In this document: positions 1 to 64,000 of the stretch, piece by piece
How the letters are laid out: each line of letters starts with the position of its first letter
Numbering within the stretch: position 1 is the first letter of the stretch
NCBI GenBank assembly: GCA_021781745.1
Contig: JAJXWH010000007.1
Coordinates: forward strand, 1 to 64,000
Source: Bacillota bacterium
GTDB taxonomy: Bacteria; Bacillota; Clostridia; Clostridiales; Clostridiaceae
Reading direction: 5' to 3'
Length of the DNA: 64,000 nucleotides
Program-made: the position numbers and the translations under genes
Notes under the pieces: generated by a model
Database searches by the model: none
Seen by the model: only the letters and a program-made list of their open reading frames with translations
What the model was told of the DNA's origin: nothing

Positions 1-86
1 AGAATATTTTCATGCAATGGTTATATATTAAATACGAACATAAATTTCAATGGATTATTTTCTTTAATATGGTAATTAAAAAAATC

Positions 87-111
87 AAAAAAATGCCACC
101 TTATAAAGTGG
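87..111 (-). terminator. Terminator of the IS4 transposase
   Basis: Read on the minus strand, the arms CCAC and GTGG (96-111) enclose an AT-rich centre and are followed by seven T (complement of the A run at 87-93). It lies just beyond the transposase stop codon. Confidence 0.6.
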
Positions 112-134
112 ACGAATATTCCATATAAGTTTGG

Positions 135-1361
135 TTATATAAGTATTTTATGAAGATCATACCATGGATCAGAAATAAAATATTCATTTAACACAATTTC
201 ATATTCGTTATTCCAATCAACTTTTTCTCTTATTTTTCTTTTCTTAACTTGTACATTTCTCTTCAATGATTTTATCAAATCCTTGAAGAACCCCCAAGGA
301 GCATGCCTTACAGATCTTAATAATTCTAAAAGAGTACAGTTTAAATTGTTTTTTAACTTGAAGATCATTAAAAGACAATAGGTTGTCATTGCAATGAATA
401 GCTGTGTCTTTACTGCGTTGTAGCTATTTCCATAAAAATGTTTTATCTTCATATGTCCTTTTATAAATTTAAAGAAAAGCTCAATTTTCCAACGTAATTT
501 ATACAACTCACTTATTTCATCAGCAGTTAAATCAAATCTATTGGTAACAATATAAAATGTTTTTTGTGTTCTTTCATCCATCACAAGTATTATACGAACT
601 TTAGTATTCATTTTAGTTTTACCACTTCCCAGTACAACTATTTTATCTTCTAATACCGTACTTCCTTCAGGGAGCGTATTTTCTTCAATTACTGTAATAA
701 TTGCATTTGATTTCAATCTTGAAATAAAGTATATTCCATCTAATGTTTGTTTATCAGCTTCTTTATATTTAACATAAGCTCTATCATATAAATAAGTAAC
801 CCCTGAATCTCTAACCATTTCACTTAAAACATTAACGTCATGCACTTCTGCTTCGGTAAATTTCACTTCTTCTGGTGCTAAATGTACCAAATCAAATAAT
901 GTATGCATTTTGATTCCGCCAATTCCAGATTTATAATCTGCCCACGGAAACAGTTTTAATGATACTGTTACTGTTGATGAATCAAGTATTTTTATAGTTC
1001 CAAAATCTTTATTATTTCCATATGAAAATTGATTTGGCATTAATAACAATTTTTCTACTGCTAATTTAAATATCTCAACAAAAATCTCTGGATTTCTTTC
1101 GCTATCATTTCTTGAAATGGTCGAACAAGAAACTTCTGGCACAATTTTATTCAAATTTTCATCATGTTTCATTGCTGATTCCATGTCGTGTAAGGAGTTA
1201 AGTGCCTTTATTTCAGAAAACATAAATAACTTAAGGTGATTCTTTGTAAAAAATGACTTTGCATATTCATCCCCCTTGTATTTTTCAGCTATTTTAACAA
1301 TATCTTCTTCTGATAAAAGGTCTATTAAATATTCAAAATTTGTGATATCATTATTAATCAT
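135..1361 (-). mobile_element. IS4-family transposase (DUF4372 plus DDE domain)
   Basis: DDE transposase of the IS4 family, which moves its own insertion sequence by cut-and-paste. The N-terminal ~100 residues look like the DUF4372 domain. The DDE part shows a first Asp in ILDSSTVTVSL, a second in YLYDRAYVKY, and the family signature Y-x2-R-x3-E-x6-K in YKLRWKIELFFKFIK. The ATG at 1361 was chosen over an upstream frame extension because GGAGG sits 7-8 bases before it; this gives 408 residues and looks intact. A possible IS end is the GCAACAGTAGTG near 1487-1498. The opposite end was not found and probably lies before base 1. Confidence 0.9.
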
Positions 1362-1647
1362 ATAACATCCTCCTTTTGATTGTTGGTTAGCTACTTCAAT
1401 CAAACCACAGGAGGATGTTTTTTTGTACAAGTAATTTATGGTATTTATTCTATAACTTTTCTATTGATTTTTATTAATTTTATTTATGCAACAGTAGTGT
1501 TGGCAAGTATTATTTTAATAATTACTTTAAATTAAAATTTATTAATATACATAATTTTTAATTTTGCATTTTGTATAAAATAACAATAATAATTTAATAA
1601 TTAGTTTTGTAAAAGTATATTAAAATGATTCATTTAATGTTAAAAAA

Positions 1648-1676
1648 TTGACAAATCAATAATCTGGTGCTACTAT
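1648..1676 (+). promoter_or_regulatory. Sigma-A promoter of the CstA gene
   Basis: TTGACA (1648-1653), a 17-bp spacer and TACTAT (1671-1676) form a near-consensus housekeeping promoter. It implies a leader of about 95 bases before the gene at 1778. The rest of 1362-1647 is AT-rich and shows nothing else that I recognise apart from the possible IS end. Confidence 0.75.
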
Positions 1677-1695
1677 ATGGGTGTAATTATAAAAG

Positions 1696-1740
1696 ATGAC
1701 GTAAATGTTAAATAAAGTATGAATTATTTATTTATGTCAT
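1696..1740 (+). promoter_or_regulatory. Hairpin in the CstA leader
   Basis: ATGACGTAAAT (1696-1706) pairs with ATTTATGTCAT (1730-1740): 11 bp including one G-U, inside the predicted 5' leader. It could be a regulator site or an RNA hairpin. No T run follows, so it is not a simple terminator. Confidence 0.4.
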
Positions 1741-1777
1741 TGATGTTATTATTATTTTGTATTGGGAGATGTAAAAA

Positions 1778-3472
1778 ATGAATGGATTACTAATGATCGG
1801 AATTTCCATGATAGTTTTAGGCGGAGCTTATCTTATTTATGGAAGATGGCTTGCTAAAACTTGGGGAATTGACTCTAAGGCACAAACACCAGCTTACACA
1901 AAAGAAGATGGTGAAGATTTTATTCCCACTCCAATGGGAGTTGTATTTTCTCACCAGTTTTCATCAATTGCTGGAGCTGGACCAGTAACGGGACCTATTA
2001 TCGCGGCTATGTTTGGATGGGTACCGGTATTGTTATGGATACTTGTTGGAGGAGTATTTTTTGGAGCTGTCCATGATTTTGGAGCATTATATGCTTCAGT
2101 TAAGAATGAAGGAAAATCTATTGGCGCTATTATTGAAAAGTATATTGGTAAGGCAGGTAGAAAGCTATTTTTCTTATTTGCATGGATATTTTCACTATTA
2201 GTACTTGCAGCTTTTTCAGATATAGTTGCAAGCACATTTAACGGTTATACTGCTGATGGAGTTCTAAATTCACCTAATGCAGCAGCTGCATCTATATCTA
2301 TGCTATTTATTATAGTAGCTATAATCTTTGGTCTATTTATCCGCTATAAAAAGCCAAGTCAAAAGCTTCAATTTGCAATAGGTATTGTTCTTTTAATTGG
2401 TATGCTGGTTCTTGGAATTGCTTGCCCAATATATTTAGGTAAAAGTGGGTGGCTTGCTGTAGTATATATTTACATATTCTTTGCAGCAATTTTACCTATG
2501 TGGATTTTAATGCAGCCAAGAGATTATTTAAGCGCATTTTTACTCATTGCTATGATTATTGGTGCGGTTCTTGGGATTTTAGTTGCAAATCCGTCTATGA
2601 ATTTACCAGCATTTTCTGGAGTTGAAGTTGATGGTAAATTTTTATTCCCAACATTATTCATTACTATAGCTTGTGGAGCAGTATCAGGATTCCACAGTTT
2701 GGTTTCATCGGAAACGTCATCTAAACAAGTGAAAAATGAAAAGGACATGCTACCAATTGGATATGGAGCAATGATGGTTGAATCATTACTTGGAATAGTT
2801 GCTCTTGTTGTAGCTGGTTATGCCGCTAAAGGAGGAGTACTGCCTAAAGGAACACCATTCCAAATATTTGCAGGAAATGTTGCAGGCTTTTTAAGTCTTC
2901 TTGGAATTCCTCAATATGCGGCTGTTTGCATAATGACAATGTGTGTTTCAGCATTAGCATTAACTACTCTTGATTCTGTTGCACGTATTGGACGTATGTC
3001 ATTCCAAGAATTTTTTATGGATGATACCATGGACAGTAAAAATAAAATGTCACCATTTACTAAGTTAATGACAAATAAATATTTTGCTACAGTAATAACT
3101 CTTGTTTTGGGGTTAATATTATCACTTGGCGGATATAATAATGTTTGGCCATTATTTGGAGCAGCAAATCAATTATTATCTGCATTAGTTCTCATTGCCC
3201 TTGCTGTATTTTTAAAGACAACAAATAGAAAAGGTGTAATGCTCTGGATACCTATGATTGTAATGCTATGTGTAACTTTTACAGCATTGGTACAGGCCGT
3301 TATTAATATATTTAAGAAATTATTTATAACAAACAATTTTGTGTTACTAACTGATGGATTACAACTAATATTTGCAATTTTATTAATTGGACTTGGTTTC
3401 ATGGTTGCTATATCATGCTTTAAGAAACTGTTTGGCAGAGAAGAAAAAGAAACAGTTGGTTTAGGAGCATAA
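1778..3472 (+). CDS. cstA: CstA-family carbon starvation / peptide or pyruvate transporter
   Basis: Integral membrane carrier of the CstA (carbon starvation) family, in which members import peptides or pyruvate. The 564-residue protein is mostly hydrophobic helices. Near residues 50-75 it has the family's conserved region (IPTPMGVVFSHQFSSIAGAG), followed by GPIIAAMFGW and, further on, a VHDFGALYAS segment. GGGAGATG lies just before the ATG at 1778. It is a single gene behind its own promoter, with an IS upstream and a palindromic element downstream. The substrate cannot be told from sequence. Confidence 0.9.
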   Translation: MNGLLMIGISMIVLGGAYLIYGRWLAKTWGIDSKAQTPAYTKEDGEDFIPTPMGVVFSHQFSSIAGAGPVTGPIIAAMFGWVPVLLWILVGGVFFGAVHDFGALYASVKNEGKSIGAIIEKYIGKAGRKLFFLFAWIFSLLVLAAFSDIVASTFNGYTADGVLNSPNAAAASISMLFIIVAIIFGLFIRYKKPSQKLQFAIGIVLLIGMLVLGIACPIYLGKSGWLAVVYIYIFFAAILPMWILMQPRDYLSAFLLIAMIIGAVLGILVANPSMNLPAFSGVEVDGKFLFPTLFITIACGAVSGFHSLVSSETSSKQVKNEKDMLPIGYGAMMVESLLGIVALVVAGYAAKGGVLPKGTPFQIFAGNVAGFLSLLGIPQYAAVCIMTMCVSALALTTLDSVARIGRMSFQEFFMDDTMDSKNKMSPFTKLMTNKYFATVITLVLGLILSLGGYNNVWPLFGAANQLLSALVLIALAVFLKTTNRKGVMLWIPMIVMLCVTFTALVQAVINIFKKLFITNNFVLLTDGLQLIFAILLIGLGFMVAISCFKKLFGREEKETVGLGA

Positions 3473-3478
3473 AATAGA

Positions 3479-3632
3479 TTTTAAATATATTTCACCGAAA
3501 TGAGTCATATACTTTTGTTCCAGTTTCTAAGGAATTTTGATGGATGATTCTAAGAACCATTACCATCAAAATTCCTAATGAAACACTTCACAAAAGTAGA
3601 TGACTCATTTCTAGTTGAGATATATTTTAAAT
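3479..3632. repeat. Long imperfect palindromic element
   Basis: The intergenic DNA folds back on itself over about 70 bases per arm. The left arm contains CACCGAAATGAGTCATATAC, and the reverse complement of the right arm contains CTAGAAATGAGTCATCTAC; both continue into ACTTTTGT and then AGGAATTTTGATGG. It sits between the convergent cstA and kup genes, so it may also end transcription, but there is no clean T run. Its arm ends resemble the larger element at 16133-16390. Confidence 0.65.
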
Positions 3633-3730
3633 TATAATTTAAAAAGTTTGACCTATGTCATCATAAAATTATTTAATTTTTCTATCACAATCTCAAAGGT
3701 AGTAGAAAATAAGAATTGCTATTAATAAAA

Positions 3731-5734
3731 TTATTTTTCAGTTCTTTTTAAAACCGCATGATTTTGGTGTCCTATAAATAACGGAACATTTTCAACATCA
3801 ACGTCACTATTTTCAAGACCAAACCATCTTGTTGGAGATACAGTATATCTTTTTATAAAGAATTTACACTTAAGAATAAATTCTTCCCAAAAATTCAATT
3901 CTGTTTCATATGATAATTGTTCTTGGATTAGGATGAAACGGAAATCACCAACTTTTCTATCTGGAATAATTGTGTAGTTTCTAGCTTGATGTTCTATTTC
4001 ACCGCTTTCTACTAACTCAGTTGATATTTGGCGTAAAAATACATTTAATTTTTGTGGTACTCTAAATCCAAGCTTTATTTGAACTTTTACAATGTATGAG
4101 GTTCCGAAAGTATCTACAGTATATTCAGCAACATAAGGTTCATCGGTAACGTCAATATTAACAAACCAGTATACATCTGCTTTTTTTGGTCTTTTATCTA
4201 ATATAGAATACATAATTTTTCTTTCAATTTGCTTTGGTTTACTAGAACTAGTCAAACATACAAGATTTGTTGTATATTTAGGACGATCTGGATCCTTTCT
4301 CAATTGGTTTAATATTTCCTTATAATCTTCGATAGGAACGTTATTTATTAAACGCATTTTAATGTAGTAACTTTTAATCCAAACATACATAACTGAAAAA
4401 ATTGCTAAAGCAATTAAAGCAGCAATAAATCCTCCATGCATAAATTTAACAATGTTTGCAATAAAGAAAGAAAATTCGAATGTTATAAAGAAAATAAGCA
4501 TAATTAAAGCAGCAAAAAATGAAGTTTTTTGTTTTAATAAATAATTAAATAGAAGAATAGTAGTCATTAACATGGTAACTGTAATTGATAAACCATAGGC
4601 GGCTTCCATATGCTCAGAGTTTTGAAAATAAATAACAATTCCTATACAAATTATCCATAAAAGTTTATTAATTGCTGGAATATAGAGCTGCCCTTTAGAA
4701 TGAGATGGATACTTAATATGTAATCTAGGAAATAAGTTAAGCTTAATTGCTTCAGAAATTAGTGTGAAAGAACCTGAAATTAAAGCTTGAGAAGCAATAA
4801 TTGCAGCCAGAGTCGATATAATTATACTAAAAATCAAAAAAGTGTGTGGAATCATTTGAAAAAATGGATTTAGATCTTCTATACTAAGAAATAAAGGATT
4901 ATTCTTAGAAGATAATACCCAAGCACCTTGACCAAAATAATTTAATAATAAACATACCTTTACGAATGGCCAAGAGCAATAAATATTATATTTGCCAACA
5001 TGACCAAGGTCAGAATAAAGAGCTTCAGCGCCTGTTGTTGCTAAAAATACGCTTCCAAGAATAAAGAATCCTAATTTATTATCACTACTTAAAAGAATGT
5101 TAATTGCATAATATGGAGATAATGCACGGAGTAATGTTAAATTGTGAGCTAGTCCAATTATTCCGAAGATTGCTAATGAGGAAAACCAAATAAGCATTAT
5201 TGGACCAAACATTCTTCCAATTAAGTCAGTACCAAAATGTTGAATAAAAAATAGAAGACTTAGTATTATTATGACAATTGTAATAATAATATCCTGATTC
5301 ATACCAAAAAGAATATTAAAGCTTGGAATTAGTTTTAACCCTTCAATTGCTGAGGTTACAGTTACAGCAGGAGTAAGCATTCCATCTGCAAGTAATGCGG
5401 ATCCACCAATCATAGCTGGGATAATCAGCCATTTTGCACGGTTACGAACTAAAGTAAAAAGAGAGAAGATCCCACCTTCACCTTTATTATCTGCCTTTAA
5501 AGTTATTAGAACATATTTTATAGTAGTTAAAATTGTTATTGTCCAAAAAATTAGTGACAAAGAACCTAGAATAAAATTTTCTGATATGTTGTTCAAACCA
5601 CCATTTCCTTGGACAATCGACTTCATTACATAAAGCGGTGAAGTTCCAATGTCGCCATAGACAACTCCGAGTGTTACAATAATTCCAGCCAAACTAAGTT
5701 TTGTAAAATTATTTTGTTTCATAGTTGATTTCAT
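3731..5734 (-). CDS. kup: Kup/HAK-type potassium uptake protein
   Basis: Low-affinity K+:H+ symporter of the Kup/HAK/KUP family, in the cytoplasmic membrane. The 667-residue protein is of typical length. Its start region (LGVVYGDIGTSPLYVMKSI) and the segment DNKGEGGIFSLFTLVR are family hallmarks. About 12 membrane helices occupy residues 15-460 and a soluble C-terminal domain follows. GGAAGG precedes the ATG. It stands alone on the minus strand, with a promoter at 5895-5922. No c-di-AMP (ydaO-type) riboswitch is visible in the leader. Confidence 0.95.
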   Translation of the reverse strand: MKSTMKQNNFTKLSLAGIIVTLGVVYGDIGTSPLYVMKSIVQGNGGLNNISENFILGSLSLIFWTITILTTIKYVLITLKADNKGEGGIFSLFTLVRNRAKWLIIPAMIGGSALLADGMLTPAVTVTSAIEGLKLIPSFNILFGMNQDIIITIVIIILSLLFFIQHFGTDLIGRMFGPIMLIWFSSLAIFGIIGLAHNLTLLRALSPYYAINILLSSDNKLGFFILGSVFLATTGAEALYSDLGHVGKYNIYCSWPFVKVCLLLNYFGQGAWVLSSKNNPLFLSIEDLNPFFQMIPHTFLIFSIIISTLAAIIASQALISGSFTLISEAIKLNLFPRLHIKYPSHSKGQLYIPAINKLLWIICIGIVIYFQNSEHMEAAYGLSITVTMLMTTILLFNYLLKQKTSFFAALIMLIFFITFEFSFFIANIVKFMHGGFIAALIALAIFSVMYVWIKSYYIKMRLINNVPIEDYKEILNQLRKDPDRPKYTTNLVCLTSSSKPKQIERKIMYSILDKRPKKADVYWFVNIDVTDEPYVAEYTVDTFGTSYIVKVQIKLGFRVPQKLNVFLRQISTELVESGEIEHQARNYTIIPDRKVGDFRFILIQEQLSYETELNFWEEFILKCKFFIKRYTVSPTRWFGLENSDVDVENVPLFIGHQNHAVLKRTEK

Positions 5735-5853
5735 ATTTAGCCTTCCTTTACATTTATTATAATCATATTAATTTATTTTAATTTAGTTAATATATTATTG
5801 TAATTATTATTTATATTTATTGCTTCAACTACATTATAAAACTTAATTGTTAA

Positions 5854-5878
5854 ATTAAAGTAGAAATGGTACTTTAAT
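5854..5878. promoter_or_regulatory. Inverted repeat just after the kup promoter
   Basis: ATTAAAGTA (5854-5862) and TACTTTAAT (5870-5878) form a perfect 9-bp inverted repeat with a 7-bp centre. It starts about 10 bp downstream of the expected kup transcription start, the position of a repressor operator or an early RNA hairpin. Confidence 0.4.
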
Positions 5879-5894
5879 CTGTAAAATAATATTT

Positions 5895-5922
5895 ATCATA
5901 GCACTATGAAAAAAAAAGTCAA
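5895..5922 (-). promoter_or_regulatory. kup promoter
   Basis: On the minus strand, TTGACT (5922-5917), a 16-bp spacer and TATGAT (5900-5895) fit a housekeeping promoter. The leader is about 150 bases. Confidence 0.6.
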
Positions 5923-6039
5923 CTTATTTTTGAATATATGCATAGTTGAAATTTTCCAGTTCTAATTTTAAAGAAATATAAAATAATATAATATAATAGA
6001 TAGCTAATATAATATAAAATAGTGAGGAGCATTAAAGTT

Positions 6040-6213
6040 ATGAAAAATAAACCTTATGATAAAAGAAAAAGCATTAATAGTCTTGGAAGTGATTTGACTA
6101 CAACTATTCAAAATCTCCATGTTAGAGGAGAAATGGTTGAAAATACTAATGGCGAAAAAATGAAGAATAGAAGAATAGTAAATCATAAGAATACATTATT
6201 TATAATAAAATAG
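6040..6213 (+). CDS. Small hypothetical protein, 57 aa
   Basis: Short basic, polar protein beginning MKNKPYDKRKSINSLG; no family recognised. A frame-open GTG lies at 6022, but GAGGAG at 6024-6029 is placed to serve the ATG at 6040. No membrane segment or Cys motif is seen. It is followed 84 bases later by another small gene, so the two could share a transcript. Confidence 0.5.
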   Translation: MKNKPYDKRKSINSLGSDLTTTIQNLHVRGEMVENTNGEKMKNRRIVNHKNTLFIIK

Positions 6214-6296
6214 TTTGTTTTTAGAAATAATAGTGTTATGACACAATTATAATAAAATAAAAAGTATATATGTATGGTTACAAAGGAGGATTTATT

Positions 6297-6452
6297 ATGA
6301 GTAGAAGAAATAATGGTGATAAATATCGCGAAATGATGAGTGTAGGGAATTTTACTAAACATGCGGTGGAAAATTTCGAAGAAAATATAGTAGAGCAGAA
6401 GAACTACTTAGAAAAGGTTAGGAATAACTTAAAATCTAAAGATATAGAATAA
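6297..6452 (+). CDS. Small hypothetical protein, 51 aa
   Basis: Charged, helix-forming peptide (MSRRNNGDKYREMMSVGNF...) with a perfect AAAGGAGG before the ATG. I recognise no family. It ends only 21 bases before the start of the MEMO/AMMECR1 gene, so co-transcription with it is likely. The acidic/basic heptad-like C-terminal half could be a coiled coil. Confidence 0.6.
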   Translation: MSRRNNGDKYREMMSVGNFTKHAVENFEENIVEQKNYLEKVRNNLKSKDIE

Positions 6453-6473
6453 GTTTCATTGAGAGGTAAAGAA

Positions 6474-7880
6474 ATGGAAAATATATTAGGATATTACTTA
6501 ATGCCTCATCCGCCAATTGTCATTCCTGATATCGGTAAGGGTGAAGAGAAAAAGATAGAAGAAACAAGTTTAGCATGCAATAAAATTGGGAGAGAAGTAG
6601 CAGATCTGAAACCTGATACAATAATTATTATAACACCTCACGCTACAATGTTTTCTGATGCAATTGCCATATCTGATGAAGAAACAATTTCAGGAGATTT
6701 GAGTCAATTTAGATGCGCAAATATAAAAATGGATATTCCAATTGATAAAGAATTTAATATTAAATTAGGCACAGCCTGCCACTTAGAAGGAATTCCATCG
6801 GTTTTAGTAAATTCTGAACTATTACGTAGATATAATGTTAGCTATGAATTAGACCATGGAACTATAGTTCCACTATATTTTATTAATAAGTATTACAATG
6901 AGTATAAGCTAGTTCATATTACATATTCCATGATAGGAGATATTAATTTATATAAGTTCGGTATGGAAATAAAAAAAGCCGCAGAGGAATTAAATAGAAA
7001 AGCTATAGTAATAGCAAGCGGGGATTTGTCCCATAAGCTTAAGGAGGAAGGCCCATACTCATATTCACCATATGGAGAAAAATTTGATCGCGAGCTTTTA
7101 AATAATCTTGAAAAAGGTGATGTTATTAAATCTTTTAATATGAATAAGACTATGGTTGAGGAAGCAGGTCAATGTGGATTAAACTCTGTGTACATACTTC
7201 TAGGCTCAATGGAAGGAAAAGAAATAAAGGGAGAACTCTTATCTTATGAGGGAACCTTTGGTGTTGGATATGGAGTAATGAAATTAAAAAAACAAGAAAC
7301 TCCCAAGGATTATTTGGAGGAATTGATAAGAAATAAAGAAGAGAAACTTGAAAAAAAATTAAATAGCAACAATCCTTATGTAAAGTTAGCAAGAGAAAAT
7401 TTAAACTATTATTTCTCTCACGGAAAAAGTTTAGAAGATACGTCCAATTTACCAGAAGAACTTTTAAGTGAAAGACATGGGGTTTTTGTATCCTTAAAGA
7501 AATTTGGTCATCTTAGAGGATGCATAGGGACAATAGCACCAACAACTAACAGTGTAGGTGAAGAAATAATTAGAAATTCCATAGAAGCAGCTATGAACGA
7601 TCCAAGATTTCCAGAAGTCTCTGAAGATGAAATGAATGATATTGATATATCCGTAGATTTGCTTATGGATTCTGAGTCATGCAGCAAAGAAGATTTAGAT
7701 CCTAAAAGATACGGAGTCATTGTATCTTCTGGTAGGAGGCGTGGTTTATTATTACCTGATCTTGAAGGAGTAAATACTGTAGAAGAACAGTTGCAAATTG
7801 CTTGTGATAAAGGCGATATTGATTTTGATGAGAATTATAATATTGAAAGATTTGAGGTTATAAGATATAAAGAGGATTAG
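6474..7880 (+). CDS. amrA: AmmeMemoRadiSam system protein: LigB/MEMO-like domain fused to AMMECR1
   Basis: Two-domain protein of the AmmeMemoRadiSam set, whose biochemical role is still unsettled. Residues 1 to ~275 form a class III extradiol-dioxygenase/MEMO-like domain with MPHPP near the start, ITPHATMFSD and ASGDLSHKL, positions expected to hold metal-binding His. Residues ~295-468 are an AMMECR1 domain with the signature HLRGCIGT. The ATG at 6474, behind GAGAGG, was chosen over a TTG at 6459. The matching radical-SAM protein is at 11827, about 4 kb away, on the same strand. Confidence 0.88.
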   Translation: MENILGYYLMPHPPIVIPDIGKGEEKKIEETSLACNKIGREVADLKPDTIIIITPHATMFSDAIAISDEETISGDLSQFRCANIKMDIPIDKEFNIKLGTACHLEGIPSVLVNSELLRRYNVSYELDHGTIVPLYFINKYYNEYKLVHITYSMIGDINLYKFGMEIKKAAEELNRKAIVIASGDLSHKLKEEGPYSYSPYGEKFDRELLNNLEKGDVIKSFNMNKTMVEEAGQCGLNSVYILLGSMEGKEIKGELLSYEGTFGVGYGVMKLKKQETPKDYLEELIRNKEEKLEKKLNSNNPYVKLARENLNYYFSHGKSLEDTSNLPEELLSERHGVFVSLKKFGHLRGCIGTIAPTTNSVGEEIIRNSIEAAMNDPRFPEVSEDEMNDIDISVDLLMDSESCSKEDLDPKRYGVIVSSGRRRGLLLPDLEGVNTVEEQLQIACDKGDIDFDENYNIERFEVIRYKED

Positions 7881-7936
7881 AAAAAAGAATATATTAACAT
7901 ATTTAGACTTTAATATGCAAAAAAGTTAAACACCTA

Positions 7937-7965
7937 TTGACAATAAAAGAATGTTCGTTTATTAT
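7937..7965 (+). promoter_or_regulatory. Promoter of the TetR-family regulator
   Basis: TTGACA (7937-7942), 17 bp, TATTAT (7960-7965). The motif TTCGTTTAT (7954-7962) overlaps the -10 and recurs at 8644-8652 in front of lon, so it may be part of the regulator's own operator. Confidence 0.65.
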
Positions 7966-7989
7966 AGAAATATAATAGAGGTGTTTAAA

Positions 7990-8553
7990 TTGAGAAGGAA
8001 AGATGATGAAAAAGAAAAAAGTATAAAAGAAGCTGTAATTAAGCTGATACTTAAGGAAGGTTTTCACGGTACTTCCATTTCTAAAATCGCAAAAGAAGCA
8101 GGAGTTTCTCCAGCTACAGTTTATATTTATTATGAAAATAAAGAGGTTATGTTACAGGATATATATCTTGAGTATAGCGAAGAAATTTTTGATTATGTTC
8201 TTAATAAACTCACTGATTATATGGATGGACAGCAATTAATTGAAATGCTAGTTAAAGAATATTATATATATATTAAAGAGCATAATGAAATTTTTCACTT
8301 TGTAGATCAATTTTCAAATTGTCCAGCTTTATCAAATCAATGTTTAGCAAAAAAAGGTATCAACAATCTAAATGGTTTTTTTGATAAAATGAAAGAAAAA
8401 AAAGTTTTTAAAGATTTTCAAAATGATAATTTAAAAGCAATACTTTTTTTCCCGGTAAAATCAATTGCAATAAATCAATGTATAGAAGAAGCTAAAAAAG
8501 CTGAGTTACTTAAAGAATTAATTGAAATTATACAGGATGCTTTACTACTGTAA
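7990..8553 (+). CDS. TetR/AcrR-family transcriptional regulator
   Basis: One-component repressor-type regulator of 187 residues. The N-terminal helix-turn-helix spans about residues 10-55 (GTSISKIAKEAGVSPATVYI, then YYENKEVML), typical of TetR. The remainder is a helical ligand/dimer domain without a recognisable ligand class. A TTG at 7990, placed 7 bases after AGAGGTG, is the likely start; the frame-open ATG at 7951 would lie inside the promoter. It is upstream of lon, and both leaders share TTCGTTTAT. Confidence 0.85.
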   Translation: MRRKDDEKEKSIKEAVIKLILKEGFHGTSISKIAKEAGVSPATVYIYYENKEVMLQDIYLEYSEEIFDYVLNKLTDYMDGQQLIEMLVKEYYIYIKEHNEIFHFVDQFSNCPALSNQCLAKKGINNLNGFFDKMKEKKVFKDFQNDNLKAILFFPVKSIAINQCIEEAKKAELLKELIEIIQDALLL

Positions 8554-8570
8554 TTAAAAGAATTTAATTA

Positions 8571-8618
8571 AAGCGAGAGAATTTTGTGAATCAATGATTA
8601 CAAAGTGTATCTCGCTAC
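8571..8618. promoter_or_regulatory. Hairpin between tetR and lon
   Basis: AGCGAGA and TCTCGCT bracket a roughly 34-base centre that itself partly pairs (TTTTGTGAAT with ATTACAAAG). No T run follows. It may be a leader structure or regulatory site for lon. Confidence 0.35.
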
Positions 8619-8681
8619 AATTAGCCAGATAGTTAAATGAGCATTCGTTTATAAAATTACCAAAAAGAAAGGATGATTAAA

Positions 8682-11051
8682 ATGACTAACTTAAATAAAG
8701 GCGTAGTAATTCCAATTTATGATATTGTATTATTACCAGGAATGATTCACACATTAAAATTAAATAGGTTTAGTGAAAAAGAAGTTGAACATTTAGGCGG
8801 GGAAGAAACAAATATTGCTTTACCTCTAAAGCAGGGGTTTGGTCAAAGTCAGTTAAAGGAAGACGATTTTCATAAAGTTGGAGTTTCATTTCAAGTAAAT
8901 GAGATGGAAAAAACAGAAAAGGGATACCAAATAAAAATTAAAGTACTAGATAGAATTGAAGTTAAGGCATTTCATATTGAAGAAAATTCTATTAATGTAG
9001 AATTCGAATTTGCACCTGATATTATTGATGTTGAAGAAAAAAGCCAAGAAGAAATGGTAGCTTATATTAGAAAGGTTACTCATGAAATCAGTGAAAACTT
9101 TAGAGGTTCAGGAGATTTTATGAAAACAATAGAAAATCAAAAGAACTTAAATAAGCTTATAGGATATTTAACACACTTTATGCCACTTTCAAATGAAGAA
9201 AAATATGAATTATTAGAGACTCAATCACTAAAAAATAGAGGACTTAAATTCATGGATTATTTATTAAAGCAAAAAGAAGCTTTAAAGTTACAATTTGAAT
9301 TGGCACAAAAATTTAGTGAGAAAGCTAATAAAAATTATAGGGAATCAGTATTAAGAGAGCAATTAAAAGCTATTCAAAGCGAATTAAATGAAGGAAAAGG
9401 CAGTGGAGCTAAAAAAGAAAAAGATTATTTAAATAAAATTGAAGAAGCTCAAATGCCAAGTGAAATAAAGGAGGCAGCTTTAGAAGAATTAGAAAAGCTA
9501 GAAAGCCAAAGCCCAAATAGTTCAGAATATAATGTTATAAGAAATTACTTGGATTTACTAGTTCAGCTTCCTTGGAAAAAGAGTGAGCCTAAATTAATTG
9601 ATTTAGAAGAAGCAAGGCGCATTTTAAATGATGATCATTATGGTCTTGAAAAGGTAAAAGATAGAATAATTCAACATTTAGCAGTAATGCAGCTTAAGAA
9701 AAATAAAAAAGGTTCAATTTTATTATTAGTTGGTCCTCCGGGAACAGGAAAGACAAGTTTGGGTAGAAGCATTGCTGAAGCTCTTGGAAGGAAATATATA
9801 AGATTAAGTCTTGGTGGAGTAAGAGATGAAGCTGAAATTAGAGGCCATAGAAGAACTTATGTAGGAGCAATGCCAGGAAGAATTATACAAACTATTAAAA
9901 AAGCTGGTGAGACAAACCCAGTAATGATTTTAGATGAAGTAGACAAGCTAATGGCAGGCTATAATGGTGATCCAGCTAGTGCATTACTAGAAGTACTAGA
10001 TCCAGAACAAAATGACACATTCACTGATCACTATTTAGATTTACCTTATGATTTATCAGATGTATTCTTTATAGCTACAGCAAACTCTTTAGATACAATT
10101 CCTAGACCTCTATTAGATAGAATGGAAGTAATTCAAATTTCAAGTTATACTATTAATGAAAAATTCCATATTGGTAAAAATCATTTAATACCATCTATTA
10201 TTGAAGAACATGGATTAGATAGCAGTCAAGTTGTAGTTGAAGATGAAGCTTTAAGAAGAATTGTAAGTGAATATACTTTAGAAGCAGGTGTAAGAGGACT
10301 TAAAAAGCAATTAGCAGCAATTGCGAGAGTTGCATCAGAAAAGATTGTTTCTAATAAGGAGGCTGAGTTACCGTTTAAGGTTACAGCAGATGATTTAGAT
10401 GACATTCTTGGAAGAAAAGTTTCCAGTCATGATAAAGCTCAAAATGACAATGCTCCAGGTGTAGTAACAGGATTAGCTTGGACACCTGTAGGAGGAGAGA
10501 TACTTTTTATTGAAGCAACTGGTATGCAAGGAAATGGACAAGTTACTTTAACTGGTCAACTTGGAGATGTAATGCAAGAATCAGCAAAGATTTCATTAAG
10601 CTTATTAAAATCAAGATTGCCAATAAATGCAGTTAACTTTAAAGAAAGAGATATTCATATTCACGTTCCTTCAGGATCTGTTCCTAAGGATGGTCCATCA
10701 GCTGGAATTACTTTATTCACAGCACTAGCATCTCTTGTTACAGGCATAAAGGTTGATTCTAAATTAGCAATGACAGGAGAAATTACTTTAAGGGGAGCAG
10801 TTCTACCAATAGGTGGATTAAAGGAAAAGTTATTAGCAGCACAAAGAGCTGAAATAACAAAAGTATTGATTCCAAAAGATAACGTAATTGATCTTAAAGA
10901 TGTCCCAGATGAAGTTAAGCAAGAACTAACTATAATTCCGGTAGAAACTGTAGAAGATGTTCTTAAAGAAACTTTAGGAATTTCATTACCAAAAATAGAA
11001 CACGTATTTAATCCAACTAATTTTATCGAAGGAACATTTGTTGTAGATTGA
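8682..11051 (+). CDS. lon: ATP-dependent protease Lon
   Basis: Cytosolic AAA+ serine protease that degrades misfolded and regulatory proteins. At 789 residues it is of normal Lon length. Residues 1-200 form a rather divergent N-terminal substrate-binding domain. The Walker A GPPGTGKT begins near residue 351, with Walker B at VMILDEVDK. The protease domain carries the catalytic Ser in KDGPSAG (about residue 673) and the Lys of GGLKEKLL (about 716). AAAGGA eight bases upstream favours the ATG at 8682 rather than 8673. The TetR gene upstream and the shared TTCGTTTAT motif suggest possible local control. Confidence 0.95.
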   Translation: MTNLNKGVVIPIYDIVLLPGMIHTLKLNRFSEKEVEHLGGEETNIALPLKQGFGQSQLKEDDFHKVGVSFQVNEMEKTEKGYQIKIKVLDRIEVKAFHIEENSINVEFEFAPDIIDVEEKSQEEMVAYIRKVTHEISENFRGSGDFMKTIENQKNLNKLIGYLTHFMPLSNEEKYELLETQSLKNRGLKFMDYLLKQKEALKLQFELAQKFSEKANKNYRESVLREQLKAIQSELNEGKGSGAKKEKDYLNKIEEAQMPSEIKEAALEELEKLESQSPNSSEYNVIRNYLDLLVQLPWKKSEPKLIDLEEARRILNDDHYGLEKVKDRIIQHLAVMQLKKNKKGSILLLVGPPGTGKTSLGRSIAEALGRKYIRLSLGGVRDEAEIRGHRRTYVGAMPGRIIQTIKKAGETNPVMILDEVDKLMAGYNGDPASALLEVLDPEQNDTFTDHYLDLPYDLSDVFFIATANSLDTIPRPLLDRMEVIQISSYTINEKFHIGKNHLIPSIIEEHGLDSSQVVVEDEALRRIVSEYTLEAGVRGLKKQLAAIARVASEKIVSNKEAELPFKVTADDLDDILGRKVSSHDKAQNDNAPGVVTGLAWTPVGGEILFIEATGMQGNGQVTLTGQLGDVMQESAKISLSLLKSRLPINAVNFKERDIHIHVPSGSVPKDGPSAGITLFTALASLVTGIKVDSKLAMTGEITLRGAVLPIGGLKEKLLAAQRAEITKVLIPKDNVIDLKDVPDEVKQELTIIPVETVEDVLKETLGISLPKIEHVFNPTNFIEGTFVVD

Positions 11052-11071
11052 TTAGAATAGCATATTATTAA

Positions 11072-11097
11072 GGGAGCATCAGGGATGCTCCCTTTTA
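11072..11097 (+). terminator. lon terminator
   Basis: GGGAGCATC (11072-11080) pairs perfectly with GATGCTCCC (11084-11092), followed by TTTTAT. Confidence 0.9.
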
Positions 11098-11105
11098 TAG
11101 TAATG

Positions 11106-11660
11106 CTAGTCAAAGATTTGGCATATACCTATTATAATCATTAGTATTCCAGCTAAAATTGTAGGTTTTTTTCCTACGTTTAGTTTAGTAATAAATTTTA
11201 ATGCGTAATTACCAGAAAAAAATATTCCTAAACTAATTATAAAATAAGGTAAGGAAACCATAAATGCACTATAACCTACTAATGCAGAACTAACTGAACT
11301 ACTTATATCATCAAGAGCTAGGGCAATACCAATAGAAAAAGCTTCTTTAAATCCTAGTTCCTTAACATTATTTTTATTTGCTTCAATATTATTTTTATCA
11401 GAAAATGATGTGTATATCATTCTTATACCCATGATGACCAATAGCAGCATACTTATAATTGAGCACTCAGTATCACTAAGATAATAAGATATAAATTGTC
11501 CAAATAATGATGCCAAAAAAGAGACTAAAAAAGCAAGAGATGCTATTAATAAATTTTTAGCCAGCTTAACTTTTACTCCTGCAACACTGTATGCTACTCC
11601 TACACCAATATTATCTATACTATTAAGAATTGCAATAACAAACAAATAAATTACTTGCAT
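11106..11660 (-). CDS. ytaF: YtaF/MntP-like sporulation membrane protein
   Basis: Small integral membrane protein of about six helices in the YtaF/MntP-like superfamily. It carries the family-type segment NSIDNIGVGVAYSV at about residue 14 and a partly repeated ALALDDISSS in the second half, consistent with internal duplication. YtaF is known as a sporulation membrane protein; MntP relatives export Mn2+, so transport is possible but not shown. The ATG at 11660 lies 8 bases after AGGAGG; the GTG at 11669 overlaps that site. It converges with lon. Confidence 0.8.
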   Translation of the reverse strand: MQVIYLFVIAILNSIDNIGVGVAYSVAGVKVKLAKNLLIASLAFLVSFLASLFGQFISYYLSDTECSIISMLLLVIMGIRMIYTSFSDKNNIEANKNNVKELGFKEAFSIGIALALDDISSSVSSALVGYSAFMVSLPYFIISLGIFFSGNYALKFITKLNVGKKPTILAGILMIIIGICQIFD

Positions 11661-11826
11661 AGTTTTCACCTCCTAAAATAAATTAAGTAAAACTATTTTT
11701 GGAAAAGAAAATTCAATTAACCCAAGCATTTATATTCAGGATGAGCTACTATGCTTTTCATACATTATATGCGGGATAACATAGTATGTTGTAAATATTA
11801 ATTAGTGTAAAGGGTAAAATATATTA

Positions 11827-12843
11827 ATGAAGCGATATTTAAAGAAGGTGAAATTGTTGGATGCAAAAATACCATTTTATGAAGAATATAAAGATAAAAT
11901 TAGATGTAGAGTTTGTCCGCATAATTGCATAATTGATGAAGATAAATTTGGTATATGTAGAGTTAGAACTGTAAAGGACAATATGCCTACTGCAATTAAT
12001 TATGGAGAAGTGACATCAATGGGAGTTGACCCTATTGAAAAGAAGCCTTTGTATCATTTTAAGCCATCAAAAGATATTTTATCCATTGGAAGCTTTGGCT
12101 GTAATATGACTTGTAGTTTCTGTCAAAATCATGAAATATCCCAAGGTAAACCAGAGACACAATACATAAATGTAGAGAAACTAATAGAGATTATTCCCTC
12201 AATAGAAAATAATGTTGGTGTCGCATTTACTTATAATGAGCCTTTTATGTGGTATGAATATATGTATGATGCAGCTAAAAATATAAAAGAAAATACTACT
12301 GAAACCAGTGTTGTAGTTGTTACTAATGGTTATATTAATGAAGAACCGCTTATGAAGCTTCTTCCTTATGTTGATGCTATGAATATTGATTTAAAAGGAT
12401 ATACAAATAGGTATTATAGTAATATTTGCGGTGCAAAATTAGAACCAGTCCTTGAAACTATAAAAAAATGCAATCCTCATTGTCATGTGGAAATAACAAC
12501 ATTACTTGTAAGCGAGGAAAATGATTCATTGGAGGAAGCAAGACAAATTGCAGAATTTATAGCCAGTGTCAGTGAAGATATACCTCTTCATTTAAGCAGA
12601 TATTTCCCACGATATAAGATGGAAAATGCTGCAACCCAGGTGGAAAAAATAACAGCTGCTCAAAATGAAGCAAAGAAATATTTAAAACATGTATATGTAG
12701 GTAATGTTCAAGGGGTAGATAACAATACTTATTGTGATAACTGCAACGAATTGCTGATTGAGAGAAATGGGTATTCCACAGAAGTTTATTTAAAGGAAAG
12801 TAAGTGTGAAAAATGTGGAGAGGAGATTAACATTATATTATAA
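11827..12843 (+). CDS. amrS: AmmeMemoRadiSam system radical SAM enzyme
   Basis: Radical S-adenosylmethionine enzyme of the AmrS family. The [4Fe-4S]-binding C-x3-C-x2-C motif is Cys92-Cys96-Cys99 (CNMTCSFC). An N-terminal Cys cluster (CRVCPHNCIID...GICRVR) and a C-terminal zinc-ribbon-like part (CDNCNELL ... CEKCGEE) are typical of the family. The start is uncertain: the ATG at 11827 has a weak site, whereas AAGGTG precedes TTG codons at 11854-11857. Its partner protein is encoded at 6474. The substrate is unknown. Confidence 0.9.
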   Translation: MKRYLKKVKLLDAKIPFYEEYKDKIRCRVCPHNCIIDEDKFGICRVRTVKDNMPTAINYGEVTSMGVDPIEKKPLYHFKPSKDILSIGSFGCNMTCSFCQNHEISQGKPETQYINVEKLIEIIPSIENNVGVAFTYNEPFMWYEYMYDAAKNIKENTTETSVVVVTNGYINEEPLMKLLPYVDAMNIDLKGYTNRYYSNICGAKLEPVLETIKKCNPHCHVEITTLLVSEENDSLEEARQIAEFIASVSEDIPLHLSRYFPRYKMENAATQVEKITAAQNEAKKYLKHVYVGNVQGVDNNTYCDNCNELLIERNGYSTEVYLKESKCEKCGEEINIIL

Positions 12844-12850
12844 AATAAAT

Positions 12851-12895
12851 AAAGTTGAAGCGGGGAAATTGAATTCCCTGCTTCAGCTTTATTTA
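12851..12895. terminator. Bidirectional terminator
   Basis: A 17-bp stem (12851-12867 with 12874-12890, two G-U pairs, six-base loop) followed by TTATTT on the plus strand and A-rich DNA on the other side. It overlaps the stop codon of the converging gene, so it probably serves both. Confidence 0.85.
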
Positions 12896-13587
12896 TTAAG
12901 TGTAAAAGGATTAAATTTAATTGCACCGCTATATTGATAAGGATAAAATTGTTTTAAATGGCAAAGATAATTTATCCATTGCGCAGTTAGGGTTTTGTAT
13001 ACTCTGCAAATATCACCCTTAATATGAATGCTGTCATCGTCAGTTAATTCCTTGTATTGTAAGAATATAATTTCATCTCTTAAATGCATTAAAGACATAA
13101 GTAAATCTGCAAAGGTTTCATGTTCTAAAATATTCTCATTACTTATAAGATTAGATAAAATATCTCTGTTTTCTATAACAAGTTTTTCAAGCTTTGGGTA
13201 ATCAATTTTTTCGAATTTTATATTATGATCATGAAGTTTTAGCTTGTCTTCTGATGATTTTAAATCACTGAAATCTAAATTTAATGATTGAATTTTTTCA
13301 TCACCAGCAACTATTATGTGCAAAAGAGTAATGCCAATATCACTAAAAAATAATCCCACTAGCATGTTCAATTTACTTAAGCGTTCAAGTTTAGCGCGTC
13401 TTTCAACAAGCTTTTCAAATACAAGTGTTACTGCAAGTATGTTTATGGGAATAAAACATAAGCTCATTAAAGAATAATAAATAGTATTTTCTAATTGACC
13501 AAATATTAAGTAATGAACAAAAAACATTATGAATGATAAAAAAATTAGAATGAATGATACAAATAAATATTGTTTTAGATTTTTCAT
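12889..13587 (-). CDS. Membrane-anchored hypothetical protein, 232 aa
   Basis: I do not recognise the family. Two membrane helices occupy residues ~8-30 and ~38-60. They are followed by a short amphipathic, positively charged stretch and a soluble, helix-rich cytoplasmic part with several conserved-looking Leu/Glu/Lys heptads. GGAG precedes the ATG. It is monocistronic on the minus strand and ends in the shared terminator. No catalytic motif is visible. Confidence 0.75.
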   Translation of the reverse strand: MKNLKQYLFVSFILIFLSFIMFFVHYLIFGQLENTIYYSLMSLCFIPINILAVTLVFEKLVERRAKLERLSKLNMLVGLFFSDIGITLLHIIVAGDEKIQSLNLDFSDLKSSEDKLKLHDHNIKFEKIDYPKLEKLVIENRDILSNLISNENILEHETFADLLMSLMHLRDEIIFLQYKELTDDDSIHIKGDICRVYKTLTAQWINYLCHLKQFYPYQYSGAIKFNPFTLNK

Positions 13588-13748
13588 AAGTACTCCTTTA
13601 AAATTTTTAGTTAATATTAAATAAATAATTAGTACAAATATCTTTAATTGTATTCTTGTAGCAATTGCCCTATAATATATTAAATGTTATCAATTTTAGG
13701 AGTGAATTGTCAAATTAATTATAGTTAATTGGTACAGGAGGAAATACA

Positions 13749-14156
13749 ATGGATACAAATGAATGCATAATAAGCAAAGATAAAAATCTATTACAGATAG
13801 ATAGAATATGTGAATTATTAAAAATGACTTATTGGGCTAACAAAAGAGATAGGGAAACTATCATAAAATCAATAGAAAACTCAGTTTGTTATGGAGTATA
13901 TTGTGAAAATGTACAAGTAGGTTTTGCAAGAGTTATAACAGACTTTGTTACTAATTTCTATATTTGTGATGTTATTATAGATGAGAAATTCCAAAAAAGA
14001 GGATTAGGTAAAAAGCTAATAAAAGAAATATGTGATGATAATAGTTCTAAATCTTTATTAGGACTATTAATTACTGAGGATGCTCATAAACTATATGAAA
14101 AATTTGGTTTTGAAAAAGATAGTATAAGTTTTATGTGCAAAAAAAGAAGGGAATAG
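13749..14156 (+). CDS. GNAT-family N-acetyltransferase
   Basis: Acetyl-CoA-dependent acetyltransferase, 135 residues, a compact GNAT. Motif A is seen as ICDVIIDEKFQKRGLGKKLI, with the acetyl-CoA pyrophosphate loop QKRGLG. A C-terminal LYEKFGFEKD segment is usual for the fold. AGGAGG precedes the ATG. It begins a run of small, apparently unrelated plus-strand genes. The substrate is unknown. Confidence 0.85.
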   Translation: MDTNECIISKDKNLLQIDRICELLKMTYWANKRDRETIIKSIENSVCYGVYCENVQVGFARVITDFVTNFYICDVIIDEKFQKRGLGKKLIKEICDDNSSKSLLGLLITEDAHKLYEKFGFEKDSISFMCKKRRE

Positions 14157-14218
14157 TATTATATTCGTAATGCATTTTTATTTTTAAATTTGTGGTTTTA
14201 GTTAAAGGGGAATACAAA

Positions 14219-14854
14219 ATGAGTGAAGATTTAATTAGTTATTGGGAAAAATGGATTGAAGGAGAAGAGGAAATTGACCTTACAATAGATGGTATTATCT
14301 TAAAATATTCAATGATAAATAAGCAAAATAAAGATGGAGTGAGAGATTGGGTGTGCTTCACATCTAAGGAAAAGTTATATTCGTTTATTAAATGCGTATT
14401 ATTACCATCAATTCAAATTTCACGAACTATAGGAATTAAGGAATCAGAGGTTTATCTAGATGTATGTGATTATGAAAAAACAATAAAATTGTTACAAGCT
14501 TTTAAAATAGATAATTATGAAAGTGCTATAGAAGATTATAATAGATGGCTAAAGGAATTAGAAGGACTAGAAAATAGAGATTTTAATTTTGATGACATCC
14601 ATAGCTTTATTCATAAAGTAAGTAATGAAATAGATTCTAGAGAAGTAATCTACTTAGAATTACAGTTGTTCGAAAATATAAAATGCGTTGGCAGGATGCT
14701 TATAAAGGAATACGAAGACAATAATATGTTAGATGTATTAGAAACAAAATTTGAGTTGAGTAAAGATGAAATAATATGGCTGTTTGAAGCTATTGATGAT
14801 AATAAGTTTATGATCAAGAGAATAACTACCTTATTAAATGAGAAATTTGTTTAG
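14219..14854 (+). CDS. Hypothetical protein, 211 aa
   Basis: Soluble acidic protein without a family I recognise. It contains WEKWIEGEEE near the start and DWVCFTSKEKLYSFIKCVLLPS near residue 45; the remainder is predicted helical. The ATG at 14219 behind AAAGGGGA was chosen; the open frame extends to a GTG at 14192 without a ribosome site. The neighbours are a GNAT and a thioesterase, which give no functional clue. Confidence 0.65.
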   Translation: MSEDLISYWEKWIEGEEEIDLTIDGIILKYSMINKQNKDGVRDWVCFTSKEKLYSFIKCVLLPSIQISRTIGIKESEVYLDVCDYEKTIKLLQAFKIDNYESAIEDYNRWLKELEGLENRDFNFDDIHSFIHKVSNEIDSREVIYLELQLFENIKCVGRMLIKEYEDNNMLDVLETKFELSKDEIIWLFEAIDDNKFMIKRITTLLNEKFV

Positions 14855-14909
14855 ATGTTAAGATATATTATTAATTTTAATTCAAAGCGATTTTGGGAGG
14901 ATGGTAATA

Positions 14910-15350
14910 ATGAATAAAAATGAATTTGAGGAATTTATACATGATAAGATTCCAATTACCAAAGCTATGGGGGTAAGTGTTTTAGAATTCACTCCATCAA
15001 AGGTTAGGATATTAGCTAAACTAGAACCAAATATTAATCATAAGCAAACTGCATTTGGTGGAAGCATAAATACTTTAATGACGATTTGCGGATGGGCCAT
15101 GACATTTATAAATATCAAGGAAATAGATCCAGATGTTCATATAGTAATTAAAAAAAGCAATATTAATTATTTAGCGCCAATAAGAGAAGATTTTATTGCA
15201 GAATGTGAATTATGCAATGAAGAAACTAAAAAAGAATTCATTGAAGCATATGCTAGGCATAAAAAAAGTAGATTGAATCTTAAGGTTTATATTAAGGACG
15301 AGAAGACTATTTTTGCTGAATATGAAGGGCAATATGTTGTTTTTAAATAA
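14910..15350 (+). CDS. Hotdog-fold thioesterase (YiiD C-terminal type)
   Basis: Putative acyl-CoA or acyl thioesterase of 146 residues resembling the C-terminal domain of YiiD. Visible features are the N-terminal helix-strand MGVSVLEF, the active-site helix region KQTAFGGSINTL, and the strand NINYLAPIREDF. GGGAGG is spaced correctly for the ATG at 14910, but overlaps the alternative ATG at 14901. It lies among small metabolic genes. The acyl substrate is not predictable. Confidence 0.75.
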   Translation: MNKNEFEEFIHDKIPITKAMGVSVLEFTPSKVRILAKLEPNINHKQTAFGGSINTLMTICGWAMTFINIKEIDPDVHIVIKKSNINYLAPIREDFIAECELCNEETKKEFIEAYARHKKSRLNLKVYIKDEKTIFAEYEGQYVVFK

Positions 15351-15413
15351 GGAAGAAGCAAAAAATAATTATGGTATTTTGGATTTGGTATTTTTTTATA
15401 TGCCGAAAAAGTT

Positions 15414-15437
15414 AATATGACTTACTGTTGTCATATT
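15414..15437. promoter_or_regulatory. Palindromic operator candidate before the GyrI-like gene
   Basis: AATATGAC (15414-15421) and GTCATATT (15430-15437) are a perfect 8-bp inverted repeat with an 8-bp centre. TATAGT (15441-15446) right behind it could be a -10. The geometry fits a dimeric regulator acting on the gene at 15477; the regulator is unknown. Confidence 0.5.
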
Positions 15438-15476
15438 CAGTATAGTATATTTTGAATAGGATAGGAGTGAAGTTTT

Positions 15477-16100
15477 ATGAAATATGAATGGAAAAAGCAT
15501 GCAAAAGAATATTATATGCCGAAGAGTGAGGTAGAAATAATTCCAATTCCAGAATTTAAATTTTTTATGATTAAAGGAAAAGGAAATCCAAACCATGAGC
15601 ATTTTTCAGAAGAGGTGGGTGTTCTATATTCTCTTTCTTATGCAGTAAAGATGATGCCTAAAAGCGGAGTGATACCAGAAGGATATTTTGATTATGCAGT
15701 TTTTCCTTTAGAAGGTGTATGGGATATTAGTGAAGAAGGAAAAGGAAAGAATAATATAGATAAAAACGAATTTATTTATACAATTATGATTAGACAGCCA
15801 GATTTTGTAACAGAAGAAATTGCTATGAAAGCAATTGAAATTGTTAAAAAGAAAAAGCCACATCCTTTATTAGAAAGTGTTATCTTTAGCAGCATAGAGG
15901 ACGGGTTATGTGTTCAGATGATGCATAATGGTTCTTATGATGATGAGCCAAGGAGCTTTCAAAAGATGAAAGAATTCTGTGACCAAAATAATCTTGAAAG
16001 AGTATCGATGCCTCATAGGGAAATATATATTTCTGATGCCAGAAAGGTAGAACAATCAAAGTTGAAAACAGTTTTACGTTACAAAGTCAATTATAGATAA
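15477..16100 (+). CDS. GyrI-like small-molecule-binding domain protein
   Basis: Stand-alone GyrI-like domain, a fold that binds small hydrophobic compounds and is often attached to regulators; here no DNA-binding domain is present. Over 207 residues it shows the family flow: FFMIKGKGNPNHEHF near residue 30, YAVFPLEGVWDISEEG near residue 75, MIRQPDFVT, and a C-terminal HREIYISDARK. GGAGTG precedes the ATG. A palindrome lies directly upstream. Its ligand is unknown. Confidence 0.8.
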   Translation: MKYEWKKHAKEYYMPKSEVEIIPIPEFKFFMIKGKGNPNHEHFSEEVGVLYSLSYAVKMMPKSGVIPEGYFDYAVFPLEGVWDISEEGKGKNNIDKNEFIYTIMIRQPDFVTEEIAMKAIEIVKKKKPHPLLESVIFSSIEDGLCVQMMHNGSYDDEPRSFQKMKEFCDQNNLERVSMPHREIYISDARKVEQSKLKTVLRYKVNYR

Positions 16101-16132
16101 ACAGAATGTGAACTAGATTTATGCGGTAGCTT

Positions 16133-16390
16133 ACCGAAATCATAAATATTTTTGTTCCGAAAAACTATGAAAATATCGCTGAAGGTTCTAAGTTGCAGGT
16201 TTTACCCACTTTAGCATGCTCCCGCTTTCAGCGTGACAAGCTAAAGTGGAACAACAATATAGGAAACTCGACTCACATTCGTTCGCTGAGTAAGCGACTC
16301 ACCCCAAATCATAGATTTGGGTTCTCTGCTTAAGAACCTTTAGCATCTCATTTTCAAATGTTTTCTCCAAAAAATATTTATGATTTCTGG
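16133..16390. repeat. Structured palindromic element, about 258 bp
   Basis: The ends are near-perfect inverted repeats: ACCGAAATCATAAATATTT (from 16133) matches the reverse complement of 16369-16390 with one bulged base. Pairing continues imperfectly for roughly another 40 bases on both sides (GAAGGTTCTAAG against the complement of CTTAAGAACCTT). Inside are two further hairpins, CCACTTTAGC...GCTAAAGTGG (about 16206-16249) and CCCAAATC...GATTTGGG (about 16303-16321). There is no coding frame. Base composition is richer in G+C than its surroundings. It looks like a MITE-like or structured-RNA element. Confidence 0.7.
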
Positions 16391-16546
16391 TGAAGATATT
16401 CACATAAAAGTCTAGTAAAAACTGTTTATATATTGAGCGGGAATGAAGAGTATAGTGTAGAAATTACAATTGGTGGTAAATTATGTTATAATTATATTAC
16501 TTAGTTATAGAGAATTAATTAAATTGGTATTATAAGGAGCATGAAG

Positions 16547-17083
16547 ATGATAAAATTGTTCACAGCATTTGCTACAGGGGAAGATTTCTTTTATGAAGGA
16601 GCCTTTATTGCTAAGGTAAAATATCAAAGATTTAGTGAAAGTACAAGTGATGAAAGCTTTAAAAATGAAATAATAAAGAATAGTAAGAAACTTTGTATAA
16701 TTGAGTGTTCAGGGTATAATGGAACACAAATTATTGAGAAATTGACAGTTTATTTGATGATGAACGTAGAAGTAAAGGAAGGAAAAAAGCCAGAGATATT
16801 AGAAAATCAAGGAGACTTATGGCTTAATTTTTCAAAGGAAGAAATTGCGGATTTTAGTCATACTACTGGTGATACAAATTCAATTCATTTAACAGAAAAT
16901 CCTGTAGTTCAGGGATTATTTATATTAAAAGAACTCTGTCAAGCTACAAATGCAAATGAAATAGAAGTAAAGTATTCACATCCTGTATATGGAGAGAATC
17001 CTGTATATATTGCAAAAGAAGAAAATACATTAAAGGGATATAGTGATGGATTCTTGTGTTTCCAAGCTATAGTACTAAGTTAA
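16547..17083 (+). CDS. Hypothetical protein with a MaoC-like C-terminal hotdog segment
   Basis: 178-residue protein. Residues ~95-145 resemble the MaoC/hydratase signature, a hotdog fold with Asp/His active site: FSHTTGDTNSIHLTENPVVQ. The part before it is not recognised. The second ATG (16547), 7 bases after AAGGAG, is preferred to the one at 16541. The stretch after the signature is short, so a functional dehydratase is uncertain; it could be a divergent or reduced member. Confidence 0.6.
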   Translation: MIKLFTAFATGEDFFYEGAFIAKVKYQRFSESTSDESFKNEIIKNSKKLCIIECSGYNGTQIIEKLTVYLMMNVEVKEGKKPEILENQGDLWLNFSKEEIADFSHTTGDTNSIHLTENPVVQGLFILKELCQATNANEIEVKYSHPVYGENPVYIAKEENTLKGYSDGFLCFQAIVLS

Positions 17084-17175
17084 TAATGTTACTTTAGTTT
17101 TAGTTGAATAATGTAATATATGTTTTTCTTATGAGAGGATGTGAACTCATTTATGAGGACAAGTCGAATTAAATT

Positions 17176-17246
17176 CTTGGTACAGTTAAAATAATCTGAT
17201 AGCAGATTGTACCAAGATTGAGTAATATGTTATCAGTTAACTGTAC
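17176..17246 (+). promoter_or_regulatory. Leader with two mutually exclusive hairpins
   Basis: CTTGGTACA (17176-17184) pairs perfectly with TGTACCAAG (17208-17216), with AATCTG/CAGATT stacked inside. The overlapping GTACAGTTAA (17180-17189) pairs perfectly with TTAACTGTAC (17237-17246). Both cannot form at once. It lies 43-113 bases before the methyltransferase start. Confidence 0.45.
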
Positions 17247-17288
17247 TACTTTTCATAATATACTTAAATTAAGTGAAGGAGTAAAGTT

Positions 17289-18050
17289 ATGAATTATGAT
17301 GAATTAAAAAGCATATGGAAAAAAGAAGAGCAAATGAGCTTTGCAGGATGGAACTTTTCGAATCTTAATAATAGATGGGAAAATGAAAAATTACCTTGGG
17401 ACTATAAAGAACTTATAGAAAAATATTTAAAGGCAGATTATAAATTGTTGGATATGGGCACAGGTGGAGGAGAATTTTTATTATCTCTAAATCATCCTTA
17501 TGAAAATACTTCAGTTACAGAATCATATGAACCAAATCTAAAATTATGCAAAGATAGATTGATGCCTTTAGGTATAGCTGTATGCCAAGTATATGAAGAT
17601 GATAAGTTACCTTTTGATGATAACTCATTTGATATTGTAATAAATCGTCATTCAGTTTTTAATGTGCAGGAAGTAAAACGAATTTTGAAGCCAAATGGTT
17701 TGTTTATAACACAACAAGTAGGTGGAAAAAATAATCAAGTTCTTTCAAATAAATTGATTAAGGATTTTAAAGGTGAATTCAATGAAAATATATTATGTAA
17801 TGTATCAGAAGAGTTAAAAAATAATAGTTTTAATGTGATATATGAAGATGAATATTATCCTTACTTAAGATTTTACGATGTAGGAGCTATAGTATATTTT
17901 GCTAAGATAATTCAATGGGAGTTTCCAGGGTTCACAGTTGAAAATAACTTTTGTGAACTTTGTGAATTACAAAATGAAATATCTGAAAGAGGATATTTTG
18001 AAACCTTTGAACACAGATTTATAATAGCTGCACAAAATAATAAAAATTAG
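17289..18050 (+). CDS. Class I SAM-dependent methyltransferase
   Basis: Rossmann-fold methyltransferase of 253 residues. The SAM-binding motif I is LLDMGTGGGEFLL (about residue 54), followed by the acidic end of strand 2 in VTESYEPNL, and motif IV-like DNSFDIVINRHSVF. RILKPNGLFITQQVGG matches the post-motif strand. AAGGAG precedes the ATG. The methyl acceptor is unknown. The leader carries competing hairpins, which suggests attenuation-type control. Confidence 0.85.
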   Translation: MNYDELKSIWKKEEQMSFAGWNFSNLNNRWENEKLPWDYKELIEKYLKADYKLLDMGTGGGEFLLSLNHPYENTSVTESYEPNLKLCKDRLMPLGIAVCQVYEDDKLPFDDNSFDIVINRHSVFNVQEVKRILKPNGLFITQQVGGKNNQVLSNKLIKDFKGEFNENILCNVSEELKNNSFNVIYEDEYYPYLRFYDVGAIVYFAKIIQWEFPGFTVENNFCELCELQNEISERGYFETFEHRFIIAAQNNKN

Positions 18051-18149
18051 TTAACTTTAGGATTATTAGATACCTACAAAAAAGTGGGTAATATGCAAAT
18101 ATTAGAAAGTGTGTTATCCTACAGATGTACTTAAAAAGGGGTGTGTGCA

Positions 18150-18569
18150 ATGAGAAATCCAGTTGAAACTGTAGGGAATTTAATTGATAAACAAAGTGTA
18201 GCTTTTATTAGCTCTGTAGATGAAGATGGTTTTCCTAATAATAAAGCCATGTTACCACCTAGAAAAAGGGAAGGGATAAAAATTTTATATTTTACAACGA
18301 ATACTTCTTCAATGAGAGTAAGGCAATATAGAGAAAATCCAAAAGCCTGCATTTACTTTTGCGATAAGAGGTTTTTTAGAGGTGTAATGTTAAAAGGAAC
18401 AATGGAAGTTTTAGAAGATAAGGAAACCAAAAAGATGATTTGGCGTGATGGCGATACAATGTATTATCCATTAGGAGTAGATGATCCAGATTATTGTGTT
18501 TTGAAATTTACAGCAAAATCAGGAAGATTTTATAGCAATTTTAAATCTGAAGATTTTACTGTTGAATAA
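18150..18569 (+). CDS. Pyridoxamine 5'-phosphate oxidase-like flavoprotein
   Basis: Split-barrel FMN-binding family protein of 139 residues, usually an FMN- or F420-type oxidoreductase or heme-related protein. Typical features are VAFISSVDEDGFPNNKAML, TNTSSMRVRQYRENPKACIYF and the closing VLKFTAKSGRFY. AAGGGGTG favours the ATG at 18150 over the in-frame GTG at 18141. It is the last gene before the respiratory/metal island. The precise substrate is unknown. Confidence 0.8.
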   Translation: MRNPVETVGNLIDKQSVAFISSVDEDGFPNNKAMLPPRKREGIKILYFTTNTSSMRVRQYRENPKACIYFCDKRFFRGVMLKGTMEVLEDKETKKMIWRDGDTMYYPLGVDDPDYCVLKFTAKSGRFYSNFKSEDFTVE

Positions 18570-18617
18570 TTATGTTATACCTTTCATATTTAGCTTTAAG
18601 CTTATAGTCAAACAAAG

Positions 18618-18683
18618 AAATTAGGTGCATGTGTTTAAAACCTTTACGGTTAAATGAGGGAGAGACATATGTACCTAATTTTT
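18618..18683 (+). terminator. Terminator or structured repeat
   Basis: AAATTAGGTGCATGTG pairs with CATATGTACCTAATTTTT over about 14 bp. A small internal hairpin AACC-TTTAC-GGTT lies between. It ends in five T, directly before the protease promoter. Confidence 0.6.
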
Positions 18684-18718
18684 ATGATTATTTAAAATTT
18701 TAAATAATCAATAAAAAA

Positions 18719-18752
18719 TCTTCACATAATCTTCACAATTATATTGTATTAT
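18719..18752 (+). promoter_or_regulatory. Regulon promoter: 11-bp direct repeat plus -10 (protease)
   Basis: Half-sites CTTCACATAA at 18720 and CTTCACAATT at 18731 are 11 bp apart; -10 TATTAT is at 18747-18752. This is the cleanest copy of the box shared by 13 sites. The second half-site takes the place of the -35. Confidence 0.75.
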
Positions 18753-18844
18753 TAATTAGTAAATACTTAAATTAAGTTTTAAAATGGGATTATTGACCAT
18801 AATTACAAATGTTAATATTAAATTGTAGGATGTAGGAGGTTTTT

Positions 18845-20101
18845 ATGGCGGGAAAGTTTATTAAATTTATAACAGTAGTATCAGTAGTATTCGCATTAGG
18901 TTATATTTTTACTTTTTCATCTGACAAAAGTACTATAAGTGATAAGCTTAATAACGTAGGTAGTTATGTAAAGTCGCTAAGAAATTCTAATTTTGATAAC
19001 CTTCTAAGTAAATTGAAAGGAATTATAATTGTTAGAAGAACTGATGGGGAAAACGATGAAATAGCTCCTAGTGAATTAGAACAATATATTTTAAATGAGA
19101 TTCGTAACGTAGAAGGAATTCAAATAGTTAGAGGACCTAAAAGTATAAAAATAATAAAACCAATACAAAAAACTCCTGTAAAAAAAGATTTTCAGTTGGG
19201 AGATATAAAAGAAAATACTAATCTTGCTTTAAATGATCCTGGATATAGATATGAGTGGGATATTAGTTACACAGAAGCAGATAAGGCATGGCCTTTAATA
19301 AAACAAAAAAGAGAAATAAAAGTTGCGGTTCTAGATACAGGTGTAGATTATACACATCCAGATTTAAAAAATAGAGTGCTAACAAATAAGGGATATAACT
19401 TTGTAGACAATAATTTTAATATAATGGATGATAATGGCCATGGTACTCATGTATCAGGAATAATAGCTGCAAGTGCAGATAATGGTATTGGTATAGCTGG
19501 AATTACAGGAACTTTAGATGTGAAAATAATCCCTATAAAAGTCCTTGATGCAAATGGAGAGGGAGATGTAGATACAATTGTTAGAGGCATTAAATATGCA
19601 GCAGATAATGGGGCAGATGTAATTAATTTGAGTTTTGGAACAAATGAAAAGAGTAAAGAGATTTCTGCGGCGATAAATTATGCTAAGAATAAGGGAGCTT
19701 TTGTAGTAGCTGCTGCAGGTAATGATGATTCAAGCAGTGATAGTGTTAGTCCAGCAAGTGATGGAGCATTTACAGTAGCTGCAATGGATTATAATTATAA
19801 AAAAGCTTACTTCTCTGATTATGGAAAGTGTATAAAAGTTTCTGCACCAGGAGTTCAAATATTAAGTACAGTTCCAGGAGGGTATGAAGCGTGGGATGGA
19901 ACAAGTATGGCGGCACCAGTCGTAACAGGAATTGCGGCTATGGTAAAGGCAGAAGATCCTAACTTATCTCCAAGTAAAATAGAAGAGGTTTTAGATAGTA
20001 CCACAAAGGATATTATGTCAAAAGGAAAAGATGTGCAAACAGGATATGGGCTTATCGATGCCTATAATGCGATTAAAAAAGTAAAACAATTAGAAAAATA
20101 A
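18845..20101 (+). CDS. Subtilisin-like S8 serine protease, exported
   Basis: Secreted or membrane-tethered serine protease of 418 residues. The catalytic triad is visible: Asp164 (VLDTGVDYTHPDL), His199 (GHGTHVSG) and Ser354 (GTSMAAPV), with the oxyanion Asn in AAAGND. A hydrophobic N-terminal segment (residues ~5-24) acts as signal or anchor; residues ~30-140 look like a propeptide. AGGAGG precedes the ATG. It has a regulon box and its own terminator. The remains of a second copy of its 3' end lie at 42177-42254. Confidence 0.92.
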   Translation: MAGKFIKFITVVSVVFALGYIFTFSSDKSTISDKLNNVGSYVKSLRNSNFDNLLSKLKGIIIVRRTDGENDEIAPSELEQYILNEIRNVEGIQIVRGPKSIKIIKPIQKTPVKKDFQLGDIKENTNLALNDPGYRYEWDISYTEADKAWPLIKQKREIKVAVLDTGVDYTHPDLKNRVLTNKGYNFVDNNFNIMDDNGHGTHVSGIIAASADNGIGIAGITGTLDVKIIPIKVLDANGEGDVDTIVRGIKYAADNGADVINLSFGTNEKSKEISAAINYAKNKGAFVVAAAGNDDSSSDSVSPASDGAFTVAAMDYNYKKAYFSDYGKCIKVSAPGVQILSTVPGGYEAWDGTSMAAPVVTGIAAMVKAEDPNLSPSKIEEVLDSTTKDIMSKGKDVQTGYGLIDAYNAIKKVKQLEK

Positions 20102-20111
20102 TAAATGCAAA

Positions 20112-20138
20112 AATGCAGGCTATATGCCTGTATTTTTT
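20112..20138 (+). terminator. Protease terminator
   Basis: AATGCAGGC (20112-20120) pairs with GCCTGTATT (20126-20134, one G-U), followed by a run of T to 20138. Confidence 0.9.
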
Positions 20139-20236
20139 CATTTATGGGTAACTTAAACAGGAGTTGCAAAGTATATTTTTATAATGATTAGAAAAAAATA
20201 TATTTTGTAATGTAAATATTAAAGGAGGAAATAAAA

Positions 20237-20608
20237 ATGGAAACTACTATGACTAGACGTTCGAACTCACTTATATCTGAAGGAAATCCAATGCAGTCAT
20301 GCATTGATATGTGCAGTCAGTGCATGCAATTCTGCCAAGAATGTATAAATCTATGTTTACAAGAAAGTAATGTTAGAGATAGAATGTATTGTATAAAAAC
20401 TCTTCAAGATTGCGCTGAAATATGTTCTACTGCAGTTTGTTTTATGTCAAGAGGCAGCGGACATATTAGAGAAATATGTACTGTGTGTGCAGCAATTTGT
20501 GAAAGTTGTGCAAAAGAATGTAGTACATTTGATGATCAACATTGCAAAACATGTGCAGATACATGTCGTCAATGTGCTAGTGAATGTAGACATATGTTAA
20601 ATATGTAG
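20237..20608 (+). CDS. Cys-rich four-helix copper-storage-like protein, copy 1
   Basis: Cytosolic protein of 123 residues with about 20 Cys, mostly in CxxC and CxxxC spacing along predicted helices (CIDMCSQCMQFCQEC, CAAICESCAKEC, CADTCRQCASEC). This is the pattern of the DUF326/Csp-type four-helix bundles, which store Cu(I) in a thiolate-lined core. There is no signal peptide, as in the cytosolic Csp3 class. AAAGGAGG precedes the ATG. It follows the protease; the paralogue at 42353 follows the remnant of another protease, suggesting a block duplication. Confidence 0.88.
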   Translation: METTMTRRSNSLISEGNPMQSCIDMCSQCMQFCQECINLCLQESNVRDRMYCIKTLQDCAEICSTAVCFMSRGSGHIREICTVCAAICESCAKECSTFDDQHCKTCADTCRQCASECRHMLNM

Positions 20609-20665
20609 AATTATTAACTTTACTCTATGCCTTAATATAAAAAATTAAATAATAAATTGAACTCA

Positions 20666-20697
20666 AAATCGCTACCAAATGATAGCGATTTTTTATT
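20666..20697 (+). terminator. Terminator of the copper-storage-like gene
   Basis: AAATCGCTA (20666-20674) pairs with TAGCGATTT (20683-20691), followed by a T-rich tail. Confidence 0.9.
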
Positions 20698-20773
20698 TTC
20701 TTGATTTTGCCTTATATCAAAATACATTATTTATTCATATTATATTAACTGTAAAAGTTTTTGGAGGAAAATA

Positions 20774-22819
20774 ATGAATTATAGTTTAGAAAATTGTCCA
20801 ATTACATTGAATACCACAAGGATTTGTGAAAATAATGCATTAGAAACAGCTATAAAAATATCTAAAATGGGTTTTAGTAATATGAAGCCTAATGCTGTAA
20901 TTTTGGTGAATAAAAATGATGTTTTTCATGGAATAGCAGCAACCTCTTTAGTTCATTTTCCAATTAATGCAGCTCTTTTGTTTACGGATGGAAAAAGATT
21001 AAGCAAGGAAACCTTAAAGGAAATTCAAAGACTATCACCAAAAGGGTATAAAGGTATACATGTAATTTTAGTTGGAAACATTACGAAAAATGTATCTTCA
21101 GAGCTTAATAGTTGTGGATTTAAAACACATCATATGGCAGGCTGCAGCCATTACGAAACAGCATGTATAATACCCAATGTAAGAAAAGAGTTCAAAAACG
21201 TTCTTATAGTTTCAGGGGAAGATTATTCAGAAGGAATTACCGCAGGATATTGGGCTGCGCATCATGGGGATCCAATTTTATTTGTTCAGAAAAAAAGAAT
21301 TCCTCAATGTACTTTAGATACAATTAAAAAAATGAATGGCATTAATATTTATATTATTGGATCAGCTAGAACTATATCAAAAGAAGTTGAAAAGTATTTA
21401 TGTAATATGGATAGTGTTAAAAATCTGACTAGAATAGATGGAAACACCCCTTACGATATAGCAGTCAATTTTGCAATATTCAAAGATGGTAAAACTGAAT
21501 TTGGATGGGGGAGAAATTATAGAGGAGGTCATGCATTTACATTTGGAGACCTCAATAATCCTATGGAAATTATAGCAGGCGCATTATTTGCACATATGGG
21601 CAAACATACGCCGCCATTATTGGTTGAAAGAGATAAAATACCAGCAGTAGTAGAAAGATATATTAAATCAATTAAGCCTTTACCACATAAGGACATGCCT
21701 AAACCTCCATTTATGCATGGATTTATTCTTGGTAATACAGAGATTATCAGCTATGAAGCACAAGTAACGATAGAAACGTTTCTTTCTATTGGCCATGAAA
21801 TGAAGGGACACATGGATCATGAAATGATGTATCAGATGGACCATGAAATGAAGGAACACATTGAGCATGGAATGATGGATCATATGGACAATGAAATGAA
21901 AGGGCACATGGGTCAAGGAATGATGTGTCATATGGACGATGAAATGAAAGATCAAATGGATCAAGGAATGATGCACCATATGGATGATAAAATGGAGGGG
22001 CACATGGGTCATGGAATTATGGATCATATGGACGATGAAATGAAAGGGCACATGGATCAAGGAATGATGTGTCATATGGATGATAAAATGGAGGGGCACA
22101 TGGATCAAGGAATGATGCACCATATGGACGATGAAATGAAAGGGCACATGGATCAAGGAATGATGTATCAGATGGGCCATGAAATGAAGGATAACATGGA
22201 TCATGGAATGATGTGTCAGATGGGCCATGAAATGAAGGATAACATGGACCATGGAATGATGTGTCACATGTGCGATGAAATGAAGGATCAAATGGATCAC
22301 GGAATGATGCACCATATGGATGATAAAATGGAGGGGCACATGGATCAAGGAATGATATGTCATATGGACGATGAAATGAAGGGTCACATGTATCATATGT
22401 ATGATGAAATGGAGGGGCACATGGATCAAGGAATGATGTGTCATATGGACGATGAAATGAAGGATCACATGTATCATATGTATGATGAAATGGAAGGGCA
22501 CATGGATCACGGAATGATGCATCATATGTATGATGAAATGAAAGGGCACATGGATCACGGAATGATGTGTCATATGAACGATGAAATGAAGGAAAACATG
22601 GATTATGGAATGATGTGTCACATGAATCATGAGATGGCGGATTATATGGAACATGGAACAACAGAGAATATGAAATATGATAATACTGGTGAGTTAGGTG
22701 CATATGCAAAAAATAAAATTATAAAAGAATTAGATTATAATAAAATAAATGAAGAAGATGACAAGGAAAATTTACACTTGAAATTTATAACAGTTAGTAC
22801 GGATAAAATAACTGATTAG
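20774..22819 (+). CDS. Cell-wall-binding-repeat-2 domain protein with long Met/His-rich repeat tail
   Basis: 681-residue protein of unusual build. Residues ~1-330 resemble the putative cell wall binding repeat 2 (CWB2) fold seen in clostridial surface proteins, with segments such as NALETAIKISKMGF, VLIVSGEDYSEGITA and IIGSARTISKEVEKY. Residues ~340-630 are about 18 copies of a 16-residue unit rich in Met, His, Asp and Glu, e.g. HMDDEMKGHMDQGMMC. A charged 50-residue tail ends the protein. No signal peptide or membrane helix is seen, which is odd for CWB2. Met/His spacing suggests binding of Cu or another metal; this is inference. GGAGG precedes the ATG. Confidence 0.8.
   Translation: MNYSLENCPITLNTTRICENNALETAIKISKMGFSNMKPNAVILVNKNDVFHGIAATSLVHFPINAALLFTDGKRLSKETLKEIQRLSPKGYKGIHVILVGNITKNVSSELNSCGFKTHHMAGCSHYETACIIPNVRKEFKNVLIVSGEDYSEGITAGYWAAHHGDPILFVQKKRIPQCTLDTIKKMNGINIYIIGSARTISKEVEKYLCNMDSVKNLTRIDGNTPYDIAVNFAIFKDGKTEFGWGRNYRGGHAFTFGDLNNPMEIIAGALFAHMGKHTPPLLVERDKIPAVVERYIKSIKPLPHKDMPKPPFMHGFILGNTEIISYEAQVTIETFLSIGHEMKGHMDHEMMYQMDHEMKEHIEHGMMDHMDNEMKGHMGQGMMCHMDDEMKDQMDQGMMHHMDDKMEGHMGHGIMDHMDDEMKGHMDQGMMCHMDDKMEGHMDQGMMHHMDDEMKGHMDQGMMYQMGHEMKDNMDHGMMCQMGHEMKDNMDHGMMCHMCDEMKDQMDHGMMHHMDDKMEGHMDQGMICHMDDEMKGHMYHMYDEMEGHMDQGMMCHMDDEMKDHMYHMYDEMEGHMDHGMMHHMYDEMKGHMDHGMMCHMNDEMKENMDYGMMCHMNHEMADYMEHGTTENMKYDNTGELGAYAKNKIIKELDYNKINEEDDKENLHLKFITVSTDKITD
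21791..22660 (+). repeat. 48-bp coding tandem repeats
   Basis: Imperfect tandem repeat with a 48-bp period (two 24-bp halves, each beginning with CATATGGAC or CACATGGAT). It encodes the Met/His tail. Neighbouring units are nearly identical, so length variation between strains or assembly collapse is likely. Confidence 0.9.
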
Positions 22820-22905
22820 AAATAACAAGAGATTTTAATAGTAGAACAGGTTAGTTTGATCAGTTTTTGCAATTAAGAAAACAAGTATTTCCAAATAAGG
22901 CTAAG

Positions 22906-22949
22906 GAACTTTGATAAAATAGGTTATTATATCAAAGTTCTTTAATTTT
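22906..22949 (+). terminator. Terminator after the repeat protein
   Basis: GAACTTTGATA (22906-22916) pairs with TATCAAAGTTC (22930-22940), then a T-rich tail. The remaining DNA to 23187 shows nothing I recognise. Confidence 0.85.
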
Positions 22950-23187
22950 AAACATATGTGTTAACTTGTTCGGAGATTTTGTTAAGTATCTTATAATTAT
23001 TATACATAGGAAATTACTGGTATGATATCTAACGTAATGAATCTAAGATTCCTAAAGGCATAATTATAAATTTAATTAGGTAAAAGGTATAAATAGAAAA
23101 GTTTGAAAAGTTTCTGGTGAAAATATAGTATTTTATATTTAAATTTAGGAATAATAAAATTTATATATTAAAAGGAAGTGAATTGTA

Positions 23188-23397
23188 ATGAGAACAGTTA
23201 CGTGGGTATTAGTTGTTGCAGCTGCTATAAGATTAGGGATAATAGGCTTTTTTGGAGATGATTTTATAGGAGTTGTTTTTGGTTCTGCACCTGTAGCATT
23301 TTCATGGGTAGATAGAGTAATCTGTGGGATAGTAGGTATAGCAGGAATATATGCAATTTACCTTTTATTCAAAGGACCAACTAATGAGGTAGTCTAG
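23188..23397 (+). CDS. DUF378-family small membrane protein
   Basis: 69-residue inner-membrane protein with two hydrophobic helices (residues ~5-35 and ~42-60), matching the DUF378/YuzA pattern: AAAIRLGIIGFFGDDFI, then VDRVICGIVGIAGIYAIYLL. Its function is unknown. GGAAGTGA precedes the ATG. It stands alone between two intergenic gaps. Confidence 0.8.
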   Translation: MRTVTWVLVVAAAIRLGIIGFFGDDFIGVVFGSAPVAFSWVDRVICGIVGIAGIYAIYLLFKGPTNEVV

Positions 23398-23497
23398 TAA
23401 AACAGGTGAAATTTTTTGATTATTAAAAAGATAATAGTAAACGCTAGTCATATAAAAGGATAATGATAGATTTTATTTAATGAATACTTTGTAGAAA

Positions 23498-23540
23498 AGG
23501 CTGCATATTGGGCTGTAATTCCAATATTCGGCCTATTTTT
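23498..23540 (+). terminator. Terminator in the 23.4-23.7 kb gap
   Basis: AGGCTGCATATTGG (23498-23511) pairs with CCAATATTCGGCCT (23521-23534) with one mismatch and one G-U, then ATTTTTA. It probably ends the DUF378 transcript. Confidence 0.7.
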
Positions 23541-23621
23541 ATATGTATGTAGCGTATCCAATCCTAAATTTTATTAAGAAAAATTTTTATATTCATTAAA
23601 ATATTTATCTTGTAACGAATA

Positions 23622-23659
23622 TTACATTGGCATACAATGTAAGTAATTAAATTTATAAT
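23622..23659 (+). promoter_or_regulatory. Palindromic operator and -10 of the DedA-PAP2 gene
   Basis: TTACATTG (23622-23629) and CAATGTAA (23635-23642) form a perfect inverted repeat with a 5-bp centre. A consensus TATAAT sits at 23654-23659. The palindrome covers the -35 position, so a dimeric regulator probably controls this promoter. Confidence 0.6.
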
Positions 23660-23697
23660 ATAATTATGTACTAATAAATTTTATGGAAGTGAGTATA

Positions 23698-24975
23698 TTG
23701 AATTTTATAATAGATTTATTTAATCATTATGGATATGTAGTGCTTTTTGTAAGCTTATTGTTAGAACTAATAGCATTTCCTTTGCCTGGGGAGCCTCTTA
23801 TGACTTACTGTGGATATATTATTTATACTAATAAAATGAGCTGGTCTATTAGCATTATAGTAGCTAGTGTTGGAACAATAACTGGTATTACTATATCCTA
23901 TTTTATTGGAAAAGTATTGGGAACAAGTTTTTTCGAGAAACATGGCCACTATATTCATTTGGATAAGAAAAGAATAGATAAGACTTCAAAGTGGTTTCAA
24001 GAATATGGTAATAAGTTGTTGTTAATGGCATATTTTATTCCGGGAATAAGACACATTACAGGGTATTTCTCTGGCATGACAAAGATATCATATAAAAAAT
24101 TTGCAGTTAGTGCGTATGTAGGCGCCTTCATATGGACCACTACTTTTATCTCATTAGGAACTGTTCTTGGTGCTAATTGGGAAAAGTATCATAGTTTGCT
24201 AAAAAGGTATTTAGTAATTATAAGTGTAATAATTGCTATGATTATAGTGATTGTATATATTTATAGAAATTATAAGCAAAGGATTCAAGAGTGGGTTATA
24301 AGCATATTGAAAAATAGTTTAAAGATATTTCATTCTTTTGGAGAAATAAAAATATTAATTGCAGGAATAGCAGCATTGTTATTAATATTTTCTGCTCTTA
24401 TAATAGGTATTATTCAAGACTATATAGCAAATGAGTTTGGAGAATTTGATGAAATAGGAAAGTATATAGTAGGACGTATTTTTGATGAAAGATGGAACAA
24501 TTCTATGAAAATATTTAATAGTATGTCAAACATCTATATTTTATCAATGGTAGTAATAATTACGGGAATTTGGATATTTCTAAAAAGTATTAATAAAGCA
24601 CGAGAAATACAGTTTTTACTTATATCTTCTCTAGGCGGAAAATTGTTAGATATAATATTAAAAAATGTATTTCATAGATTAGGACCGCCAGGGAATATAT
24701 ATACTTTTCCAAGTAGTGAAGTTTTAATGTCTGTCATAGTATATGGCTTTTTTGTATATATGATGTTAAAAAAGAGTAAAAAAGCACTGATTAGCTCAAT
24801 AATAATAGGAACATATTTAAGTATTTGTTTTCTTATCGGATTAAGTGCTGTCTATTTAAACCTACAATATCCTAGTGATGTTGCAGCAGGTTTTGAGTTT
24901 GGAATGGTGTGGTTAAGTTTATCTATTATATTGTTGGAAGTCTATGGAGCATTAGCTAAGATTAAAGATATTTAA
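23698..24975 (+). CDS. DedA-family membrane protein fused to a degenerate PAP2-like domain
   Basis: 425-residue membrane protein. Residues ~1-195 are a DedA (SNARE-associated/VTT) domain, a family linked to lipid flipping: LIAFPLPGEPLMTYCGY, then FIPGIRHITGYFSGM. Residues ~210-425 have PAP2 phosphatase topology, with KNVFHRLGPP in place of the first motif. However, PSGH is PSSE, and the SR-x5-H motif reads SAVYLNLQYPSD, so both catalytic His are missing. A TTG at 23698 is favoured because GGAAG lies 8 bases upstream; the frame-open ATG at 23683 has no ribosome site. Confidence 0.85.
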   Translation: MNFIIDLFNHYGYVVLFVSLLLELIAFPLPGEPLMTYCGYIIYTNKMSWSISIIVASVGTITGITISYFIGKVLGTSFFEKHGHYIHLDKKRIDKTSKWFQEYGNKLLLMAYFIPGIRHITGYFSGMTKISYKKFAVSAYVGAFIWTTTFISLGTVLGANWEKYHSLLKRYLVIISVIIAMIIVIVYIYRNYKQRIQEWVISILKNSLKIFHSFGEIKILIAGIAALLLIFSALIIGIIQDYIANEFGEFDEIGKYIVGRIFDERWNNSMKIFNSMSNIYILSMVVIITGIWIFLKSINKAREIQFLLISSLGGKLLDIILKNVFHRLGPPGNIYTFPSSEVLMSVIVYGFFVYMMLKKSKKALISSIIIGTYLSICFLIGLSAVYLNLQYPSDVAAGFEFGMVWLSLSIILLEVYGALAKIKDI

Positions 24976-24987
24976 ATAAATTTTTAT

Positions 24988-25022
24988 AAAAAATTAGGTA
25001 AATAGTGCAACCTAATTTTTTT
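24988..25022 (+). terminator. Terminator of the DedA-PAP2 gene
   Basis: AAAAAATTAGGT (24988-24999) pairs with ACCTAATTTTTT (from 25010), followed by more T. Confidence 0.9.
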
Positions 25023-25134
25023 TATTACGTGTAATAAGTGACTGTAAGTTTACAACATGCCACAAAAAAATAACTCGGGTGATGAAGAAGCTAATAAATG
25101 AAGAGGTAATGGTACAATAGATTTTAGTCAAATA

Positions 25135-25168
25135 TCTTCATAAAATCTTTACAAATATTTTGTATTAT
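25135..25168 (+). promoter_or_regulatory. Regulon promoter (UbiA prenyltransferase 1)
   Basis: CTTCATAAAA at 25136 and CTTTACAAAT at 25147 (11 bp apart), with -10 TATTAT at 25163-25168, 27 bp from the first half-site. Confidence 0.7.
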
Positions 25169-25216
25169 TAAATATAAAATAAAAAGATTAAATGTCTTGA
25201 TGAGGAGAAGAGAACA

Positions 25217-26104
25217 ATGGGGTTTAAAACAATAATAAAACTTATGGATATAAAAACCCTTGTTGCAGGATTAGTTCCTGTAATTTTAGGGTCAGTTTAT
25301 TCAAAATATGCTTTTGGGAAGTTAAATATCTTGTACCTTATATTATTAGCAATTGCTATGATATTGATTCAAAGCGCTACTAATATGATTAATGACTATT
25401 TTGACTATAAACGTGGAGCAGACAGTAATAAGAGCACAGATGAAAAAGCTCTAGTTAGTGGTGAAACCACATCTAAACAAGTATTATTTATAATAGTATT
25501 ATACCAGTTTATTGCCCTTATGATTGGTATTTTTTTAGCTAGGCAAACAAGTTATTACAGTTTACTAGTTGCTGTAATAGGCGGTCTTATTTCAATTTTA
25601 TATGCATTTGGTCCTTTGCCTATTTCATATACCCCATTTGGAGAGATTATATCTGGCGTTACTATGGGAATTGGTATAACAAGTACAGTGATTTATATTC
25701 AATCAGGAATAATTAATTTAAATACAATTTTAGTAGCAATTCCTACAGCATTATTTATTGGTACTATACTGTTAACTAATAACTTAAGTGATATCGAAGA
25801 GGATAGGGAAGCAGGTAGAAAAACGTTACCTATTATTATAGGCAAAAAAAATGCGGAAAAGTTATGGATTATTAATGTAATAATGTTATTTGTATTAACA
25901 ATTTGTTTAGTGTTAATACACATTTATTCTATTGTTGTATTAGTACCTTTGGCTTTAGTATATCCTTATAAATCGATTCGTAACTTTTTATCCTACGAAA
26001 AAAGTGCTCATACAAAAGGTAGAAGCATGGGACTTATAGGTCAGATTGGATTAAAATATCATTTAGGTGTAATCATTGGGCTACTAATAGCAATCATAAT
26101 GTAA
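25217..26104 (+). CDS. menA: UbiA-family prenyltransferase, MenA-like (copy 1)
   Basis: Membrane prenyltransferase of 295 residues with about nine helices. The two Asp-rich prenyl-diphosphate motifs are present: NDYFDYKRGAD (about residue 60) and NNLSDIEEDREAGRKTL (about residue 190). MenA members join a polyprenyl chain to 1,4-dihydroxy-2-naphthoate, making demethylmenaquinone. The polyprenyl synthase and UbiE/MenG in this window fit that role. A second UbiA lies at 51403, so which one handles which acceptor is open. GGAGAAG precedes the ATG. Confidence 0.85.
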   Translation: MGFKTIIKLMDIKTLVAGLVPVILGSVYSKYAFGKLNILYLILLAIAMILIQSATNMINDYFDYKRGADSNKSTDEKALVSGETTSKQVLFIIVLYQFIALMIGIFLARQTSYYSLLVAVIGGLISILYAFGPLPISYTPFGEIISGVTMGIGITSTVIYIQSGIINLNTILVAIPTALFIGTILLTNNLSDIEEDREAGRKTLPIIIGKKNAEKLWIINVIMLFVLTICLVLIHIYSIVVLVPLALVYPYKSIRNFLSYEKSAHTKGRSMGLIGQIGLKYHLGVIIGLLIAIIM

Positions 26105-26177
26105 AAAATTATTATGTGTGTAGTGTTAAGATTTAAATCCTATTTGATTTGAAATAATAAAAATTTTATGAATATGC

Positions 26178-26224
26178 AAAAGGTTCAAGTGTTATAAACA
26201 ATATATCACTTGAACCTTTTATTG
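26178..26224 (+). terminator. Terminator of UbiA 1
   Basis: AAAAGGTTCAAGTG (26178-26191) pairs perfectly with CACTTGAACCTTTT (26207-26220). Confidence 0.9.
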
Positions 26225-26258
26225 TATATAATTAAAAAGTTTTATTATAAATATATCA

Positions 26259-26292
26259 TCTTCATAATTTCTCCATAATTGAATAGTAAAAT
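26259..26292 (+). promoter_or_regulatory. Regulon promoter (small Met-rich exported protein)
   Basis: CTTCATAATT at 26260 and CTCCATAATT at 26271 (11 bp), with -10 TAAAAT at 26287-26292. Confidence 0.65.
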
Positions 26293-26331
26293 AAGCGTAT
26301 AAAGAGAAGACAATTAAAGGAGTGATATACA

Positions 26332-26520
26332 ATGAAAAAGAAGATTATTATTCTAGCATTGACAGGTATATTAACTGTAGGCGCTATATCATTTGCATAT
26401 GCGGCAGATAAAAATAATGCAGGTTCTAATAAATTTAATGGACAAATGATGAATGTACAAAATGGTGAGGTTAAATCATCATCTAATGATAGAGGAATGA
26501 TGAGCATGATAGGGAATTAA
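26332..26520 (+). CDS. Small exported Met-rich protein
   Basis: 62-residue precursor with a clear signal peptide (MKKKIIILALTGILTVGAIS) and a likely cleavage site after AYA. The mature part is about 37 residues, polar, with six or seven Met (QMMNVQNG, RGMMSMIGN). No family is recognised. AAGGAGTG precedes the ATG. It shares a promoter with the SHOCT protein 68 bases downstream. The Met content hints at copper binding, by analogy with other Met-rich envelope peptides. Confidence 0.7.
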   Translation: MKKKIIILALTGILTVGAISFAYAADKNNAGSNKFNGQMMNVQNGEVKSSSNDRGMMSMIGN

Positions 26521-26588
26521 TATAATCAAATTTAAGAGAAGTGAAACAAATGAAGAATAATAATATGAGAATGAAAGGATGATTAGAT

Positions 26589-26816
26589 ATGATGGGATAT
26601 GGATATAGTATGATGGGAGGATGGTCTGGAATGATGATTATACCTATAATTTTAACTGCAGCTGTTATGTATTTAATTTTCAATCAAGAGGAAAGTAATA
26701 AGCTAAAAGTTTGCAAGGTTGGAGATAACTCTTTAAATATATTAAATGAAAGATTTGCTCGCGGAGAAATAAGTGAAGATGAATATAATAGAATAAAAAG
26801 TACATTAAGATCATAA
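26589..26816 (+). CDS. SHOCT-domain small membrane protein
   Basis: 75-residue protein with a Met/Gly-rich start (MMGYGYSMMGG), one membrane helix (about 18-36) and a C-terminal SHOCT motif (LNILNERFARGEISEDEY). SHOCT is a short helical oligomerisation motif. AAAGGATG precedes the ATG. It is the second gene behind the 26.3-kb regulon promoter. A degraded SHOCT relative lies on the minus strand at 47587-47679. Confidence 0.8.
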   Translation: MMGYGYSMMGGWSGMMIIPIILTAAVMYLIFNQEESNKLKVCKVGDNSLNILNERFARGEISEDEYNRIKSTLRS

Positions 26817-26831
26817 ATAACAATAAATTGT

Positions 26832-26879
26832 AGTCATGTAAAAGGAGTATAGGTAATTCTTCTTTTACATGACTTTTTT
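26832..26879 (+). terminator. Terminator of the SHOCT operon
   Basis: AGTCATGTAAAAG (26832-26844) pairs with CTTTTACATGACT (26862-26874), then seven T. Confidence 0.92.
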
Positions 26880-26926
26880 ATTGACTTAAGAAAATAAATT
26901 AAATTTAAGTGTTAACATATAGGATT

Positions 26927-26960
26927 TCTACATAATAACTACATAAAAACTTGCTAATAT
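26927..26960 (+). promoter_or_regulatory. Regulon promoter of the complex I operon
   Basis: CTACATAATA at 26928 and CTACATAAAA at 26939 (11 bp), with -10 TAATAT at 26955-26960. It places the whole nuo operon in the shared regulon. Confidence 0.65.
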
Positions 26961-27064
26961 GTGAGCAGATATAAAATTATTAATAACTTCTAAATGATAT
27001 ACCTATAGCAAAAAAGTATAAAAATAATATTTTTGCTTATAGAGTTAAGGTGAAAGGAGATAAA

Positions 27065-27421
27065 ATGATACAAGATTATTTGATTATTGGAATTTTTCTT
27101 ATAGCTTCATTTATTTTTGGAATGATTGTTTTGCTAACAGCTTCTTTTGTAAGACCTAAGAAGCCAAGTAAGGAAAAATTATCTACTTATGAGTGTGGAG
27201 TTGAAACAAATGGACCAACCTGGATTAGATTTAAGGTTAGTTACTTTATGTACGGTTTAGTATTTCTACTCTTTGATGTAGAAACCGTATTTTTATTACC
27301 GTGGGCAGTGAAATTTAAATCATTAGGATTATTCGCACTTTTTGAGATGGTTATTTTTGTTGGTATTTTAATCATTGGTTTATGGTATGCGTGGAAAAAG
27401 GGGGCATTAGAGTGGAAGTGA
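27065..27421 (+). CDS. nuoA: Complex I subunit A (NuoA/NdhC)
   Basis: Membrane subunit of the proton-pumping quinone oxidoreductase, 118 residues, three helices. The conserved loop [11 protein letters not shown] and the second helix [16 protein letters not shown] are family signatures. AAAGGAGAT favours the ATG at 27065 over the GTG at 27050. It is the first gene of an 11-gene operon with very tight spacing, and its end overlaps nuoB. Confidence 0.95.
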
Positions 27422-27921
27422 ATTTTAATCAAGATAAATATATTCAAGAACAAATAGAAAAAAACATTGTTTTAACAAAATTAGATGATGCATTAAATTT
27501 TTGCCGTGCTCATTCTTTTTGGCCTTTAACCTTTGGGTTGGCATGCTGTGCTATTGAAATGATGGCCGCTGGAGGTGCTCGTTATGATATTGCACGTTTT
27601 GGATATGAAGTTTTCCGTGCTTCACCAAGGCAAGCTGATTTAATGATAGTTGCAGGAACAGTTACTGAAAAAATGGCGCCTATAGTTAAAAAGATATATG
27701 ATCAAATGCCTGAACCTAAATGGGTAATTGCTATGGGAAGCTGCGCTACTAGTGGGGGACCTTTTGTAGACTCTTATAGTGTTGTACCTGGCGCAGATAC
27801 ATTTTTACCTGTAGATGTTTATATTCCAGGCTGTCCTCCACGTCCGGAAGCATTAATTCATGGTCTTCTAACATTAAAAGAAAAAATAATTCATCCGAAA
27901 GAGGCGGGAATAAATGAGTAA
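27412..27921 (+). CDS. nuoB: Complex I subunit B (NuoB), N2 cluster
   Basis: Peripheral-arm subunit that carries the terminal [4Fe-4S] cluster N2, which passes electrons to quinone. Its ligands are seen in [21 protein letters not shown] and [12 protein letters not shown] at 27412 with GGGGG seven bases upstream is chosen, giving 169 residues; GTG 27418, overlapping the nuoA stop, is an alternative. It overlaps nuoC by 8 bases. Confidence 0.95.
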
Positions 27922-28351
27922 GGCGTGTGAAAATCTGATTTTAGAATTAAAAGCAGAATATAAGAAAGGTATTGAAATTATAGAAAATACTCAAATTGCT
28001 ATTTATATAGAATTAGATATTTTTATGGAGGTTATAAAAAAAATAAAAGATTATGGTTTTAATTTTTTAGTTGATTTAACAGCTATTGAAGAGGATGTAT
28101 TAAGCTGCGTTTATCATTTTATGTCCTTAACTACTCACGAGCTGATTAGAATTAAGGTAAAACTTAATGAAAAGCTTGAAATTCAATCATTAACTGAATA
28201 TTGGCTTGTAGCAAATGTTCAGGAAAGAGAAGTTTATGATTTATTCGGGATCAATTTTATTGGACATCCGGATTTAAAAAGAATATTGTGTCCTGATGAT
28301 TTTGTAGGACATCCGTTACGAAAAGATTTTAAGGTTGAAAAGCGAAGGTAG
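27914..28351 (+). CDS. nuoC: Complex I subunit C (NuoC, 30 kDa)
   Basis: Peripheral structural subunit of 145 residues. The family signature is clear at the C-terminus: [22 protein letters not shown], followed by GHPLRKDF. It is shorter at the N-terminus than proteobacterial NuoC, and is a separate protein rather than a NuoCD fusion. Its ATG overlaps the end of nuoB. Confidence 0.94.
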
Positions 28352-28366
28352 AAAGGAGAAAGTTTA

Positions 28367-29482
28367 ATGGCAGAACATAATAAAGATTTACATACAGAAG
28401 AAATGACTTTAAATTTTGGACCTCAGCATCCTAGTACTCATGGTGTATATAGAGCAATTTTTACTTTAGATGGAGAGCATATTGTTGATGTTGAAAATGT
28501 TATAGGTTACTTGCATAGGGGTATGGAGAAGTTAGCCGAATCTAGAACTTATACTCAATTTATACCTTATACGGATAGATTAGATTATTTATCAGGAATG
28601 TTAAACGAATTAGGATATGTTCAAACTATAGAGAAGCTTGCTGGGATTGAAGTTCCAGAAAGAGCAGAATATCTTCGTATAATAATGGCTGAATTGCAGA
28701 GAATAGCAAGTCATCAAGTCTTTTTAGGAAGTATGGCTCTTGATTTAAATGGACATACCCCGTGGATGTATTTCTTTAGAGATAGAGAAAAAGTTTTAGA
28801 TCTATTCGAGATGGTTTGTGGGTCTAGAATGACAACAAATTATATGCGTATCGGTGGAGTAAGCTACGATTTACCCGAAGAGTTTATTCCAAGCCTAAGA
28901 AAGTTTTTTGATGATATGGATAAGAGTTTTGTAGAATATGAGCGCATCATTACTGGTAATGAAATTTTTGAAGCTAGAACCAAAGGTGTTGGAGTAATTA
29001 GTGGAGAAAAAGCTTTAGACTACGGTTTAACGGGTCCAAACCTCAGGGCTTCTGGAATTGATTTGGATTTAAGGCGTGACATACATTACGGCATTTATGA
29101 TCGTTTTAATTTTAAAGTAATTGTCGGAAAAGATGGTGACTGCTACGAAAGATGGATAATGCGTATTGGAGAAATGGAAGAAAGTATAAAAATAATTAAA
29201 CAGTCGCTAGAACAAATTGAAGACGGACCAGTTTTAGCTAAAGTTCCAAGGCTTATAAAACCGCCCAAAGGAGATATTTATCATCAAATTGAAGGTTCTA
29301 AAGGCGCTTTAGGTTATTATCTAGTAAGCGATGGATCGGACAAACCTTGCAGAATTCACATTCATGGGCCATCTTTTATTAATATAGGTGCCTTTCCTGA
29401 AATGGCTAAGGGAAGTACTATTCAGGATGCAGTTGCAACGCTTGCATCACTTGATCCTATACTAGGCGAGATTGACCGATAA
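28367..29482 (+). CDS. nuoD: Complex I subunit D (NuoD, 49 kDa)
   Basis: Quinone-site subunit related to the large subunit of NiFe hydrogenases, 371 residues. Visible signatures include [14 protein letters not shown] (residues ~13-27), [11 protein letters not shown] and the C-terminal [22 protein letters not shown] and [13 protein letters not shown]. It lacks the hydrogenase Cys pairs, as expected. AAAGGAG precedes the ATG. Confidence 0.96.
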
Positions 29483-29496
29483 CTTAGGAGGTAGTA

Positions 29497-30531
29497 ATGG
29501 AGAATATATTTTTAAATATATCTAATTGGGTTAAAGGCTTAACTTTAGCATTAGGAATACCAAATGCTTTGGTAAGCATTATTATGAGTTTAGTATATTT
29601 TATTGGGATTATAGCTTTTGTTTTATTAAATGCTATGTTTTTGATTTATTTAGAAAGAAAATTTTGTGGCTATCTGCAACAACGTCCTGGACCTAATAGA
29701 TTTGGCCCACAAGGTATATTTCAAAGTGTAGCTGACGTTGTTAAGCTTCTAGGTAAGGAAGATATTATTCCAGAAAAAACAGATAAATTAGTTTTTGTAA
29801 TGGCATCATTGTTAGTTATGGTTCCTGCTTTACTAATATATGCTGTGTTACCTTTTGGAAAAAATATGGTTGCTGTAAATTTAAATTTGGGATTGCTTTA
29901 TTTTTTAGCTATATCTGGAGTTTCTTCAATACCTATATTAATGGCAGGGTGGGGATCTAATAATAAGTACTCCCTTTTAGGTGGAATGAGAGTAGTTGCG
30001 CAAATGATAAGTTATGAGATACCTATGATTTTTTCCCTTCTTGGAGTAGTTATGATAAGTGGTTCTTTAAATTTAACAGAAATTATTACAGCGCAAAATA
30101 AGATTTGGTTCATTTTTTTGCAACCTGTTGCATTTATTATTTATCTCATTGCTGCAACAGCAGAGTTAAATAGAGCTCCTTTTGACTTAGCTGAAGGAGA
30201 GCAGGAAATAGTAGCTGGTCCCTTTACAGAATATAGCGGAATGAGATATGCGCTTTTTTATCTTGCTGAGTATACTAATATGTTTGCTGTTTCAGCCCTA
30301 ACAGCTACTTTATTTTTGGGCGGAGCTAGTGGACCAATATTACCTTCTTGGATTTGGTTTATCTTAAAAACTTACGTAATAGTGTTACTGCTTATGTTAG
30401 TTCGTTGGACTTTCCCTAGATTTAGGTTAGATCATATGATGTCTTTAAATTGGAAATATCTTATTCCTATTTCTTTAATTAACATTCTATTCACAGGAAT
30501 AGGTATTAAAATATTTCAGTTAATTAGTTAA
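29497..30531 (+). CDS. nuoH: Complex I subunit H (NuoH)
   Basis: Membrane subunit of 344 residues and about eight helices that forms the quinone chamber with B and D. Signatures: [20 protein letters not shown] (residue ~52), [19 protein letters not shown], and [22 protein letters not shown] precedes the ATG. It follows nuoD directly; there is no nuoE, nuoF or nuoG between them. Confidence 0.96.
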
Positions 30532-30543
30532 GAGGTGAATTAA

Positions 30544-30930
30544 ATGTTTGGTAAAGGATTAATTAATGGTCTTAGGGTAACGCTTGGACATTTATTTGAA
30601 AAAAATATTACTCAGCAGTATCCAGAAGAACATCCAAAGCTTCCTGTGCGTTCTCGTTGTTCTTTTAAACTGGATTCAGAAAAATGTATTTCATGTAATA
30701 TTTGTGCTTTGAGTTGCCCCAATAGAGTTATTAATGTTGAAAGTTATAAAGATGAAAATAAGAAAAAGCATTTAAGTAACTATGAGATGGAATTAGAATA
30801 TTGTCTTTTTTGTGGTCTCTGCGTTGAAAGCTGCCCAAGTAAGGCTTTGCAGGTTACTTCAGATTTTGAATTAAGTGCTTATAGTAGGGCAGAAACTAAA
30901 TTAACTCTATTTAATAGTAAGGAGGAATAG
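30544..30930 (+). CDS. nuoI: Complex I subunit I (NuoI), 2x[4Fe-4S]
   Basis: Ferredoxin-like subunit of 128 residues with two classic cluster motifs, CISCNICALSCP and CLFCGLCVESCP, ligands of N6a and N6b. With no NADH module encoded nearby, this subunit is the most likely electron entry point (inference). AGAGGTG precedes the ATG. Confidence 0.95.
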   Translation: MFGKGLINGLRVTLGHLFEKNITQQYPEEHPKLPVRSRCSFKLDSEKCISCNICALSCPNRVINVESYKDENKKKHLSNYEMELEYCLFCGLCVESCPSKALQVTSDFELSAYSRAETKLTLFNSKEE

Positions 30931-30932
30931 AA

Positions 30933-31424
30933 GTGATACCAGCTTTTGTTTTTTGGCCTATAGCGTTATTAATTATAGCTTTTGCTATAGGTGTCGTTCA
31001 TTCTAAAAATATTATCCATAGTGCTTTATCAATGATTTTAACCTTTATAGGTATAGCAGTAGTTTTCATCTTACTTGAAGCTGATTTTCTAGCATTAGCT
31101 CAGATTTTAATTTATGCTGGAGCTATTTCAATCTTAATTGTGTTTGCAATAATGCTTACTCGCAAAAGTGATATGAAAAACAGTAATCCATTTAATAAAC
31201 TAAGATGGACAGGTTTGGCATTTTGTTTAGGATTCTTTGGGATTATTACACGTTTAATTTTACGTAGTAACTTTACTTATAAGAATTTAAATATAGAAAA
31301 TACCATTAGTGCTATTGCAGATGGATTCTTTGGAAATTATATGATTCCCTTTGAAGTTTCTGCATTACTTTTATTAATAGCATTAGTAGGAGCTATTATT
31401 TTAGCTAAAGGAGTGAAAAATTAA
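30933..31424 (+). CDS. nuoJ: Complex I subunit J (NuoJ)
   Basis: Membrane subunit of 163 residues with five helices, including the conserved segment EADFLALAQILIYAGAISIL, whose pi-bulge helix is central to coupling. The GTG at 30933 lies behind AAGGAGG, two bases after the nuoI stop codon. Confidence 0.93.
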   Translation: MIPAFVFWPIALLIIAFAIGVVHSKNIIHSALSMILTFIGIAVVFILLEADFLALAQILIYAGAISILIVFAIMLTRKSDMKNSNPFNKLRWTGLAFCLGFFGIITRLILRSNFTYKNLNIENTISAIADGFFGNYMIPFEVSALLLLIALVGAIILAKGVKN

Positions 31425-31733
31425 ATGGTTGGTTTAGAAGGTTATTTAATACTCGCAGCAGCCTTGTTTTGTATTGGTCTTTACGGAGCTATCGCTAAAA
31501 GAAATGTTATCAGTGTATTAATGTCAGTAGAACTTATGATGAATGCAGTCAATATTAATTTAGTAGCTTTTAATAGATTTTTAGCACCAGAAAAGGTTAA
31601 AGGACACCTTTTTGCTATATTTGTTATTGTTGTTGCAGCAGCTGAAATTGCTGTAGGTCTAGCTATTATTTTAAATATTTACCGCAGTCATACTACATCT
31701 AATGTAGAAGACTTCAATATTTTGAAATGGTAG
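31425..31733 (+). CDS. nuoK: Complex I subunit K (NuoK)
   Basis: Three-helix antiporter-like small subunit, 102 residues. Conserved Glu residues lie in helix 2 ([19 protein letters not shown]) and helix 3 ([13 protein letters not shown]). Its ATG directly follows the nuoJ stop. Confidence 0.95.
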
Positions 31734-31741
31734 GTGTTATG

Positions 31742-33595
31742 ATGAGATTTATAGATTTAGCGTGGATAATTCCCATATTTCCTGCAATTGCATTTTTAAT
31801 TATTGGGTTTATTACAAAAAAATCTAAAGGTATTAGTTCAGCAATTGCAATGGGCGGAATGGTTCTTTCTTTTATATTTTCTTTAGGTGTTTTTTATGAA
31901 GTTGTTACTTCAAAGGTTAGTATTAATCAGCCTATTGAATATGCTGTTTCCTGGCTATCAGTTCCAATTAAGATTGAAGCTGGAGTGTTAATTGATCCAC
32001 TTACAGCAATTATGCTTTTGATTGTAACTTTTATAGGTTTGTTGGTTGAAATTTATTCTTTAGGATATATGAAAGGAGAACAAGGTTTTTCTAGATTTTT
32101 TGCAAATTTATCTTTGTTTAGCAGCTCAATGCTCGGACTCGTAATTTCTAATAACTATTTTCAAATGTTCTTTTTCTGGGAACTCGTTGGGTTATGTTCT
32201 TATCTCTTAATTGGTTTTTACTATGATAGGCCTTCAGCTGTCAAAGCTAATAAGAAAGCATTTGTAGCCAACAGAGTTGGAGATTTTGGATTTTTAGTCG
32301 GAATGCTTTGCCTTTTCATGGCTTTTGGAACTTTTAACTTTAGAGAACTTGCTGCTAATATTCCGACTTATCAGGATGTTGTGTATTTAACTATCATAGC
32401 ATTATTGATTTTTGCAGGTCCAGTAGCAAAGTCAGCTCAATTTCCACTTCATGTTTGGCTTCCAGATGCTATGGAAGGACCAACACCAGTAAGTGCTTTA
32501 ATTCATGCTGCTACCATGGTTGCAGCAGGTGTATATCTTTTAGCACGTGGTTATATATTATTTTCTTCATTACATGAAGTAAGCTTAGTAATTGCTTACA
32601 TTGGAGGAATAACTGCGTTTATGGCAGGAACCATTGCTTTAGTACAAAGAGATTTAAAAAGAATATTGGCTTTTTCAACTATGAGTCAGTTAGGCTACAT
32701 GGTTATGGCAATGGGAGTAGGTGGATTTACTTCTGGAGTATTTCATCTTACAAGTCATGCATTCTTTAAAGCTTTACTATTTTTAGGTGCTGGCAGCATT
32801 ATTCATGCTATTGGCGTACAGGATATTTTTAAAATGGGCGGCTTAATTAAAAAGATGAAGCTTGTAAGTTTAACTTTTATAATTGCTTCTTTATCATTAG
32901 CTGGAATTCCACCTCTATCAGGTTTTTTTAGTAAAGATGAAATTTTAACTGTAACGTATGAACATGGATACACATTCTTATATTACTTAGGTTTAATTAC
33001 AGCGTTTTTAACAGCATTTTATATGGCTCGTTTAGTTTTTATAGTTTTCTTCGGAGAGGAAAGAGAAAAACATTCTATCCATAAAACTCCTTGGTGTATG
33101 ACTGTACCATTAATTATATTATCAGTTTTTTCAGTGTTTTATGGTTTTATAAATGAAACATTTGCTTCATATATATACTTTCAAACATCGCAAATTCCTG
33201 AAGCAAATTTAATGGTTATGGGCGAATCAGTAGCAGCGGCATCTGGAGGAATAATACTCGGATGGCTTATCTATGGTAAAAAAGTCATATCAAGTGAAGC
33301 TCTAAGTATGCAGTTTAGGCCAATACATCAATTTCTTTTTAATCAGTATTATTTAAATGAACTTTATCACTGGGTATATGAAAAAGTAATTTTAAATATT
33401 TCTTATCTTTTTAATTGGTGTGACCGTAAGATAGTTGACGGAATTTTTGATAATACTACTTCTTTGATAAGCAGAATGGGAGCTAAACTTAGACTTATTC
33501 ATTCAGGACGGGTACAAAACTATGCATTGATTTTTTTCATTGCAATTGCTTTAATAATTCTTTGGCTCACAGCACCGATTTTAGGAGGGATATAG
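31742..33595 (+). CDS. nuoL: Complex I subunit L (NuoL)
   Basis: Large Mrp-antiporter-like proton-pumping subunit, 617 residues, about 16 helices plus the long lateral helix at the C-terminus. Signatures: FFFWELVGLCSYLLIGFY (essential Glu), FPLHVWLPDAMEGPTPVSAL and STMSQLGYMVMAMG. The double ATG at 31739/31742 follows AGGTG; the second has better spacing. It starts 8 bases after nuoK. Confidence 0.94.
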   Translation: MRFIDLAWIIPIFPAIAFLIIGFITKKSKGISSAIAMGGMVLSFIFSLGVFYEVVTSKVSINQPIEYAVSWLSVPIKIEAGVLIDPLTAIMLLIVTFIGLLVEIYSLGYMKGEQGFSRFFANLSLFSSSMLGLVISNNYFQMFFFWELVGLCSYLLIGFYYDRPSAVKANKKAFVANRVGDFGFLVGMLCLFMAFGTFNFRELAANIPTYQDVVYLTIIALLIFAGPVAKSAQFPLHVWLPDAMEGPTPVSALIHAATMVAAGVYLLARGYILFSSLHEVSLVIAYIGGITAFMAGTIALVQRDLKRILAFSTMSQLGYMVMAMGVGGFTSGVFHLTSHAFFKALLFLGAGSIIHAIGVQDIFKMGGLIKKMKLVSLTFIIASLSLAGIPPLSGFFSKDEILTVTYEHGYTFLYYLGLITAFLTAFYMARLVFIVFFGEEREKHSIHKTPWCMTVPLIILSVFSVFYGFINETFASYIYFQTSQIPEANLMVMGESVAAASGGIILGWLIYGKKVISSEALSMQFRPIHQFLFNQYYLNELYHWVYEKVILNISYLFNWCDRKIVDGIFDNTTSLISRMGAKLRLIHSGRVQNYALIFFIAIALIILWLTAPILGGI

Positions 33596-35119
33596 ATGCA
33601 ATTTCCGATATTAACGTCAATATTATTAGCGCCCATTTTGGGTATTATTATAATACTTCTATTTCCAGCAACTAAGGAAAAGGAAATAAAAGTTACAGCA
33701 GCAATTGTTACGTTTATTTCATTGTTACTTTCAATTATAGCGTTTGTAACTTACAACAAGTCAATAGGTGGACTTCAATTTCAAGAAACCTATTCTTGGA
33801 TACCTGCCTTAGGAATTAATTATTCTGTAGGAGCGGATGGTTTAAGCATACCCTTAGTATTACTCACTGCTATTGTTATTTTTGCAGGTGTTTTTTCATC
33901 ATGGAAAATGGAAAAAAGAATCAAAGAATTTTTCATATTTCTACTTCTATTAGTTGCAGGTGTTTTTGGAGTATTTATTTCAAGAGATTTATTTTTCTTT
34001 TACTTATTCTTTGAAATAGCTGTTATTCCAATGTATATACTAATTGGAGTTTGGGGAAGTACAAGAAAAAATTATGCTGCAATGAAGTTAACTCTTTACT
34101 TATTAGTAGGTAGTGCATTTATTCTAATTGGAATTATTGCAACCTTTGTATATGCAAGTAATTTAGGAATAAGAAGCTTTGATATACAAACTCTTAGTAC
34201 GATTGAATATAGCGAGAGCTTTCAAAAGTTTGCTTTTTTCTTAATGCTAATAGGTTTTGGTATATTAGTGCCTATGTGGCCTTTTCATACATGGTCTCCA
34301 GATGGACACGTGGCTGCACCAACAGCTGTAAGTATGCTTCACGCTGGAGTTTTAATGAAGCTTGGTGGTTATGGAATTATCCGTGCCGGAGTATTTCTGT
34401 TTCCAGAAGGCGCAAAATATTGGGTTCCTTTAATTGCAGTGCTATCAATAGCTAATATAGTATATGGAGCTATGGTTGCTATGGCTCAAAAGGATTTAAA
34501 ATTTGTAATTGGTTATTCTAGTGTAAGTCATATGGGTTATGTTTTACTTGGAATTGCTTCATTAAACTTTGAAGGAATAGATGGAGCTGTAGCTCAGATG
34601 TTTGCTCATGGTATTATGACTGCATTATTCTTTACGCTAATAGGAAATATATATCATCAGGCTCATACAAGAGAAATTTCAAAGTTTGGCGGCTTAATAC
34701 ATCAAATGCCAAGAGTAGCCATTGGTTTCATAATTGCTGGTTTTGCATCATTGGGGCTTCCAGGGCTAAACAATTTTGTTGCTGAATTTCTAATATTTTT
34801 AGGATCTCATGATGAGCCAAGAAAATTGTTTTCAATAATACCTTTTAAAGCTATTTCAATAATGGCTATTCTAGGAATTGTTATTACTGCCGCTTATATA
34901 TTGAAGGTAGTTCAAAGCACCTTCCTTGGCCCAAGGAAAAAGGAATGGGATCATTTAGAAGATGCAAAAGGGGTGGACATGATACCTATAGTGATGCTTT
35001 CGAGTGTATTAATATTTTTTGGTTTATTCCCATCACCGCTAATAGATCTTATTCACAGTGGAGCAATGTCACTTATGGGTAAGATATCAGACATAGGAAT
35101 GATTATGGGAGGATTTTAA
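33596..35119 (+). CDS. nuoM: Complex I subunit M (NuoM)
   Basis: Antiporter-like proton-pumping subunit, 507 residues, about 14 helices. Signatures: [18 protein letters not shown] (conserved Glu), [20 protein letters not shown] and [12 protein letters not shown]. Its ATG directly follows the nuoL stop; GGAGGG lies in the nuoL 3' end. Confidence 0.95.
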
Positions 35120-35121
35120 TT

Positions 35122-36525
35122 ATGGGTTATATAGTTGAACTTTTAACTGCAGCTTTATGTCTTATACTTTTGATTGCAAGTTTATCGTCGCCAAAATATA
35201 AAGAAAAGCTGGGTTTGTTTACAGGTATATGTCTTTTAATGATTTTAGTAATTTCTTTGTTTAATGGAGGTCAGACACAAACTTTACTTAATGGAGCTTA
35301 TATTAATGATTCCTTTAGCACTTTTTTTAAGCAGTTATTTTTAATAGCTGCAATTTTAACAGTATTAATTTCTAAAGATCATTTAGTTTCTAAACAAGGA
35401 GAGTTTTACGCTTTAATTGTCTCAGCGCTTTTAGGGATGATGGTTATGGTATCATCAGGAGAACTTATTACCATATACGTAGGATTAGAGTTAATGACCA
35501 TATCTTTTTGTGTTCTAATTGCTTATAAGGGTGATGCAAAGTCAAAAGAAGCAAGTTTAAAGTACATTATTTTAGGTGCAATGTCATCAGCAATTTTCTT
35601 ATATGGATTAAGTTTAATATATGGGATAACACAAACTACAGTTATCAAAGAAATAGCGGAAGTATTAGGAACAGGAAGCATTGCACCATTAGAAATACTA
35701 GGCATGATATTTTTAATTGCAGGTTTTGCTTTTAAAATTGCTATTGTTCCTTTTCATATGTGGGCTCCGGATATTTACGAAGGAGCACCTACTTCAATTA
35801 CTGTATTTTTAGCAGTAGCATCTAAAACAGCAGGTTTAGCGGTTTTACTAAGATTATTCATGACAGGTATGCCATCTATTTCAGCCTACTGGATTGAACT
35901 AATTGTTGTTTTATCTGTTATAACCTTAGTACTCGGAAATTTTGTAGCTATTCCTCAGACTAATATTAAAAGATTGCTTGCTTACTCAAGCATTTCCCAA
36001 GCAGGGTATTTCTTACTGGGGATTATTGCAAACTCAAGCCTTGGTGTAGCATCAATTTTACTTTATAGTTTCTTTTATCTATTTGCTAATATGGGAGCTT
36101 TTGGTGTTGTAATTGCAGTTTCAAAAGCAACAGGCAGCGATGAAATCAAAGATTATGCTTATTTAGCTAAAAGATCACCATTTTTAGCAGCTGTTATGCT
36201 TATATCTTTACTTTCTTTAGCAGGAATTCCGCCGCTAGCTGGATTCATTGGTAAGTTCTACTTGTTCTTATCTATAATAGAAAAGGGACAACTATTGTTG
36301 GCATTTTTAAGTATTGGTATGAGTGTTGTATCAGTATACTATTATCTTAAAGTTGTTAAGGTCATGTATTTTGGAGAAAGTGCTGAAAAACTTGAATCAA
36401 TTCCAGTTTCTATAGGTACCAAATTATCATTAACTATATCAATGATAGCGCTTGTTGTTCTGGGAATTTATCCTACTCAAGTAATAAATGTGGTTTTAGA
36501 AATTTCTAAAGTATTTTTGATGTAA
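35122..36525 (+). CDS. nuoN: Complex I subunit N (NuoN)
   Basis: Third antiporter-like subunit, 467 residues. Signatures: [40 protein letters not shown] and [15 protein letters not shown]. It is the last gene of the operon, so subunits A, B, C, D, H, I, J, K, L, M and N are all present and E, F and G are absent. Confidence 0.95.
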
Positions 36526-36625
36526 TACAGTATAAAATGGGTACTTTGTTTAGAGATAATTTCGTATATTTGCTAAAAAGAAATATTGCTGTGGCATTCT
36601 CTATAGAAGTGTCTCATGACTACAA

Positions 36626-36655
36626 ACCCTTGTGTTCAAAACACAGGGGTCTTAT
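36626..36655 (+). terminator. Terminator after the nuo operon
   Basis: ACCCTTGTGTT (36626-36636) pairs with AACACAGGGGT (36640-36650, one G-U), followed by CTTATT. The T run is weak, so read-through into the two-component genes is possible. Confidence 0.65.
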
Positions 36656-36675
36656 TAAATCTTGATTGTTTATTA

Positions 36676-36709
36676 TCTACATATAAACTTCATAAGTTTA
36701 TGTTAAAAT
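36676..36709 (+). promoter_or_regulatory. Regulon promoter of the two-component operon
   Basis: CTACATATAA at 36677 and CTTCATAAGT at 36688 (11 bp), with -10 TAAAAT at 36704-36709. The regulator's own gene carries the box, which suggests autoregulation and links this regulator to the other sites. Confidence 0.7.
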
Positions 36710-36761
36710 GTTAAATATACGAAAGTATAATAAAATATGAAAAGTTTAAGAGGTTAATATT

Positions 36762-37445
36762 ATGAGTAATATTCTAATAATTGAAGATGAAAAAAGCGTG
36801 TCGGATGTTGTAAAGGCATATTTAGAAAAAGAAGGATACGGGGTGTATTCCACTGAAAATGGATTAGATGGAATTGAAATTTTTAGAAAAGTAAAAATTG
36901 ATCTTGTGATTTTAGATTTAATGTTGCCGGACATAGAAGGTGAGGAAGTTTGCAAAATACTTAGAAAAATATCAGATGTATATATTTTTATGTTAACTGC
37001 TAAAAGCACATTGGGTGATAAAATAGAAGGGTTAAATATTGGTGCGGATGAGTACTTAACAAAACCTTTAAGCCCAAGGGAACTTACTGCCCGCGTAAAT
37101 GCATTATTTAGAAGAGTTGGAGGAAGTAAAGAAAATATACTTTCTTTTAATGATAGCAAATTATTAATTGATATTGATAAGAGATTAGTCAAATTAAACG
37201 GAGAAGAAGTAAGCTTAACTCCAAATGAATTTGATATACTATATGTTTTAGCTTTAAACAAAGGAAAAGTATTTACAAGGGAAGCAATAATAGAAAGAGC
37301 TTTTGGAATTGATTTTGATGGTTCAGATAGAAGTATAGATGTTCATATTAAAAATTTACGCAAGAAAATTGAAGAAGATACCAAATCACCAAGATACATA
37401 GTTACCGTTACAAAAATAGGTTATAAATTTGGTGATGAACTATGA
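36762..37445 (+). CDS. OmpR/PhoB-family response regulator
   Basis: 227-residue DNA-binding response regulator. In the receiver domain (1-115) the phosphoacceptor is Asp52 (VILDLMLPD), with acidic pocket Glu8-Asp9 and Lys in the LTKPLSP segment. The C-terminal winged helix (130-227) has LTPNEFDILYVLALNKGKVF and the end VTKIGYKFGDEL. OmpR/PhoB proteins bind direct repeats with about 11-bp period, exactly the spacing of the box found at 13 sites here, including its own promoter. AGAGGT precedes the ATG. The ATGA overlap with the kinase gene shows translational coupling. Confidence 0.95.
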   Translation: MSNILIIEDEKSVSDVVKAYLEKEGYGVYSTENGLDGIEIFRKVKIDLVILDLMLPDIEGEEVCKILRKISDVYIFMLTAKSTLGDKIEGLNIGADEYLTKPLSPRELTARVNALFRRVGGSKENILSFNDSKLLIDIDKRLVKLNGEEVSLTPNEFDILYVLALNKGKVFTREAIIERAFGIDFDGSDRSIDVHIKNLRKKIEEDTKSPRYIVTVTKIGYKFGDEL

Positions 37446-38824
37446 AGCAAAGTATTAGAGGAAGATTAAGTCTTATTATAATATTTTGTGCTGTAGTTGC
37501 TGTACTATTATCAGCTTTAATTATAAATAAAACTATAACTGATACATTTAATAAGTATATGGAGAATATACAAACTCAAAGGAATGAAAGGCTAGTAGAA
37601 TATTTTCAACAAGTTTATAAAAGTGACGGCGGATGGAATTCAACTTCAGGGGAAGAGATGATGCATGAAGCATATATGAGTAATTACTGCTTAACTCTTT
37701 TAGATGAAAATAAAAAAGTTGTATGGGAAATGAATCATGAAGATATAAGAGAAAAAAATCATATTACGATAAATGGCATGGAAGAAACAGGAGTTTACAC
37801 TACCAATACTTTTGATATAAATGTAAATAATAAAACTGTAGGATATATTCTGGTAGGCCAATATTCACCTGTATTACTTTCAAAAGAAGACATAAATTTC
37901 AAGACACAAATCAATAAGAGTATTGTATATAGCGGTGTGTTAACTTTAGCAATATTAGCGGTGATAAGTTTAATTTTATCAAAGCAATTTTCCGAACCTA
38001 TAAAAGAAGTTTCAAAAACTTCTGTAAGTTTATCAAGGGGAAATTATAATTCTAGATCAAATATAAAAAGTAATATCGAAGAAATTAGAAATTTAACTGA
38101 GAGTATAAATGATTTAGGAGAGAAATTAAATAGTCAGGATTTACTCCGAAAAAGACTTATTTCAGACATTTCCCATGAAATAAGAACTCCGTTAAATATA
38201 CTTCAGAATAATTTAGAAGCAATGATAGATGGAATTATACCTGTAACGACTGATAAGCTTAATAATTTAAATGATGAAGTAATAAGATTTGGTAAACTCT
38301 TAAATAATTTAAATGCATTAAAGCAAATAGAATCAGATGAAATAATTCTTAAATTAGGACTAGTTAATATAGGTGAGCTTCTTTCAAATGTAATTGATGA
38401 TTTTTACATAGCAGCTGATGAAAAAAATATGAAGTTAGTTATGAATAAAGAAGAAGGTAAGGATTTTATTGTACTAGGCGATTATGATAAGTTGAAACAA
38501 GTATTTATAAATCTTATATCTAATGCAATTAAATTTAACAATATAAATGGAACCGTATGGATTAATATTAGTACAGATATAAACTCAGTTATTATTGAAA
38601 TCAAGGATAATGGTATTGGTATAAAGAAAGAAGATTTACCTTATATTTTTGAAAGAATGTACCGAGGCGATAAAAGCAGGCAAAAGATTGAAGGAAGTGG
38701 AATTGGACTTACTCTTGTAAAGAAAATATTAACTTTACATTCTGCAACAATAGATGTAGAAAGTAAGGAAAATAAAGGAACTATATTTACTGTACGTATA
38801 AATAAAAACAATGATAGTAATTAA
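37442..38824 (+). CDS. Sensor histidine kinase, partner of the OmpR-type regulator
   Basis: 460-residue membrane sensor. Helices at ~10-30 and ~158-178 flank an extracytoplasmic domain of about 125 residues; the signal is unknown. HAMP spans ~180-232, and HisKA carries the phosphorylated His in DISHEIRTPLNIL. The ATPase has N-box NLISNAIKF, G1 DNGIGI and G2 GSGIGLTLV. It overlaps the regulator gene by 4 bases. The sensor domain contains a Met/His/Cys patch (EEMMHEAYMSNYC), which might sense copper or redox state (speculative). A fragment homologous to its ATPase domain lies at 54028-54075. Confidence 0.94.
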   Translation: MKQSIRGRLSLIIIFCAVVAVLLSALIINKTITDTFNKYMENIQTQRNERLVEYFQQVYKSDGGWNSTSGEEMMHEAYMSNYCLTLLDENKKVVWEMNHEDIREKNHITINGMEETGVYTTNTFDINVNNKTVGYILVGQYSPVLLSKEDINFKTQINKSIVYSGVLTLAILAVISLILSKQFSEPIKEVSKTSVSLSRGNYNSRSNIKSNIEEIRNLTESINDLGEKLNSQDLLRKRLISDISHEIRTPLNILQNNLEAMIDGIIPVTTDKLNNLNDEVIRFGKLLNNLNALKQIESDEIILKLGLVNIGELLSNVIDDFYIAADEKNMKLVMNKEEGKDFIVLGDYDKLKQVFINLISNAIKFNNINGTVWINISTDINSVIIEIKDNGIGIKKEDLPYIFERMYRGDKSRQKIEGSGIGLTLVKKILTLHSATIDVESKENKGTIFTVRINKNNDSN

Positions 38825-38850
38825 AACAATTATTAATTAGTATCGAAATT

Positions 38851-38896
38851 TAAACTCTAACTATTAAAATGCAGCTAATAGTTAGAGTTTATTTTT
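38851..38896 (+). terminator. Terminator of the two-component operon
   Basis: TAAACTCTAACTATTA (38851-38866) pairs perfectly with 38876-38891, then TTTTT. Confidence 0.93.
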
Positions 38897-38927
38897 AGAA
38901 AGAAAATTATTATTTTAAAAGGACAAA

Positions 38928-38961
38928 TCTTCATAATATCTTCACAGTTATAAAGTATATT
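38928..38961 (+). promoter_or_regulatory. Regulon promoter (Ser-rich protein and PspA)
   Basis: CTTCATAATAT at 38929 and CTTCACAGTT at 38940 (11 bp), with -10 TATATT at 38956-38961. An inverted repeat AATGATAG/CTATCATT (39069-39090) lies later in the leader. Confidence 0.75.
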
Positions 38962-39108
38962 ATAAATAAAATAACATTTTGATAAACAGGGAAGATTGTT
39001 ATGTAAGAAATAAGAAGCAATGTAGCAATTTGAAGCATAAATGAAATATAACTTTAAATATAACTAAAAATGATAGAAATAACTATCATTAACTGAGGGG
39101 GTATTACT

Positions 39109-39711
39109 ATTAATAAGATTAACAGGAAATATATGTTAACTATACTTTTAACATTTTTATTTACATTTTCAAGTTTACCCTTAGATGCTCTATCATTTAT
39201 AGGTATAAATACATCAACCAGCACAATAGCTTATGCTAAATCAAGTTTTAGTAGCAGTAAATATAGTTCTAGCAGTTCAAAATCAAGTAGTGGATTTAGC
39301 TCTGGATCTTTTGGCAGCTCAAGTTCATCAAGTAAATCCTCAACTAGTTCAAAGAGTGGAGAAGGATTTAAATCTGGTAGTTTTTCAAGCAGTAGTGATA
39401 GTTCCTCTTCAAGTAATGAAGGTTCAAAAGGATTTAGCAGCGGATCATATTCTACAACTGATAAAAATAAAACTGCTGATTCCTCAGCTTCTACCAATAC
39501 AAATAATAAAGACAGCAATACCCAAACATATAATACTGGTCCTAGCAAAAGTTCATTCTGGCCGTTTTTTGGCTGGAGTGGCGGATATTTTTACAGACCG
39601 TTTTATTTCGGTTCAATTTCAAGCTTATTAACTAATACTTTAGTTTTAGCAGGGATATTTGTACTAGCTATTATACTAATAAAAAAATATTTAAATAATA
39701 AAAGAAAATAA
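39109..39711 (+). CDS. Exported Ser/Gly-rich low-complexity protein with C-terminal membrane anchor; possible ATT start
   Basis: About 200 residues: an N-terminal signal segment, roughly 110 residues of Ser/Gly/Lys low complexity with repeated GFSSGSF-type units, an aromatic stretch (WPFFGWSGGYFYRPFYFG), then one membrane helix and a basic end. No family is recognised. The first ATG (39133) has no ribosome site and lacks basic residues before the hydrophobic stretch. An in-frame ATT at 39109 lies 7 bases after GAGGGGG and adds a basic signal-peptide head, so a rare ATT start is likely. It is co-transcribed with the PspA gene 20 bases downstream. Confidence 0.65.
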   Translation: MNKINRKYMLTILLTFLFTFSSLPLDALSFIGINTSTSTIAYAKSSFSSSKYSSSSSKSSSGFSSGSFGSSSSSSKSSTSSKSGEGFKSGSFSSSSDSSSSSNEGSKGFSSGSYSTTDKNKTADSSASTNTNNKDSNTQTYNTGPSKSSFWPFFGWSGGYFYRPFYFGSISSLLTNTLVLAGIFVLAIILIKKYLNNKRK

Positions 39712-39731
39712 AAAAATTTGGAGGTATTAAC

Positions 39732-40382
39732 ATGGGGATTTTTTCAAGAATGTCAAATATGATTAAAGCAAAGGTAAATGATACATTAGATGAAATGGAA
39801 AATCCAATTGAATTATTAGATCAAAAATTAAGAGATATGGATGAACAATTAAATAAAGCTAAATTAAGTTCAGCTCAAATTTTAGGTAATGTTCATGAGA
39901 TTGAAAAGAAATTAGATGTTTCTAAAAAAGAATCTGAAGATTTTGATCAAAAAGTAAAACTAGCTTTAAGTAAAGGAAATGAAGACTTAGCTAAAAGAGC
40001 TTTAGCTAAAAAAGTTGAAACAGATAAAAAGATTTCTTCTTTACAAGCAAGTTATGACAATGCTAAGGCTCAAGCTGATACTCTAAAAGAAAATCTTCGT
40101 GCTTTAGAAGAAGAAATAACAAAAACTAGAAATTATAGAGATGAAGCTGCTGCAAGATTTGCAAATGCTGAAGCTTCCCAAAAGGTTAATGAAGTCCTTG
40201 CAAATGTACAAACTAAAAGTAATTCGATTCAAATTGATAGTATTGAAAGAAAAATTGAAAAAAAAGAATCTCTTGCCCAAGGATTAGGTGAATTAAGAGA
40301 GTTAGATAATTTTGATAGTGAATTTAAGAAATTAGACGAAGTTGATTTAGATGCTGAATTAGCTAAATATAAAAGTAAATAG
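39732..40382 (+). CDS. pspA: PspA/IM30-family envelope-stress protein
   Basis: 216-residue, almost wholly helical coiled-coil protein of the PspA/Vipp1/IM30 family, a peripheral membrane protein that stabilises damaged membranes. The start (MGIFSRMSNMIKAKVNDTLDEMENP) and LLDQKLRDMDEQL match the family. GGAGG precedes the ATG. It lies behind a regulon promoter with the Ser-rich anchor protein, suggesting that the two-component system answers envelope stress. Confidence 0.93.
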   Translation: MGIFSRMSNMIKAKVNDTLDEMENPIELLDQKLRDMDEQLNKAKLSSAQILGNVHEIEKKLDVSKKESEDFDQKVKLALSKGNEDLAKRALAKKVETDKKISSLQASYDNAKAQADTLKENLRALEEEITKTRNYRDEAAARFANAEASQKVNEVLANVQTKSNSIQIDSIERKIEKKESLAQGLGELRELDNFDSEFKKLDEVDLDAELAKYKSK

Positions 40383-40393
40383 GTGATTAAGAA

Positions 40394-40519
40394 ATGGATA
40401 ACAATAGGGAGATTAACTTTATCAATGAAGAAAGAAGATATTGGAGGAAAGTTTACACTAATGTAGCTTATTCTATAAATGATATATCCCCCTTTTACGC
40501 CTTAAAGAGATTCAAGTAA
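40394..40519 (+). CDS. Possible 41-aa peptide
   Basis: Open frame beginning MDNNREINFINEERR, with AGGTGA eight bases upstream and 11 bases after pspA. No family is recognised. It could be a real small third gene of the operon or the remainder of a longer one. It has no membrane segment. Confidence 0.35.
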   Translation: MDNNREINFINEERRYWRKVYTNVAYSINDISPFYALKRFK

Positions 40520-40628
40520 AGCATTAATTCTTAAGGAATAGATAAAACTTTTAGATTCAGCTTAAGCTAAGTGCAATGTAAACAACATTTTAAAACAATG
40601 CCAAAAAATATATTAAATAAGTGCTATC

Positions 40629-40679
40629 GAAGGCTATTGCACAATTGCTTACAAATTGATTGTGCAATACCTTCTTTTT
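40629..40679 (+). terminator. Terminator of the pspA operon
   Basis: GAAGG and ATTGCACAAT on the left (40629-40645, one bulged C) pair with ATTGTGCAAT and CCTTC on the right (40659-40674), then five T. Confidence 0.92.
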
Positions 40680-40705
40680 GATTTTGACATAAATTTCATA
40701 TCAAA

Positions 40706-40739
40706 TCCACATAGAATCTTCATAACTTTTTATTATACT
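40706..40739 (+). promoter_or_regulatory. Regulon promoter (cupredoxin)
   Basis: CCACATAGAA at 40707 and CTTCATAACT at 40718 (11 bp), with -10 TATACT at 40734-40739. The first half-site deviates by one base. Confidence 0.65.
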
Positions 40740-40812
40740 TTATTATATTAGAAGGACTTTTGATTGAGATGAATTTTTGAAATAAAAAATTATGATAATA
40801 GGGGTGATGAGC

Positions 40813-41325
40813 ATGAATATTAGAAGAAAAGTTAGTAAAGCAGTATATAATGCTAGATGTTCATATAATAAAAAATATTTAAGATTACTTGTTATAGGTG
40901 CCGCTATTCTATTACTTAGTAATTTTATGTCAGGTTTTGATATGGGTGAAAAATTGAAACAAAACTTATCCGAAAATGAAGCTAATGCCTCTCAAGTAAA
41001 TATAACTAAAGCATCTATTGAAAATGGGGGTCAAGTCATAAGAATAACAGCAGATAACAATGGATATACCCCTGATGCTATTTATGTTCAAAAAAATATT
41101 CCTGTTAAGTTAATATTTGAAGGAAATCAACTTAATTCGTGTAATAATGGAGTGGTATTTCCAGCTTTAAATATAAATAAAGATTTAAAGTCAGGAGAAA
41201 ATGTAATAGAATTTACACCAAAGGATGAGAATATAGACTTTAGCTGCTGGATGGGAATGATAAGAGGAGTAATTAAAGTAACAGATAATCTTGATTCTGT
41301 AGATACATCTAAGGCAGATTCATAG
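40813..41325 (+). CDS. Membrane-anchored cupredoxin-domain protein
   Basis: About 170 residues. A basic N-terminus and one membrane helix (~25-45) tether an extracytoplasmic cupredoxin domain (~70-165). Probable copper ligands are Cys in NQLNSCNNG and Cys/Met in FSCWMGM, the pattern of cupredoxin domains linked to copper-handling proteins. GGGGTGATG favours the ATG at 40813 over 40792. It may carry electrons or bind copper outside the cell. The HMA and Met/Cys-rich genes follow under a similar promoter. Confidence 0.8.
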   Translation: MNIRRKVSKAVYNARCSYNKKYLRLLVIGAAILLLSNFMSGFDMGEKLKQNLSENEANASQVNITKASIENGGQVIRITADNNGYTPDAIYVQKNIPVKLIFEGNQLNSCNNGVVFPALNINKDLKSGENVIEFTPKDENIDFSCWMGMIRGVIKVTDNLDSVDTSKADS

Positions 41326-41434
41326 ATAATGCTTGGAACTGAACTCAATGAACATGGAATGGTGAATCATTCCTCATACCCTGAAGATTAAATGTTCATA
41401 CTATGACTTAAGAATTATTTTTTTTCTGCAATTA

Positions 41435-41468
41435 TCTTCATCAAATCTTTATATTTTTTATTTAAAAT
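41435..41468 (+). promoter_or_regulatory. Regulon promoter (HMA protein)
   Basis: CTTCATCAAA at 41436 and CTTTATATTT at 41447 (11 bp), with -10 TAAAAT at 41463-41468. It is only about 20 bases from the TTG start. Confidence 0.65.
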
Positions 41469-41491
41469 GTATACATAAGGAGGGAGTAATA

Positions 41492-41728
41492 TTGAAAAGT
41501 TATAATTTAAGTTTTAAACAGAGAAATATGCTCTGTCATAGATGCTTAATGACTGTAGTGAAAACTCTAAGTTCAGTTGAAGGTTTGGAAGAAATTCATG
41601 TTGATTTAGAATCAAAAAAAATAAAAATAACTTATAAAGATGAAAATATATCAAAAGATGAGATTAAAGATATTGTAAATAGATCAATTTTAAGTGGGAA
41701 AGTAGCTAAACTTGAACATTCAATATAA
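41492..41728 (+). CDS. Heavy-metal-associated (HMA) domain protein
   Basis: 78-residue ferredoxin-like metallochaperone domain. The metal site is a variant: MLCHRC in place of the usual GMTCxxC, keeping the CxxC pair. The fold pattern VKTLSSVEGLEEIHVDLESK is typical. The TTG start has AAGGAGGG upstream. It is likely cytosolic and binds Cu(I) or another soft metal. It is followed 24 bases later by a small Met/Cys-rich membrane protein. Confidence 0.85.
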   Translation: MKSYNLSFKQRNMLCHRCLMTVVKTLSSVEGLEEIHVDLESKKIKITYKDENISKDEIKDIVNRSILSGKVAKLEHSI

Positions 41729-41752
41729 TGAAAATACAAGGAGGAATTTATT

Positions 41753-42040
41753 ATGAATTGTCATGGAAATAATAAAAATGGAGAAAATAAAAAACACAAT
41801 CCAATGAAGCACATGTTAATGATGGTACTTTGCTGCGCATTACCTTTTATAATTGTAGGAGCACTTTCTTTTATAAATATTGGAACAGGATTTAAAGTAG
41901 CAATAGGTGGAATAGCTCCTTTCATATGTCCAATAATGATGGTCCTTATGATAGGGATGATGTTTAAGGGTAGTAAGAATGGAAGCTGCTGCAGCGGAAA
42001 GAAAGAAGTAAATGAGAACCAAAATAAAATAGAGCAATAG
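41753..42040 (+). CDS. Small Met/Cys-rich membrane protein
   Basis: 95-residue protein with two hydrophobic helices (~20-42 and ~48-70). It has Met-rich and Cys-containing faces (HMLMMVLCC, CPIMMVLMIGMM), His/Asn-rich head MNCHGNN and a CCSGKK segment after helix 2. The exact family is uncertain; it resembles DUF2933-like small proteins found beside copper genes. AAGGAGG precedes the ATG. The operon partner is the HMA protein. Metal binding is inferred from composition. Confidence 0.7.
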   Translation: MNCHGNNKNGENKKHNPMKHMLMMVLCCALPFIIVGALSFINIGTGFKVAIGGIAPFICPIMMVLMIGMMFKGSKNGSCCSGKKEVNENQNKIEQ

Positions 42041-42075
42041 TCTAACAAAATTATTTTTCTTGAGAAATAAAAAAA

Positions 42076-42117
42076 GAAGTTAATTAGTATCATATGTTAC
42101 TATTGACTTCCTTTTTT
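42076..42117 (+). terminator. Terminator of the HMA operon
   Basis: GAAGTTAATTAGTA pairs with TACTATTGACTTC (42098-42110) with a G-U and a bulge, then CTTTTTT. Confidence 0.85.
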
Positions 42118-42152
42118 ACAAGTTTATATATGGAAGACGCTTGTAAAATAAG

Positions 42153-42172
42153 TCTACATAATATCTTCACAT
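42153..42172 (+). promoter_or_regulatory. Orphan regulon box
   Basis: CTACATAATAT at 42154 and CTTCACATTT at 42165 (11 bp). The -10 position (42181) reads TAAATG, a poor match. Five bases after the box the sequence becomes the decayed protease tail, so a deletion seems to have removed the original promoter core and most of the gene. Confidence 0.6.
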
Positions 42173-42176
42173 TTTT

Positions 42177-42254
42177 GATGTAAATGAAGAATCAGGATAT
42201 GGTCTTGTAAATGCTTATAATGCAATTAAGAAAGCGAAGGAAATGGAAAATTAA
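42177..42254 (+). pseudogene. Remnant of a second subtilisin-like protease gene (C-terminal end)
   Basis: The frame from 42177 reads DVNEESGYGLVNAYNAIKKA, then KEMEN and a stop. The intact protease at 18845 ends with VQTGYGLIDAYNAIKKV, KQLEK and a stop, so this is its homologue's last 25 codons. Nothing else of the gene remains. The regulon box directly upstream and the copper-storage-like gene directly downstream mirror the arrangement at 18.7-20.6 kb. Confidence 0.88.
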
Positions 42255-42352
42255 TAGTTACTAGTATTTTATTGTCAGTATAATAAATATTCACTTACAA
42301 ATAATAGTTAATGATATTAAATATATAAATTATTATTTAGGAGGAAAATTAA

Positions 42353-42700
42353 ATGAGTACTGCAATAATGACACAAAACAAATATCAAACATGTATTGAT
42401 GAATGCAATAGGTGTGCGCAAGCATGTTATGAATGCTTTAAAGCATGTTTAAATGAACAAGATGTTGCTGCAAGAAAAAATTGTATTAGTATGCTTGTTG
42501 AATGCGCACAAATGTGCCAAATGTCAGCTTCACTTATGGCAATGGAAGGTCAATTTATAAAAGAACATTGTCAATTGTGCGCTACTGTTTGTGACAAATG
42601 TGCATCAGAATGTCAAATGTTTGCAGATAATCACTGTGAACAATGTGCTACAGAATGTCATAGATGTGCTGACGAATGTAGAAAGATGACCAATATGTAG
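42353..42700 (+). CDS. Cys-rich four-helix copper-storage-like protein, copy 2
   Basis: 115-residue paralogue of the protein at 20237, with about 19 Cys in the same CxxC/CxxxC pattern (CIDECNRCAQACYEC, CATVCDKCASEC, CATECHRCADEC). It is expected to be a cytosolic Cu(I)-storing bundle of the DUF326/Csp type. AGGAGG precedes the ATG. The preceding orphan box and protease remnant suggest it arose by a block duplication; it may now use whatever promoter lies between 42255 and 42340. Confidence 0.88.
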   Translation: MSTAIMTQNKYQTCIDECNRCAQACYECFKACLNEQDVAARKNCISMLVECAQMCQMSASLMAMEGQFIKEHCQLCATVCDKCASECQMFADNHCEQCATECHRCADECRKMTNM

Positions 42701-42715
42701 AATGAAAATGCATGT

Positions 42716-42756
42716 AAAAAGCTCAAGTATTTATAAAAGATAAACTTGAGCTTTTT
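42716..42756 (+). terminator. Terminator of copper-storage-like gene 2
   Basis: AAAAAGCTCAAGT (42716-42728) pairs with ACTTGAGCTTTTT (42744-42756). Confidence 0.93.
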
Positions 42757-42850
42757 ATTTTGATATTATACTTTAATTAATGAAATACAAAATTAGTAGT
42801 ACTATATGGAATATCATTAAATTTGCAAGTCGAAATAGATTATAAAAATA

Positions 42851-42999
42851 TCATTGATATAATTTTTCTATCTCAGGCATTTCAGCTTTACATGGAGGAC
42901 ACCAAGTAGCCCAAAAGTTGAGAAATACTTTCTTATCTTTTAAATCACTTAAAGATAGTTCTTTACCATTTAAATCTTTGTGAAAATCTATTATATTAT
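42851..42999 (-). pseudogene. Fragment of a TlpA/ResA-like thioredoxin
   Basis: On the minus strand a frame between two stops reads [18 protein letters not shown] followed by [19 protein letters not shown] and a stop. WCPPC in this context is the active site of membrane-tethered TlpA/ResA-type thiol oxidoreductases. There is no start codon, signal anchor or C-terminal half, so only about 48 codons survive. The rest of 42757-43055 shows nothing else. Confidence 0.85.
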
Positions 43000-43054
43000 A
43001 ACATCATTAAATTTTGAGTTTAGGAATTGGATATATTAATAGAGATTGGAATAA

Positions 43055-43088
43055 TCTTCATAAGTTCTTCATAATAGAATGGTATTAT
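43055..43088 (+). promoter_or_regulatory. Regulon promoter (chemoreceptor)
   Basis: CTTCATAAGT at 43056 and CTTCATAATA at 43067 (11 bp), with -10 TATTAT at 43083-43088. Confidence 0.75.
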
Positions 43089-43186
43089 TTGAATTGTTAA
43101 AAGTTAATATTTTGCGATTAGTTTTAGAAAACAAAGAGATATGCTTATTCTATTAAGAGATAACATATAAACTGGGGAGGAACAAT

Positions 43187-44899
43187 ATGAAAATATTTAA
43201 TAATTTAAAACTTGCACAAAAACTTATATTTTGCTTTTTACTAATTTCTTTTCTTGTGGGAATTATTGGATTTAGAGGAATATCAGAAATAAAAAAAATA
43301 AATTCAAATTCAACTTCTATGTATGAAGATAACTTAATACATTTGAAAACAATTGAAGAGTTAAAGGCAAACTTTTTACAGATACATTCAGATTTATTAT
43401 CGCTTTTAACAACAAAAGATGCAGCCTCGAAACAGGGAATTGAAAATGAAATAGAAAAATTAACAGATGAAGATATGAAAATATCAGAAGAATTTAAAAA
43501 TGCAGGTGAAACAGGAGAAGAAAAAGATTTATTAGAAAATTTCATAAAGCTTCACGAAGAATATATGATGTCACGTAAAGACTTTATGACTTTAATTGAT
43601 GCTAATAAATATGATGAAGCTCAAATAGCATTTCAAATGGTAACAGAGGCGAGAGATAAAACTTTTGATAGTATTAATAAAATAATTGATTCAAATGTAA
43701 AAGAAGCTGAAAATGCAAATAATGCTAATAATTTAATGTTTAAGAATTCATTTAATTTAATGATGGGAATAGCTATATTTGGTTTTATCTTTGCAATATT
43801 ACTTGGAATTTTGATATCAACATTAATATCAAAACAAATAAATAAAGTTTTAGTATTTGCAAATGCTATAGGAAGTGGTGACTTAACCAAAAGAATAGAC
43901 TTTTCATCAAATGATGAAATAGGAAAAATATCTAATGCTTTAAATAAAGCAGCTGAAAACATTCAAAAGCTCATATCAACAATACTCTCAAACTCAAGCA
44001 ACATAAATGATTCGAGTGAAAAAATTTATGCTACCATAGAGGGTATTTCTACAAAAATGAATAACATTAATGATGCAACAAAGGAAATATCAGCTGGTAC
44101 TGAAGAATTAAGTGCAATATCACAAGAAGTAAATGCATCAATTGAGGAAATAACTTCAAATTCTATTGAATTATCAAATAAGGCAAAGGATTGTGATCAA
44201 GCTTCTAATGAAATTCAGATACGTGCCTCAAAAATAAAAGATAAAGGATTAAAATCAATAGATATTTCTAAGAAAATATATAAAGAAAAACAAGAAAATA
44301 TATTAAAGGCAATAGAAGAAGGTAAAGTTGTTGATGAAATTATAGTAATGGCTGATTCCATTTCCAATATTGCATCTCAGACAAATCTTTTAGCATTAAA
44401 TGCTGCTATTGAATCCGCAAGAGCTGGAGAAATGGGAAAAGGATTTGCTGTAGTAGCAGATGAAATAAGAAAGCTTGCAGAACAGTCTGCAGAAAATGTT
44501 TCAAACATACAAAATATAATAACTCAAGTAAATAACGCTTTTCAAAAACTTTCTGGCAACACTCAAGAAATACTAGAGTTTATTGATAATAATGTAAATC
44601 CAGATTATGAGTTATTTTTGGAAACTGCTTTTAAATATGAAGAAGATGCAGTATTTATAAGAATTATGTCAAAAGAAGTTGCAAATGCTACAACCCAAAT
44701 ACTTCATTCTATAGAGCAAACTAGTACAGCTATAGAAACTGTATCTGCTACTGCTCAACAATCAGCGGAAAGTTCAGAAGGAATATTAAATAGTGTAGAT
44801 GAAACAACTATTGCAACTCAAGAAGTTGCGAATTCTGCTCAAAGACAAGCTGGATTATCCGAGGAGCTTAATACTTTAGTACAAAAATTTAAGATATAA
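43187..44899 (+). CDS. Methyl-accepting chemotaxis protein
   Basis: 570-residue chemoreceptor. A first membrane helix (~10-30), a periplasmic-type four-helix sensor (~32-187), a second helix (~188-212), HAMP (~213-265) and a long cytoplasmic signalling coiled coil. The hairpin tip is recognisable at [19 protein letters not shown] with [25 protein letters not shown] precedes the ATG. Its promoter carries the regulon box, tying taxis to the same signal as respiration and envelope genes. The ligand is unknown. Confidence 0.95.
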
Positions 44900-44922
44900 A
44901 ATAATAGTATTCTTTATATTTG

Positions 44923-44949
44923 GGACATGCAAGTTATTGCATGTCCTTT
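44923..44949 (+). terminator. Chemoreceptor terminator
   Basis: GGACATGCAA (44923-44932) pairs with TTGCATGTCC (44937-44946), then TTT. Confidence 0.85.
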
Positions 44950-45091
44950 AAGTGTTTAATTACGAAGCATATTTTTGTAACTTTAGAAGAAAATATACTA
45001 TATTAATATAAATTATTCTCAATAAGGAACAAAGTTTAATTTCAAAGATAATAAGATATATAGTTGATAATTATTATTAAGAAATTTATTT

Positions 45092-45125
45092 TCTTCATAT
45101 TTCCTACATAATAAACTTTTATAAT
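45092..45125 (+). promoter_or_regulatory. Regulon promoter (beta-propeller lipoprotein)
   Basis: CTTCATATTTC at 45093 and CTACATAATA at 45104 (11 bp), with a perfect -10 TATAAT at 45120-45125. Confidence 0.75.
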
Positions 45126-45161
45126 AAAGACAAAAACTACGCATGTGAAAGGATGAACATA

Positions 45162-46250
45162 ATGAGAAGAAAATATATAAAAATTATAACAGCTTTCACA
45201 ATAATAACAGTATTACTTATAGGTTGTAGTAATACTACAAAAGGCAATAAATCTGCAGACCACCCCCCAAACCAAAATCAGACTCAAAGTAATACAGAGG
45301 AGAAAACTCATTTTTACTATACTGCTAATGAAAGTGGTAGTGTTTCTAAAGTAGATGCTACGACTAATGAAGTTGTAGATACAATTAAAGAAGCTGATGG
45401 AGCTCCTCATAATGTACAGGTTTCACCAGATGGAAAAGTGGTTGCTTATACATTAGCAGCGAAAATGACTGAAAATCAATCTGAAGATAAAAATATGGGT
45501 ATGAATATGAACATGAATGGTTTTGCAGTGTTTTATGATACAGATACAGGAAAACTTATTAAAAAAGTTGAAGTAGGCAAACACCCAGCTCATATAGTAT
45601 TCACAGAGGACGGGAAATTCGTACTTGTAACTAATAATGAAGATAATAATGTATCTGTAATTGACGCCAAAAACTATAATATAGTTAATACTATTGCAGT
45701 AGGCAAAGGTCCACATGGATTCCGTATCTCAAAAGATAGTAAATATGCTTATGTAGCAAATATGGGTGAAGATACTATAAGCGTGGTTGATATAAATAAC
45801 AATAAAGAAGTTAGAAAAATTACAGTAGGTAAAACTCCTGTTGCAACTGGAATAACAAGTGATGGCAAGACTTTGGTTTCTACTGTAAATGGTGAAAATT
45901 CTCTTGCTATAATTGATTTATCTACAGATAAAGTTGAGAAAGTAGCTGTAGGTAAAGGGCCTGCTCAAGTTTACATTGAACCCGATGATAAATATGCATT
46001 CGTAGCAAACCAAGGTACTGAAGACGCACCATCCAATACTGTTTCAAAGATAGATATATCAACTAAGAAAGTAGTAGCAACAATAGAAACTGGAAAAGGA
46101 GCTCACGGAGTAGTAGTCAGCCCTGATAATAAATATGTTTATGTTACTAATATGTATGATGGAACAGTAAGTGTTATCGATAATAGTACAGATAAGGTTA
46201 TTAAGACAACAAAAGTTGAAGGTGAACCAAATGGAATAAGCTACAGGTAA
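45162..46250 (+). CDS. YncE-like beta-propeller lipoprotein
   Basis: About 362 residues, exported. A lipobox (VLLIGC) makes it a lipoprotein. The mature part is a seven-bladed YVTN/YncE-type propeller with repeated units such as VSVIDAKNYNIVNTIAVGKG, followed by PHGFRIS and KYAYVANMGED. Some blades carry extra Met (MGMNMNMNG near residue 110). Relatives bind ligands or DNA, and one neighbouring class handles metals; the function here is unknown. AAAGGA favours the ATG at 45162 over 45153. It may be processed by the nearby Lgt-like enzyme. Confidence 0.85.
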   Translation: MRRKYIKIITAFTIITVLLIGCSNTTKGNKSADHPPNQNQTQSNTEEKTHFYYTANESGSVSKVDATTNEVVDTIKEADGAPHNVQVSPDGKVVAYTLAAKMTENQSEDKNMGMNMNMNGFAVFYDTDTGKLIKKVEVGKHPAHIVFTEDGKFVLVTNNEDNNVSVIDAKNYNIVNTIAVGKGPHGFRISKDSKYAYVANMGEDTISVVDINNNKEVRKITVGKTPVATGITSDGKTLVSTVNGENSLAIIDLSTDKVEKVAVGKGPAQVYIEPDDKYAFVANQGTEDAPSNTVSKIDISTKKVVATIETGKGAHGVVVSPDNKYVYVTNMYDGTVSVIDNSTDKVIKTTKVEGEPNGISYR

Positions 46251-46316
46251 CTGATACTGAAGTGAGAATAAATTTAATAGTAAATAGAAATTATATTTTA
46301 ATGAACCTTATTAAAG

Positions 46317-46348
46317 AATACCGTATAAATTGCGGTATTTTTTTTACA
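46317..46348 (+). terminator. Terminator of the propeller gene
   Basis: AATACCG (46317-46323) pairs with CGGTATT (46333-46339), followed by a long T run. Confidence 0.9.
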
Positions 46349-46365
46349 CGAATTTTTATTGGTAA

Positions 46366-46399
46366 TCTTCATATGTTCTACATATTTTATTGTTATAAT
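46366..46399 (+). promoter_or_regulatory. Regulon promoter (Cys-rich peptide and Lgt-like)
   Basis: CTTCATATGTT at 46367 and CTACATATTT at 46378 (11 bp), with a perfect -10 TATAAT at 46394-46399. Confidence 0.75.
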
Positions 46400-46488
46400 T
46401 ATTATCTAATTAAGCTAATAGTAATTAAAATTGTTGGGTGAAATTTATTAGGTTATATGTTTAGAATAATGTATTTGGAGGTGTCGTA

Positions 46489-46626
46489 ATGTCAGTTGAA
46501 ATTATAATAACGATTGTATTAGTTTTATTTGTTGCACATATTCTTTATCACAAAGTAATAAAAAATACTTCAGGTGGATGTTGTTGTAATAAAGACGGTA
46601 AGTCTAAGAAAAAGTGCACTAAATAA
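46489..46626 (+). CDS. FeoB-associated-like Cys-rich membrane peptide, 45 aa
   Basis: 45-residue peptide: an N-terminal membrane helix (EIIITIVLVLFVAHILY), then KVIKNTSGGCCCNKDG and a basic tail with one more Cys. This layout matches the FeoB-associated Cys-rich membrane protein family, although no feoB is in the window. GGAGGTG precedes the ATG. It is the first gene behind a regulon promoter, with the Lgt-like gene 28 bases downstream. Confidence 0.75.
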   Translation: MSVEIIITIVLVLFVAHILYHKVIKNTSGGCCCNKDGKSKKKCTK

Positions 46627-46654
46627 TTTTGTATACATGAAAGGAAGTTAACAT

Positions 46655-47488
46655 ATGAAGGAACTTTTTAGCTTTGGTCCAATACATATATACTTTTTTG
46701 GTTTAATGATAGCAATAGCTGCAATTACAAGTGGGGCATTTGCAATTAAGCAGGGAGAAAAAAGAGGAATAAATGAAGATATAATGTTTAATTTAATTTT
46801 TATAGTTGTTATATCAGGTGTATTAGGAGCCAGATTATTTTATATTCTTTTTTATAATCCATCATTTTATTTTAGTAATCCCGGAGAAATATTCAAAATA
46901 AATGAAGGCGGATTATCCATACATGGAGGAATTGTTTCAGCTGTAGCTGCAGGATACATATATTCAATTAAGTGTAAGATATCATTTTTAAAACTTGCAG
47001 ATATTGCTGTTATTGGAATAGCATTAGCTCAAGGGATAGGCAGGGTAGGTTGTGATGTATTTGGTAAACCAATGACCAATATAATGTTATGGGGAATTAA
47101 CTATAATGGACAAATACTTCATCCAGCACAAGTATATGAATTTATTTTAGATTACATATTATTCATAGTTCTATGGAGAAGAAGTTATAAGAAAAAGTTT
47201 GAAGGCGAGTTGTTTGTAATTTATTTAATTGCTTTTGCAATAATAAGAGGTATTGTTGAATTCTTCAGAATAAATCCAGTTATATGGGGTCCATTTTCAA
47301 TTTCACATTTATTAAGTTTTATTTTAGTCATTATTGGATTACTCATTTATAAATTTTTATCAAAAAGAACTGCAGGAAACGATAATATTAATGTAGAAGA
47401 GAATAAATTAAAATTAGCGACTTCAATATTATATTTAATTGTTTTAATAGCAGTATCTGTTTTTATATTTTATTCTGTACAAGGTTAA
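46655..47488 (+). CDS. lgt: Prolipoprotein diacylglyceryl transferase-like protein with altered signature
   Basis: 277-residue membrane enzyme of the Lgt family, which attaches diacylglycerol to lipobox Cys. Conserved parts are GGLSIHGGIV (His/Gly loop), HPAQVYE and RGIVEFFR. The Lgt signature GRxGN...N.E is GRVGCDVFGKP here: the usual Asn is Cys and the usual Glu position is Lys. It is therefore a divergent paralogue rather than a standard housekeeping Lgt. AAAGGAAG precedes the ATG. The same regulon controls lipoproteins that could be its clients. Confidence 0.82.
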   Translation: MKELFSFGPIHIYFFGLMIAIAAITSGAFAIKQGEKRGINEDIMFNLIFIVVISGVLGARLFYILFYNPSFYFSNPGEIFKINEGGLSIHGGIVSAVAAGYIYSIKCKISFLKLADIAVIGIALAQGIGRVGCDVFGKPMTNIMLWGINYNGQILHPAQVYEFILDYILFIVLWRRSYKKKFEGELFVIYLIAFAIIRGIVEFFRINPVIWGPFSISHLLSFILVIIGLLIYKFLSKRTAGNDNINVEENKLKLATSILYLIVLIAVSVFIFYSVQG

Positions 47489-47524
47489 TTATCTAAGATA
47501 GATAAATATGAAAATAATGCATAA

Positions 47525-47576
47525 ATAAAAGAGATTTGGTAATTTAAATTATCAAGTCTCTTTTATATTTTTAGAT
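47525..47576 (+). terminator. Terminator of the Lgt-like operon
   Basis: 21-base arms (47525-47545 and 47546-47566, two G-U pairs) form a long hairpin, followed by ATTTTT. Confidence 0.88.
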
Positions 47577-47586
47577 GTATTTTTAA

Positions 47587-47679
47587 TTATTTTAATAAGG
47601 ATCTCATTGTTAAGTATTCATTTTCACTTATTTCGCCTTCAGCTAATTGTCTATTTAGAATATTTAATGCATTGTTGAA
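47587..47679 (-). pseudogene. Remnant of a SHOCT-domain gene
   Basis: On the minus strand a frame reads NNALNILNRQLAEGEISENE, then YLTMRSLLK and a stop. It closely matches the SHOCT motif of the intact protein at 26589 (LNILNERFARGEISEDEY). TAA and TAG codons stand immediately upstream and no start exists, so only the last ~30 codons remain. Confidence 0.82.
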
Positions 47680-47756
47680 TTACTAGAACTCACAAAATTT
47701 AAATTATTGTCATTTAAATCTAATTAATAAGAGAAATATTTAAAAAATTATGATTA

Positions 47757-47790
47757 TCTTCATAATATCTACACATATTATTTGTATACT
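47757..47790 (+). promoter_or_regulatory. Regulon promoter (polyprenyl synthase-DoxX-YtkA-FeS operon)
   Basis: CTTCATAATAT at 47758 and CTACACATAT at 47769 (11 bp), with -10 TATACT at 47785-47790. Confidence 0.75.
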
Positions 47791-47877
47791 TTATCAAGAG
47801 TAGTAACCCAAATATTAAAAAATACTTAGTTAATAAGTATACCTAAATATTAAATGATTTAGAGAGGTGGTGATGTC

Positions 47878-48705
47878 ATGTTAAGTTTTATAGAAGCTAA
47901 AAATTCAGTAAATAAGGAACTTTATGAAGTAGAGACGATTTTGAAAGATATGCACCAAAATTTAAATACAAGTTCTGCAAAAGAGATATTTGATTATTTT
48001 TTTAAGTCTCCTGGAAAATATCTTCGTCCTACGTTAATTATACTTTCTGCTAAAGCTATAAAGCCTTATATGACTATAGATCAAAGAGAACAAATAATTA
48101 ATTTATGTGTAGCAGTTGAACTTATTCATAGTGCCAGTTTAGTACACGATGATATAATCGACAATGATTTAATTCGTCGTGGGCAAAAAACATTAAATAA
48201 TATATATGGAAGAAAAGTAGCAGTTCTAGCTGGAGACACTTTTTATGCTAAAGCATTTTCTATTTTATTAGGCTTGCCAACGAAAGATGCAGAACAAATA
48301 ATTACACAGGTTATTGAAAAGATGTGTATTGCTGAAATTGAGCAGGCTCAAGTAAATGAAGTTTCAAAGCAGGATTATCTAAATATAATAGAAGGAAAAA
48401 CAGCAGCGTTTATGAGTGCTTGTTGTAAGCTGGGAGCAAAAGTAGTTGAAGCAAGAGAAGAAGATATTTTAGCTTTAGAGAGTTTTGGTTTAGATTTCGG
48501 AATGGTATATCAAATTATAGACGACTGCATAGATGGTGACCCTAATGCAATAAGGAATAATATAACTATTGAAAATGCTAAAGAGTTTGCTTCAAAAGCC
48601 AATGAAGCTATTGAGAATTTGGAATCATCAATTTATAAACAGGGTCTTATAAGTCTTTTAAATTATGTACTTGAAGCTTCAAATCCTGAAAGAAAAAAAG
48701 CTTAA
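47878..48705 (+). CDS. hepT: Polyprenyl diphosphate synthase (heptaprenyl-type)
   Basis: Trans-isoprenyl synthase of 275 residues that builds the isoprenoid side chain of quinones. The first Asp-rich motif is LVHDDIIDND (about residue 88) and the second is IIDDCIDGD (about 217). The KSPGKYLRPTLI segment binds substrate. It is somewhat shorter than the usual ~320 residues. GAGAGGTGG precedes the ATG. As first gene of an operon with DoxX and an Fe-S membrane protein, and with MenA/MenG genes nearby, it most likely serves menaquinone. Chain length cannot be read from sequence. Confidence 0.88.
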   Translation: MLSFIEAKNSVNKELYEVETILKDMHQNLNTSSAKEIFDYFFKSPGKYLRPTLIILSAKAIKPYMTIDQREQIINLCVAVELIHSASLVHDDIIDNDLIRRGQKTLNNIYGRKVAVLAGDTFYAKAFSILLGLPTKDAEQIITQVIEKMCIAEIEQAQVNEVSKQDYLNIIEGKTAAFMSACCKLGAKVVEAREEDILALESFGLDFGMVYQIIDDCIDGDPNAIRNNITIENAKEFASKANEAIENLESSIYKQGLISLLNYVLEASNPERKKA

Positions 48706-48740
48706 ATAAAGTTTTGAAAATTAGAAGGAGTCGATAAAAA

Positions 48741-49235
48741 ATGAAAATTTTCAATAATAAGTATTTAGTTCCTGTATGGACTGTTCTACGTGTATGGTTA
48801 GGATATCAATGGATAGTTCCAGCAATGGAAAAACTTAAAGATCCAAAATGGGTAGGTAGTGAATCCGGTACAGCTATAACAGGATTTTTAAAGGGGGGAC
48901 TAGCTCAAGCTACTGGAGAACATCCATCAGTGCAATGGTGGTATGCAAGATTTATAGAAAATGTTGCGCTTCCAAATGCTAAAATATTTACTTATCTAGT
49001 TCCGTATGGAGAACTTCTTGTAGGCATTAGCTTAATACTTGGAGCCTTCACAATAGCAGGTTTGCTTGGTGGTGCTCTTATGAACTTAAATTACATGTTA
49101 GCAGGTACAACAAGTACTAATCCAATTTTATACACTGCAGCTATAATCTTAATGGCAGCTGGAGCTAATGCATATAAAATAGGTATTGATCAACTAATTA
49201 TATCTTTTTGGAAAAAGAAATATGGTAGAAGATAA
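48741..49235 (+). CDS. DoxX-family membrane protein
   Basis: 164-residue protein with about four helices, DoxX/DoxD family. Members include the quinone-reducing subunit of thiosulfate:quinone oxidoreductase. Typical segments: VLRVWLGYQWIVPAMEKL at the start and VPYGELLVGISLILGAFT in the middle. Amphipathic loop 40-75 is extracytoplasmic. AGAAGGAG precedes the ATG, 36 bases after the polyprenyl synthase. An exchange of electrons with quinone is plausible but unproven. Confidence 0.85.
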   Translation: MKIFNNKYLVPVWTVLRVWLGYQWIVPAMEKLKDPKWVGSESGTAITGFLKGGLAQATGEHPSVQWWYARFIENVALPNAKIFTYLVPYGELLVGISLILGAFTIAGLLGGALMNLNYMLAGTTSTNPILYTAAIILMAAGANAYKIGIDQLIISFWKKKYGRR

Positions 49236-49315
49236 ATATAGCATAAAAAAATTTAAATATAATTTAACATGAAATCAGGTCTTTAGACATGAAAATGAAG
49301 GGAGTTTAATAAACA

Positions 49316-49861
49316 ATGAAAAAGAAAACAATTAGAGGTGCAATATTAGGTTTAGTTCTTACATTAGGTCTTTCAACAGCAGCTTTTGCGGCTGGTATGG
49401 GAGACATGGATATGGGACAAGGAACACAAAAAAGTTCAAATGGTATAAACGCAGAGTTAACTTTTAATAAAGATAATAAAGTAAAAACTGGTAAGAATGA
49501 TGTGATGGTTACATTACATGATAGTAATAATAAAGAAATTGATAATGCCAATGTTAAAATTAGTGCAGAAATGGACAAGAGTTCCGACATGGGTGGCATG
49601 AATATGGATAATTCAAAGCCAATTGAAGCAACATTAGAAAGTAGTGGACAAGGCCAATACATGAGTACTATAAATTTTACTGATAAAGGTAAATGGGTCG
49701 TTACAGCCAATGTTATGGTAAATGGAGAAAAGAAGGATATAAAATTTGATGTTGACGTAGTTAGTGCAGGTCCAAATTGGGTTGTTATAGGTGGATTTAT
49801 AGGAATAGTAGCAGTAATAATTATAGTAGCCGCAGTAAAAAAGAAACAAATCAATAAATAG
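49316..49861 (+). CDS. Exported YtkA-like domain protein, Met-rich
   Basis: 181 residues: signal peptide (cleavage after AFA), a Met/Asp-rich linker (GMGDMDMGQG), a YtkA/FixH-like Ig-type beta domain (~45-145) and a C-terminal membrane helix. SDMGGMNMDNSKP in the middle adds more Met. YtkA-like domains are often linked to copper delivery to oxidases. GGGAG precedes the ATG. The downstream gene encodes a quinol-type Fe-S membrane protein, suggesting joint work in an extracytoplasmic redox step. Confidence 0.8.
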   Translation: MKKKTIRGAILGLVLTLGLSTAAFAAGMGDMDMGQGTQKSSNGINAELTFNKDNKVKTGKNDVMVTLHDSNNKEIDNANVKISAEMDKSSDMGGMNMDNSKPIEATLESSGQGQYMSTINFTDKGKWVVTANVMVNGEKKDIKFDVDVVSAGPNWVVIGGFIGIVAVIIIVAAVKKKQINK

Positions 49862-49887
49862 AGACAAAGAATAGAGGTGACGGTTTA

Positions 49888-51279
49888 ATGTCAAATTTAG
49901 AAAGGGAAACTCGTGATGAAACAAAGTCATCACAAGCACAAACGGAAACAAATTTATTAGATAATAAAATCATTAAGAATTTTATAAAAAGTAAGTGGTA
50001 TCCAGGAATATTTCAATTATTTGTAGGATTAGTATTTACGTTTATCGTATTTGAATTGCTGACTGGACCTACTGATGCTGCTGATAATTTTGGTACAGCA
50101 GGAACATGGGTATTGTGGTGGCCTATTCTTCCTATACTATTATTTTTAACAGGTAGATTTTGGTGTACTATATGTCCATTTGGTGCATTAAGTGATTTAG
50201 TTCAAAAATTTGTAGGAAGTAAACAACCGGTACCTAAATTTTTAAAAAAATACGGAGTATGGCTAATAGACGCAATGTTTTTAGCGATTACATGGAGTGA
50301 TCATGTTTTTGGAGTTGTTGAATCCCCAAGAGGTTCAGGAACATTACTTTTACTTATTACAATTGGAGTAATATTCTCAGGTGCATTTTGGGAACGCAGA
50401 ACATGGTGCAGATACCTTTGTTTCTTAGGAGGGTTATCTGGAAATTATTCTAGAGCAGGTATGTTACAATTACGTGGAACAAAAGAGATATGTGCTAAAT
50501 GTACAGCAGCACATTGCTACAAAGGAACTGAAAGAGCAGAAGGATGTCCCATGTTTGAATTTCCAAAAACAATGGAAGATAATGCAGAATGTAATTTCTG
50601 TGGAAACTGTGTAAAGAATTGTCCTAACAATTCAATTAATATATCATTGCGTCCACCTACTAAAGAATTATGGTTTATAAGAAAGCCGAGATTTGATGCG
50701 GCATTTTTAGCAGTTGTAATCATGGGAATAGTATTTGTTCAAAATATTACAATGCTGAACATATGGGATGGAATACTCGCATGGCTTGAAAATACAGTTG
50801 GAACAGATAATTATGCAATCACCTTTACTATAACATTTATTATAGCTATGGCTATACCATTAGCGCTATTATCTATAACAGGATTAGTTGCAAAGATATT
50901 CAATAAAGCTTCATTAAAAGAAAACTTCACCAAGTATGGATATGCAATTATACCATTAGATATGGCTGCTCATATAGCTCATAACCTATTCCACTTGTTA
51001 GCAGAAGGAAAATCTGTATTTTATACATTTATAGAATTATTCGGAGTTCAAGTGCAGAATACATCTACAGCTATTCTTGATGATCCAACAATTCAAGTAT
51101 TTCAATTTTTATTAATAGGCATTGGTACTCTTGGTTCAATATATACTGTTTACAGAATTTCCAAGAATAATTATGAATCAAAAAAGATAAGTATAACAAT
51201 AGTATATACTGTTCTTTTAATATTACTTGCAGTAGTTAATATAATGTTATTCTCATTACCTATGGCAATGCGTATGTAA
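49888..51279 (+). CDS. NapH/NosR-like polyferredoxin membrane protein
   Basis: 463-residue integral membrane Fe-S protein. Two membrane Cys motifs, FWCTICPFGALSDLV and WCRYLCFLGGLSG, resemble those of NapH/NosR/CcoG proteins. A loop carries CAKCTAAHCYKGTERAEGCP and a ferredoxin motif CNFCGNCVKNCP. About eight to nine helices are predicted. NapH-type proteins pass electrons from quinol to a partner. GAGGTGACGG precedes the ATG, and the terminal reductase partner is not encoded next to it. It is the last gene of the polyprenyl synthase operon. Confidence 0.88.
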   Translation: MSNLERETRDETKSSQAQTETNLLDNKIIKNFIKSKWYPGIFQLFVGLVFTFIVFELLTGPTDAADNFGTAGTWVLWWPILPILLFLTGRFWCTICPFGALSDLVQKFVGSKQPVPKFLKKYGVWLIDAMFLAITWSDHVFGVVESPRGSGTLLLLITIGVIFSGAFWERRTWCRYLCFLGGLSGNYSRAGMLQLRGTKEICAKCTAAHCYKGTERAEGCPMFEFPKTMEDNAECNFCGNCVKNCPNNSINISLRPPTKELWFIRKPRFDAAFLAVVIMGIVFVQNITMLNIWDGILAWLENTVGTDNYAITFTITFIIAMAIPLALLSITGLVAKIFNKASLKENFTKYGYAIIPLDMAAHIAHNLFHLLAEGKSVFYTFIELFGVQVQNTSTAILDDPTIQVFQFLLIGIGTLGSIYTVYRISKNNYESKKISITIVYTVLLILLAVVNIMLFSLPMAMRM

Positions 51280-51286
51280 TAATCTT

Positions 51287-51334
51287 TTATAGCTTATCTA
51301 AAATGGTTTTAGATAAGCTATAATATTATTTTTA
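51287..51334 (+). terminator. Terminator of the Fe-S membrane operon
   Basis: Perfect 17-bp stem (51287-51303 with 51307-51323), loop TGG, then a T-rich tail. Confidence 0.95.
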
Positions 51335-51402
51335 CATTTTATAATAAGGAATAAATTAATACTAATACAGAAAGATTAGATGGCAGAGGTGACTAAAAGA
51401 AA

Positions 51403-52302
51403 ATGACAGTTGAAAAAATTAAGCTATTTATTAGGGCTACGAGGCCTTTTTCCTTAACGGCTTCAGTAATTCCAGTTGTCCTTGGAGGAATATTGGCATT
51501 AAAAGAGCCTAATTTTAATCTTGGATATTTTATACTTTCAATCGTCGCAATTGTTTTTCTGCAGGCTTCAGTTAATTTATTAAATGATCATGATGATTTT
51601 ATTAATAAGGTTGATACAAAAGAATCCTATAGTTCAAGTGGAGTAGTAGTTGAAGGATTGTTAAATCTTAAAGAAGTTTATCTAAGTGGGATGTTTTTAT
51701 TAATTTTAGGATGTTTAATTGGTTTATTTTTAGCTTACAATGTAGGAATGATAATTTTTATTTTAGGGGCTGTTGGCGCTTTATGTGGATATTTTTATAC
51801 AGGAAAGCCATTAATGCTCAAATATAGAGGGTTAGGTGCACCTTTAGTGTTTATAATTTTTGGACCATTAATGACATTTGGAGGGTATTACTTGCAGGTG
51901 CAGAAATTTACCATGCAGTCGTTAGTAATATCAATCCCGACGGCACTTCTTACAACTGCAATATTACATGCTAATGATATTAGAGATATAAAACATGATA
52001 AGAAAGCTGGTATTAAGACGCTGTCAATAAGTATAGGTTATAGGAATGCAGAAATAGTATATTTAAGCCTAATTATACTTTCATATATTTCTCTTATCGT
52101 AATGATTATTTTTAAATATATTCCTTATCTAAGTTTAATTTGTTTATTAACAGTACCAGCTGCCATTAAAAATATTAATAAATTAAGAATTGCCGAAGAT
52201 TCCTGTGATCACATTTCAGAACTTGATAAAGAAAGTGGTAAGCTTCAAGGTCAATTTGGAATTCTTTTAATGTTATCTATTCTTTTATCTTATAGTTTAT
52301 AG
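51403..52302 (+). CDS. UbiA-family prenyltransferase (copy 2)
   Basis: 299-residue membrane prenyltransferase. Asp-rich motifs: NDHDDFINKVD (about residue 63) and NDIRDIKHDKKAGIKTL (about 188). It is about as similar in layout to MenA as the protein at 25217, but diverged, so the two may use different acceptors or one may be a low-expression duplicate. AGAGGTG precedes the ATG. No regulon box is seen; it starts a probable operon with the CPBP protease and perhaps MenG. Confidence 0.85.
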   Translation: MTVEKIKLFIRATRPFSLTASVIPVVLGGILALKEPNFNLGYFILSIVAIVFLQASVNLLNDHDDFINKVDTKESYSSSGVVVEGLLNLKEVYLSGMFLLILGCLIGLFLAYNVGMIIFILGAVGALCGYFYTGKPLMLKYRGLGAPLVFIIFGPLMTFGGYYLQVQKFTMQSLVISIPTALLTTAILHANDIRDIKHDKKAGIKTLSISIGYRNAEIVYLSLIILSYISLIVMIIFKYIPYLSLICLLTVPAAIKNINKLRIAEDSCDHISELDKESGKLQGQFGILLMLSILLSYSL

Positions 52303-52317
52303 AAAGGCGGTAAAGCT

Positions 52318-52944
52318 TTGGAGAAGCAGGAAAGTAATAATAAGGTAATAATTTCTTCATTAATCATAGCTACAATATTATGGTTTATAATATTCGTGGT
52401 TAAACCATTTAATTTTTGGATTGAAATGGCGTTATCCATATTATTGTTAGCAGCAATAGCACTATTTTCGGAAAGAAACAAAATATCATTTAGAAGTATA
52501 AAGTTAAGACATATATTAATTGGAATTATTTCAGCCATAATATTATACTTTGTTTTTTATGCTGGAAATATACTTTCTGGATATTTATTTCCCTTTAAGG
52601 ATGCACAAATATCATCAGTTTATAGTAACAGGGCACAAGGAAATTCATTATTTATTGGTGTGTTATTATTATTCATAATAGGACCAGGGGAAGAAATATA
52701 TTGGCGTGGCTTCATTCAAAATAATCTCGTAAAGAAATTTGGAGAAAACAAAGGATATATATTTTCAACTTTATTATACGCAGGTGTTCATATAATTACT
52801 TTTAATTTTATGCTTGTTATAGCGGCTTTAGTGTGCGGTATTTATTGGGGATGGATTTATAAGAAAGAAAAAAGTCTTATTCCAATAATAATATCTCATG
52901 CAATTTGGGATTTTACAGTTTTTGTGTTATTTCCATTAATGTAA
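52318..52944 (+). CDS. CPBP-family intramembrane metalloprotease
   Basis: 208-residue CAAX-protease/bacteriocin-processing family protein with about six helices. Motif 1 is GPGEEIYWRGF (EExxxR), and the metal-binding His residues lie in YAGVHI and SHAIWDF, so all active-site elements are present. A TTG at 52318 with AAAGGCGG upstream is the start. It sits 15 bases after the UbiA gene. The substrate is unknown. Confidence 0.88.
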   Translation: MEKQESNNKVIISSLIIATILWFIIFVVKPFNFWIEMALSILLLAAIALFSERNKISFRSIKLRHILIGIISAIILYFVFYAGNILSGYLFPFKDAQISSVYSNRAQGNSLFIGVLLLFIIGPGEEIYWRGFIQNNLVKKFGENKGYIFSTLLYAGVHIITFNFMLVIAALVCGIYWGWIYKKEKSLIPIIISHAIWDFTVFVLFPLM

Positions 52945-53032
52945 TACGTAGAAGATTATAGATAAAATAATAATATAGAAAGAATACTAACTAATTTTTA
53001 TAGGTTTAATTAAAAATGCGAGGTGATTTAAT

Positions 53033-53737
53033 ATGGCAGAAGCGAATGCAAATGATGTAGAAAAGATTTTTTCGGTTATTGCAAAAAGATATGATATGTT
53101 AAATTCAATTTTAACTTTAAATATTGATAGATTATGGAGAAGAAAAGCAATAAAAATATGTAATATTAAAGAAGGACAGAAGGTTCTAGACTTATGTTGC
53201 GGTACAGGACAAATGATAAATTATGAATGTAAAGCAGTAGGAAAAAATACTCCAGTTATTGGTGTAGACTTTAGCCAAGAAATGCTTAATGTAGGAGCTG
53301 AAAGACTTAATCAATCATTAAGGGATTATAAATATAAATTAATTAAAGGAAGTATATTAGAATTACCCTTTGAGGAAAATACTTTTGACTGCATTACTAT
53401 TGCTTTTGGGTTAAGAAATATTCAAGATAAAGGTAAAGCTTTGTCAGAAATGTATAAAGTTCTAAAGCCTGGTGGAAAAGTAGTATGCTTAGAACTATCA
53501 AAACCTAATATACCAATTTTTAAAAATATATATAATGTATATTTCAATCATGTTTTACCAACAGTAGGATCAATAGGTACGGGAGATAAAAAAGCATATT
53601 ATTATCTTAGAGATTCCGTGAATAATTTTATGAACAAAAAGCAGCTTAAAGAAAAGTTTAGTGAGATTGGGTTTAAGGATGCAGAGTATGAGTCTTTAAC
53701 ATTTGGAATTGCATCTATACATTATGGAATTAAGTAA
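53033..53737 (+). CDS. menG: Demethylmenaquinone methyltransferase (MenG/UbiE)
   Basis: 234-residue SAM-dependent C-methyltransferase performing the last step of menaquinone synthesis. Signatures: RYDMLNSILTLNIDRLWRRK (family start), SAM motif VLDLCCGTGQM, and IAFGLRNIQDKGKALSEMYK (UbiE motif), plus YYYLRDSV near the C-terminus. GAGGTGA precedes the ATG. Together with the polyprenyl synthase and UbiA genes it gives the membrane half of a menaquinone pathway; the ring-forming men genes are not in this window. Confidence 0.93.
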   Translation: MAEANANDVEKIFSVIAKRYDMLNSILTLNIDRLWRRKAIKICNIKEGQKVLDLCCGTGQMINYECKAVGKNTPVIGVDFSQEMLNVGAERLNQSLRDYKYKLIKGSILELPFEENTFDCITIAFGLRNIQDKGKALSEMYKVLKPGGKVVCLELSKPNIPIFKNIYNVYFNHVLPTVGSIGTGDKKAYYYLRDSVNNFMNKKQLKEKFSEIGFKDAEYESLTFGIASIHYGIK

Positions 53738-53753
53738 ATTAAATAATAGAAAT

Positions 53754-53795
53754 AATATAGAGGTAGCTAGCAATTAGTCACCTCTATATTATTTT
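53754..53795 (+). terminator. menG terminator
   Basis: AATATAGAGGT (53754-53764) pairs perfectly with ACCTCTATATT (53780-53790), then ATTTT. Confidence 0.9.
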
Positions 53796-53906
53796 GGTGT
53801 ATTGGATACAAGTATTAACTTCACTAGCAGTCTTAAGAAGTATTTTATAATCATCACCAAAGGTACTTAATGAATTAAAGTTCTCATATAGTTTAGAAAA
53901 TAACAT
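53784..53906 (-). pseudogene. Possible gene remnant, 40 codons
   Basis: Minus-strand frame beginning MLFSKLYENFNSLSTFGDDY and ending CIQYTKII. It has amino-acid composition like a real helical protein, but no ribosome site, and a stop lies shortly upstream. It lies inside a gap (53738-54112) that also holds a histidine-kinase fragment, so it is probably debris. No family is recognised. Confidence 0.35.
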
Positions 53907-54027
53907 ATACTTTTTATGCAGCAATTGAATTATTTAGTTTGGGGATGCTCTCGAAATTCTTTGGAAATTTAAAACTTGAAGATAAAATGGCAGTTGCTAA
54001 AGACAGTTATACATATTTTTTATTATA

Positions 54028-54075
54028 AATAAAGAAGATAAGAATTTTATTGTACTTGGAGATTATGGTAAAATA
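54028..54075 (+). pseudogene. Histidine-kinase ATPase-domain fragment
   Basis: The frame reads NKEDKNFIVLGDYGKI. The intact kinase at 37442 has NKEEGKDFIVLGDYDKL at about residues 335-352. The DNA also matches over the same stretch. Only about 16 codons are recognisable. Confidence 0.75.
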
Positions 54076-54112
54076 AATATAATTAAATTTATAAATGAAA
54101 GGAAAAATGATA

Positions 54113-55180
54113 ATGAATAAATTGAGATTTTATCCAATTATAATGGCATTATTAGCATCAATCTTATTTGGAGCAAGTGCTCCTATTACAAAGATGCTTT
54201 TGGGAGAAATTCAACCTGTCCCTCTTGCTTCGTTTTTATATCTTGGTAGTGGGTTAGGTTTGGTAATTTTTCAAATTGTAAATTTGACAATCAAAAAGCA
54301 GGTCATAAATGAAGCATCTTTAAATAAAAGAGATTTTATCTGGTTATTTGGTGCAATTATCTCTGGAGGCATTATAGCTCCTATTATTTTATTAAGTAGT
54401 CTTAAAATAACACCTGCTTCAACTGCTTCATTGTTGTTAAATTTTGAAGGTGTTGCCACAACAATAATTGCAATAGTATTTTTTAAAGAAAATGTAGGAA
54501 AACAAATTTTGGGGGCTATAGTATTAATTACACTTGCTAGCATTGTTTTATCATGGGATTTTACAAATCAATGGGGATTTTCAATAGGGGCCCTAGGAAT
54601 TATAATGGCTTGTTTATGCTGGGGAATTGATAATAATTTTACCAGAAATATTTCCTCTAAAAATCCATTCTTAATTGTTACAATCAAGGGAATAGTATCA
54701 GGCTTATTTTCGCTTATTTTATCTATAGTATTAAAAAATCAAATCCCGGATTTGAAAGTTATAATAGCCGCCATGATAATTGGATTTTTCTGTTATGGTT
54801 TAAGTATTGTATTATTCGTATTTGCTATGAGGGATTTAGGAAGTGCGAGAACTAGTGCATTATTTGCAACAGCCCCATTTATTGGTTCTATTTTATCCAT
54901 TATCTTACTAGGTGATATTCCAAGCAAAGTATTTTTTGTATCTTTACCTATTATGATTATTGGAGCGGTACTTTTATTAAAGGAAGAGCATGCACATAAA
55001 CATATACATGAAAGTATGGAGCATGATCATAGACATAATCATAATGATGGGCATCATGACCACGAACATAATGACAAACAAGAGATAGTAAAAGGGTATC
55101 ATTCGCATTTACATACGCATAATTCCATAGAGCATACCCACCCACATTTACCAGATATTCATCATAGACATGCACATTAA
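54113..55180 (+). CDS. EamA/DMT-family transporter with His-rich tail
   Basis: 355-residue drug/metabolite-type transporter with ten helices in two EamA repeats (LFGASAPITKMLLGE; ACLCWGIDNNFTRN). After residue ~290 comes a cytosolic tail of about 65 residues with more than 20 His in HxH and HxHxH spacing (HDHRHNHNDGHHDHEH; HLHTHNSIEHTHPHL). Such tails bind Zn, Ni or Co, suggesting a metal or metal-complex transporter; this is inference. The ATG at 54113, nine bases after AAAGGA, is preferred. Confidence 0.85.
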   Translation: MNKLRFYPIIMALLASILFGASAPITKMLLGEIQPVPLASFLYLGSGLGLVIFQIVNLTIKKQVINEASLNKRDFIWLFGAIISGGIIAPIILLSSLKITPASTASLLLNFEGVATTIIAIVFFKENVGKQILGAIVLITLASIVLSWDFTNQWGFSIGALGIIMACLCWGIDNNFTRNISSKNPFLIVTIKGIVSGLFSLILSIVLKNQIPDLKVIIAAMIIGFFCYGLSIVLFVFAMRDLGSARTSALFATAPFIGSILSIILLGDIPSKVFFVSLPIMIIGAVLLLKEEHAHKHIHESMEHDHRHNHNDGHHDHEHNDKQEIVKGYHSHLHTHNSIEHTHPHLPDIHHRHAH

Positions 55181-55268
55181 ATAAACCTAAAATGCTTGAA
55201 GGTTTGGATTTTGGATTTATTGACAGTGAATGGAATCTGCTGTAAAATTAATTAGTGAAAATTTGATT

Positions 55269-55380
55269 TAAAGTTAAGAGGGAGTAACTGCCTTTAAAAA
55301 GGTGATAAAGTCAACATACTGACCTTGGGTCTGGCTTTATTGTAACTAATTTTTAGTTAAGTGAGACTTTTAGCGCAATA
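55269..55380 (+). promoter_or_regulatory. yybP-ykoY manganese riboswitch
   Basis: The sequence carries the conserved core: AGAGGGAGTAAC at the 5' side, GTCAACATACTGACC with GGTCTGGCTTTATTG, and a closing GAGACTTTTAGC. These match the yybP-ykoY aptamer that binds Mn2+. The gene downstream is a Gdt1/TMEM165-type protein, a known Mn2+ exporter class. A hairpin (TTATAAATCTTT ... AAAGATTTATAA, about 55391-55435) follows and may belong to the expression platform. Confidence 0.88.
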
Positions 55381-55528
55381 TTAGTGTTTGTTATAAATCT
55401 TTTTTTTGATGATTTATCAAGAAAGATTTATAAGAAGATGCTTTATTGTGCTGAGGGTCTTTATTTTTTATAAAAAAACGCTAAAGCAGTTAGTTAAATT
55501 AATAATTAATATAAATGGAGGTATTAAA

Positions 55529-56260
55529 ATGGCATCATTTATCAAGGCATTATTACTAGTGGTAGTTGCAGAAATGGGGGATAAAACTCAGCTTCTAGCA
55601 ATGGCAATGGCAGGCAAATACAAGGCTAAACAGGTATTGATTGGGGTTTTAATTGCAACTATTTTAAATCACGCATTAGCAGTTGCAGTTGGAAGTTATT
55701 TAAGCTCCTTAATTCCTATGAATCTTGTAAAAATAATAGCAGCAATTTCTTTTTTAGCCTTTGGCCTTTGGACAATTCGTGGAGATAAATTAGACGATGA
55801 GGAAAACAAAAAAGTGAAATTTGGTCCAATTGTCACAGTGGCTATTGCATTTTTTATAGCAGAAATGGGTGATAAGACTCAGCTTATGACAATAACCATA
55901 GCAGCAGAAAATCAGCAGCCACTTCTCATTTTAATGGGAACAACAGGTGGAATGCTTATTGCAGATGGTATAGGTATTTTAGGTGGAGCATGGATATGCA
56001 GGCATATACCAGAAGGATATATAAAGTGGGTAGCAGGTGTAGTATTCATGTTCTTTGGAACATTGACTTTATATAATGCAGTTCCGGTAGCATTTTTAGG
56101 ACCAGTATATTTAGTTTTATACTTAGCTCTTATGGGAGCACTCATCTATATCTTTGGAGTAAAGTTTGCATATTTTGATCAAGTGTGTGATATAGCATTA
56201 AATAAGATAGATGAGCCATCTGAAATGGAAAGTGAAGAAGAAATAAAGAAAAGAGCTTAA
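55529..56260 (+). CDS. Gdt1/TMEM165 (UPF0016)-family Mn2+ exporter
   Basis: 243-residue membrane protein with two homologous halves, each with the family hallmark E-x-G-D-K-T: AEMGDKTQLLAMAMAG (residue ~12) and AEMGDKTQLMTITIAA (~110). The family exchanges Mn2+/Ca2+ for protons. A Mn2+ riboswitch precedes it, matching the function. The ATG at 55529 behind GGAGG is the start; the frame open back to 55406 lies in the leader. Confidence 0.93.
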   Translation: MASFIKALLLVVVAEMGDKTQLLAMAMAGKYKAKQVLIGVLIATILNHALAVAVGSYLSSLIPMNLVKIIAAISFLAFGLWTIRGDKLDDEENKKVKFGPIVTVAIAFFIAEMGDKTQLMTITIAAENQQPLLILMGTTGGMLIADGIGILGGAWICRHIPEGYIKWVAGVVFMFFGTLTLYNAVPVAFLGPVYLVLYLALMGALIYIFGVKFAYFDQVCDIALNKIDEPSEMESEEEIKKRA

Positions 56261-56309
56261 TATTAAATTAAATAATAATTAATGTAAAACCTAATTAATA
56301 GCAGTTTAT

Positions 56310-56344
56310 AATAGAGTTATGGAAAGTTACCATAGCTCTATTTA
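56310..56344 (+). terminator. Exporter terminator
   Basis: AATAGAGTTATGG (56310-56322) pairs with CCATAGCTCTATT (56330-56342, one G-U), then TTAT. Confidence 0.88.
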
Positions 56345-56531
56345 TAGTATAAAGATCATTTTTGAATATATTTTAACACTTACTTTATTAAAACTATTTT
56401 CTGATTTATTATAGTTAAATTTATTATGTCCAAACAGTTTTTACTTTCAACAGTATGATAAGAGAGTAACGGTTAGCGGGAAAACTAATATAATGGAATT
56501 GATATTGAATTATTGTATGGGAGAAATTAAC

Positions 56532-57479
56532 GTGTTATCTAGTAGTAAATTTATACGACAATCATTAGAATTACATCTTTTCTTTGCAAGAATTATGAAG
56601 GAGCATTCATTTTTCCTGGAAATAGGTTTTACACCAAAGAATTCAAATTATGTAGATGAAGCAGATGCTTTTAGAATTGGCTTTGATAATCTTTTATGTG
56701 ATGTAATTACTATTTCTGAAGGTGTTGTAAGCGGTGATGTGCTACAATCTGGTGAAGTGGTAACCCCTTTTACTCTTGAAGCTGAAAAAGCATCAGCATA
56801 TTTTACAGGAGTGAAAATTGCGACTAATCTCACTAAAGTAGAAGCCGAATTAGTAAATAATCCTTTTAGCAGGCATAATCATGAGGCCCTTGAGAAAAAA
56901 GTATTTGCAATTAACAATAGAGCATTAGAATTGACAGCAGGTTTAATAAGATTTAAAGCTAGATTATTATCAGATGTTTTATCATGCAAAGTATTCACAG
57001 TAAATTATCCTTTACTTATCGATCATATTATGAGAGAAGCAAAGTTTTATTTTACGTTAGTTCAAAGGTTACAAAATTGCGAAGAGATTGACCTAGAGAG
57101 AGAGGCTTATGAACAAGAAGCTTTCTGGAACAGAATTATGGCTGAACATTCAAAATTTATACGAGGATTACTAGATCCAACTGAAGATGAATTAATAAAT
57201 ACTGCAAATAATTTTGGACATCAGTTCGATATGTTAACACGAGAAGCAAGAGAAGCTATGGATAAATCAATACCAATTTCTAGGGTCACAGATGATAGTT
57301 TAAAAGCAACAGAAGCAATAAGGAAATTTAAAGCACAAGGTACTCAGGGATTAGTAGAGTGTAAAATCAAGTCCATAATAGTACCATTACTAGGTGACCA
57401 TACTTTACGTGAAGCAAATCACTATCTACGTTTATTAAAAATATTTAGGAAAGTTGAAGAGTGTGATTGCGAATACTAA
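56532..57479 (+). CDS. DUF2935 ferritin-like protein
   Basis: 315-residue helical protein of the DUF2935 family: two ferritin-like repeats with metal ligands. E/H ligands are suggested by LELHLFFARIMKEHSFFLE (near the start), HIMREAKFYFTLVQR, MAEHSKFIRGLLDP and GDHTLREANHYLRL. GTG at 56532, seven bases after GGGAGA, is chosen; the ATG at 56493 has no ribosome site. A role in metal storage or oxygen defence is inferred from the fold. It stands alone before the iron permease. Confidence 0.85.
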   Translation: MLSSSKFIRQSLELHLFFARIMKEHSFFLEIGFTPKNSNYVDEADAFRIGFDNLLCDVITISEGVVSGDVLQSGEVVTPFTLEAEKASAYFTGVKIATNLTKVEAELVNNPFSRHNHEALEKKVFAINNRALELTAGLIRFKARLLSDVLSCKVFTVNYPLLIDHIMREAKFYFTLVQRLQNCEEIDLEREAYEQEAFWNRIMAEHSKFIRGLLDPTEDELINTANNFGHQFDMLTREAREAMDKSIPISRVTDDSLKATEAIRKFKAQGTQGLVECKIKSIIVPLLGDHTLREANHYLRLLKIFRKVEECDCEY

Positions 57480-57674
57480 TAGATTAGTGTAAGTATTTTA
57501 TAAGCTAGAGAAGAATACGTGTATATGATTAGCATATGCACTTATTTATATTGAATTTTCTATGTATATAACATATAGTTCACATTACTATCTCACAACT
57601 CTAGTAGAAGATCCTACAAGGATGCCAAAAGATAATAACTACTAAAGAAATCTTACAGAAAGTATTATATTCAT

Positions 57675-57718
57675 AATAAAATCACTTAGCTTAACACATA
57701 GCGGCTGGTGATTTTATT
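57675..57718 (+). terminator. Terminator of the DUF2935 gene
   Basis: AATAAAATCAC (57675-57685) pairs with GTGATTTTATT (57708-57718), then TATTT. Confidence 0.85.
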
Positions 57719-57782
57719 TATTTCAACTTTAGTTTAATAATATAAATTATATGTTACTTAATACATTTATTTTATAAACATC

Positions 57783-57811
57783 TTGCATTATTTTTTGATA
57801 TAATCTATAAT
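57783..57811 (+). promoter_or_regulatory. Promoter upstream of the FTR1 gene
   Basis: TTGCAT (57783-57788), 17 bp, TATAAT (57806-57811). Transcription would start near 57818. Confidence 0.6.
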
Positions 57812-57831
57812 GATAATCAGATTTAATTGAG

Positions 57832-57885
57832 AAGGTATATCAATAGTACTGGAGTGAATTTTATTCTTATATAAATACCTTTTTT
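57832..57885 (+). terminator. Leader terminator or attenuator before FTR1
   Basis: AAGGTAT (57832-57838) pairs with ATACCTT (57875-57881), followed by six T. It comes about 15 bases after the predicted start of transcription and about 105 bases before the permease gene, so it could attenuate the operon or end a small RNA. Confidence 0.5.
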
Positions 57886-57988
57886 AATCTTAAGGAAAAT
57901 AAAAATTTATAAAAGATTGTCCTATATTTCATTAGGAAATATTTTATATATACTAAAAAATAAAATTACAAAAGAGAAGGAGTGATAA

Positions 57989-59446
57989 TTGTTGCGTAAG
58001 TTATTTACATTATTATTGGTAGTATTTTTGATGTTACCCATGTTTGCAATTAAAGTATTAGCAGCAGATGCGAAGGCAGATTTGTCTAAAAGCAATGAGT
58101 TCATTGAAAAATCACTTGAAGCTGTAAAAGCAGATGATTTTTCTAAAGGAAAAGATTTTTATGAGGAATATAATCAAGCTTGGATTGAACTCGAAGATGG
58201 AGTAAAGGAACAATCGAAACAAGCTTATGGAGATATTGAAGGCAAAATGGGAATGGTTAAATTTTTATTTTCCCAAGACCCAGTGCAAAAAGATAAAGTT
58301 ATAAGTGCTTTAGAGGATTTAGAAAAAACTAATAAAGCATTTATAGATGGAAAAAGTGATAGTCAAGAAACAAAAACTAAAGGGGAAGCCGCAACTATAA
58401 AGGATTTAGTTGCTCTTTTAGAGAAAGCAAAGAGTCAAATTGAAAGTGGAAATGATGCTGAAGCAGTTAAAACAATGGATACTTTTAGTTCATCTTGGCT
58501 TGATGTGGAAGGCGTAGTTTTAACAAAATCAAAGACTGTATATGACGATGCTGAAAGGGATATGGTTAGCGCAAAAGCTTATCTTACAGTAGATCCTATT
58601 CAAAAGGACAAGGCTGTAAAAGTTATTGATAGAATGCATGGATACTTATCTTTATTAGATGGAAATACATCATACGGTATAATAGACGTAATTACAATTA
58701 TACTTCGAGAAGGATTAGAAGCACTTTTAGTTGTAATTGCTTTACTAGGTTTTCTAAAGAAATCAGACCAAGAAGATAAGAAAACATGGATATATGGTGG
58801 AGTATTAATTGGAAGTATAGTAAGTATTGTACTAGCTGTTTTAGTCAAACTTCTATTTACATCAGGTACTTTTGGAAATAATAATTTCTTAATATCAGGT
58901 TGGACAGGCGTATTTGCAGCTGTAATGCTTATTTACGTAAGTTATTGGTTACATAGTAAATCGGAAGTATCTTCACGTAATCACAGTATACAGGACAAAA
59001 GTTATAAATCATTAGCTAATGGTAGCTTGTTCTCTTTAGGATTCTTAGCATTTTTAGCAGTATTTAGAGAAGGAACTGAAGTTGTTCTATTCTATATTGG
59101 AATGGCATCTTCAATTAAATTAACTGATTTATTTTTGGGAATAGCGTTAGGCTTTGCGATACTTATAATTATAGCTGTATTAATGCTAAAGATTGGTTTA
59201 CGTATACCAATGAAACCATTTTTCCTTGTATCTAGTCTTTTAGTTTTTTATTTAGGATTAAAGTTTACTGGTATGGGAATTAATGGACTTCAACTAGCTG
59301 GAATATTATCAGCTACATCTAGTGATTCGCTGCCTACAATATCTGCACTGGCAGTATATCCAACATGGCAGGGAGTAGTACCTCAAGTATTATTAGTTGT
59401 TATGGCAGTAGTAGTGACATTACATAATAAATTAAAAAGAAGTTAA
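57989..59446 (+). CDS. FTR1-family iron permease with extracytoplasmic repeat domain
   Basis: 485-residue permease. A signal peptide (cleavage after VLA) leads an extracytoplasmic region (~25-220) made of two copies of a ~90-residue module centred on AWIELEDGV and SWLDVEGVV. The FTR1 domain (~225-485, seven helices) has both REGLE iron-site motifs, ILREGLEALLV and VFREGTEVVL. TTG at 57989 is the start, with AAGGAG six bases upstream. The downstream lipoprotein has three copies of the same module, so they likely form an iron uptake complex. Confidence 0.9.
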   Translation: MLRKLFTLLLVVFLMLPMFAIKVLAADAKADLSKSNEFIEKSLEAVKADDFSKGKDFYEEYNQAWIELEDGVKEQSKQAYGDIEGKMGMVKFLFSQDPVQKDKVISALEDLEKTNKAFIDGKSDSQETKTKGEAATIKDLVALLEKAKSQIESGNDAEAVKTMDTFSSSWLDVEGVVLTKSKTVYDDAERDMVSAKAYLTVDPIQKDKAVKVIDRMHGYLSLLDGNTSYGIIDVITIILREGLEALLVVIALLGFLKKSDQEDKKTWIYGGVLIGSIVSIVLAVLVKLLFTSGTFGNNNFLISGWTGVFAAVMLIYVSYWLHSKSEVSSRNHSIQDKSYKSLANGSLFSLGFLAFLAVFREGTEVVLFYIGMASSIKLTDLFLGIALGFAILIIIAVLMLKIGLRIPMKPFFLVSSLLVFYLGLKFTGMGINGLQLAGILSATSSDSLPTISALAVYPTWQGVVPQVLLVVMAVVVTLHNKLKRS

Positions 59447-59493
59447 GGAACTAAAGAAAAACATGAAAAAGAAATCAGCAGGGGGATTTATTT

Positions 59494-60513
59494 ATGAAAT
59501 CAGTAAGAAATTTATTATTAGCAGCAGTATTAGGAACAGCAATTACAGTAGCAGGTTGTGGAGTGCAAAAAACTGAGCAGGCTAAGCCAGCTGAGAATAC
59601 AGCACAAACTACATCCCAAGAGACAAAAGCATTTACTATGAACGATGCAAGTAACAATATGAGAAATATTCTTAAAGATATGAAAACTCAAGTTTCTAAT
59701 AACGAGGAAGACAAAGTTAGTGAAGGTGGTACAAAGTTAGAAGATTCTTGGAAGGAATTTGAGGATAAATTTGAAGATGATTTAAAGGACAAGTATTTGG
59801 ATTTATATGTTAAGATTGAAGATCCATTAGAAGTCATCGAAGCAGCATCTAAGGTTAAACCGCTAGATACAAAGGTTTTAAATGAATCAATTGATAAATT
59901 GGATGCGGAATTAGTTAAATTACAAGAAAATGATGCAACAGCAACTGGGCTTGAAAATATGAGAGATACATTAAAAGAGATGAATACGGATTTAAATAAT
60001 AAGAAAGAAGATAAGGCTATAGAGATTTCAGATAAACTTGAAGAAAACTGGAGTTCATTTGAAGATGGAATAAAGGATAACTATAAAAATCTTTATGAAG
60101 AAGTTGAATCTCCATTAGGAGTTATTCAAGCAGACGTAAAAGTGAAACCTCTAGATACAAAAACATTAACTGCTGCAATTGATGAGTTAGATAAGACATT
60201 AGATCAATTACAAAAATCTATTGCTTTTTCATCTGCTCCACAAGACATGAAAACAGCTTTAGCTAAAATTAATAAATTTACATCACCTATTAATGCAGAA
60301 AAAGTAACAAAATATGCTGAAAGATTAGAAAAATACTGGAGTACTAGTGAAGATATGGTAAAACAAAAAAATCCTGATCTTTATGAAAAAATTGAAGTAC
60401 CTATGGGAGCAATACAATCATCTGCAAAAGCTAATCCAATAGATACAAATACAATAACATCCGCAGCAGGAGAATTAGATAAATTATTAACTGAAATGCA
60501 AAATTTAAAATAG
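59494..60513 (+). CDS. Lipoprotein with three modules shared with FTR1
   Basis: 339-residue exported lipoprotein: lipobox VAGC near residue 22, then a linker and three tandem ~90-residue helical modules (SWKEFEDKF, NWSSFEDGI, YWSTSEDMV, each followed by a Y..IE/Y..VE and a P.DT segment). The modules match those at the N-terminus of the FTR1 gene upstream (48 bases away). By position it resembles the periplasmic partners of iron permeases, though no recognisable heme or copper domain is present. GGGGGATT precedes the ATG. Confidence 0.85.
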   Translation: MKSVRNLLLAAVLGTAITVAGCGVQKTEQAKPAENTAQTTSQETKAFTMNDASNNMRNILKDMKTQVSNNEEDKVSEGGTKLEDSWKEFEDKFEDDLKDKYLDLYVKIEDPLEVIEAASKVKPLDTKVLNESIDKLDAELVKLQENDATATGLENMRDTLKEMNTDLNNKKEDKAIEISDKLEENWSSFEDGIKDNYKNLYEEVESPLGVIQADVKVKPLDTKTLTAAIDELDKTLDQLQKSIAFSSAPQDMKTALAKINKFTSPINAEKVTKYAERLEKYWSTSEDMVKQKNPDLYEKIEVPMGAIQSSAKANPIDTNTITSAAGELDKLLTEMQNLK

Positions 60514-60522
60514 ATTTCAAAC

Positions 60523-60557
60523 GGACTGCTGATATAAATAATTGGCAGTCTTTTTTA
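60523..60557 (+). terminator. Terminator of the iron permease operon
   Basis: GACTGCT pairs with GGCAGTC (60544-60550), then six T. Confidence 0.88.
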
Positions 60558-60655
60558 TTATAAAAATACTTTGATTTTGAAATTAATTGTAGGAACTAAT
60601 AGAAATCTGTGTATAGTATCTAAAAAAATGGAATACTAAGCATGAGGTGATTTAC

Positions 60656-62101
60656 ATGGAAAGTGTATGGAGTTCCGAGGTTAATTTTAGAAAAAGAGAA
60701 ACTTTAAATCAAGATATCCAATGTGACGTTCTTATAATAGGGGCTGGAATGGCAGGATTGCTCACAGCATATATGCTGAATAAAAGTGGGAGAGATGTTG
60801 TTGTAATTGATGCTAGAAGTATAGCAGGCGGAGTTACAAAAAATACAACTGCTAAAATAACATCTCAACATGACTTAATTTATGATAGTATCATTAAGGA
60901 ATTTGGTGAAGAAGGTGCAAGACAATATGCGAGAGCAAATGAACTTGCAATAAAGAGATACAAGGAAATAATTGATGCAGAAAAAATCGATTGTGATTTT
61001 GAGTATAAAGATGCATACTTGTATACTTTAGATAACATTAAAGATCTTGAAGATGAATATGATGCAGTAAAAAGATTGGGAATTGAAGCAGAGTTGGTAG
61101 ATGAAGTAAGTATCCCTGCAGAAACTAAAAAGGCATTGAAATTTAAGAATCAAGCTCAGTTTAATCCGCTAAAATTCTTAAGACCAATTTCTGAACAATT
61201 AACTATTTATGAAAATACAGTGGCTCTTGATATTACTGAAGATAATACTGTAGTTACAAAGAATGATATGAAAATTAAAGCAAACAAAATAGTTGTTGCA
61301 TCACATTATCCATTTTTAAATACTCCAGGATATTATTTTATGAGAATGCATCAAGAGAGAGCGTATGTTATAGCGTTAGAAAATGCACAGGATGTAAATG
61401 GAATGTATAAAGGTATTGATAAAACAGGTTATTCATTTAGAAATTATAAAAATTTATTATTATTTAGTGGTGCAGTAAGAAGAACTGGAGAAAATGAAGA
61501 AGGTGGGGCATACGAAGAATTAAGAAAAGCTTCTAAAGAATTTTATCCAAACGCAACAGAAAAATATCATTGGTCAACTCAAGATTGTATGACTTTAGAT
61601 AATATCCCTTACATAGGTCACTACTCATCTAAAACACCTAATATTTATGTTGAAACAGGATTTAAAAAATGGGGAATGACAACTTCAATGGTTGCAGCAA
61701 TGATAATAAATGATATGATTCTTGGAAATGAAAATGACTTCTCTGAAATATTCTCACCAAGAAGGTTTGATATGTCAGCATCAATGAAAAATGCTGCAAA
61801 GGACCTTGTTATAACTGCAAAAAACTTTATTGCAGAGAGGATAAATATTCCCGAGGAAAATCTTAGTAGCATTAAAAATGGTCATGGAGGCATTATAGAG
61901 TACAAAGGTCAAAAGGCTGGGGTCTATAAGGATAATGAAGGTAAAGTATATACAGTATCAACAAAGTGTGCTCATTTAGGCTGCGAACTTAAATGGAATG
62001 CTGATGATTTAACTTGGGACTGTCCTTGTCATGGTTCAAGATATAATTATGAGGGAATCTGGATTGAAAGTCCTACTAATAAGTGTCTTCATGAAGTGTA
62101 G
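60656..62101 (+). CDS. FAD-dependent oxidoreductase with C-terminal Rieske domain
   Basis: 481-residue DadA-like flavoprotein. The FAD-binding Rossmann motif is VLIIGAGMAGLLTAYML (about residue 25). The C-terminal ~90 residues are a Rieske [2Fe-2S] domain with ligands in CAHLGCEL (C-x-H) and CPCHGSRY (C-x2-H). This fusion family is common in Firmicutes; the substrate is unknown. GAGGTGA favours the ATG at 60656 over the GTG at 60647. It stands alone behind its own terminator. Confidence 0.92.
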   Translation: MESVWSSEVNFRKRETLNQDIQCDVLIIGAGMAGLLTAYMLNKSGRDVVVIDARSIAGGVTKNTTAKITSQHDLIYDSIIKEFGEEGARQYARANELAIKRYKEIIDAEKIDCDFEYKDAYLYTLDNIKDLEDEYDAVKRLGIEAELVDEVSIPAETKKALKFKNQAQFNPLKFLRPISEQLTIYENTVALDITEDNTVVTKNDMKIKANKIVVASHYPFLNTPGYYFMRMHQERAYVIALENAQDVNGMYKGIDKTGYSFRNYKNLLLFSGAVRRTGENEEGGAYEELRKASKEFYPNATEKYHWSTQDCMTLDNIPYIGHYSSKTPNIYVETGFKKWGMTTSMVAAMIINDMILGNENDFSEIFSPRRFDMSASMKNAAKDLVITAKNFIAERINIPEENLSSIKNGHGGIIEYKGQKAGVYKDNEGKVYTVSTKCAHLGCELKWNADDLTWDCPCHGSRYNYEGIWIESPTNKCLHEV

Positions 62102-62159
62102 TACGATACTATAGATAATAGAATAAAGATGTAATTTAACATACAGAATTTATAAGTTA

Positions 62160-62202
62160 AAAAAGCTGTCTTAAAATATTTAAATTTTAGATGGCTTTTT
62201 TA
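62160..62202 (+). terminator. Terminator of the Rieske flavoprotein
   Basis: AAAAAGCTGTCTTAAAAT pairs with ATTTTAGATGGCTTTTT, with two G-U/mismatch positions. Confidence 0.85.
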
Positions 62203-62218
62203 GTTTAAGAAAATATGA

Positions 62219-62503
62219 GGAAGAGAAACTCAATCCCCACTAGTTTTAGCAGCATTATTTTCTTTTGAATCAATGGATAGTCATGGGAAAACATTAAATT
62301 TGGGTGAAACTGTAATATTACCTGAAGAAATTAATCCATTTATATCTATCCTAAGGAAAAATGGAATTCTAATTACAGCACTTCATAACCATTGGTTATT
62401 TGAAGAACCAAAACTTATGTATATCCATTTCGAATCTATAGACGAGCCTCTAGATTTTGCTAGAAAGGTTGCCGAGGCACTTAAAGTATTAAGAAGATGT
62501 TAG
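62219..62503 (+). pseudogene. C-terminal half of a DUF1259-family protein
   Basis: The frame opens after a stop at 62216-62218 and reads GRETQSPLVLAALFSFESMD, then LNLGETVILPEEINPFISIL, TALHNHWLFEEPKLMYIHF and an end at RRC. This is the second half of a DUF1259 domain. There is no start with a ribosome site, and the N-terminal half is absent. An ATG at 62273 is open but weak, so a short 76-residue product is possible though unlikely to be functional. Confidence 0.8.
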
Positions 62504-62616
62504 AAATTTAAAAAAGCAATAAGTGGTAATTTTAAATATTACTATCCGCATTGGATAAAATCAATGCGGTTTTTATGTGGTTTTTGTTATCTGAAAACTA
62601 TTTTAATATGAGCCCC

Positions 62617-62645
62617 TTGACAATATTACTAATTAGTAATATTAT
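62617..62645 (+). promoter_or_regulatory. marR promoter with embedded palindromic operator
   Basis: TTGACA (62617-62622), 17 bp, TATTAT (62640-62645). A perfect 22-bp palindrome with the core TACTAATTAGTA fills 62622-62643, the whole space between the two hexamers, so a bound repressor would block polymerase. The same 12-bp core recurs at 63127-63138. Confidence 0.8.
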
Positions 62646-62652
62646 TATACCC

Positions 62653-63099
62653 ATGGATAAGAATAAAATTACTTATGGAGAATTAAACGATTTAAATTTA
62701 AAAGCTATTATAGCATTAAGCCGATGTATACAAAGTGTTAATAAAAGAGAACTTAAAATTATCAAAGAAGGAGGATTAACATTTTCACAATTTGGGGTGC
62801 TTGAAGTACTGTATCATAAAGGAGACTTAAGAGTCAGTGAAATATTAGAAAAAACTCTTTCAACTGGTGGGAATATGACTGTTGTTATAGATAACCTAGC
62901 TAAGGATAATTTAATCGAAAGACGTCCTGATCCTAAGGATAGACGTGCAAGTTTAATAAGTATCTCTGAAAAAGGAAGAAAGCTTATAAGTGAACTCTTC
63001 CCTAAGCATGTAGATAATTTAAGTGAAATTTTTAGTGCTTTAAGTGTTGAAGAGAAGAAGATTTTAATAAATATGTTAAAGAAATTATCAGGTGTATAG
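62653..63099 (+). CDS. MarR-family regulator, probably leaderless
   Basis: 148-residue winged-helix repressor. The recognition part is GDLRVSEILEKTLSTGGNMT, followed by DNLAKDNLIERRPDPKDRRA (wing with the DxRxxxxxLT-type motif). The frame continues upstream to 62551 but that part includes the promoter itself, so the ATG at 62653 is the realistic start. It lies about 8 bases after the -10 and has no ribosome site, implying a leaderless or near-leaderless message. Autorepression via the palindrome is likely. Confidence 0.85.
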   Translation: MDKNKITYGELNDLNLKAIIALSRCIQSVNKRELKIIKEGGLTFSQFGVLEVLYHKGDLRVSEILEKTLSTGGNMTVVIDNLAKDNLIERRPDPKDRRASLISISEKGRKLISELFPKHVDNLSEIFSALSVEEKKILINMLKKLSGV

Positions 63100-63126
63100 C
63101 TTACACCTTAATTTTTAAATCGATAG

Positions 63127-63160
63127 TACTAATTAGTAATTAACTAGTTAGTAATGATTG
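63127..63160. promoter_or_regulatory. Second MarR operator before the Cys-rich gene
   Basis: TACTAATTAGTA (63127-63138), an exact copy of the operator core at marR, is followed by a related TAACTAGTTAGTAA. It suggests that the same MarR also controls the gene at 63211. Confidence 0.7.
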
Positions 63161-63210
63161 TTTAATTTTATTTGGAAAATATGTTTTGAGATTAGAAAGG
63201 AAGAGTTTAA

Positions 63211-63639
63211 TTGGATTATTTAAGTAATTTGGTGAATGATATGAAGGAAATATGCGATGATTGTTGCCAGAAAGGTTCAGATAATTGCAATTATAGAAAA
63301 TGTAATATTGGATTCGCAAAATATGTAGTAGAAAATATTAAGGATAAAGCTATAAAAGCTATAGAGGATGGAGAAAATTTAATTCCAAAGGATGATTTAA
63401 AATACTATGAGGATAAAATAATAGCTAGAGGAATCGCAAATATTTGTAAGCTATGTAAAGACTGCAATGAAAATCATAGTGAAAATTGTGTTGTAGCGCT
63501 AACAAGAAGATCTCTAGAATACACACAATTAAAAGATAAGATAGAGTATCCAGGCAATGTACTTATGTACCTAATGAATGTTTCAAAGCAAAATCCAGAA
63601 CTGGCTGGGTCAATTAAATTAGAATACTTAAGTATATAA
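63211..63639 (+). CDS. Cys-rich hypothetical protein, 142 aa
   Basis: Soluble protein with two Cys clusters, CDDCCQKGSDNCNYRKC near the start and CKLCKDCNENHSENC near residue 80, spaced like metal- or Fe-S-binding sites. No family is recognised with confidence. TTG start with GGAAGAG upstream. The MarR operator copy lies 50-80 bases before it. The BFD-like gene follows, so the pair may act in Fe-S or redox handling. Confidence 0.7.
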   Translation: MDYLSNLVNDMKEICDDCCQKGSDNCNYRKCNIGFAKYVVENIKDKAIKAIEDGENLIPKDDLKYYEDKIIARGIANICKLCKDCNENHSENCVVALTRRSLEYTQLKDKIEYPGNVLMYLMNVSKQNPELAGSIKLEYLSI

Positions 63640-63739
63640 AAAACATTAATGAAAATAAAAACTCTAAAAAATAGTTAATGAAGGTGATTACAAAAAAGCC
63701 TTTCATATAAATAAAAAATAATGAGGAGAGTTACGAAGG

Positions 63740-64000
63740 ATGATTAAATCAATATTATCAAAATTATTTGGAATTAAGGAAGAAGTTAAAGTAGAGGACA
63801 ATAAAATTGTTTGTGGATGTTTTAAAATAACAGAGCAAGATTTGAAAAATGCAGTTAAAAATGGTGCAAAATCATTTGAAGAAGTGCAAGCTATCACAAA
63901 AGTAGGCACTGGCTGTGGTCGCTGTGTTGAAGGTAATAAAGCACTAATTAATAAATTAATATTAGCAAATAAAATAGAAGAAAATGCAATAGTATGTGGA
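63740..64000 (+). CDS. BFD-like [2Fe-2S]-binding protein, cut by the window end
   Basis: The first 87 codons run to the last base without a stop. After a 20-residue basic start (MIKSILSKLFGIKEEV) comes a BFD-type (2Fe-2S) domain: VCGCFKITEQDLKNAV and TGCGRCVEG, giving the C-x-C ... C-x2-C ligand set. A further Cys follows at the edge (IVCG), which might open a second BFD repeat. GGAGAG lies nine bases before the ATG. Confidence 0.85.
   Translation, partial: MIKSILSKLFGIKEEVKVEDNKIVCGCFKITEQDLKNAVKNGAKSFEEVQAITKVGTGCGRCVEGNKALINKLILANKIEENAIVCG

Follow-up and report, generated by a model that had tools for sequence, protein, structure and literature searches.

The window, the whole stretch of 64,000 nucleotides that was analysed, carries 13 copies of a short box, all on the plus strand and at the coordinates proposed in the earlier note, and each precedes a gene or a gene relic. 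Twelve of them are followed by a -10 hexamer. In order along the plus strand, these are found 5′ of a secreted subtilase (box 18720..18752; gene 18845-20101), a MenA/UbiA-type prenyltransferase (25136..25168; 25217-26104), a small Met-rich exported ORF (26260..26292; start ~26332), a complex I operon (26928..26960), an OmpR-family regulator gene (36677..36709), an exported Ser-rich protein (39133) and PspA (39732-40382) (box 38929..38961), and a cupredoxin-domain protein (40707..40739; 40792-41325). The series continues with a box 5′ of an HMA-domain protein (start ~41492) and a small His/Cys-rich membrane protein (41753-42040) (box 41436..41468), a chemoreceptor (43056..43088; 43187-44899), a beta-propeller lipoprotein (45093..45125; 45153-46250), a Cys-rich small membrane protein (start ~46489) with Lgt (46655-47488) (box 46367..46399), and a polyprenyl synthase (47878), DoxX (48741) and YtkA (49316) (box 47758..47790). 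The starts of the three small ORFs given as approximate were read by eye. An Fe-S membrane protein at 49888, after YtkA, also lies behind box 47758, and MenA (51403) and UbiE/MenG (53033) are encoded further downstream. The distance from box to next gene is roughly 55-205 bp, and none of the boxes extends into the 19 surrounding genes that were taken as real. A mechanically called minus-strand ORF of 81 aa (26262-26507) overlaps box 26260.

The remaining box, at 42154..42186 on the plus strand, is an orphan with its -10 and gene body deleted. It is followed by TAAATG and then by a relic of a subtilase C-terminus (42190-42256) matching 20037-20103 at 78%. The deletion proposed earlier as the cause of its missing promoter is therefore real.

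The pattern CTWCA-N6-CTWCA-N11-TANNNT, allowing at most one mismatch, retrieved exactly these 13 sites in the window, all on the plus strand, against a mean of 0.81 matches (maximum 3) in 100 shuffles. The boxes had been described as two CTTCA/CTACA half-sites exactly 11 bp apart; an exact CTWCA pair is present in nine of the 13, while the other four (25136, 26260, 40707 and 41436) carry one off-consensus half-site base each. The claim that a TANNNT hexamer starts at +27 was confirmed in 12 of 13 boxes. A weight matrix built from these 12 sites scored them at 29.9-39.7 and the orphan site 42154 at 21.8, and the best place outside a box on either strand of the window reached 9.8. N6 was the commonest spacing between CTWCA pairs in the window (9 pairs, followed by N1 with 7), and the layout fits the earlier assignment to the OmpR/PhoB type of spacing.

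The regulator gene (36762..37445, plus strand) bears box 36677 upstream, as the earlier note had recognized, and so may control itself. Its product contains the Response_reg and Trans_reg_C domains (PF00072, 94.6 bits; PF00486, 96.7 bits), which place it in the OmpR family; among 16 solved relatives compared by sequence, RegX3 and MtrA were closest. The scores remained below the cut-offs of the NCBIfam models for PhoB (TIGR02154, 177.4 versus 296.2 bits), CztR/SilR/CopR (TIGR01387, 161.1 versus 279.2), BaeR (177 versus 380) and YycF (194 versus 340). The adjoining gene (37442..38824, plus strand) encodes a sensor kinase with HisKA and HATPase_c domains and a HAMP domain below cut-off; its best family matches, BaeS (NF012163, 227 versus 500 bits) and WalK (195 versus 725), also fell short of their cut-offs. 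The extracytoplasmic domain of the kinase contains the conserved residues H75, E76, M79, C83, W95 and M97. Of 73 compared, H75 was kept in 62, M79 in 68, C83 in 57, W95 in 73 and M97 in 68, so that the sensor conserves candidate metal ligands.

A whole-genome motif scan had been named beforehand as the refuting test. The profile scan of the 5.73 Mb genome placed 15 of the 18 best matches (at least 17 bits) inside 62 kb of a single contig, so that the boxes do cluster. These 15 comprise the 13 boxes of the window and two more on the same contig (C9:78953 and C9:81089), which lie beside a second copy of the regulator. The observation of 13 sites holds, and the set is larger than proposed, with 15 boxes and two regulator copies. 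The genome contains 67 matches to OmpR-type regulators, 31 of them full or nearly full length, and two of these 31 are the regulator's own copies.

We then compared 80 loci around orthologs of the regulator, which contained 195 boxes, against 2, 0 and 0 in three Markov controls. Here again N6 was the commonest spacing of CTWCA pairs (104, with 74 for the runner-up). For these 104 exact direct repeats, which were chosen ignoring the -10, a TANNNT hexamer was found at +27 in 91 cases, and any other offset gave at most 31. Chance or an AT-rich artefact as the origin of the box is ruled out by the shuffles, the weight matrix, the Markov controls and the +27 phasing. The constant distance from box to -10 would also be expected if the motif were the promoter of an alternative sigma factor instead of an operator. 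We consider this extremely improbable: the -10 is of the plain sigma-A type (near consensus at +27 in 76 of the 104 repeats), before it stands a direct repeat whose units follow in tandem with a period of one helical turn, in the binding style of the OmpR family, and the box recurs directly 5′ of the OmpR-family regulator gene in 38 of the 80 loci.

The presence of the box follows that of the regulator. At E<=0.002, boxes were detected in 18 of the 21 genomes of the genus that carry the regulator and in 7 of the 47 that do not (Fisher P 3e-8). The three missed regulator-positive genomes showed weaker boxes near the regulator at a looser threshold, a reading that covered these three genomes. 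Against the link, the seven regulator-negative genomes with boxes gave 20 matches in total, 10 of them from one assembly (G054). C. carboxidivorans has seven scattered matches, and the two matches of C. neonatale lie ~740 kb away from the regulator. These distributions also bear on whether the box is read by another OmpR-type regulator of the PhoB/PhoP kind, the gene at 36762 being an accidental neighbour. Pho boxes have the same layout, the genome is rich in OmpR-type regulators, and two of its other OmpR-type systems (C71 and C107) are also preceded by boxes. Nevertheless, this is very unlikely in view of the co-occurrence of strong boxes with the 36762-type regulator, around which they often cluster, and no phosphate gene was found among the named target clusters, the unnamed clusters being partly identified. 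What the sequences themselves show is a phased and clustered box that is conserved together with the regulator. The kinase shows a parallel trend: boxes were present in 52 of 54 loci whose kinase keeps H, M, C and M, and in none of the 10 loci whose kinase is without both H75 and C83. These 10 loci have the most divergent regulators (60-64%), and the correlation is confounded by kinship.

Three known systems are of interest for comparison. The pho boxes of PhoB, PhoP and RegX3 are 11-bp direct repeats in place of the -35 element; the present boxes share this repeat and this position but differ by their CTTCA half-site and by targets of copper and respiration types. In Gram-negatives, CusRS and CztR-SilR-CopR combine an extracytoplasmic metal-sensing kinase with an OmpR-type regulator, an arrangement that resembles the extracytoplasmic-domain, putatively metal-sensing kinase and its regulator described here; however, the CusR box is palindromic and the present one is a direct repeat. 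The closest parallel comes from Corynebacterium glutamicum. CopRS of this organism is reported to bind the direct repeat TGAAGATTT-nn-TGAAGATTT (box TGAAGATTTgaTGAAGATTT) and to activate its own operon, and a multicopper oxidase and a copper ATPase are among its neighbours; the site lies at -266 to -285 from the mapped start of cg3286 and is seemingly the sole one in the genome (PMC3140484).

When the CopR box TGAAGATTTgaTGAAGATTT was reversed and compared with the window, the three best matches were boxes, and seven of the eight places with at least 15 of 18 identities were boxes. The TGAAGATTT-nn-TGAAGATTT repeat was recovered with a maximum of 17 of 18 positions. Agreement varies among the 13 boxes between 10 and 17 of 18, five of them having at most 13 and box 45093 the lowest value of 10, so that the match is one of family rather than site by site. 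The two systems have in common a regulator-kinase pair amid copper genes and a CTTCA motif recurring at 11-bp intervals, on the opposite strand; multicopper oxidase and copper ATPase genes are here under boxes in some Clostridium loci. Unlike the seemingly single CopR site far from the start, the sites here number 15 and are spread across numerous operons, those of complex I and quinone genes among them, and the -10 follows at a constant 27 bp except at the one site that lost it. The likeness was drawn from the box and the gene neighbours. Because the box closely resembles that of CopR, the signal is probably copper.

The genes under the boxes include copper-detoxification neighbours in this genome as well as in relatives. 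Across the 80 loci, the commonest downstream genes were the regulator and the HMA-DsbD-cupredoxin family including its parts, with 42 sites each; a CsoR-type repressor, an HMA P-type ATPase and a multicopper oxidase were further targets in relatives. In this genome the copper-type targets are cupredoxin, HMA and HMA-DsbD-cupredoxin proteins. An NlpC/P60 peptidoglycan hydrolase is also among the box targets. Five small window ORFs were left out of the gene matching between the reference set and the genomes of the genus. The genes for respiration and the envelope have no obvious tie to copper and were counted against the copper reading. The same regulator-box pair could instead respond to the membrane or quinone redox state or to envelope stress, copper proteins forming only part of the output. 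PspA, the protease, the NlpC/P60 hydrolase, Lgt, the chemoreceptor, complex I and the prenyltransferases would suit such a signal, as would the sub-threshold resemblance of the kinase to the envelope sensors BaeS and WalK. We judge it rather unlikely, since copper-type proteins are the commonest targets after the regulator, the sensor conserves candidate metal ligands and the box is similar to the one bound by a copper regulator.

Taken as a whole, the box is likely the operator of a CopRS-like two-component system (36762-38824), probably copper-sensing and activating. From the sequence evidence we infer binding by the regulator, a copper signal and activation of the targets. The kinase would detect copper (Cu+) outside the membrane and phosphorylate the OmpR-type regulator. 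Two protomers of the latter would then occupy, in head-to-tail orientation, the CTTCA half-sites with their 11-bp spacing, take the position of the -35 element and recruit the sigma-A RNA polymerase to the good -10, which lies 27 bp from the first half-site. The regulator's own gene would thereby be activated together with the adjoining copper-protein, envelope and respiration operons.

The proposal that the regulon joins respiration, copper proteins and envelope care is supported, with a change of weight: copper-type proteins and the regulator are the commonest targets, and complex I is an add-on. The complex I operon (11 genes, 27050..36525, plus strand) encodes subunits of the A, B, C, D, H, I, J, K, L, M and N types by Pfam, and NuoE, F and G were not found within this run. 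The operon was present in 5 of the 68 genomes of the genus, each time with a box at the same place. A full menaquinone pathway in this genome was not supported: MenD (TIGR00173) exceeded its cut-off in only two of the 68 genomes (G036 and G038), and isochorismate synthase (TIGR00543) and MqnC (TIGR03699) gave only sub-cut-off matches here. As a guess, the naphthoate may come from outside. Cytochrome bd was likewise rejected as the terminal oxidase, since it was not found in this genome and, among the 68, only in G030 and G040.

Clostridia are commonly considered to live by fermentation alone. Both the box and the sensor resemble those of a copper switch already known in bacteria, and here this switch appears to govern respiration genes too. 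Neither the box nor the regulon occurred in titles or abstract openings of the open-licence literature among the matches listed. Anaerobic clostridia would gain a concrete copper-type regulon, with a defined box, about 15 promoters lying together and an occurrence across the genus, and copper would be linked to complex I and quinone genes. More speculatively, and with considerable doubt on our part, the copper switch of a few fermentative clostridia may have taken over an entire electron-transport module, copper being both signal and cofactor. If true, this module would consist of an 11-subunit complex I without the NADH-input subunits, naphthoquinone prenylation and methylation, a membrane Fe-S protein and cupredoxins, and would represent a so-far unrecognised quinone-to-copper-protein chain for respiration or extracellular electron transfer.

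All 13 boxes claimed by the earlier note, each consisting of two CTWCA-type half-sites with an 11-bp period and, in 12 of 13, a -10 hexamer at +27, were found in the window. A search with CTWCA-N6-CTWCA-N11-TANNNT, allowing at most one mismatch, returned exactly these 13, all on the + strand, while shuffled windows gave a mean of 0.81 matches and a maximum of 3. The full pattern is matched exactly by 8 of the 13; boxes 25136, 26260, 40707 and 41436 each carry one off-consensus base in a half-site, and box 42154 departs from the pattern solely in its -10. A weight matrix was built from the 12 boxes other than 42154. These scored at least 29.9, box 42154 scored 21.8 and the next best place 9.8; since the matrix was made from those 12, only the gap that separates them from the rest of the window and the value for 42154 count as fair evidence. 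No box overlaps any of the 19 genes taken as real nearby; box 26260 does overlap an 81-aa ORF, called mechanically on the minus strand.

The earlier note had proposed that box 42154 lost its promoter by deletion, and the sequence downstream bears this out. Positions 42190-42256 match the subtilase C-terminus at 20037-20103 (78%, E 4e-11), and 42147-42182 resemble the subtilase box at 18713-18748 (72% identity; E 0.23, weak alone). The locus is the relic of a duplicated subtilase gene that has lost its -10 and the greater part of its length by deletion. Two DUF326 Cys-rich proteins, possibly of the copper-storage type, are encoded at 20237-20608, after the subtilase gene with its box, and at 42353-42700, after the relic.

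A profile, a sequence-only model of the same 12 sites, was used to search the assembly that contains the window (5,727,630 bases, 129 contigs, 99% complete), and 150 prefiltered candidates were fully scored. The top 15 matches all lie on the + strand of the window's contig, C9, and comprise the 13 window boxes, C9:78953 and C9:81089. They are followed by C117:52091 (20.3 bits), C71:30240 (19.7) and C107:28269 (17.1), then by a match of 16.1 bits. This genome-wide scan, which the earlier note had suggested, places 15 of the 18 matches of at least 17 bits, a line chosen post hoc with the list already seen, within 62 kb or about 1% of the genome. Box C9:78953 precedes a second regulator-kinase pair, its regulator 88% identical to that of the window, and C9:81089 precedes an HMA-DsbD-cupredoxin protein. 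The two pairs (window regulator 36762-37445, kinase 37442-38824) share 84% DNA identity over 2.1 kb. At C9:79025-82999 (locus L031, 16026-20000) the second pair stands before an HMA-DsbD-cupredoxin fusion, and each of the two has its box. In the window, the cupredoxin (40792) and the HMA protein (~41492) look as if a fusion of this kind had been split. Box C71:30240 precedes another OmpR-type regulator (33% identity), and no convincing gene was found downstream of C117:52091. Box C107:28269, with CTCCA half-sites, precedes a SHOCT-domain ORF, then the regulator's nearest paralog (50%) and a kinase. This locus (L018, C107:27203-28304), in which the kinase has a Met-rich outer segment and the SHOCT-domain ORF stands before the pair under the CTCCA-N6-CTCCA variant, may be a sister system whose specificity has shifted. 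The small exported protein encoded at ~26332 has another copy at C85:61887-61923 (L020), where a similar, weaker box scores 15.1 bits.

Boxes also surround regulator orthologs. From named genomes 80 of 130 loci were kept (1.46 Mb in total), mostly of Clostridium (C. beijerinckii and C. chromiireducens among them) and also of Sedimentibacter, Neobacillus and others, those from sister species being non-independent. The matrix (score at least 16) found 195 sites in these loci, whereas three Markov controls yielded 2, 0 and 0; the profile at E<=0.3 found 191. Among 104 exact direct repeats picked blind to the -10, TANNNT stands at +27 in 91 and a near-consensus hexamer in 76. The regulator gene is directly preceded by a box in 38 of the 80 loci. 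Downstream genes were counted for 215 sites, including the window and five loci of its own genome, with an ORF assigned by rule at 194; groups were named by Pfam on one member each, save three judged by eye. The regulator and the HMA-DsbD-cupredoxin family, including its parts, follow 42 sites each. Then come a small His/Cys-rich membrane protein (10, by eye), a secreted coiled-coil protein (9, by eye), SHOCT-type proteins (8), polyprenyl synthase (7), a lipoprotein-like protein (7, by eye), CsoR-type repressor and chemoreceptor (5 each), MenA-like protein, electron-transfer flavoprotein and DUF6803 (4 each), multicopper oxidase (3) and further groups.

The regulator (E<=1e-75) occurs in 21 of 68 Clostridium genomes, the window's own included. 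Boxes at E<=0.002 were detected in 18 of these 21 versus 7 of the 47 regulator-negative genomes. The three misses, G008, G015 and G032, have matrix boxes in their regulator regions (24.8; 28.3 and 24.6; 20.0 and 20.9, respectively); since the comparison regions read in this way were those of regulator-positive genomes, 18/21 versus 7/47 is the strict comparison. The seven regulator-negative genomes hold 20 matches, 10 of them in G054 and 1-4 in each of the others. Because one box-bearing contig of G054, a 93%-complete assembly, starts at an HMA-DsbD gene, its regulator may lie beyond the contig end.

Box clustering near the regulator is common, not universal. At E<=0.05 in seven named genomes, C. 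manihotivorum has 10 of 13 matches in 37 kb around one regulator. Of the 15 in Clostridium sp. OS1-26, 9 lie within 25 kb surrounding one regulator and 3 more at another. In C. bovifaecis 5 of 14 matches are close to the regulator, and 6 form a second cluster, 43 kb long; 5 of 9 in C. chromiireducens and 3 of 5 in C. beijerinckii HUN142 are on the regulator's contig. The 7 matches of C. carboxidivorans are scattered, and in C. neonatale ~740 kb separate the 2 matches from the regulator. Among the genus genomes (E<=0.002), 11 of 13 boxes fall in 39 kb in G009, 7 of 9 in 24 kb in G020 and 7 of 7 in 31 kb in G036; G019 has 1 of 4 near the regulator.

Of 16 solved relatives of the regulator, RegX3 and MtrA are the closest by sequence, and RegX3-type regulators use similar 11-bp repeats. 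Of 95 NCBIfam families, 25 were listed, and the regulator reached the cut-off of none of these. With gel shifts and mutation, Schelder et al. (2011, PMC3140484) showed binding of CopR from C. glutamicum to TGAAGATTTgaTGAAGATTT. According to the same paper, this box is apparently the sole site in the genome, and copper raises expression of copRS, a multicopper oxidase gene and a copper ATPase gene. Reverse-complemented, the box given there reads AAATCTTCA-tc-AAATCTTCA, with CTTCA at an 11-bp period like the window boxes. Used alone as a query (18 positions, both strands), it found 38929 and 18720 (17/18) and 25136 (16/18) as its three best window matches. Window boxes make up 7 of the 8 places with at least 15/18 identities; of the other window boxes, one has 14/18 and five 10-13/18.

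In the kinase outer domain, H75 is conserved in 62 of 73, E76 in 68, M79 in 68, C83 in 57, W95 in 73 and M97 in 68. Cu+ ligands or contacts include His, Met, Cys and Trp, as in CusF. These residues were read in 71 of the 80 loci: H75, M79, C83 and M97 are all kept in 54, of which 52 have boxes, and seven of the remaining 17 have boxes. Boxes are absent from all ten loci lacking both H75 and C83. These ten also carry the regulators that diverge most (60-64%), so the link between residues and boxes may instead reflect kinship. Copper is the likely signal of the regulator-kinase system.

By Pfam, all 11 genes of the complex I operon are of subunit types A, B, C, D, H, I, J, K, L, M and N, and none of E, F or G was found within the gene run; at 27050-36525 we see a Clostridium complex I without NADH-input subunits. 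A first-subunit search found the operon in only 5 of 68 genus genomes (G000, the window's own, G009, G020, G036 and G054). A box lies ~120-140 bp upstream of the first subunit gene in all five, that of G020 being placed by coordinates as the ORF rule chose another frame there. The polyprenyl synthase is box-bearing in the same five, and in the stretches read a box precedes the MenA-like gene (25217 in the window) in three and the chemoreceptor gene in four. In G036 a box precedes an isochorismate-synthase-like gene adjoining a true menD. Opposed, overlapping boxes (G009 C1:3389308 and 3389341, also G020 and G054) sit between NlpC/P60 peptidoglycan hydrolase and ABC ATPase genes (Pfam; the ATPase FtsE-like by eye), the ABC-side box being weak (15.9-18.9).

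In the window's genome, MenD, isochorismate synthase and MqnC gave nothing over cut-off and cytochrome bd no match. Two MenA-like proteins, polyprenyl synthase and UbiE/MenG are nevertheless present, and the organism is a possible dihydroxynaphthoate scavenger. MenA and UbiE/MenG lie at 51403-53737 and polyprenyl synthase at 47878; an iron permease of the EfeU/Ftr1 type and a FAD-Rieske oxidoreductase (57989-62101) are encoded close to the regulon and have no boxes.

We read the boxes as those of a genuine, locally clustered regulon that belongs to a CopRS-like two-component system. The type of box and of system was already known; what is new, compared with C. glutamicum CopRS, is a much larger, promoter-phased and local regulon, which in a few clostridia has apparently come to include quinone genes and a respiratory complex.
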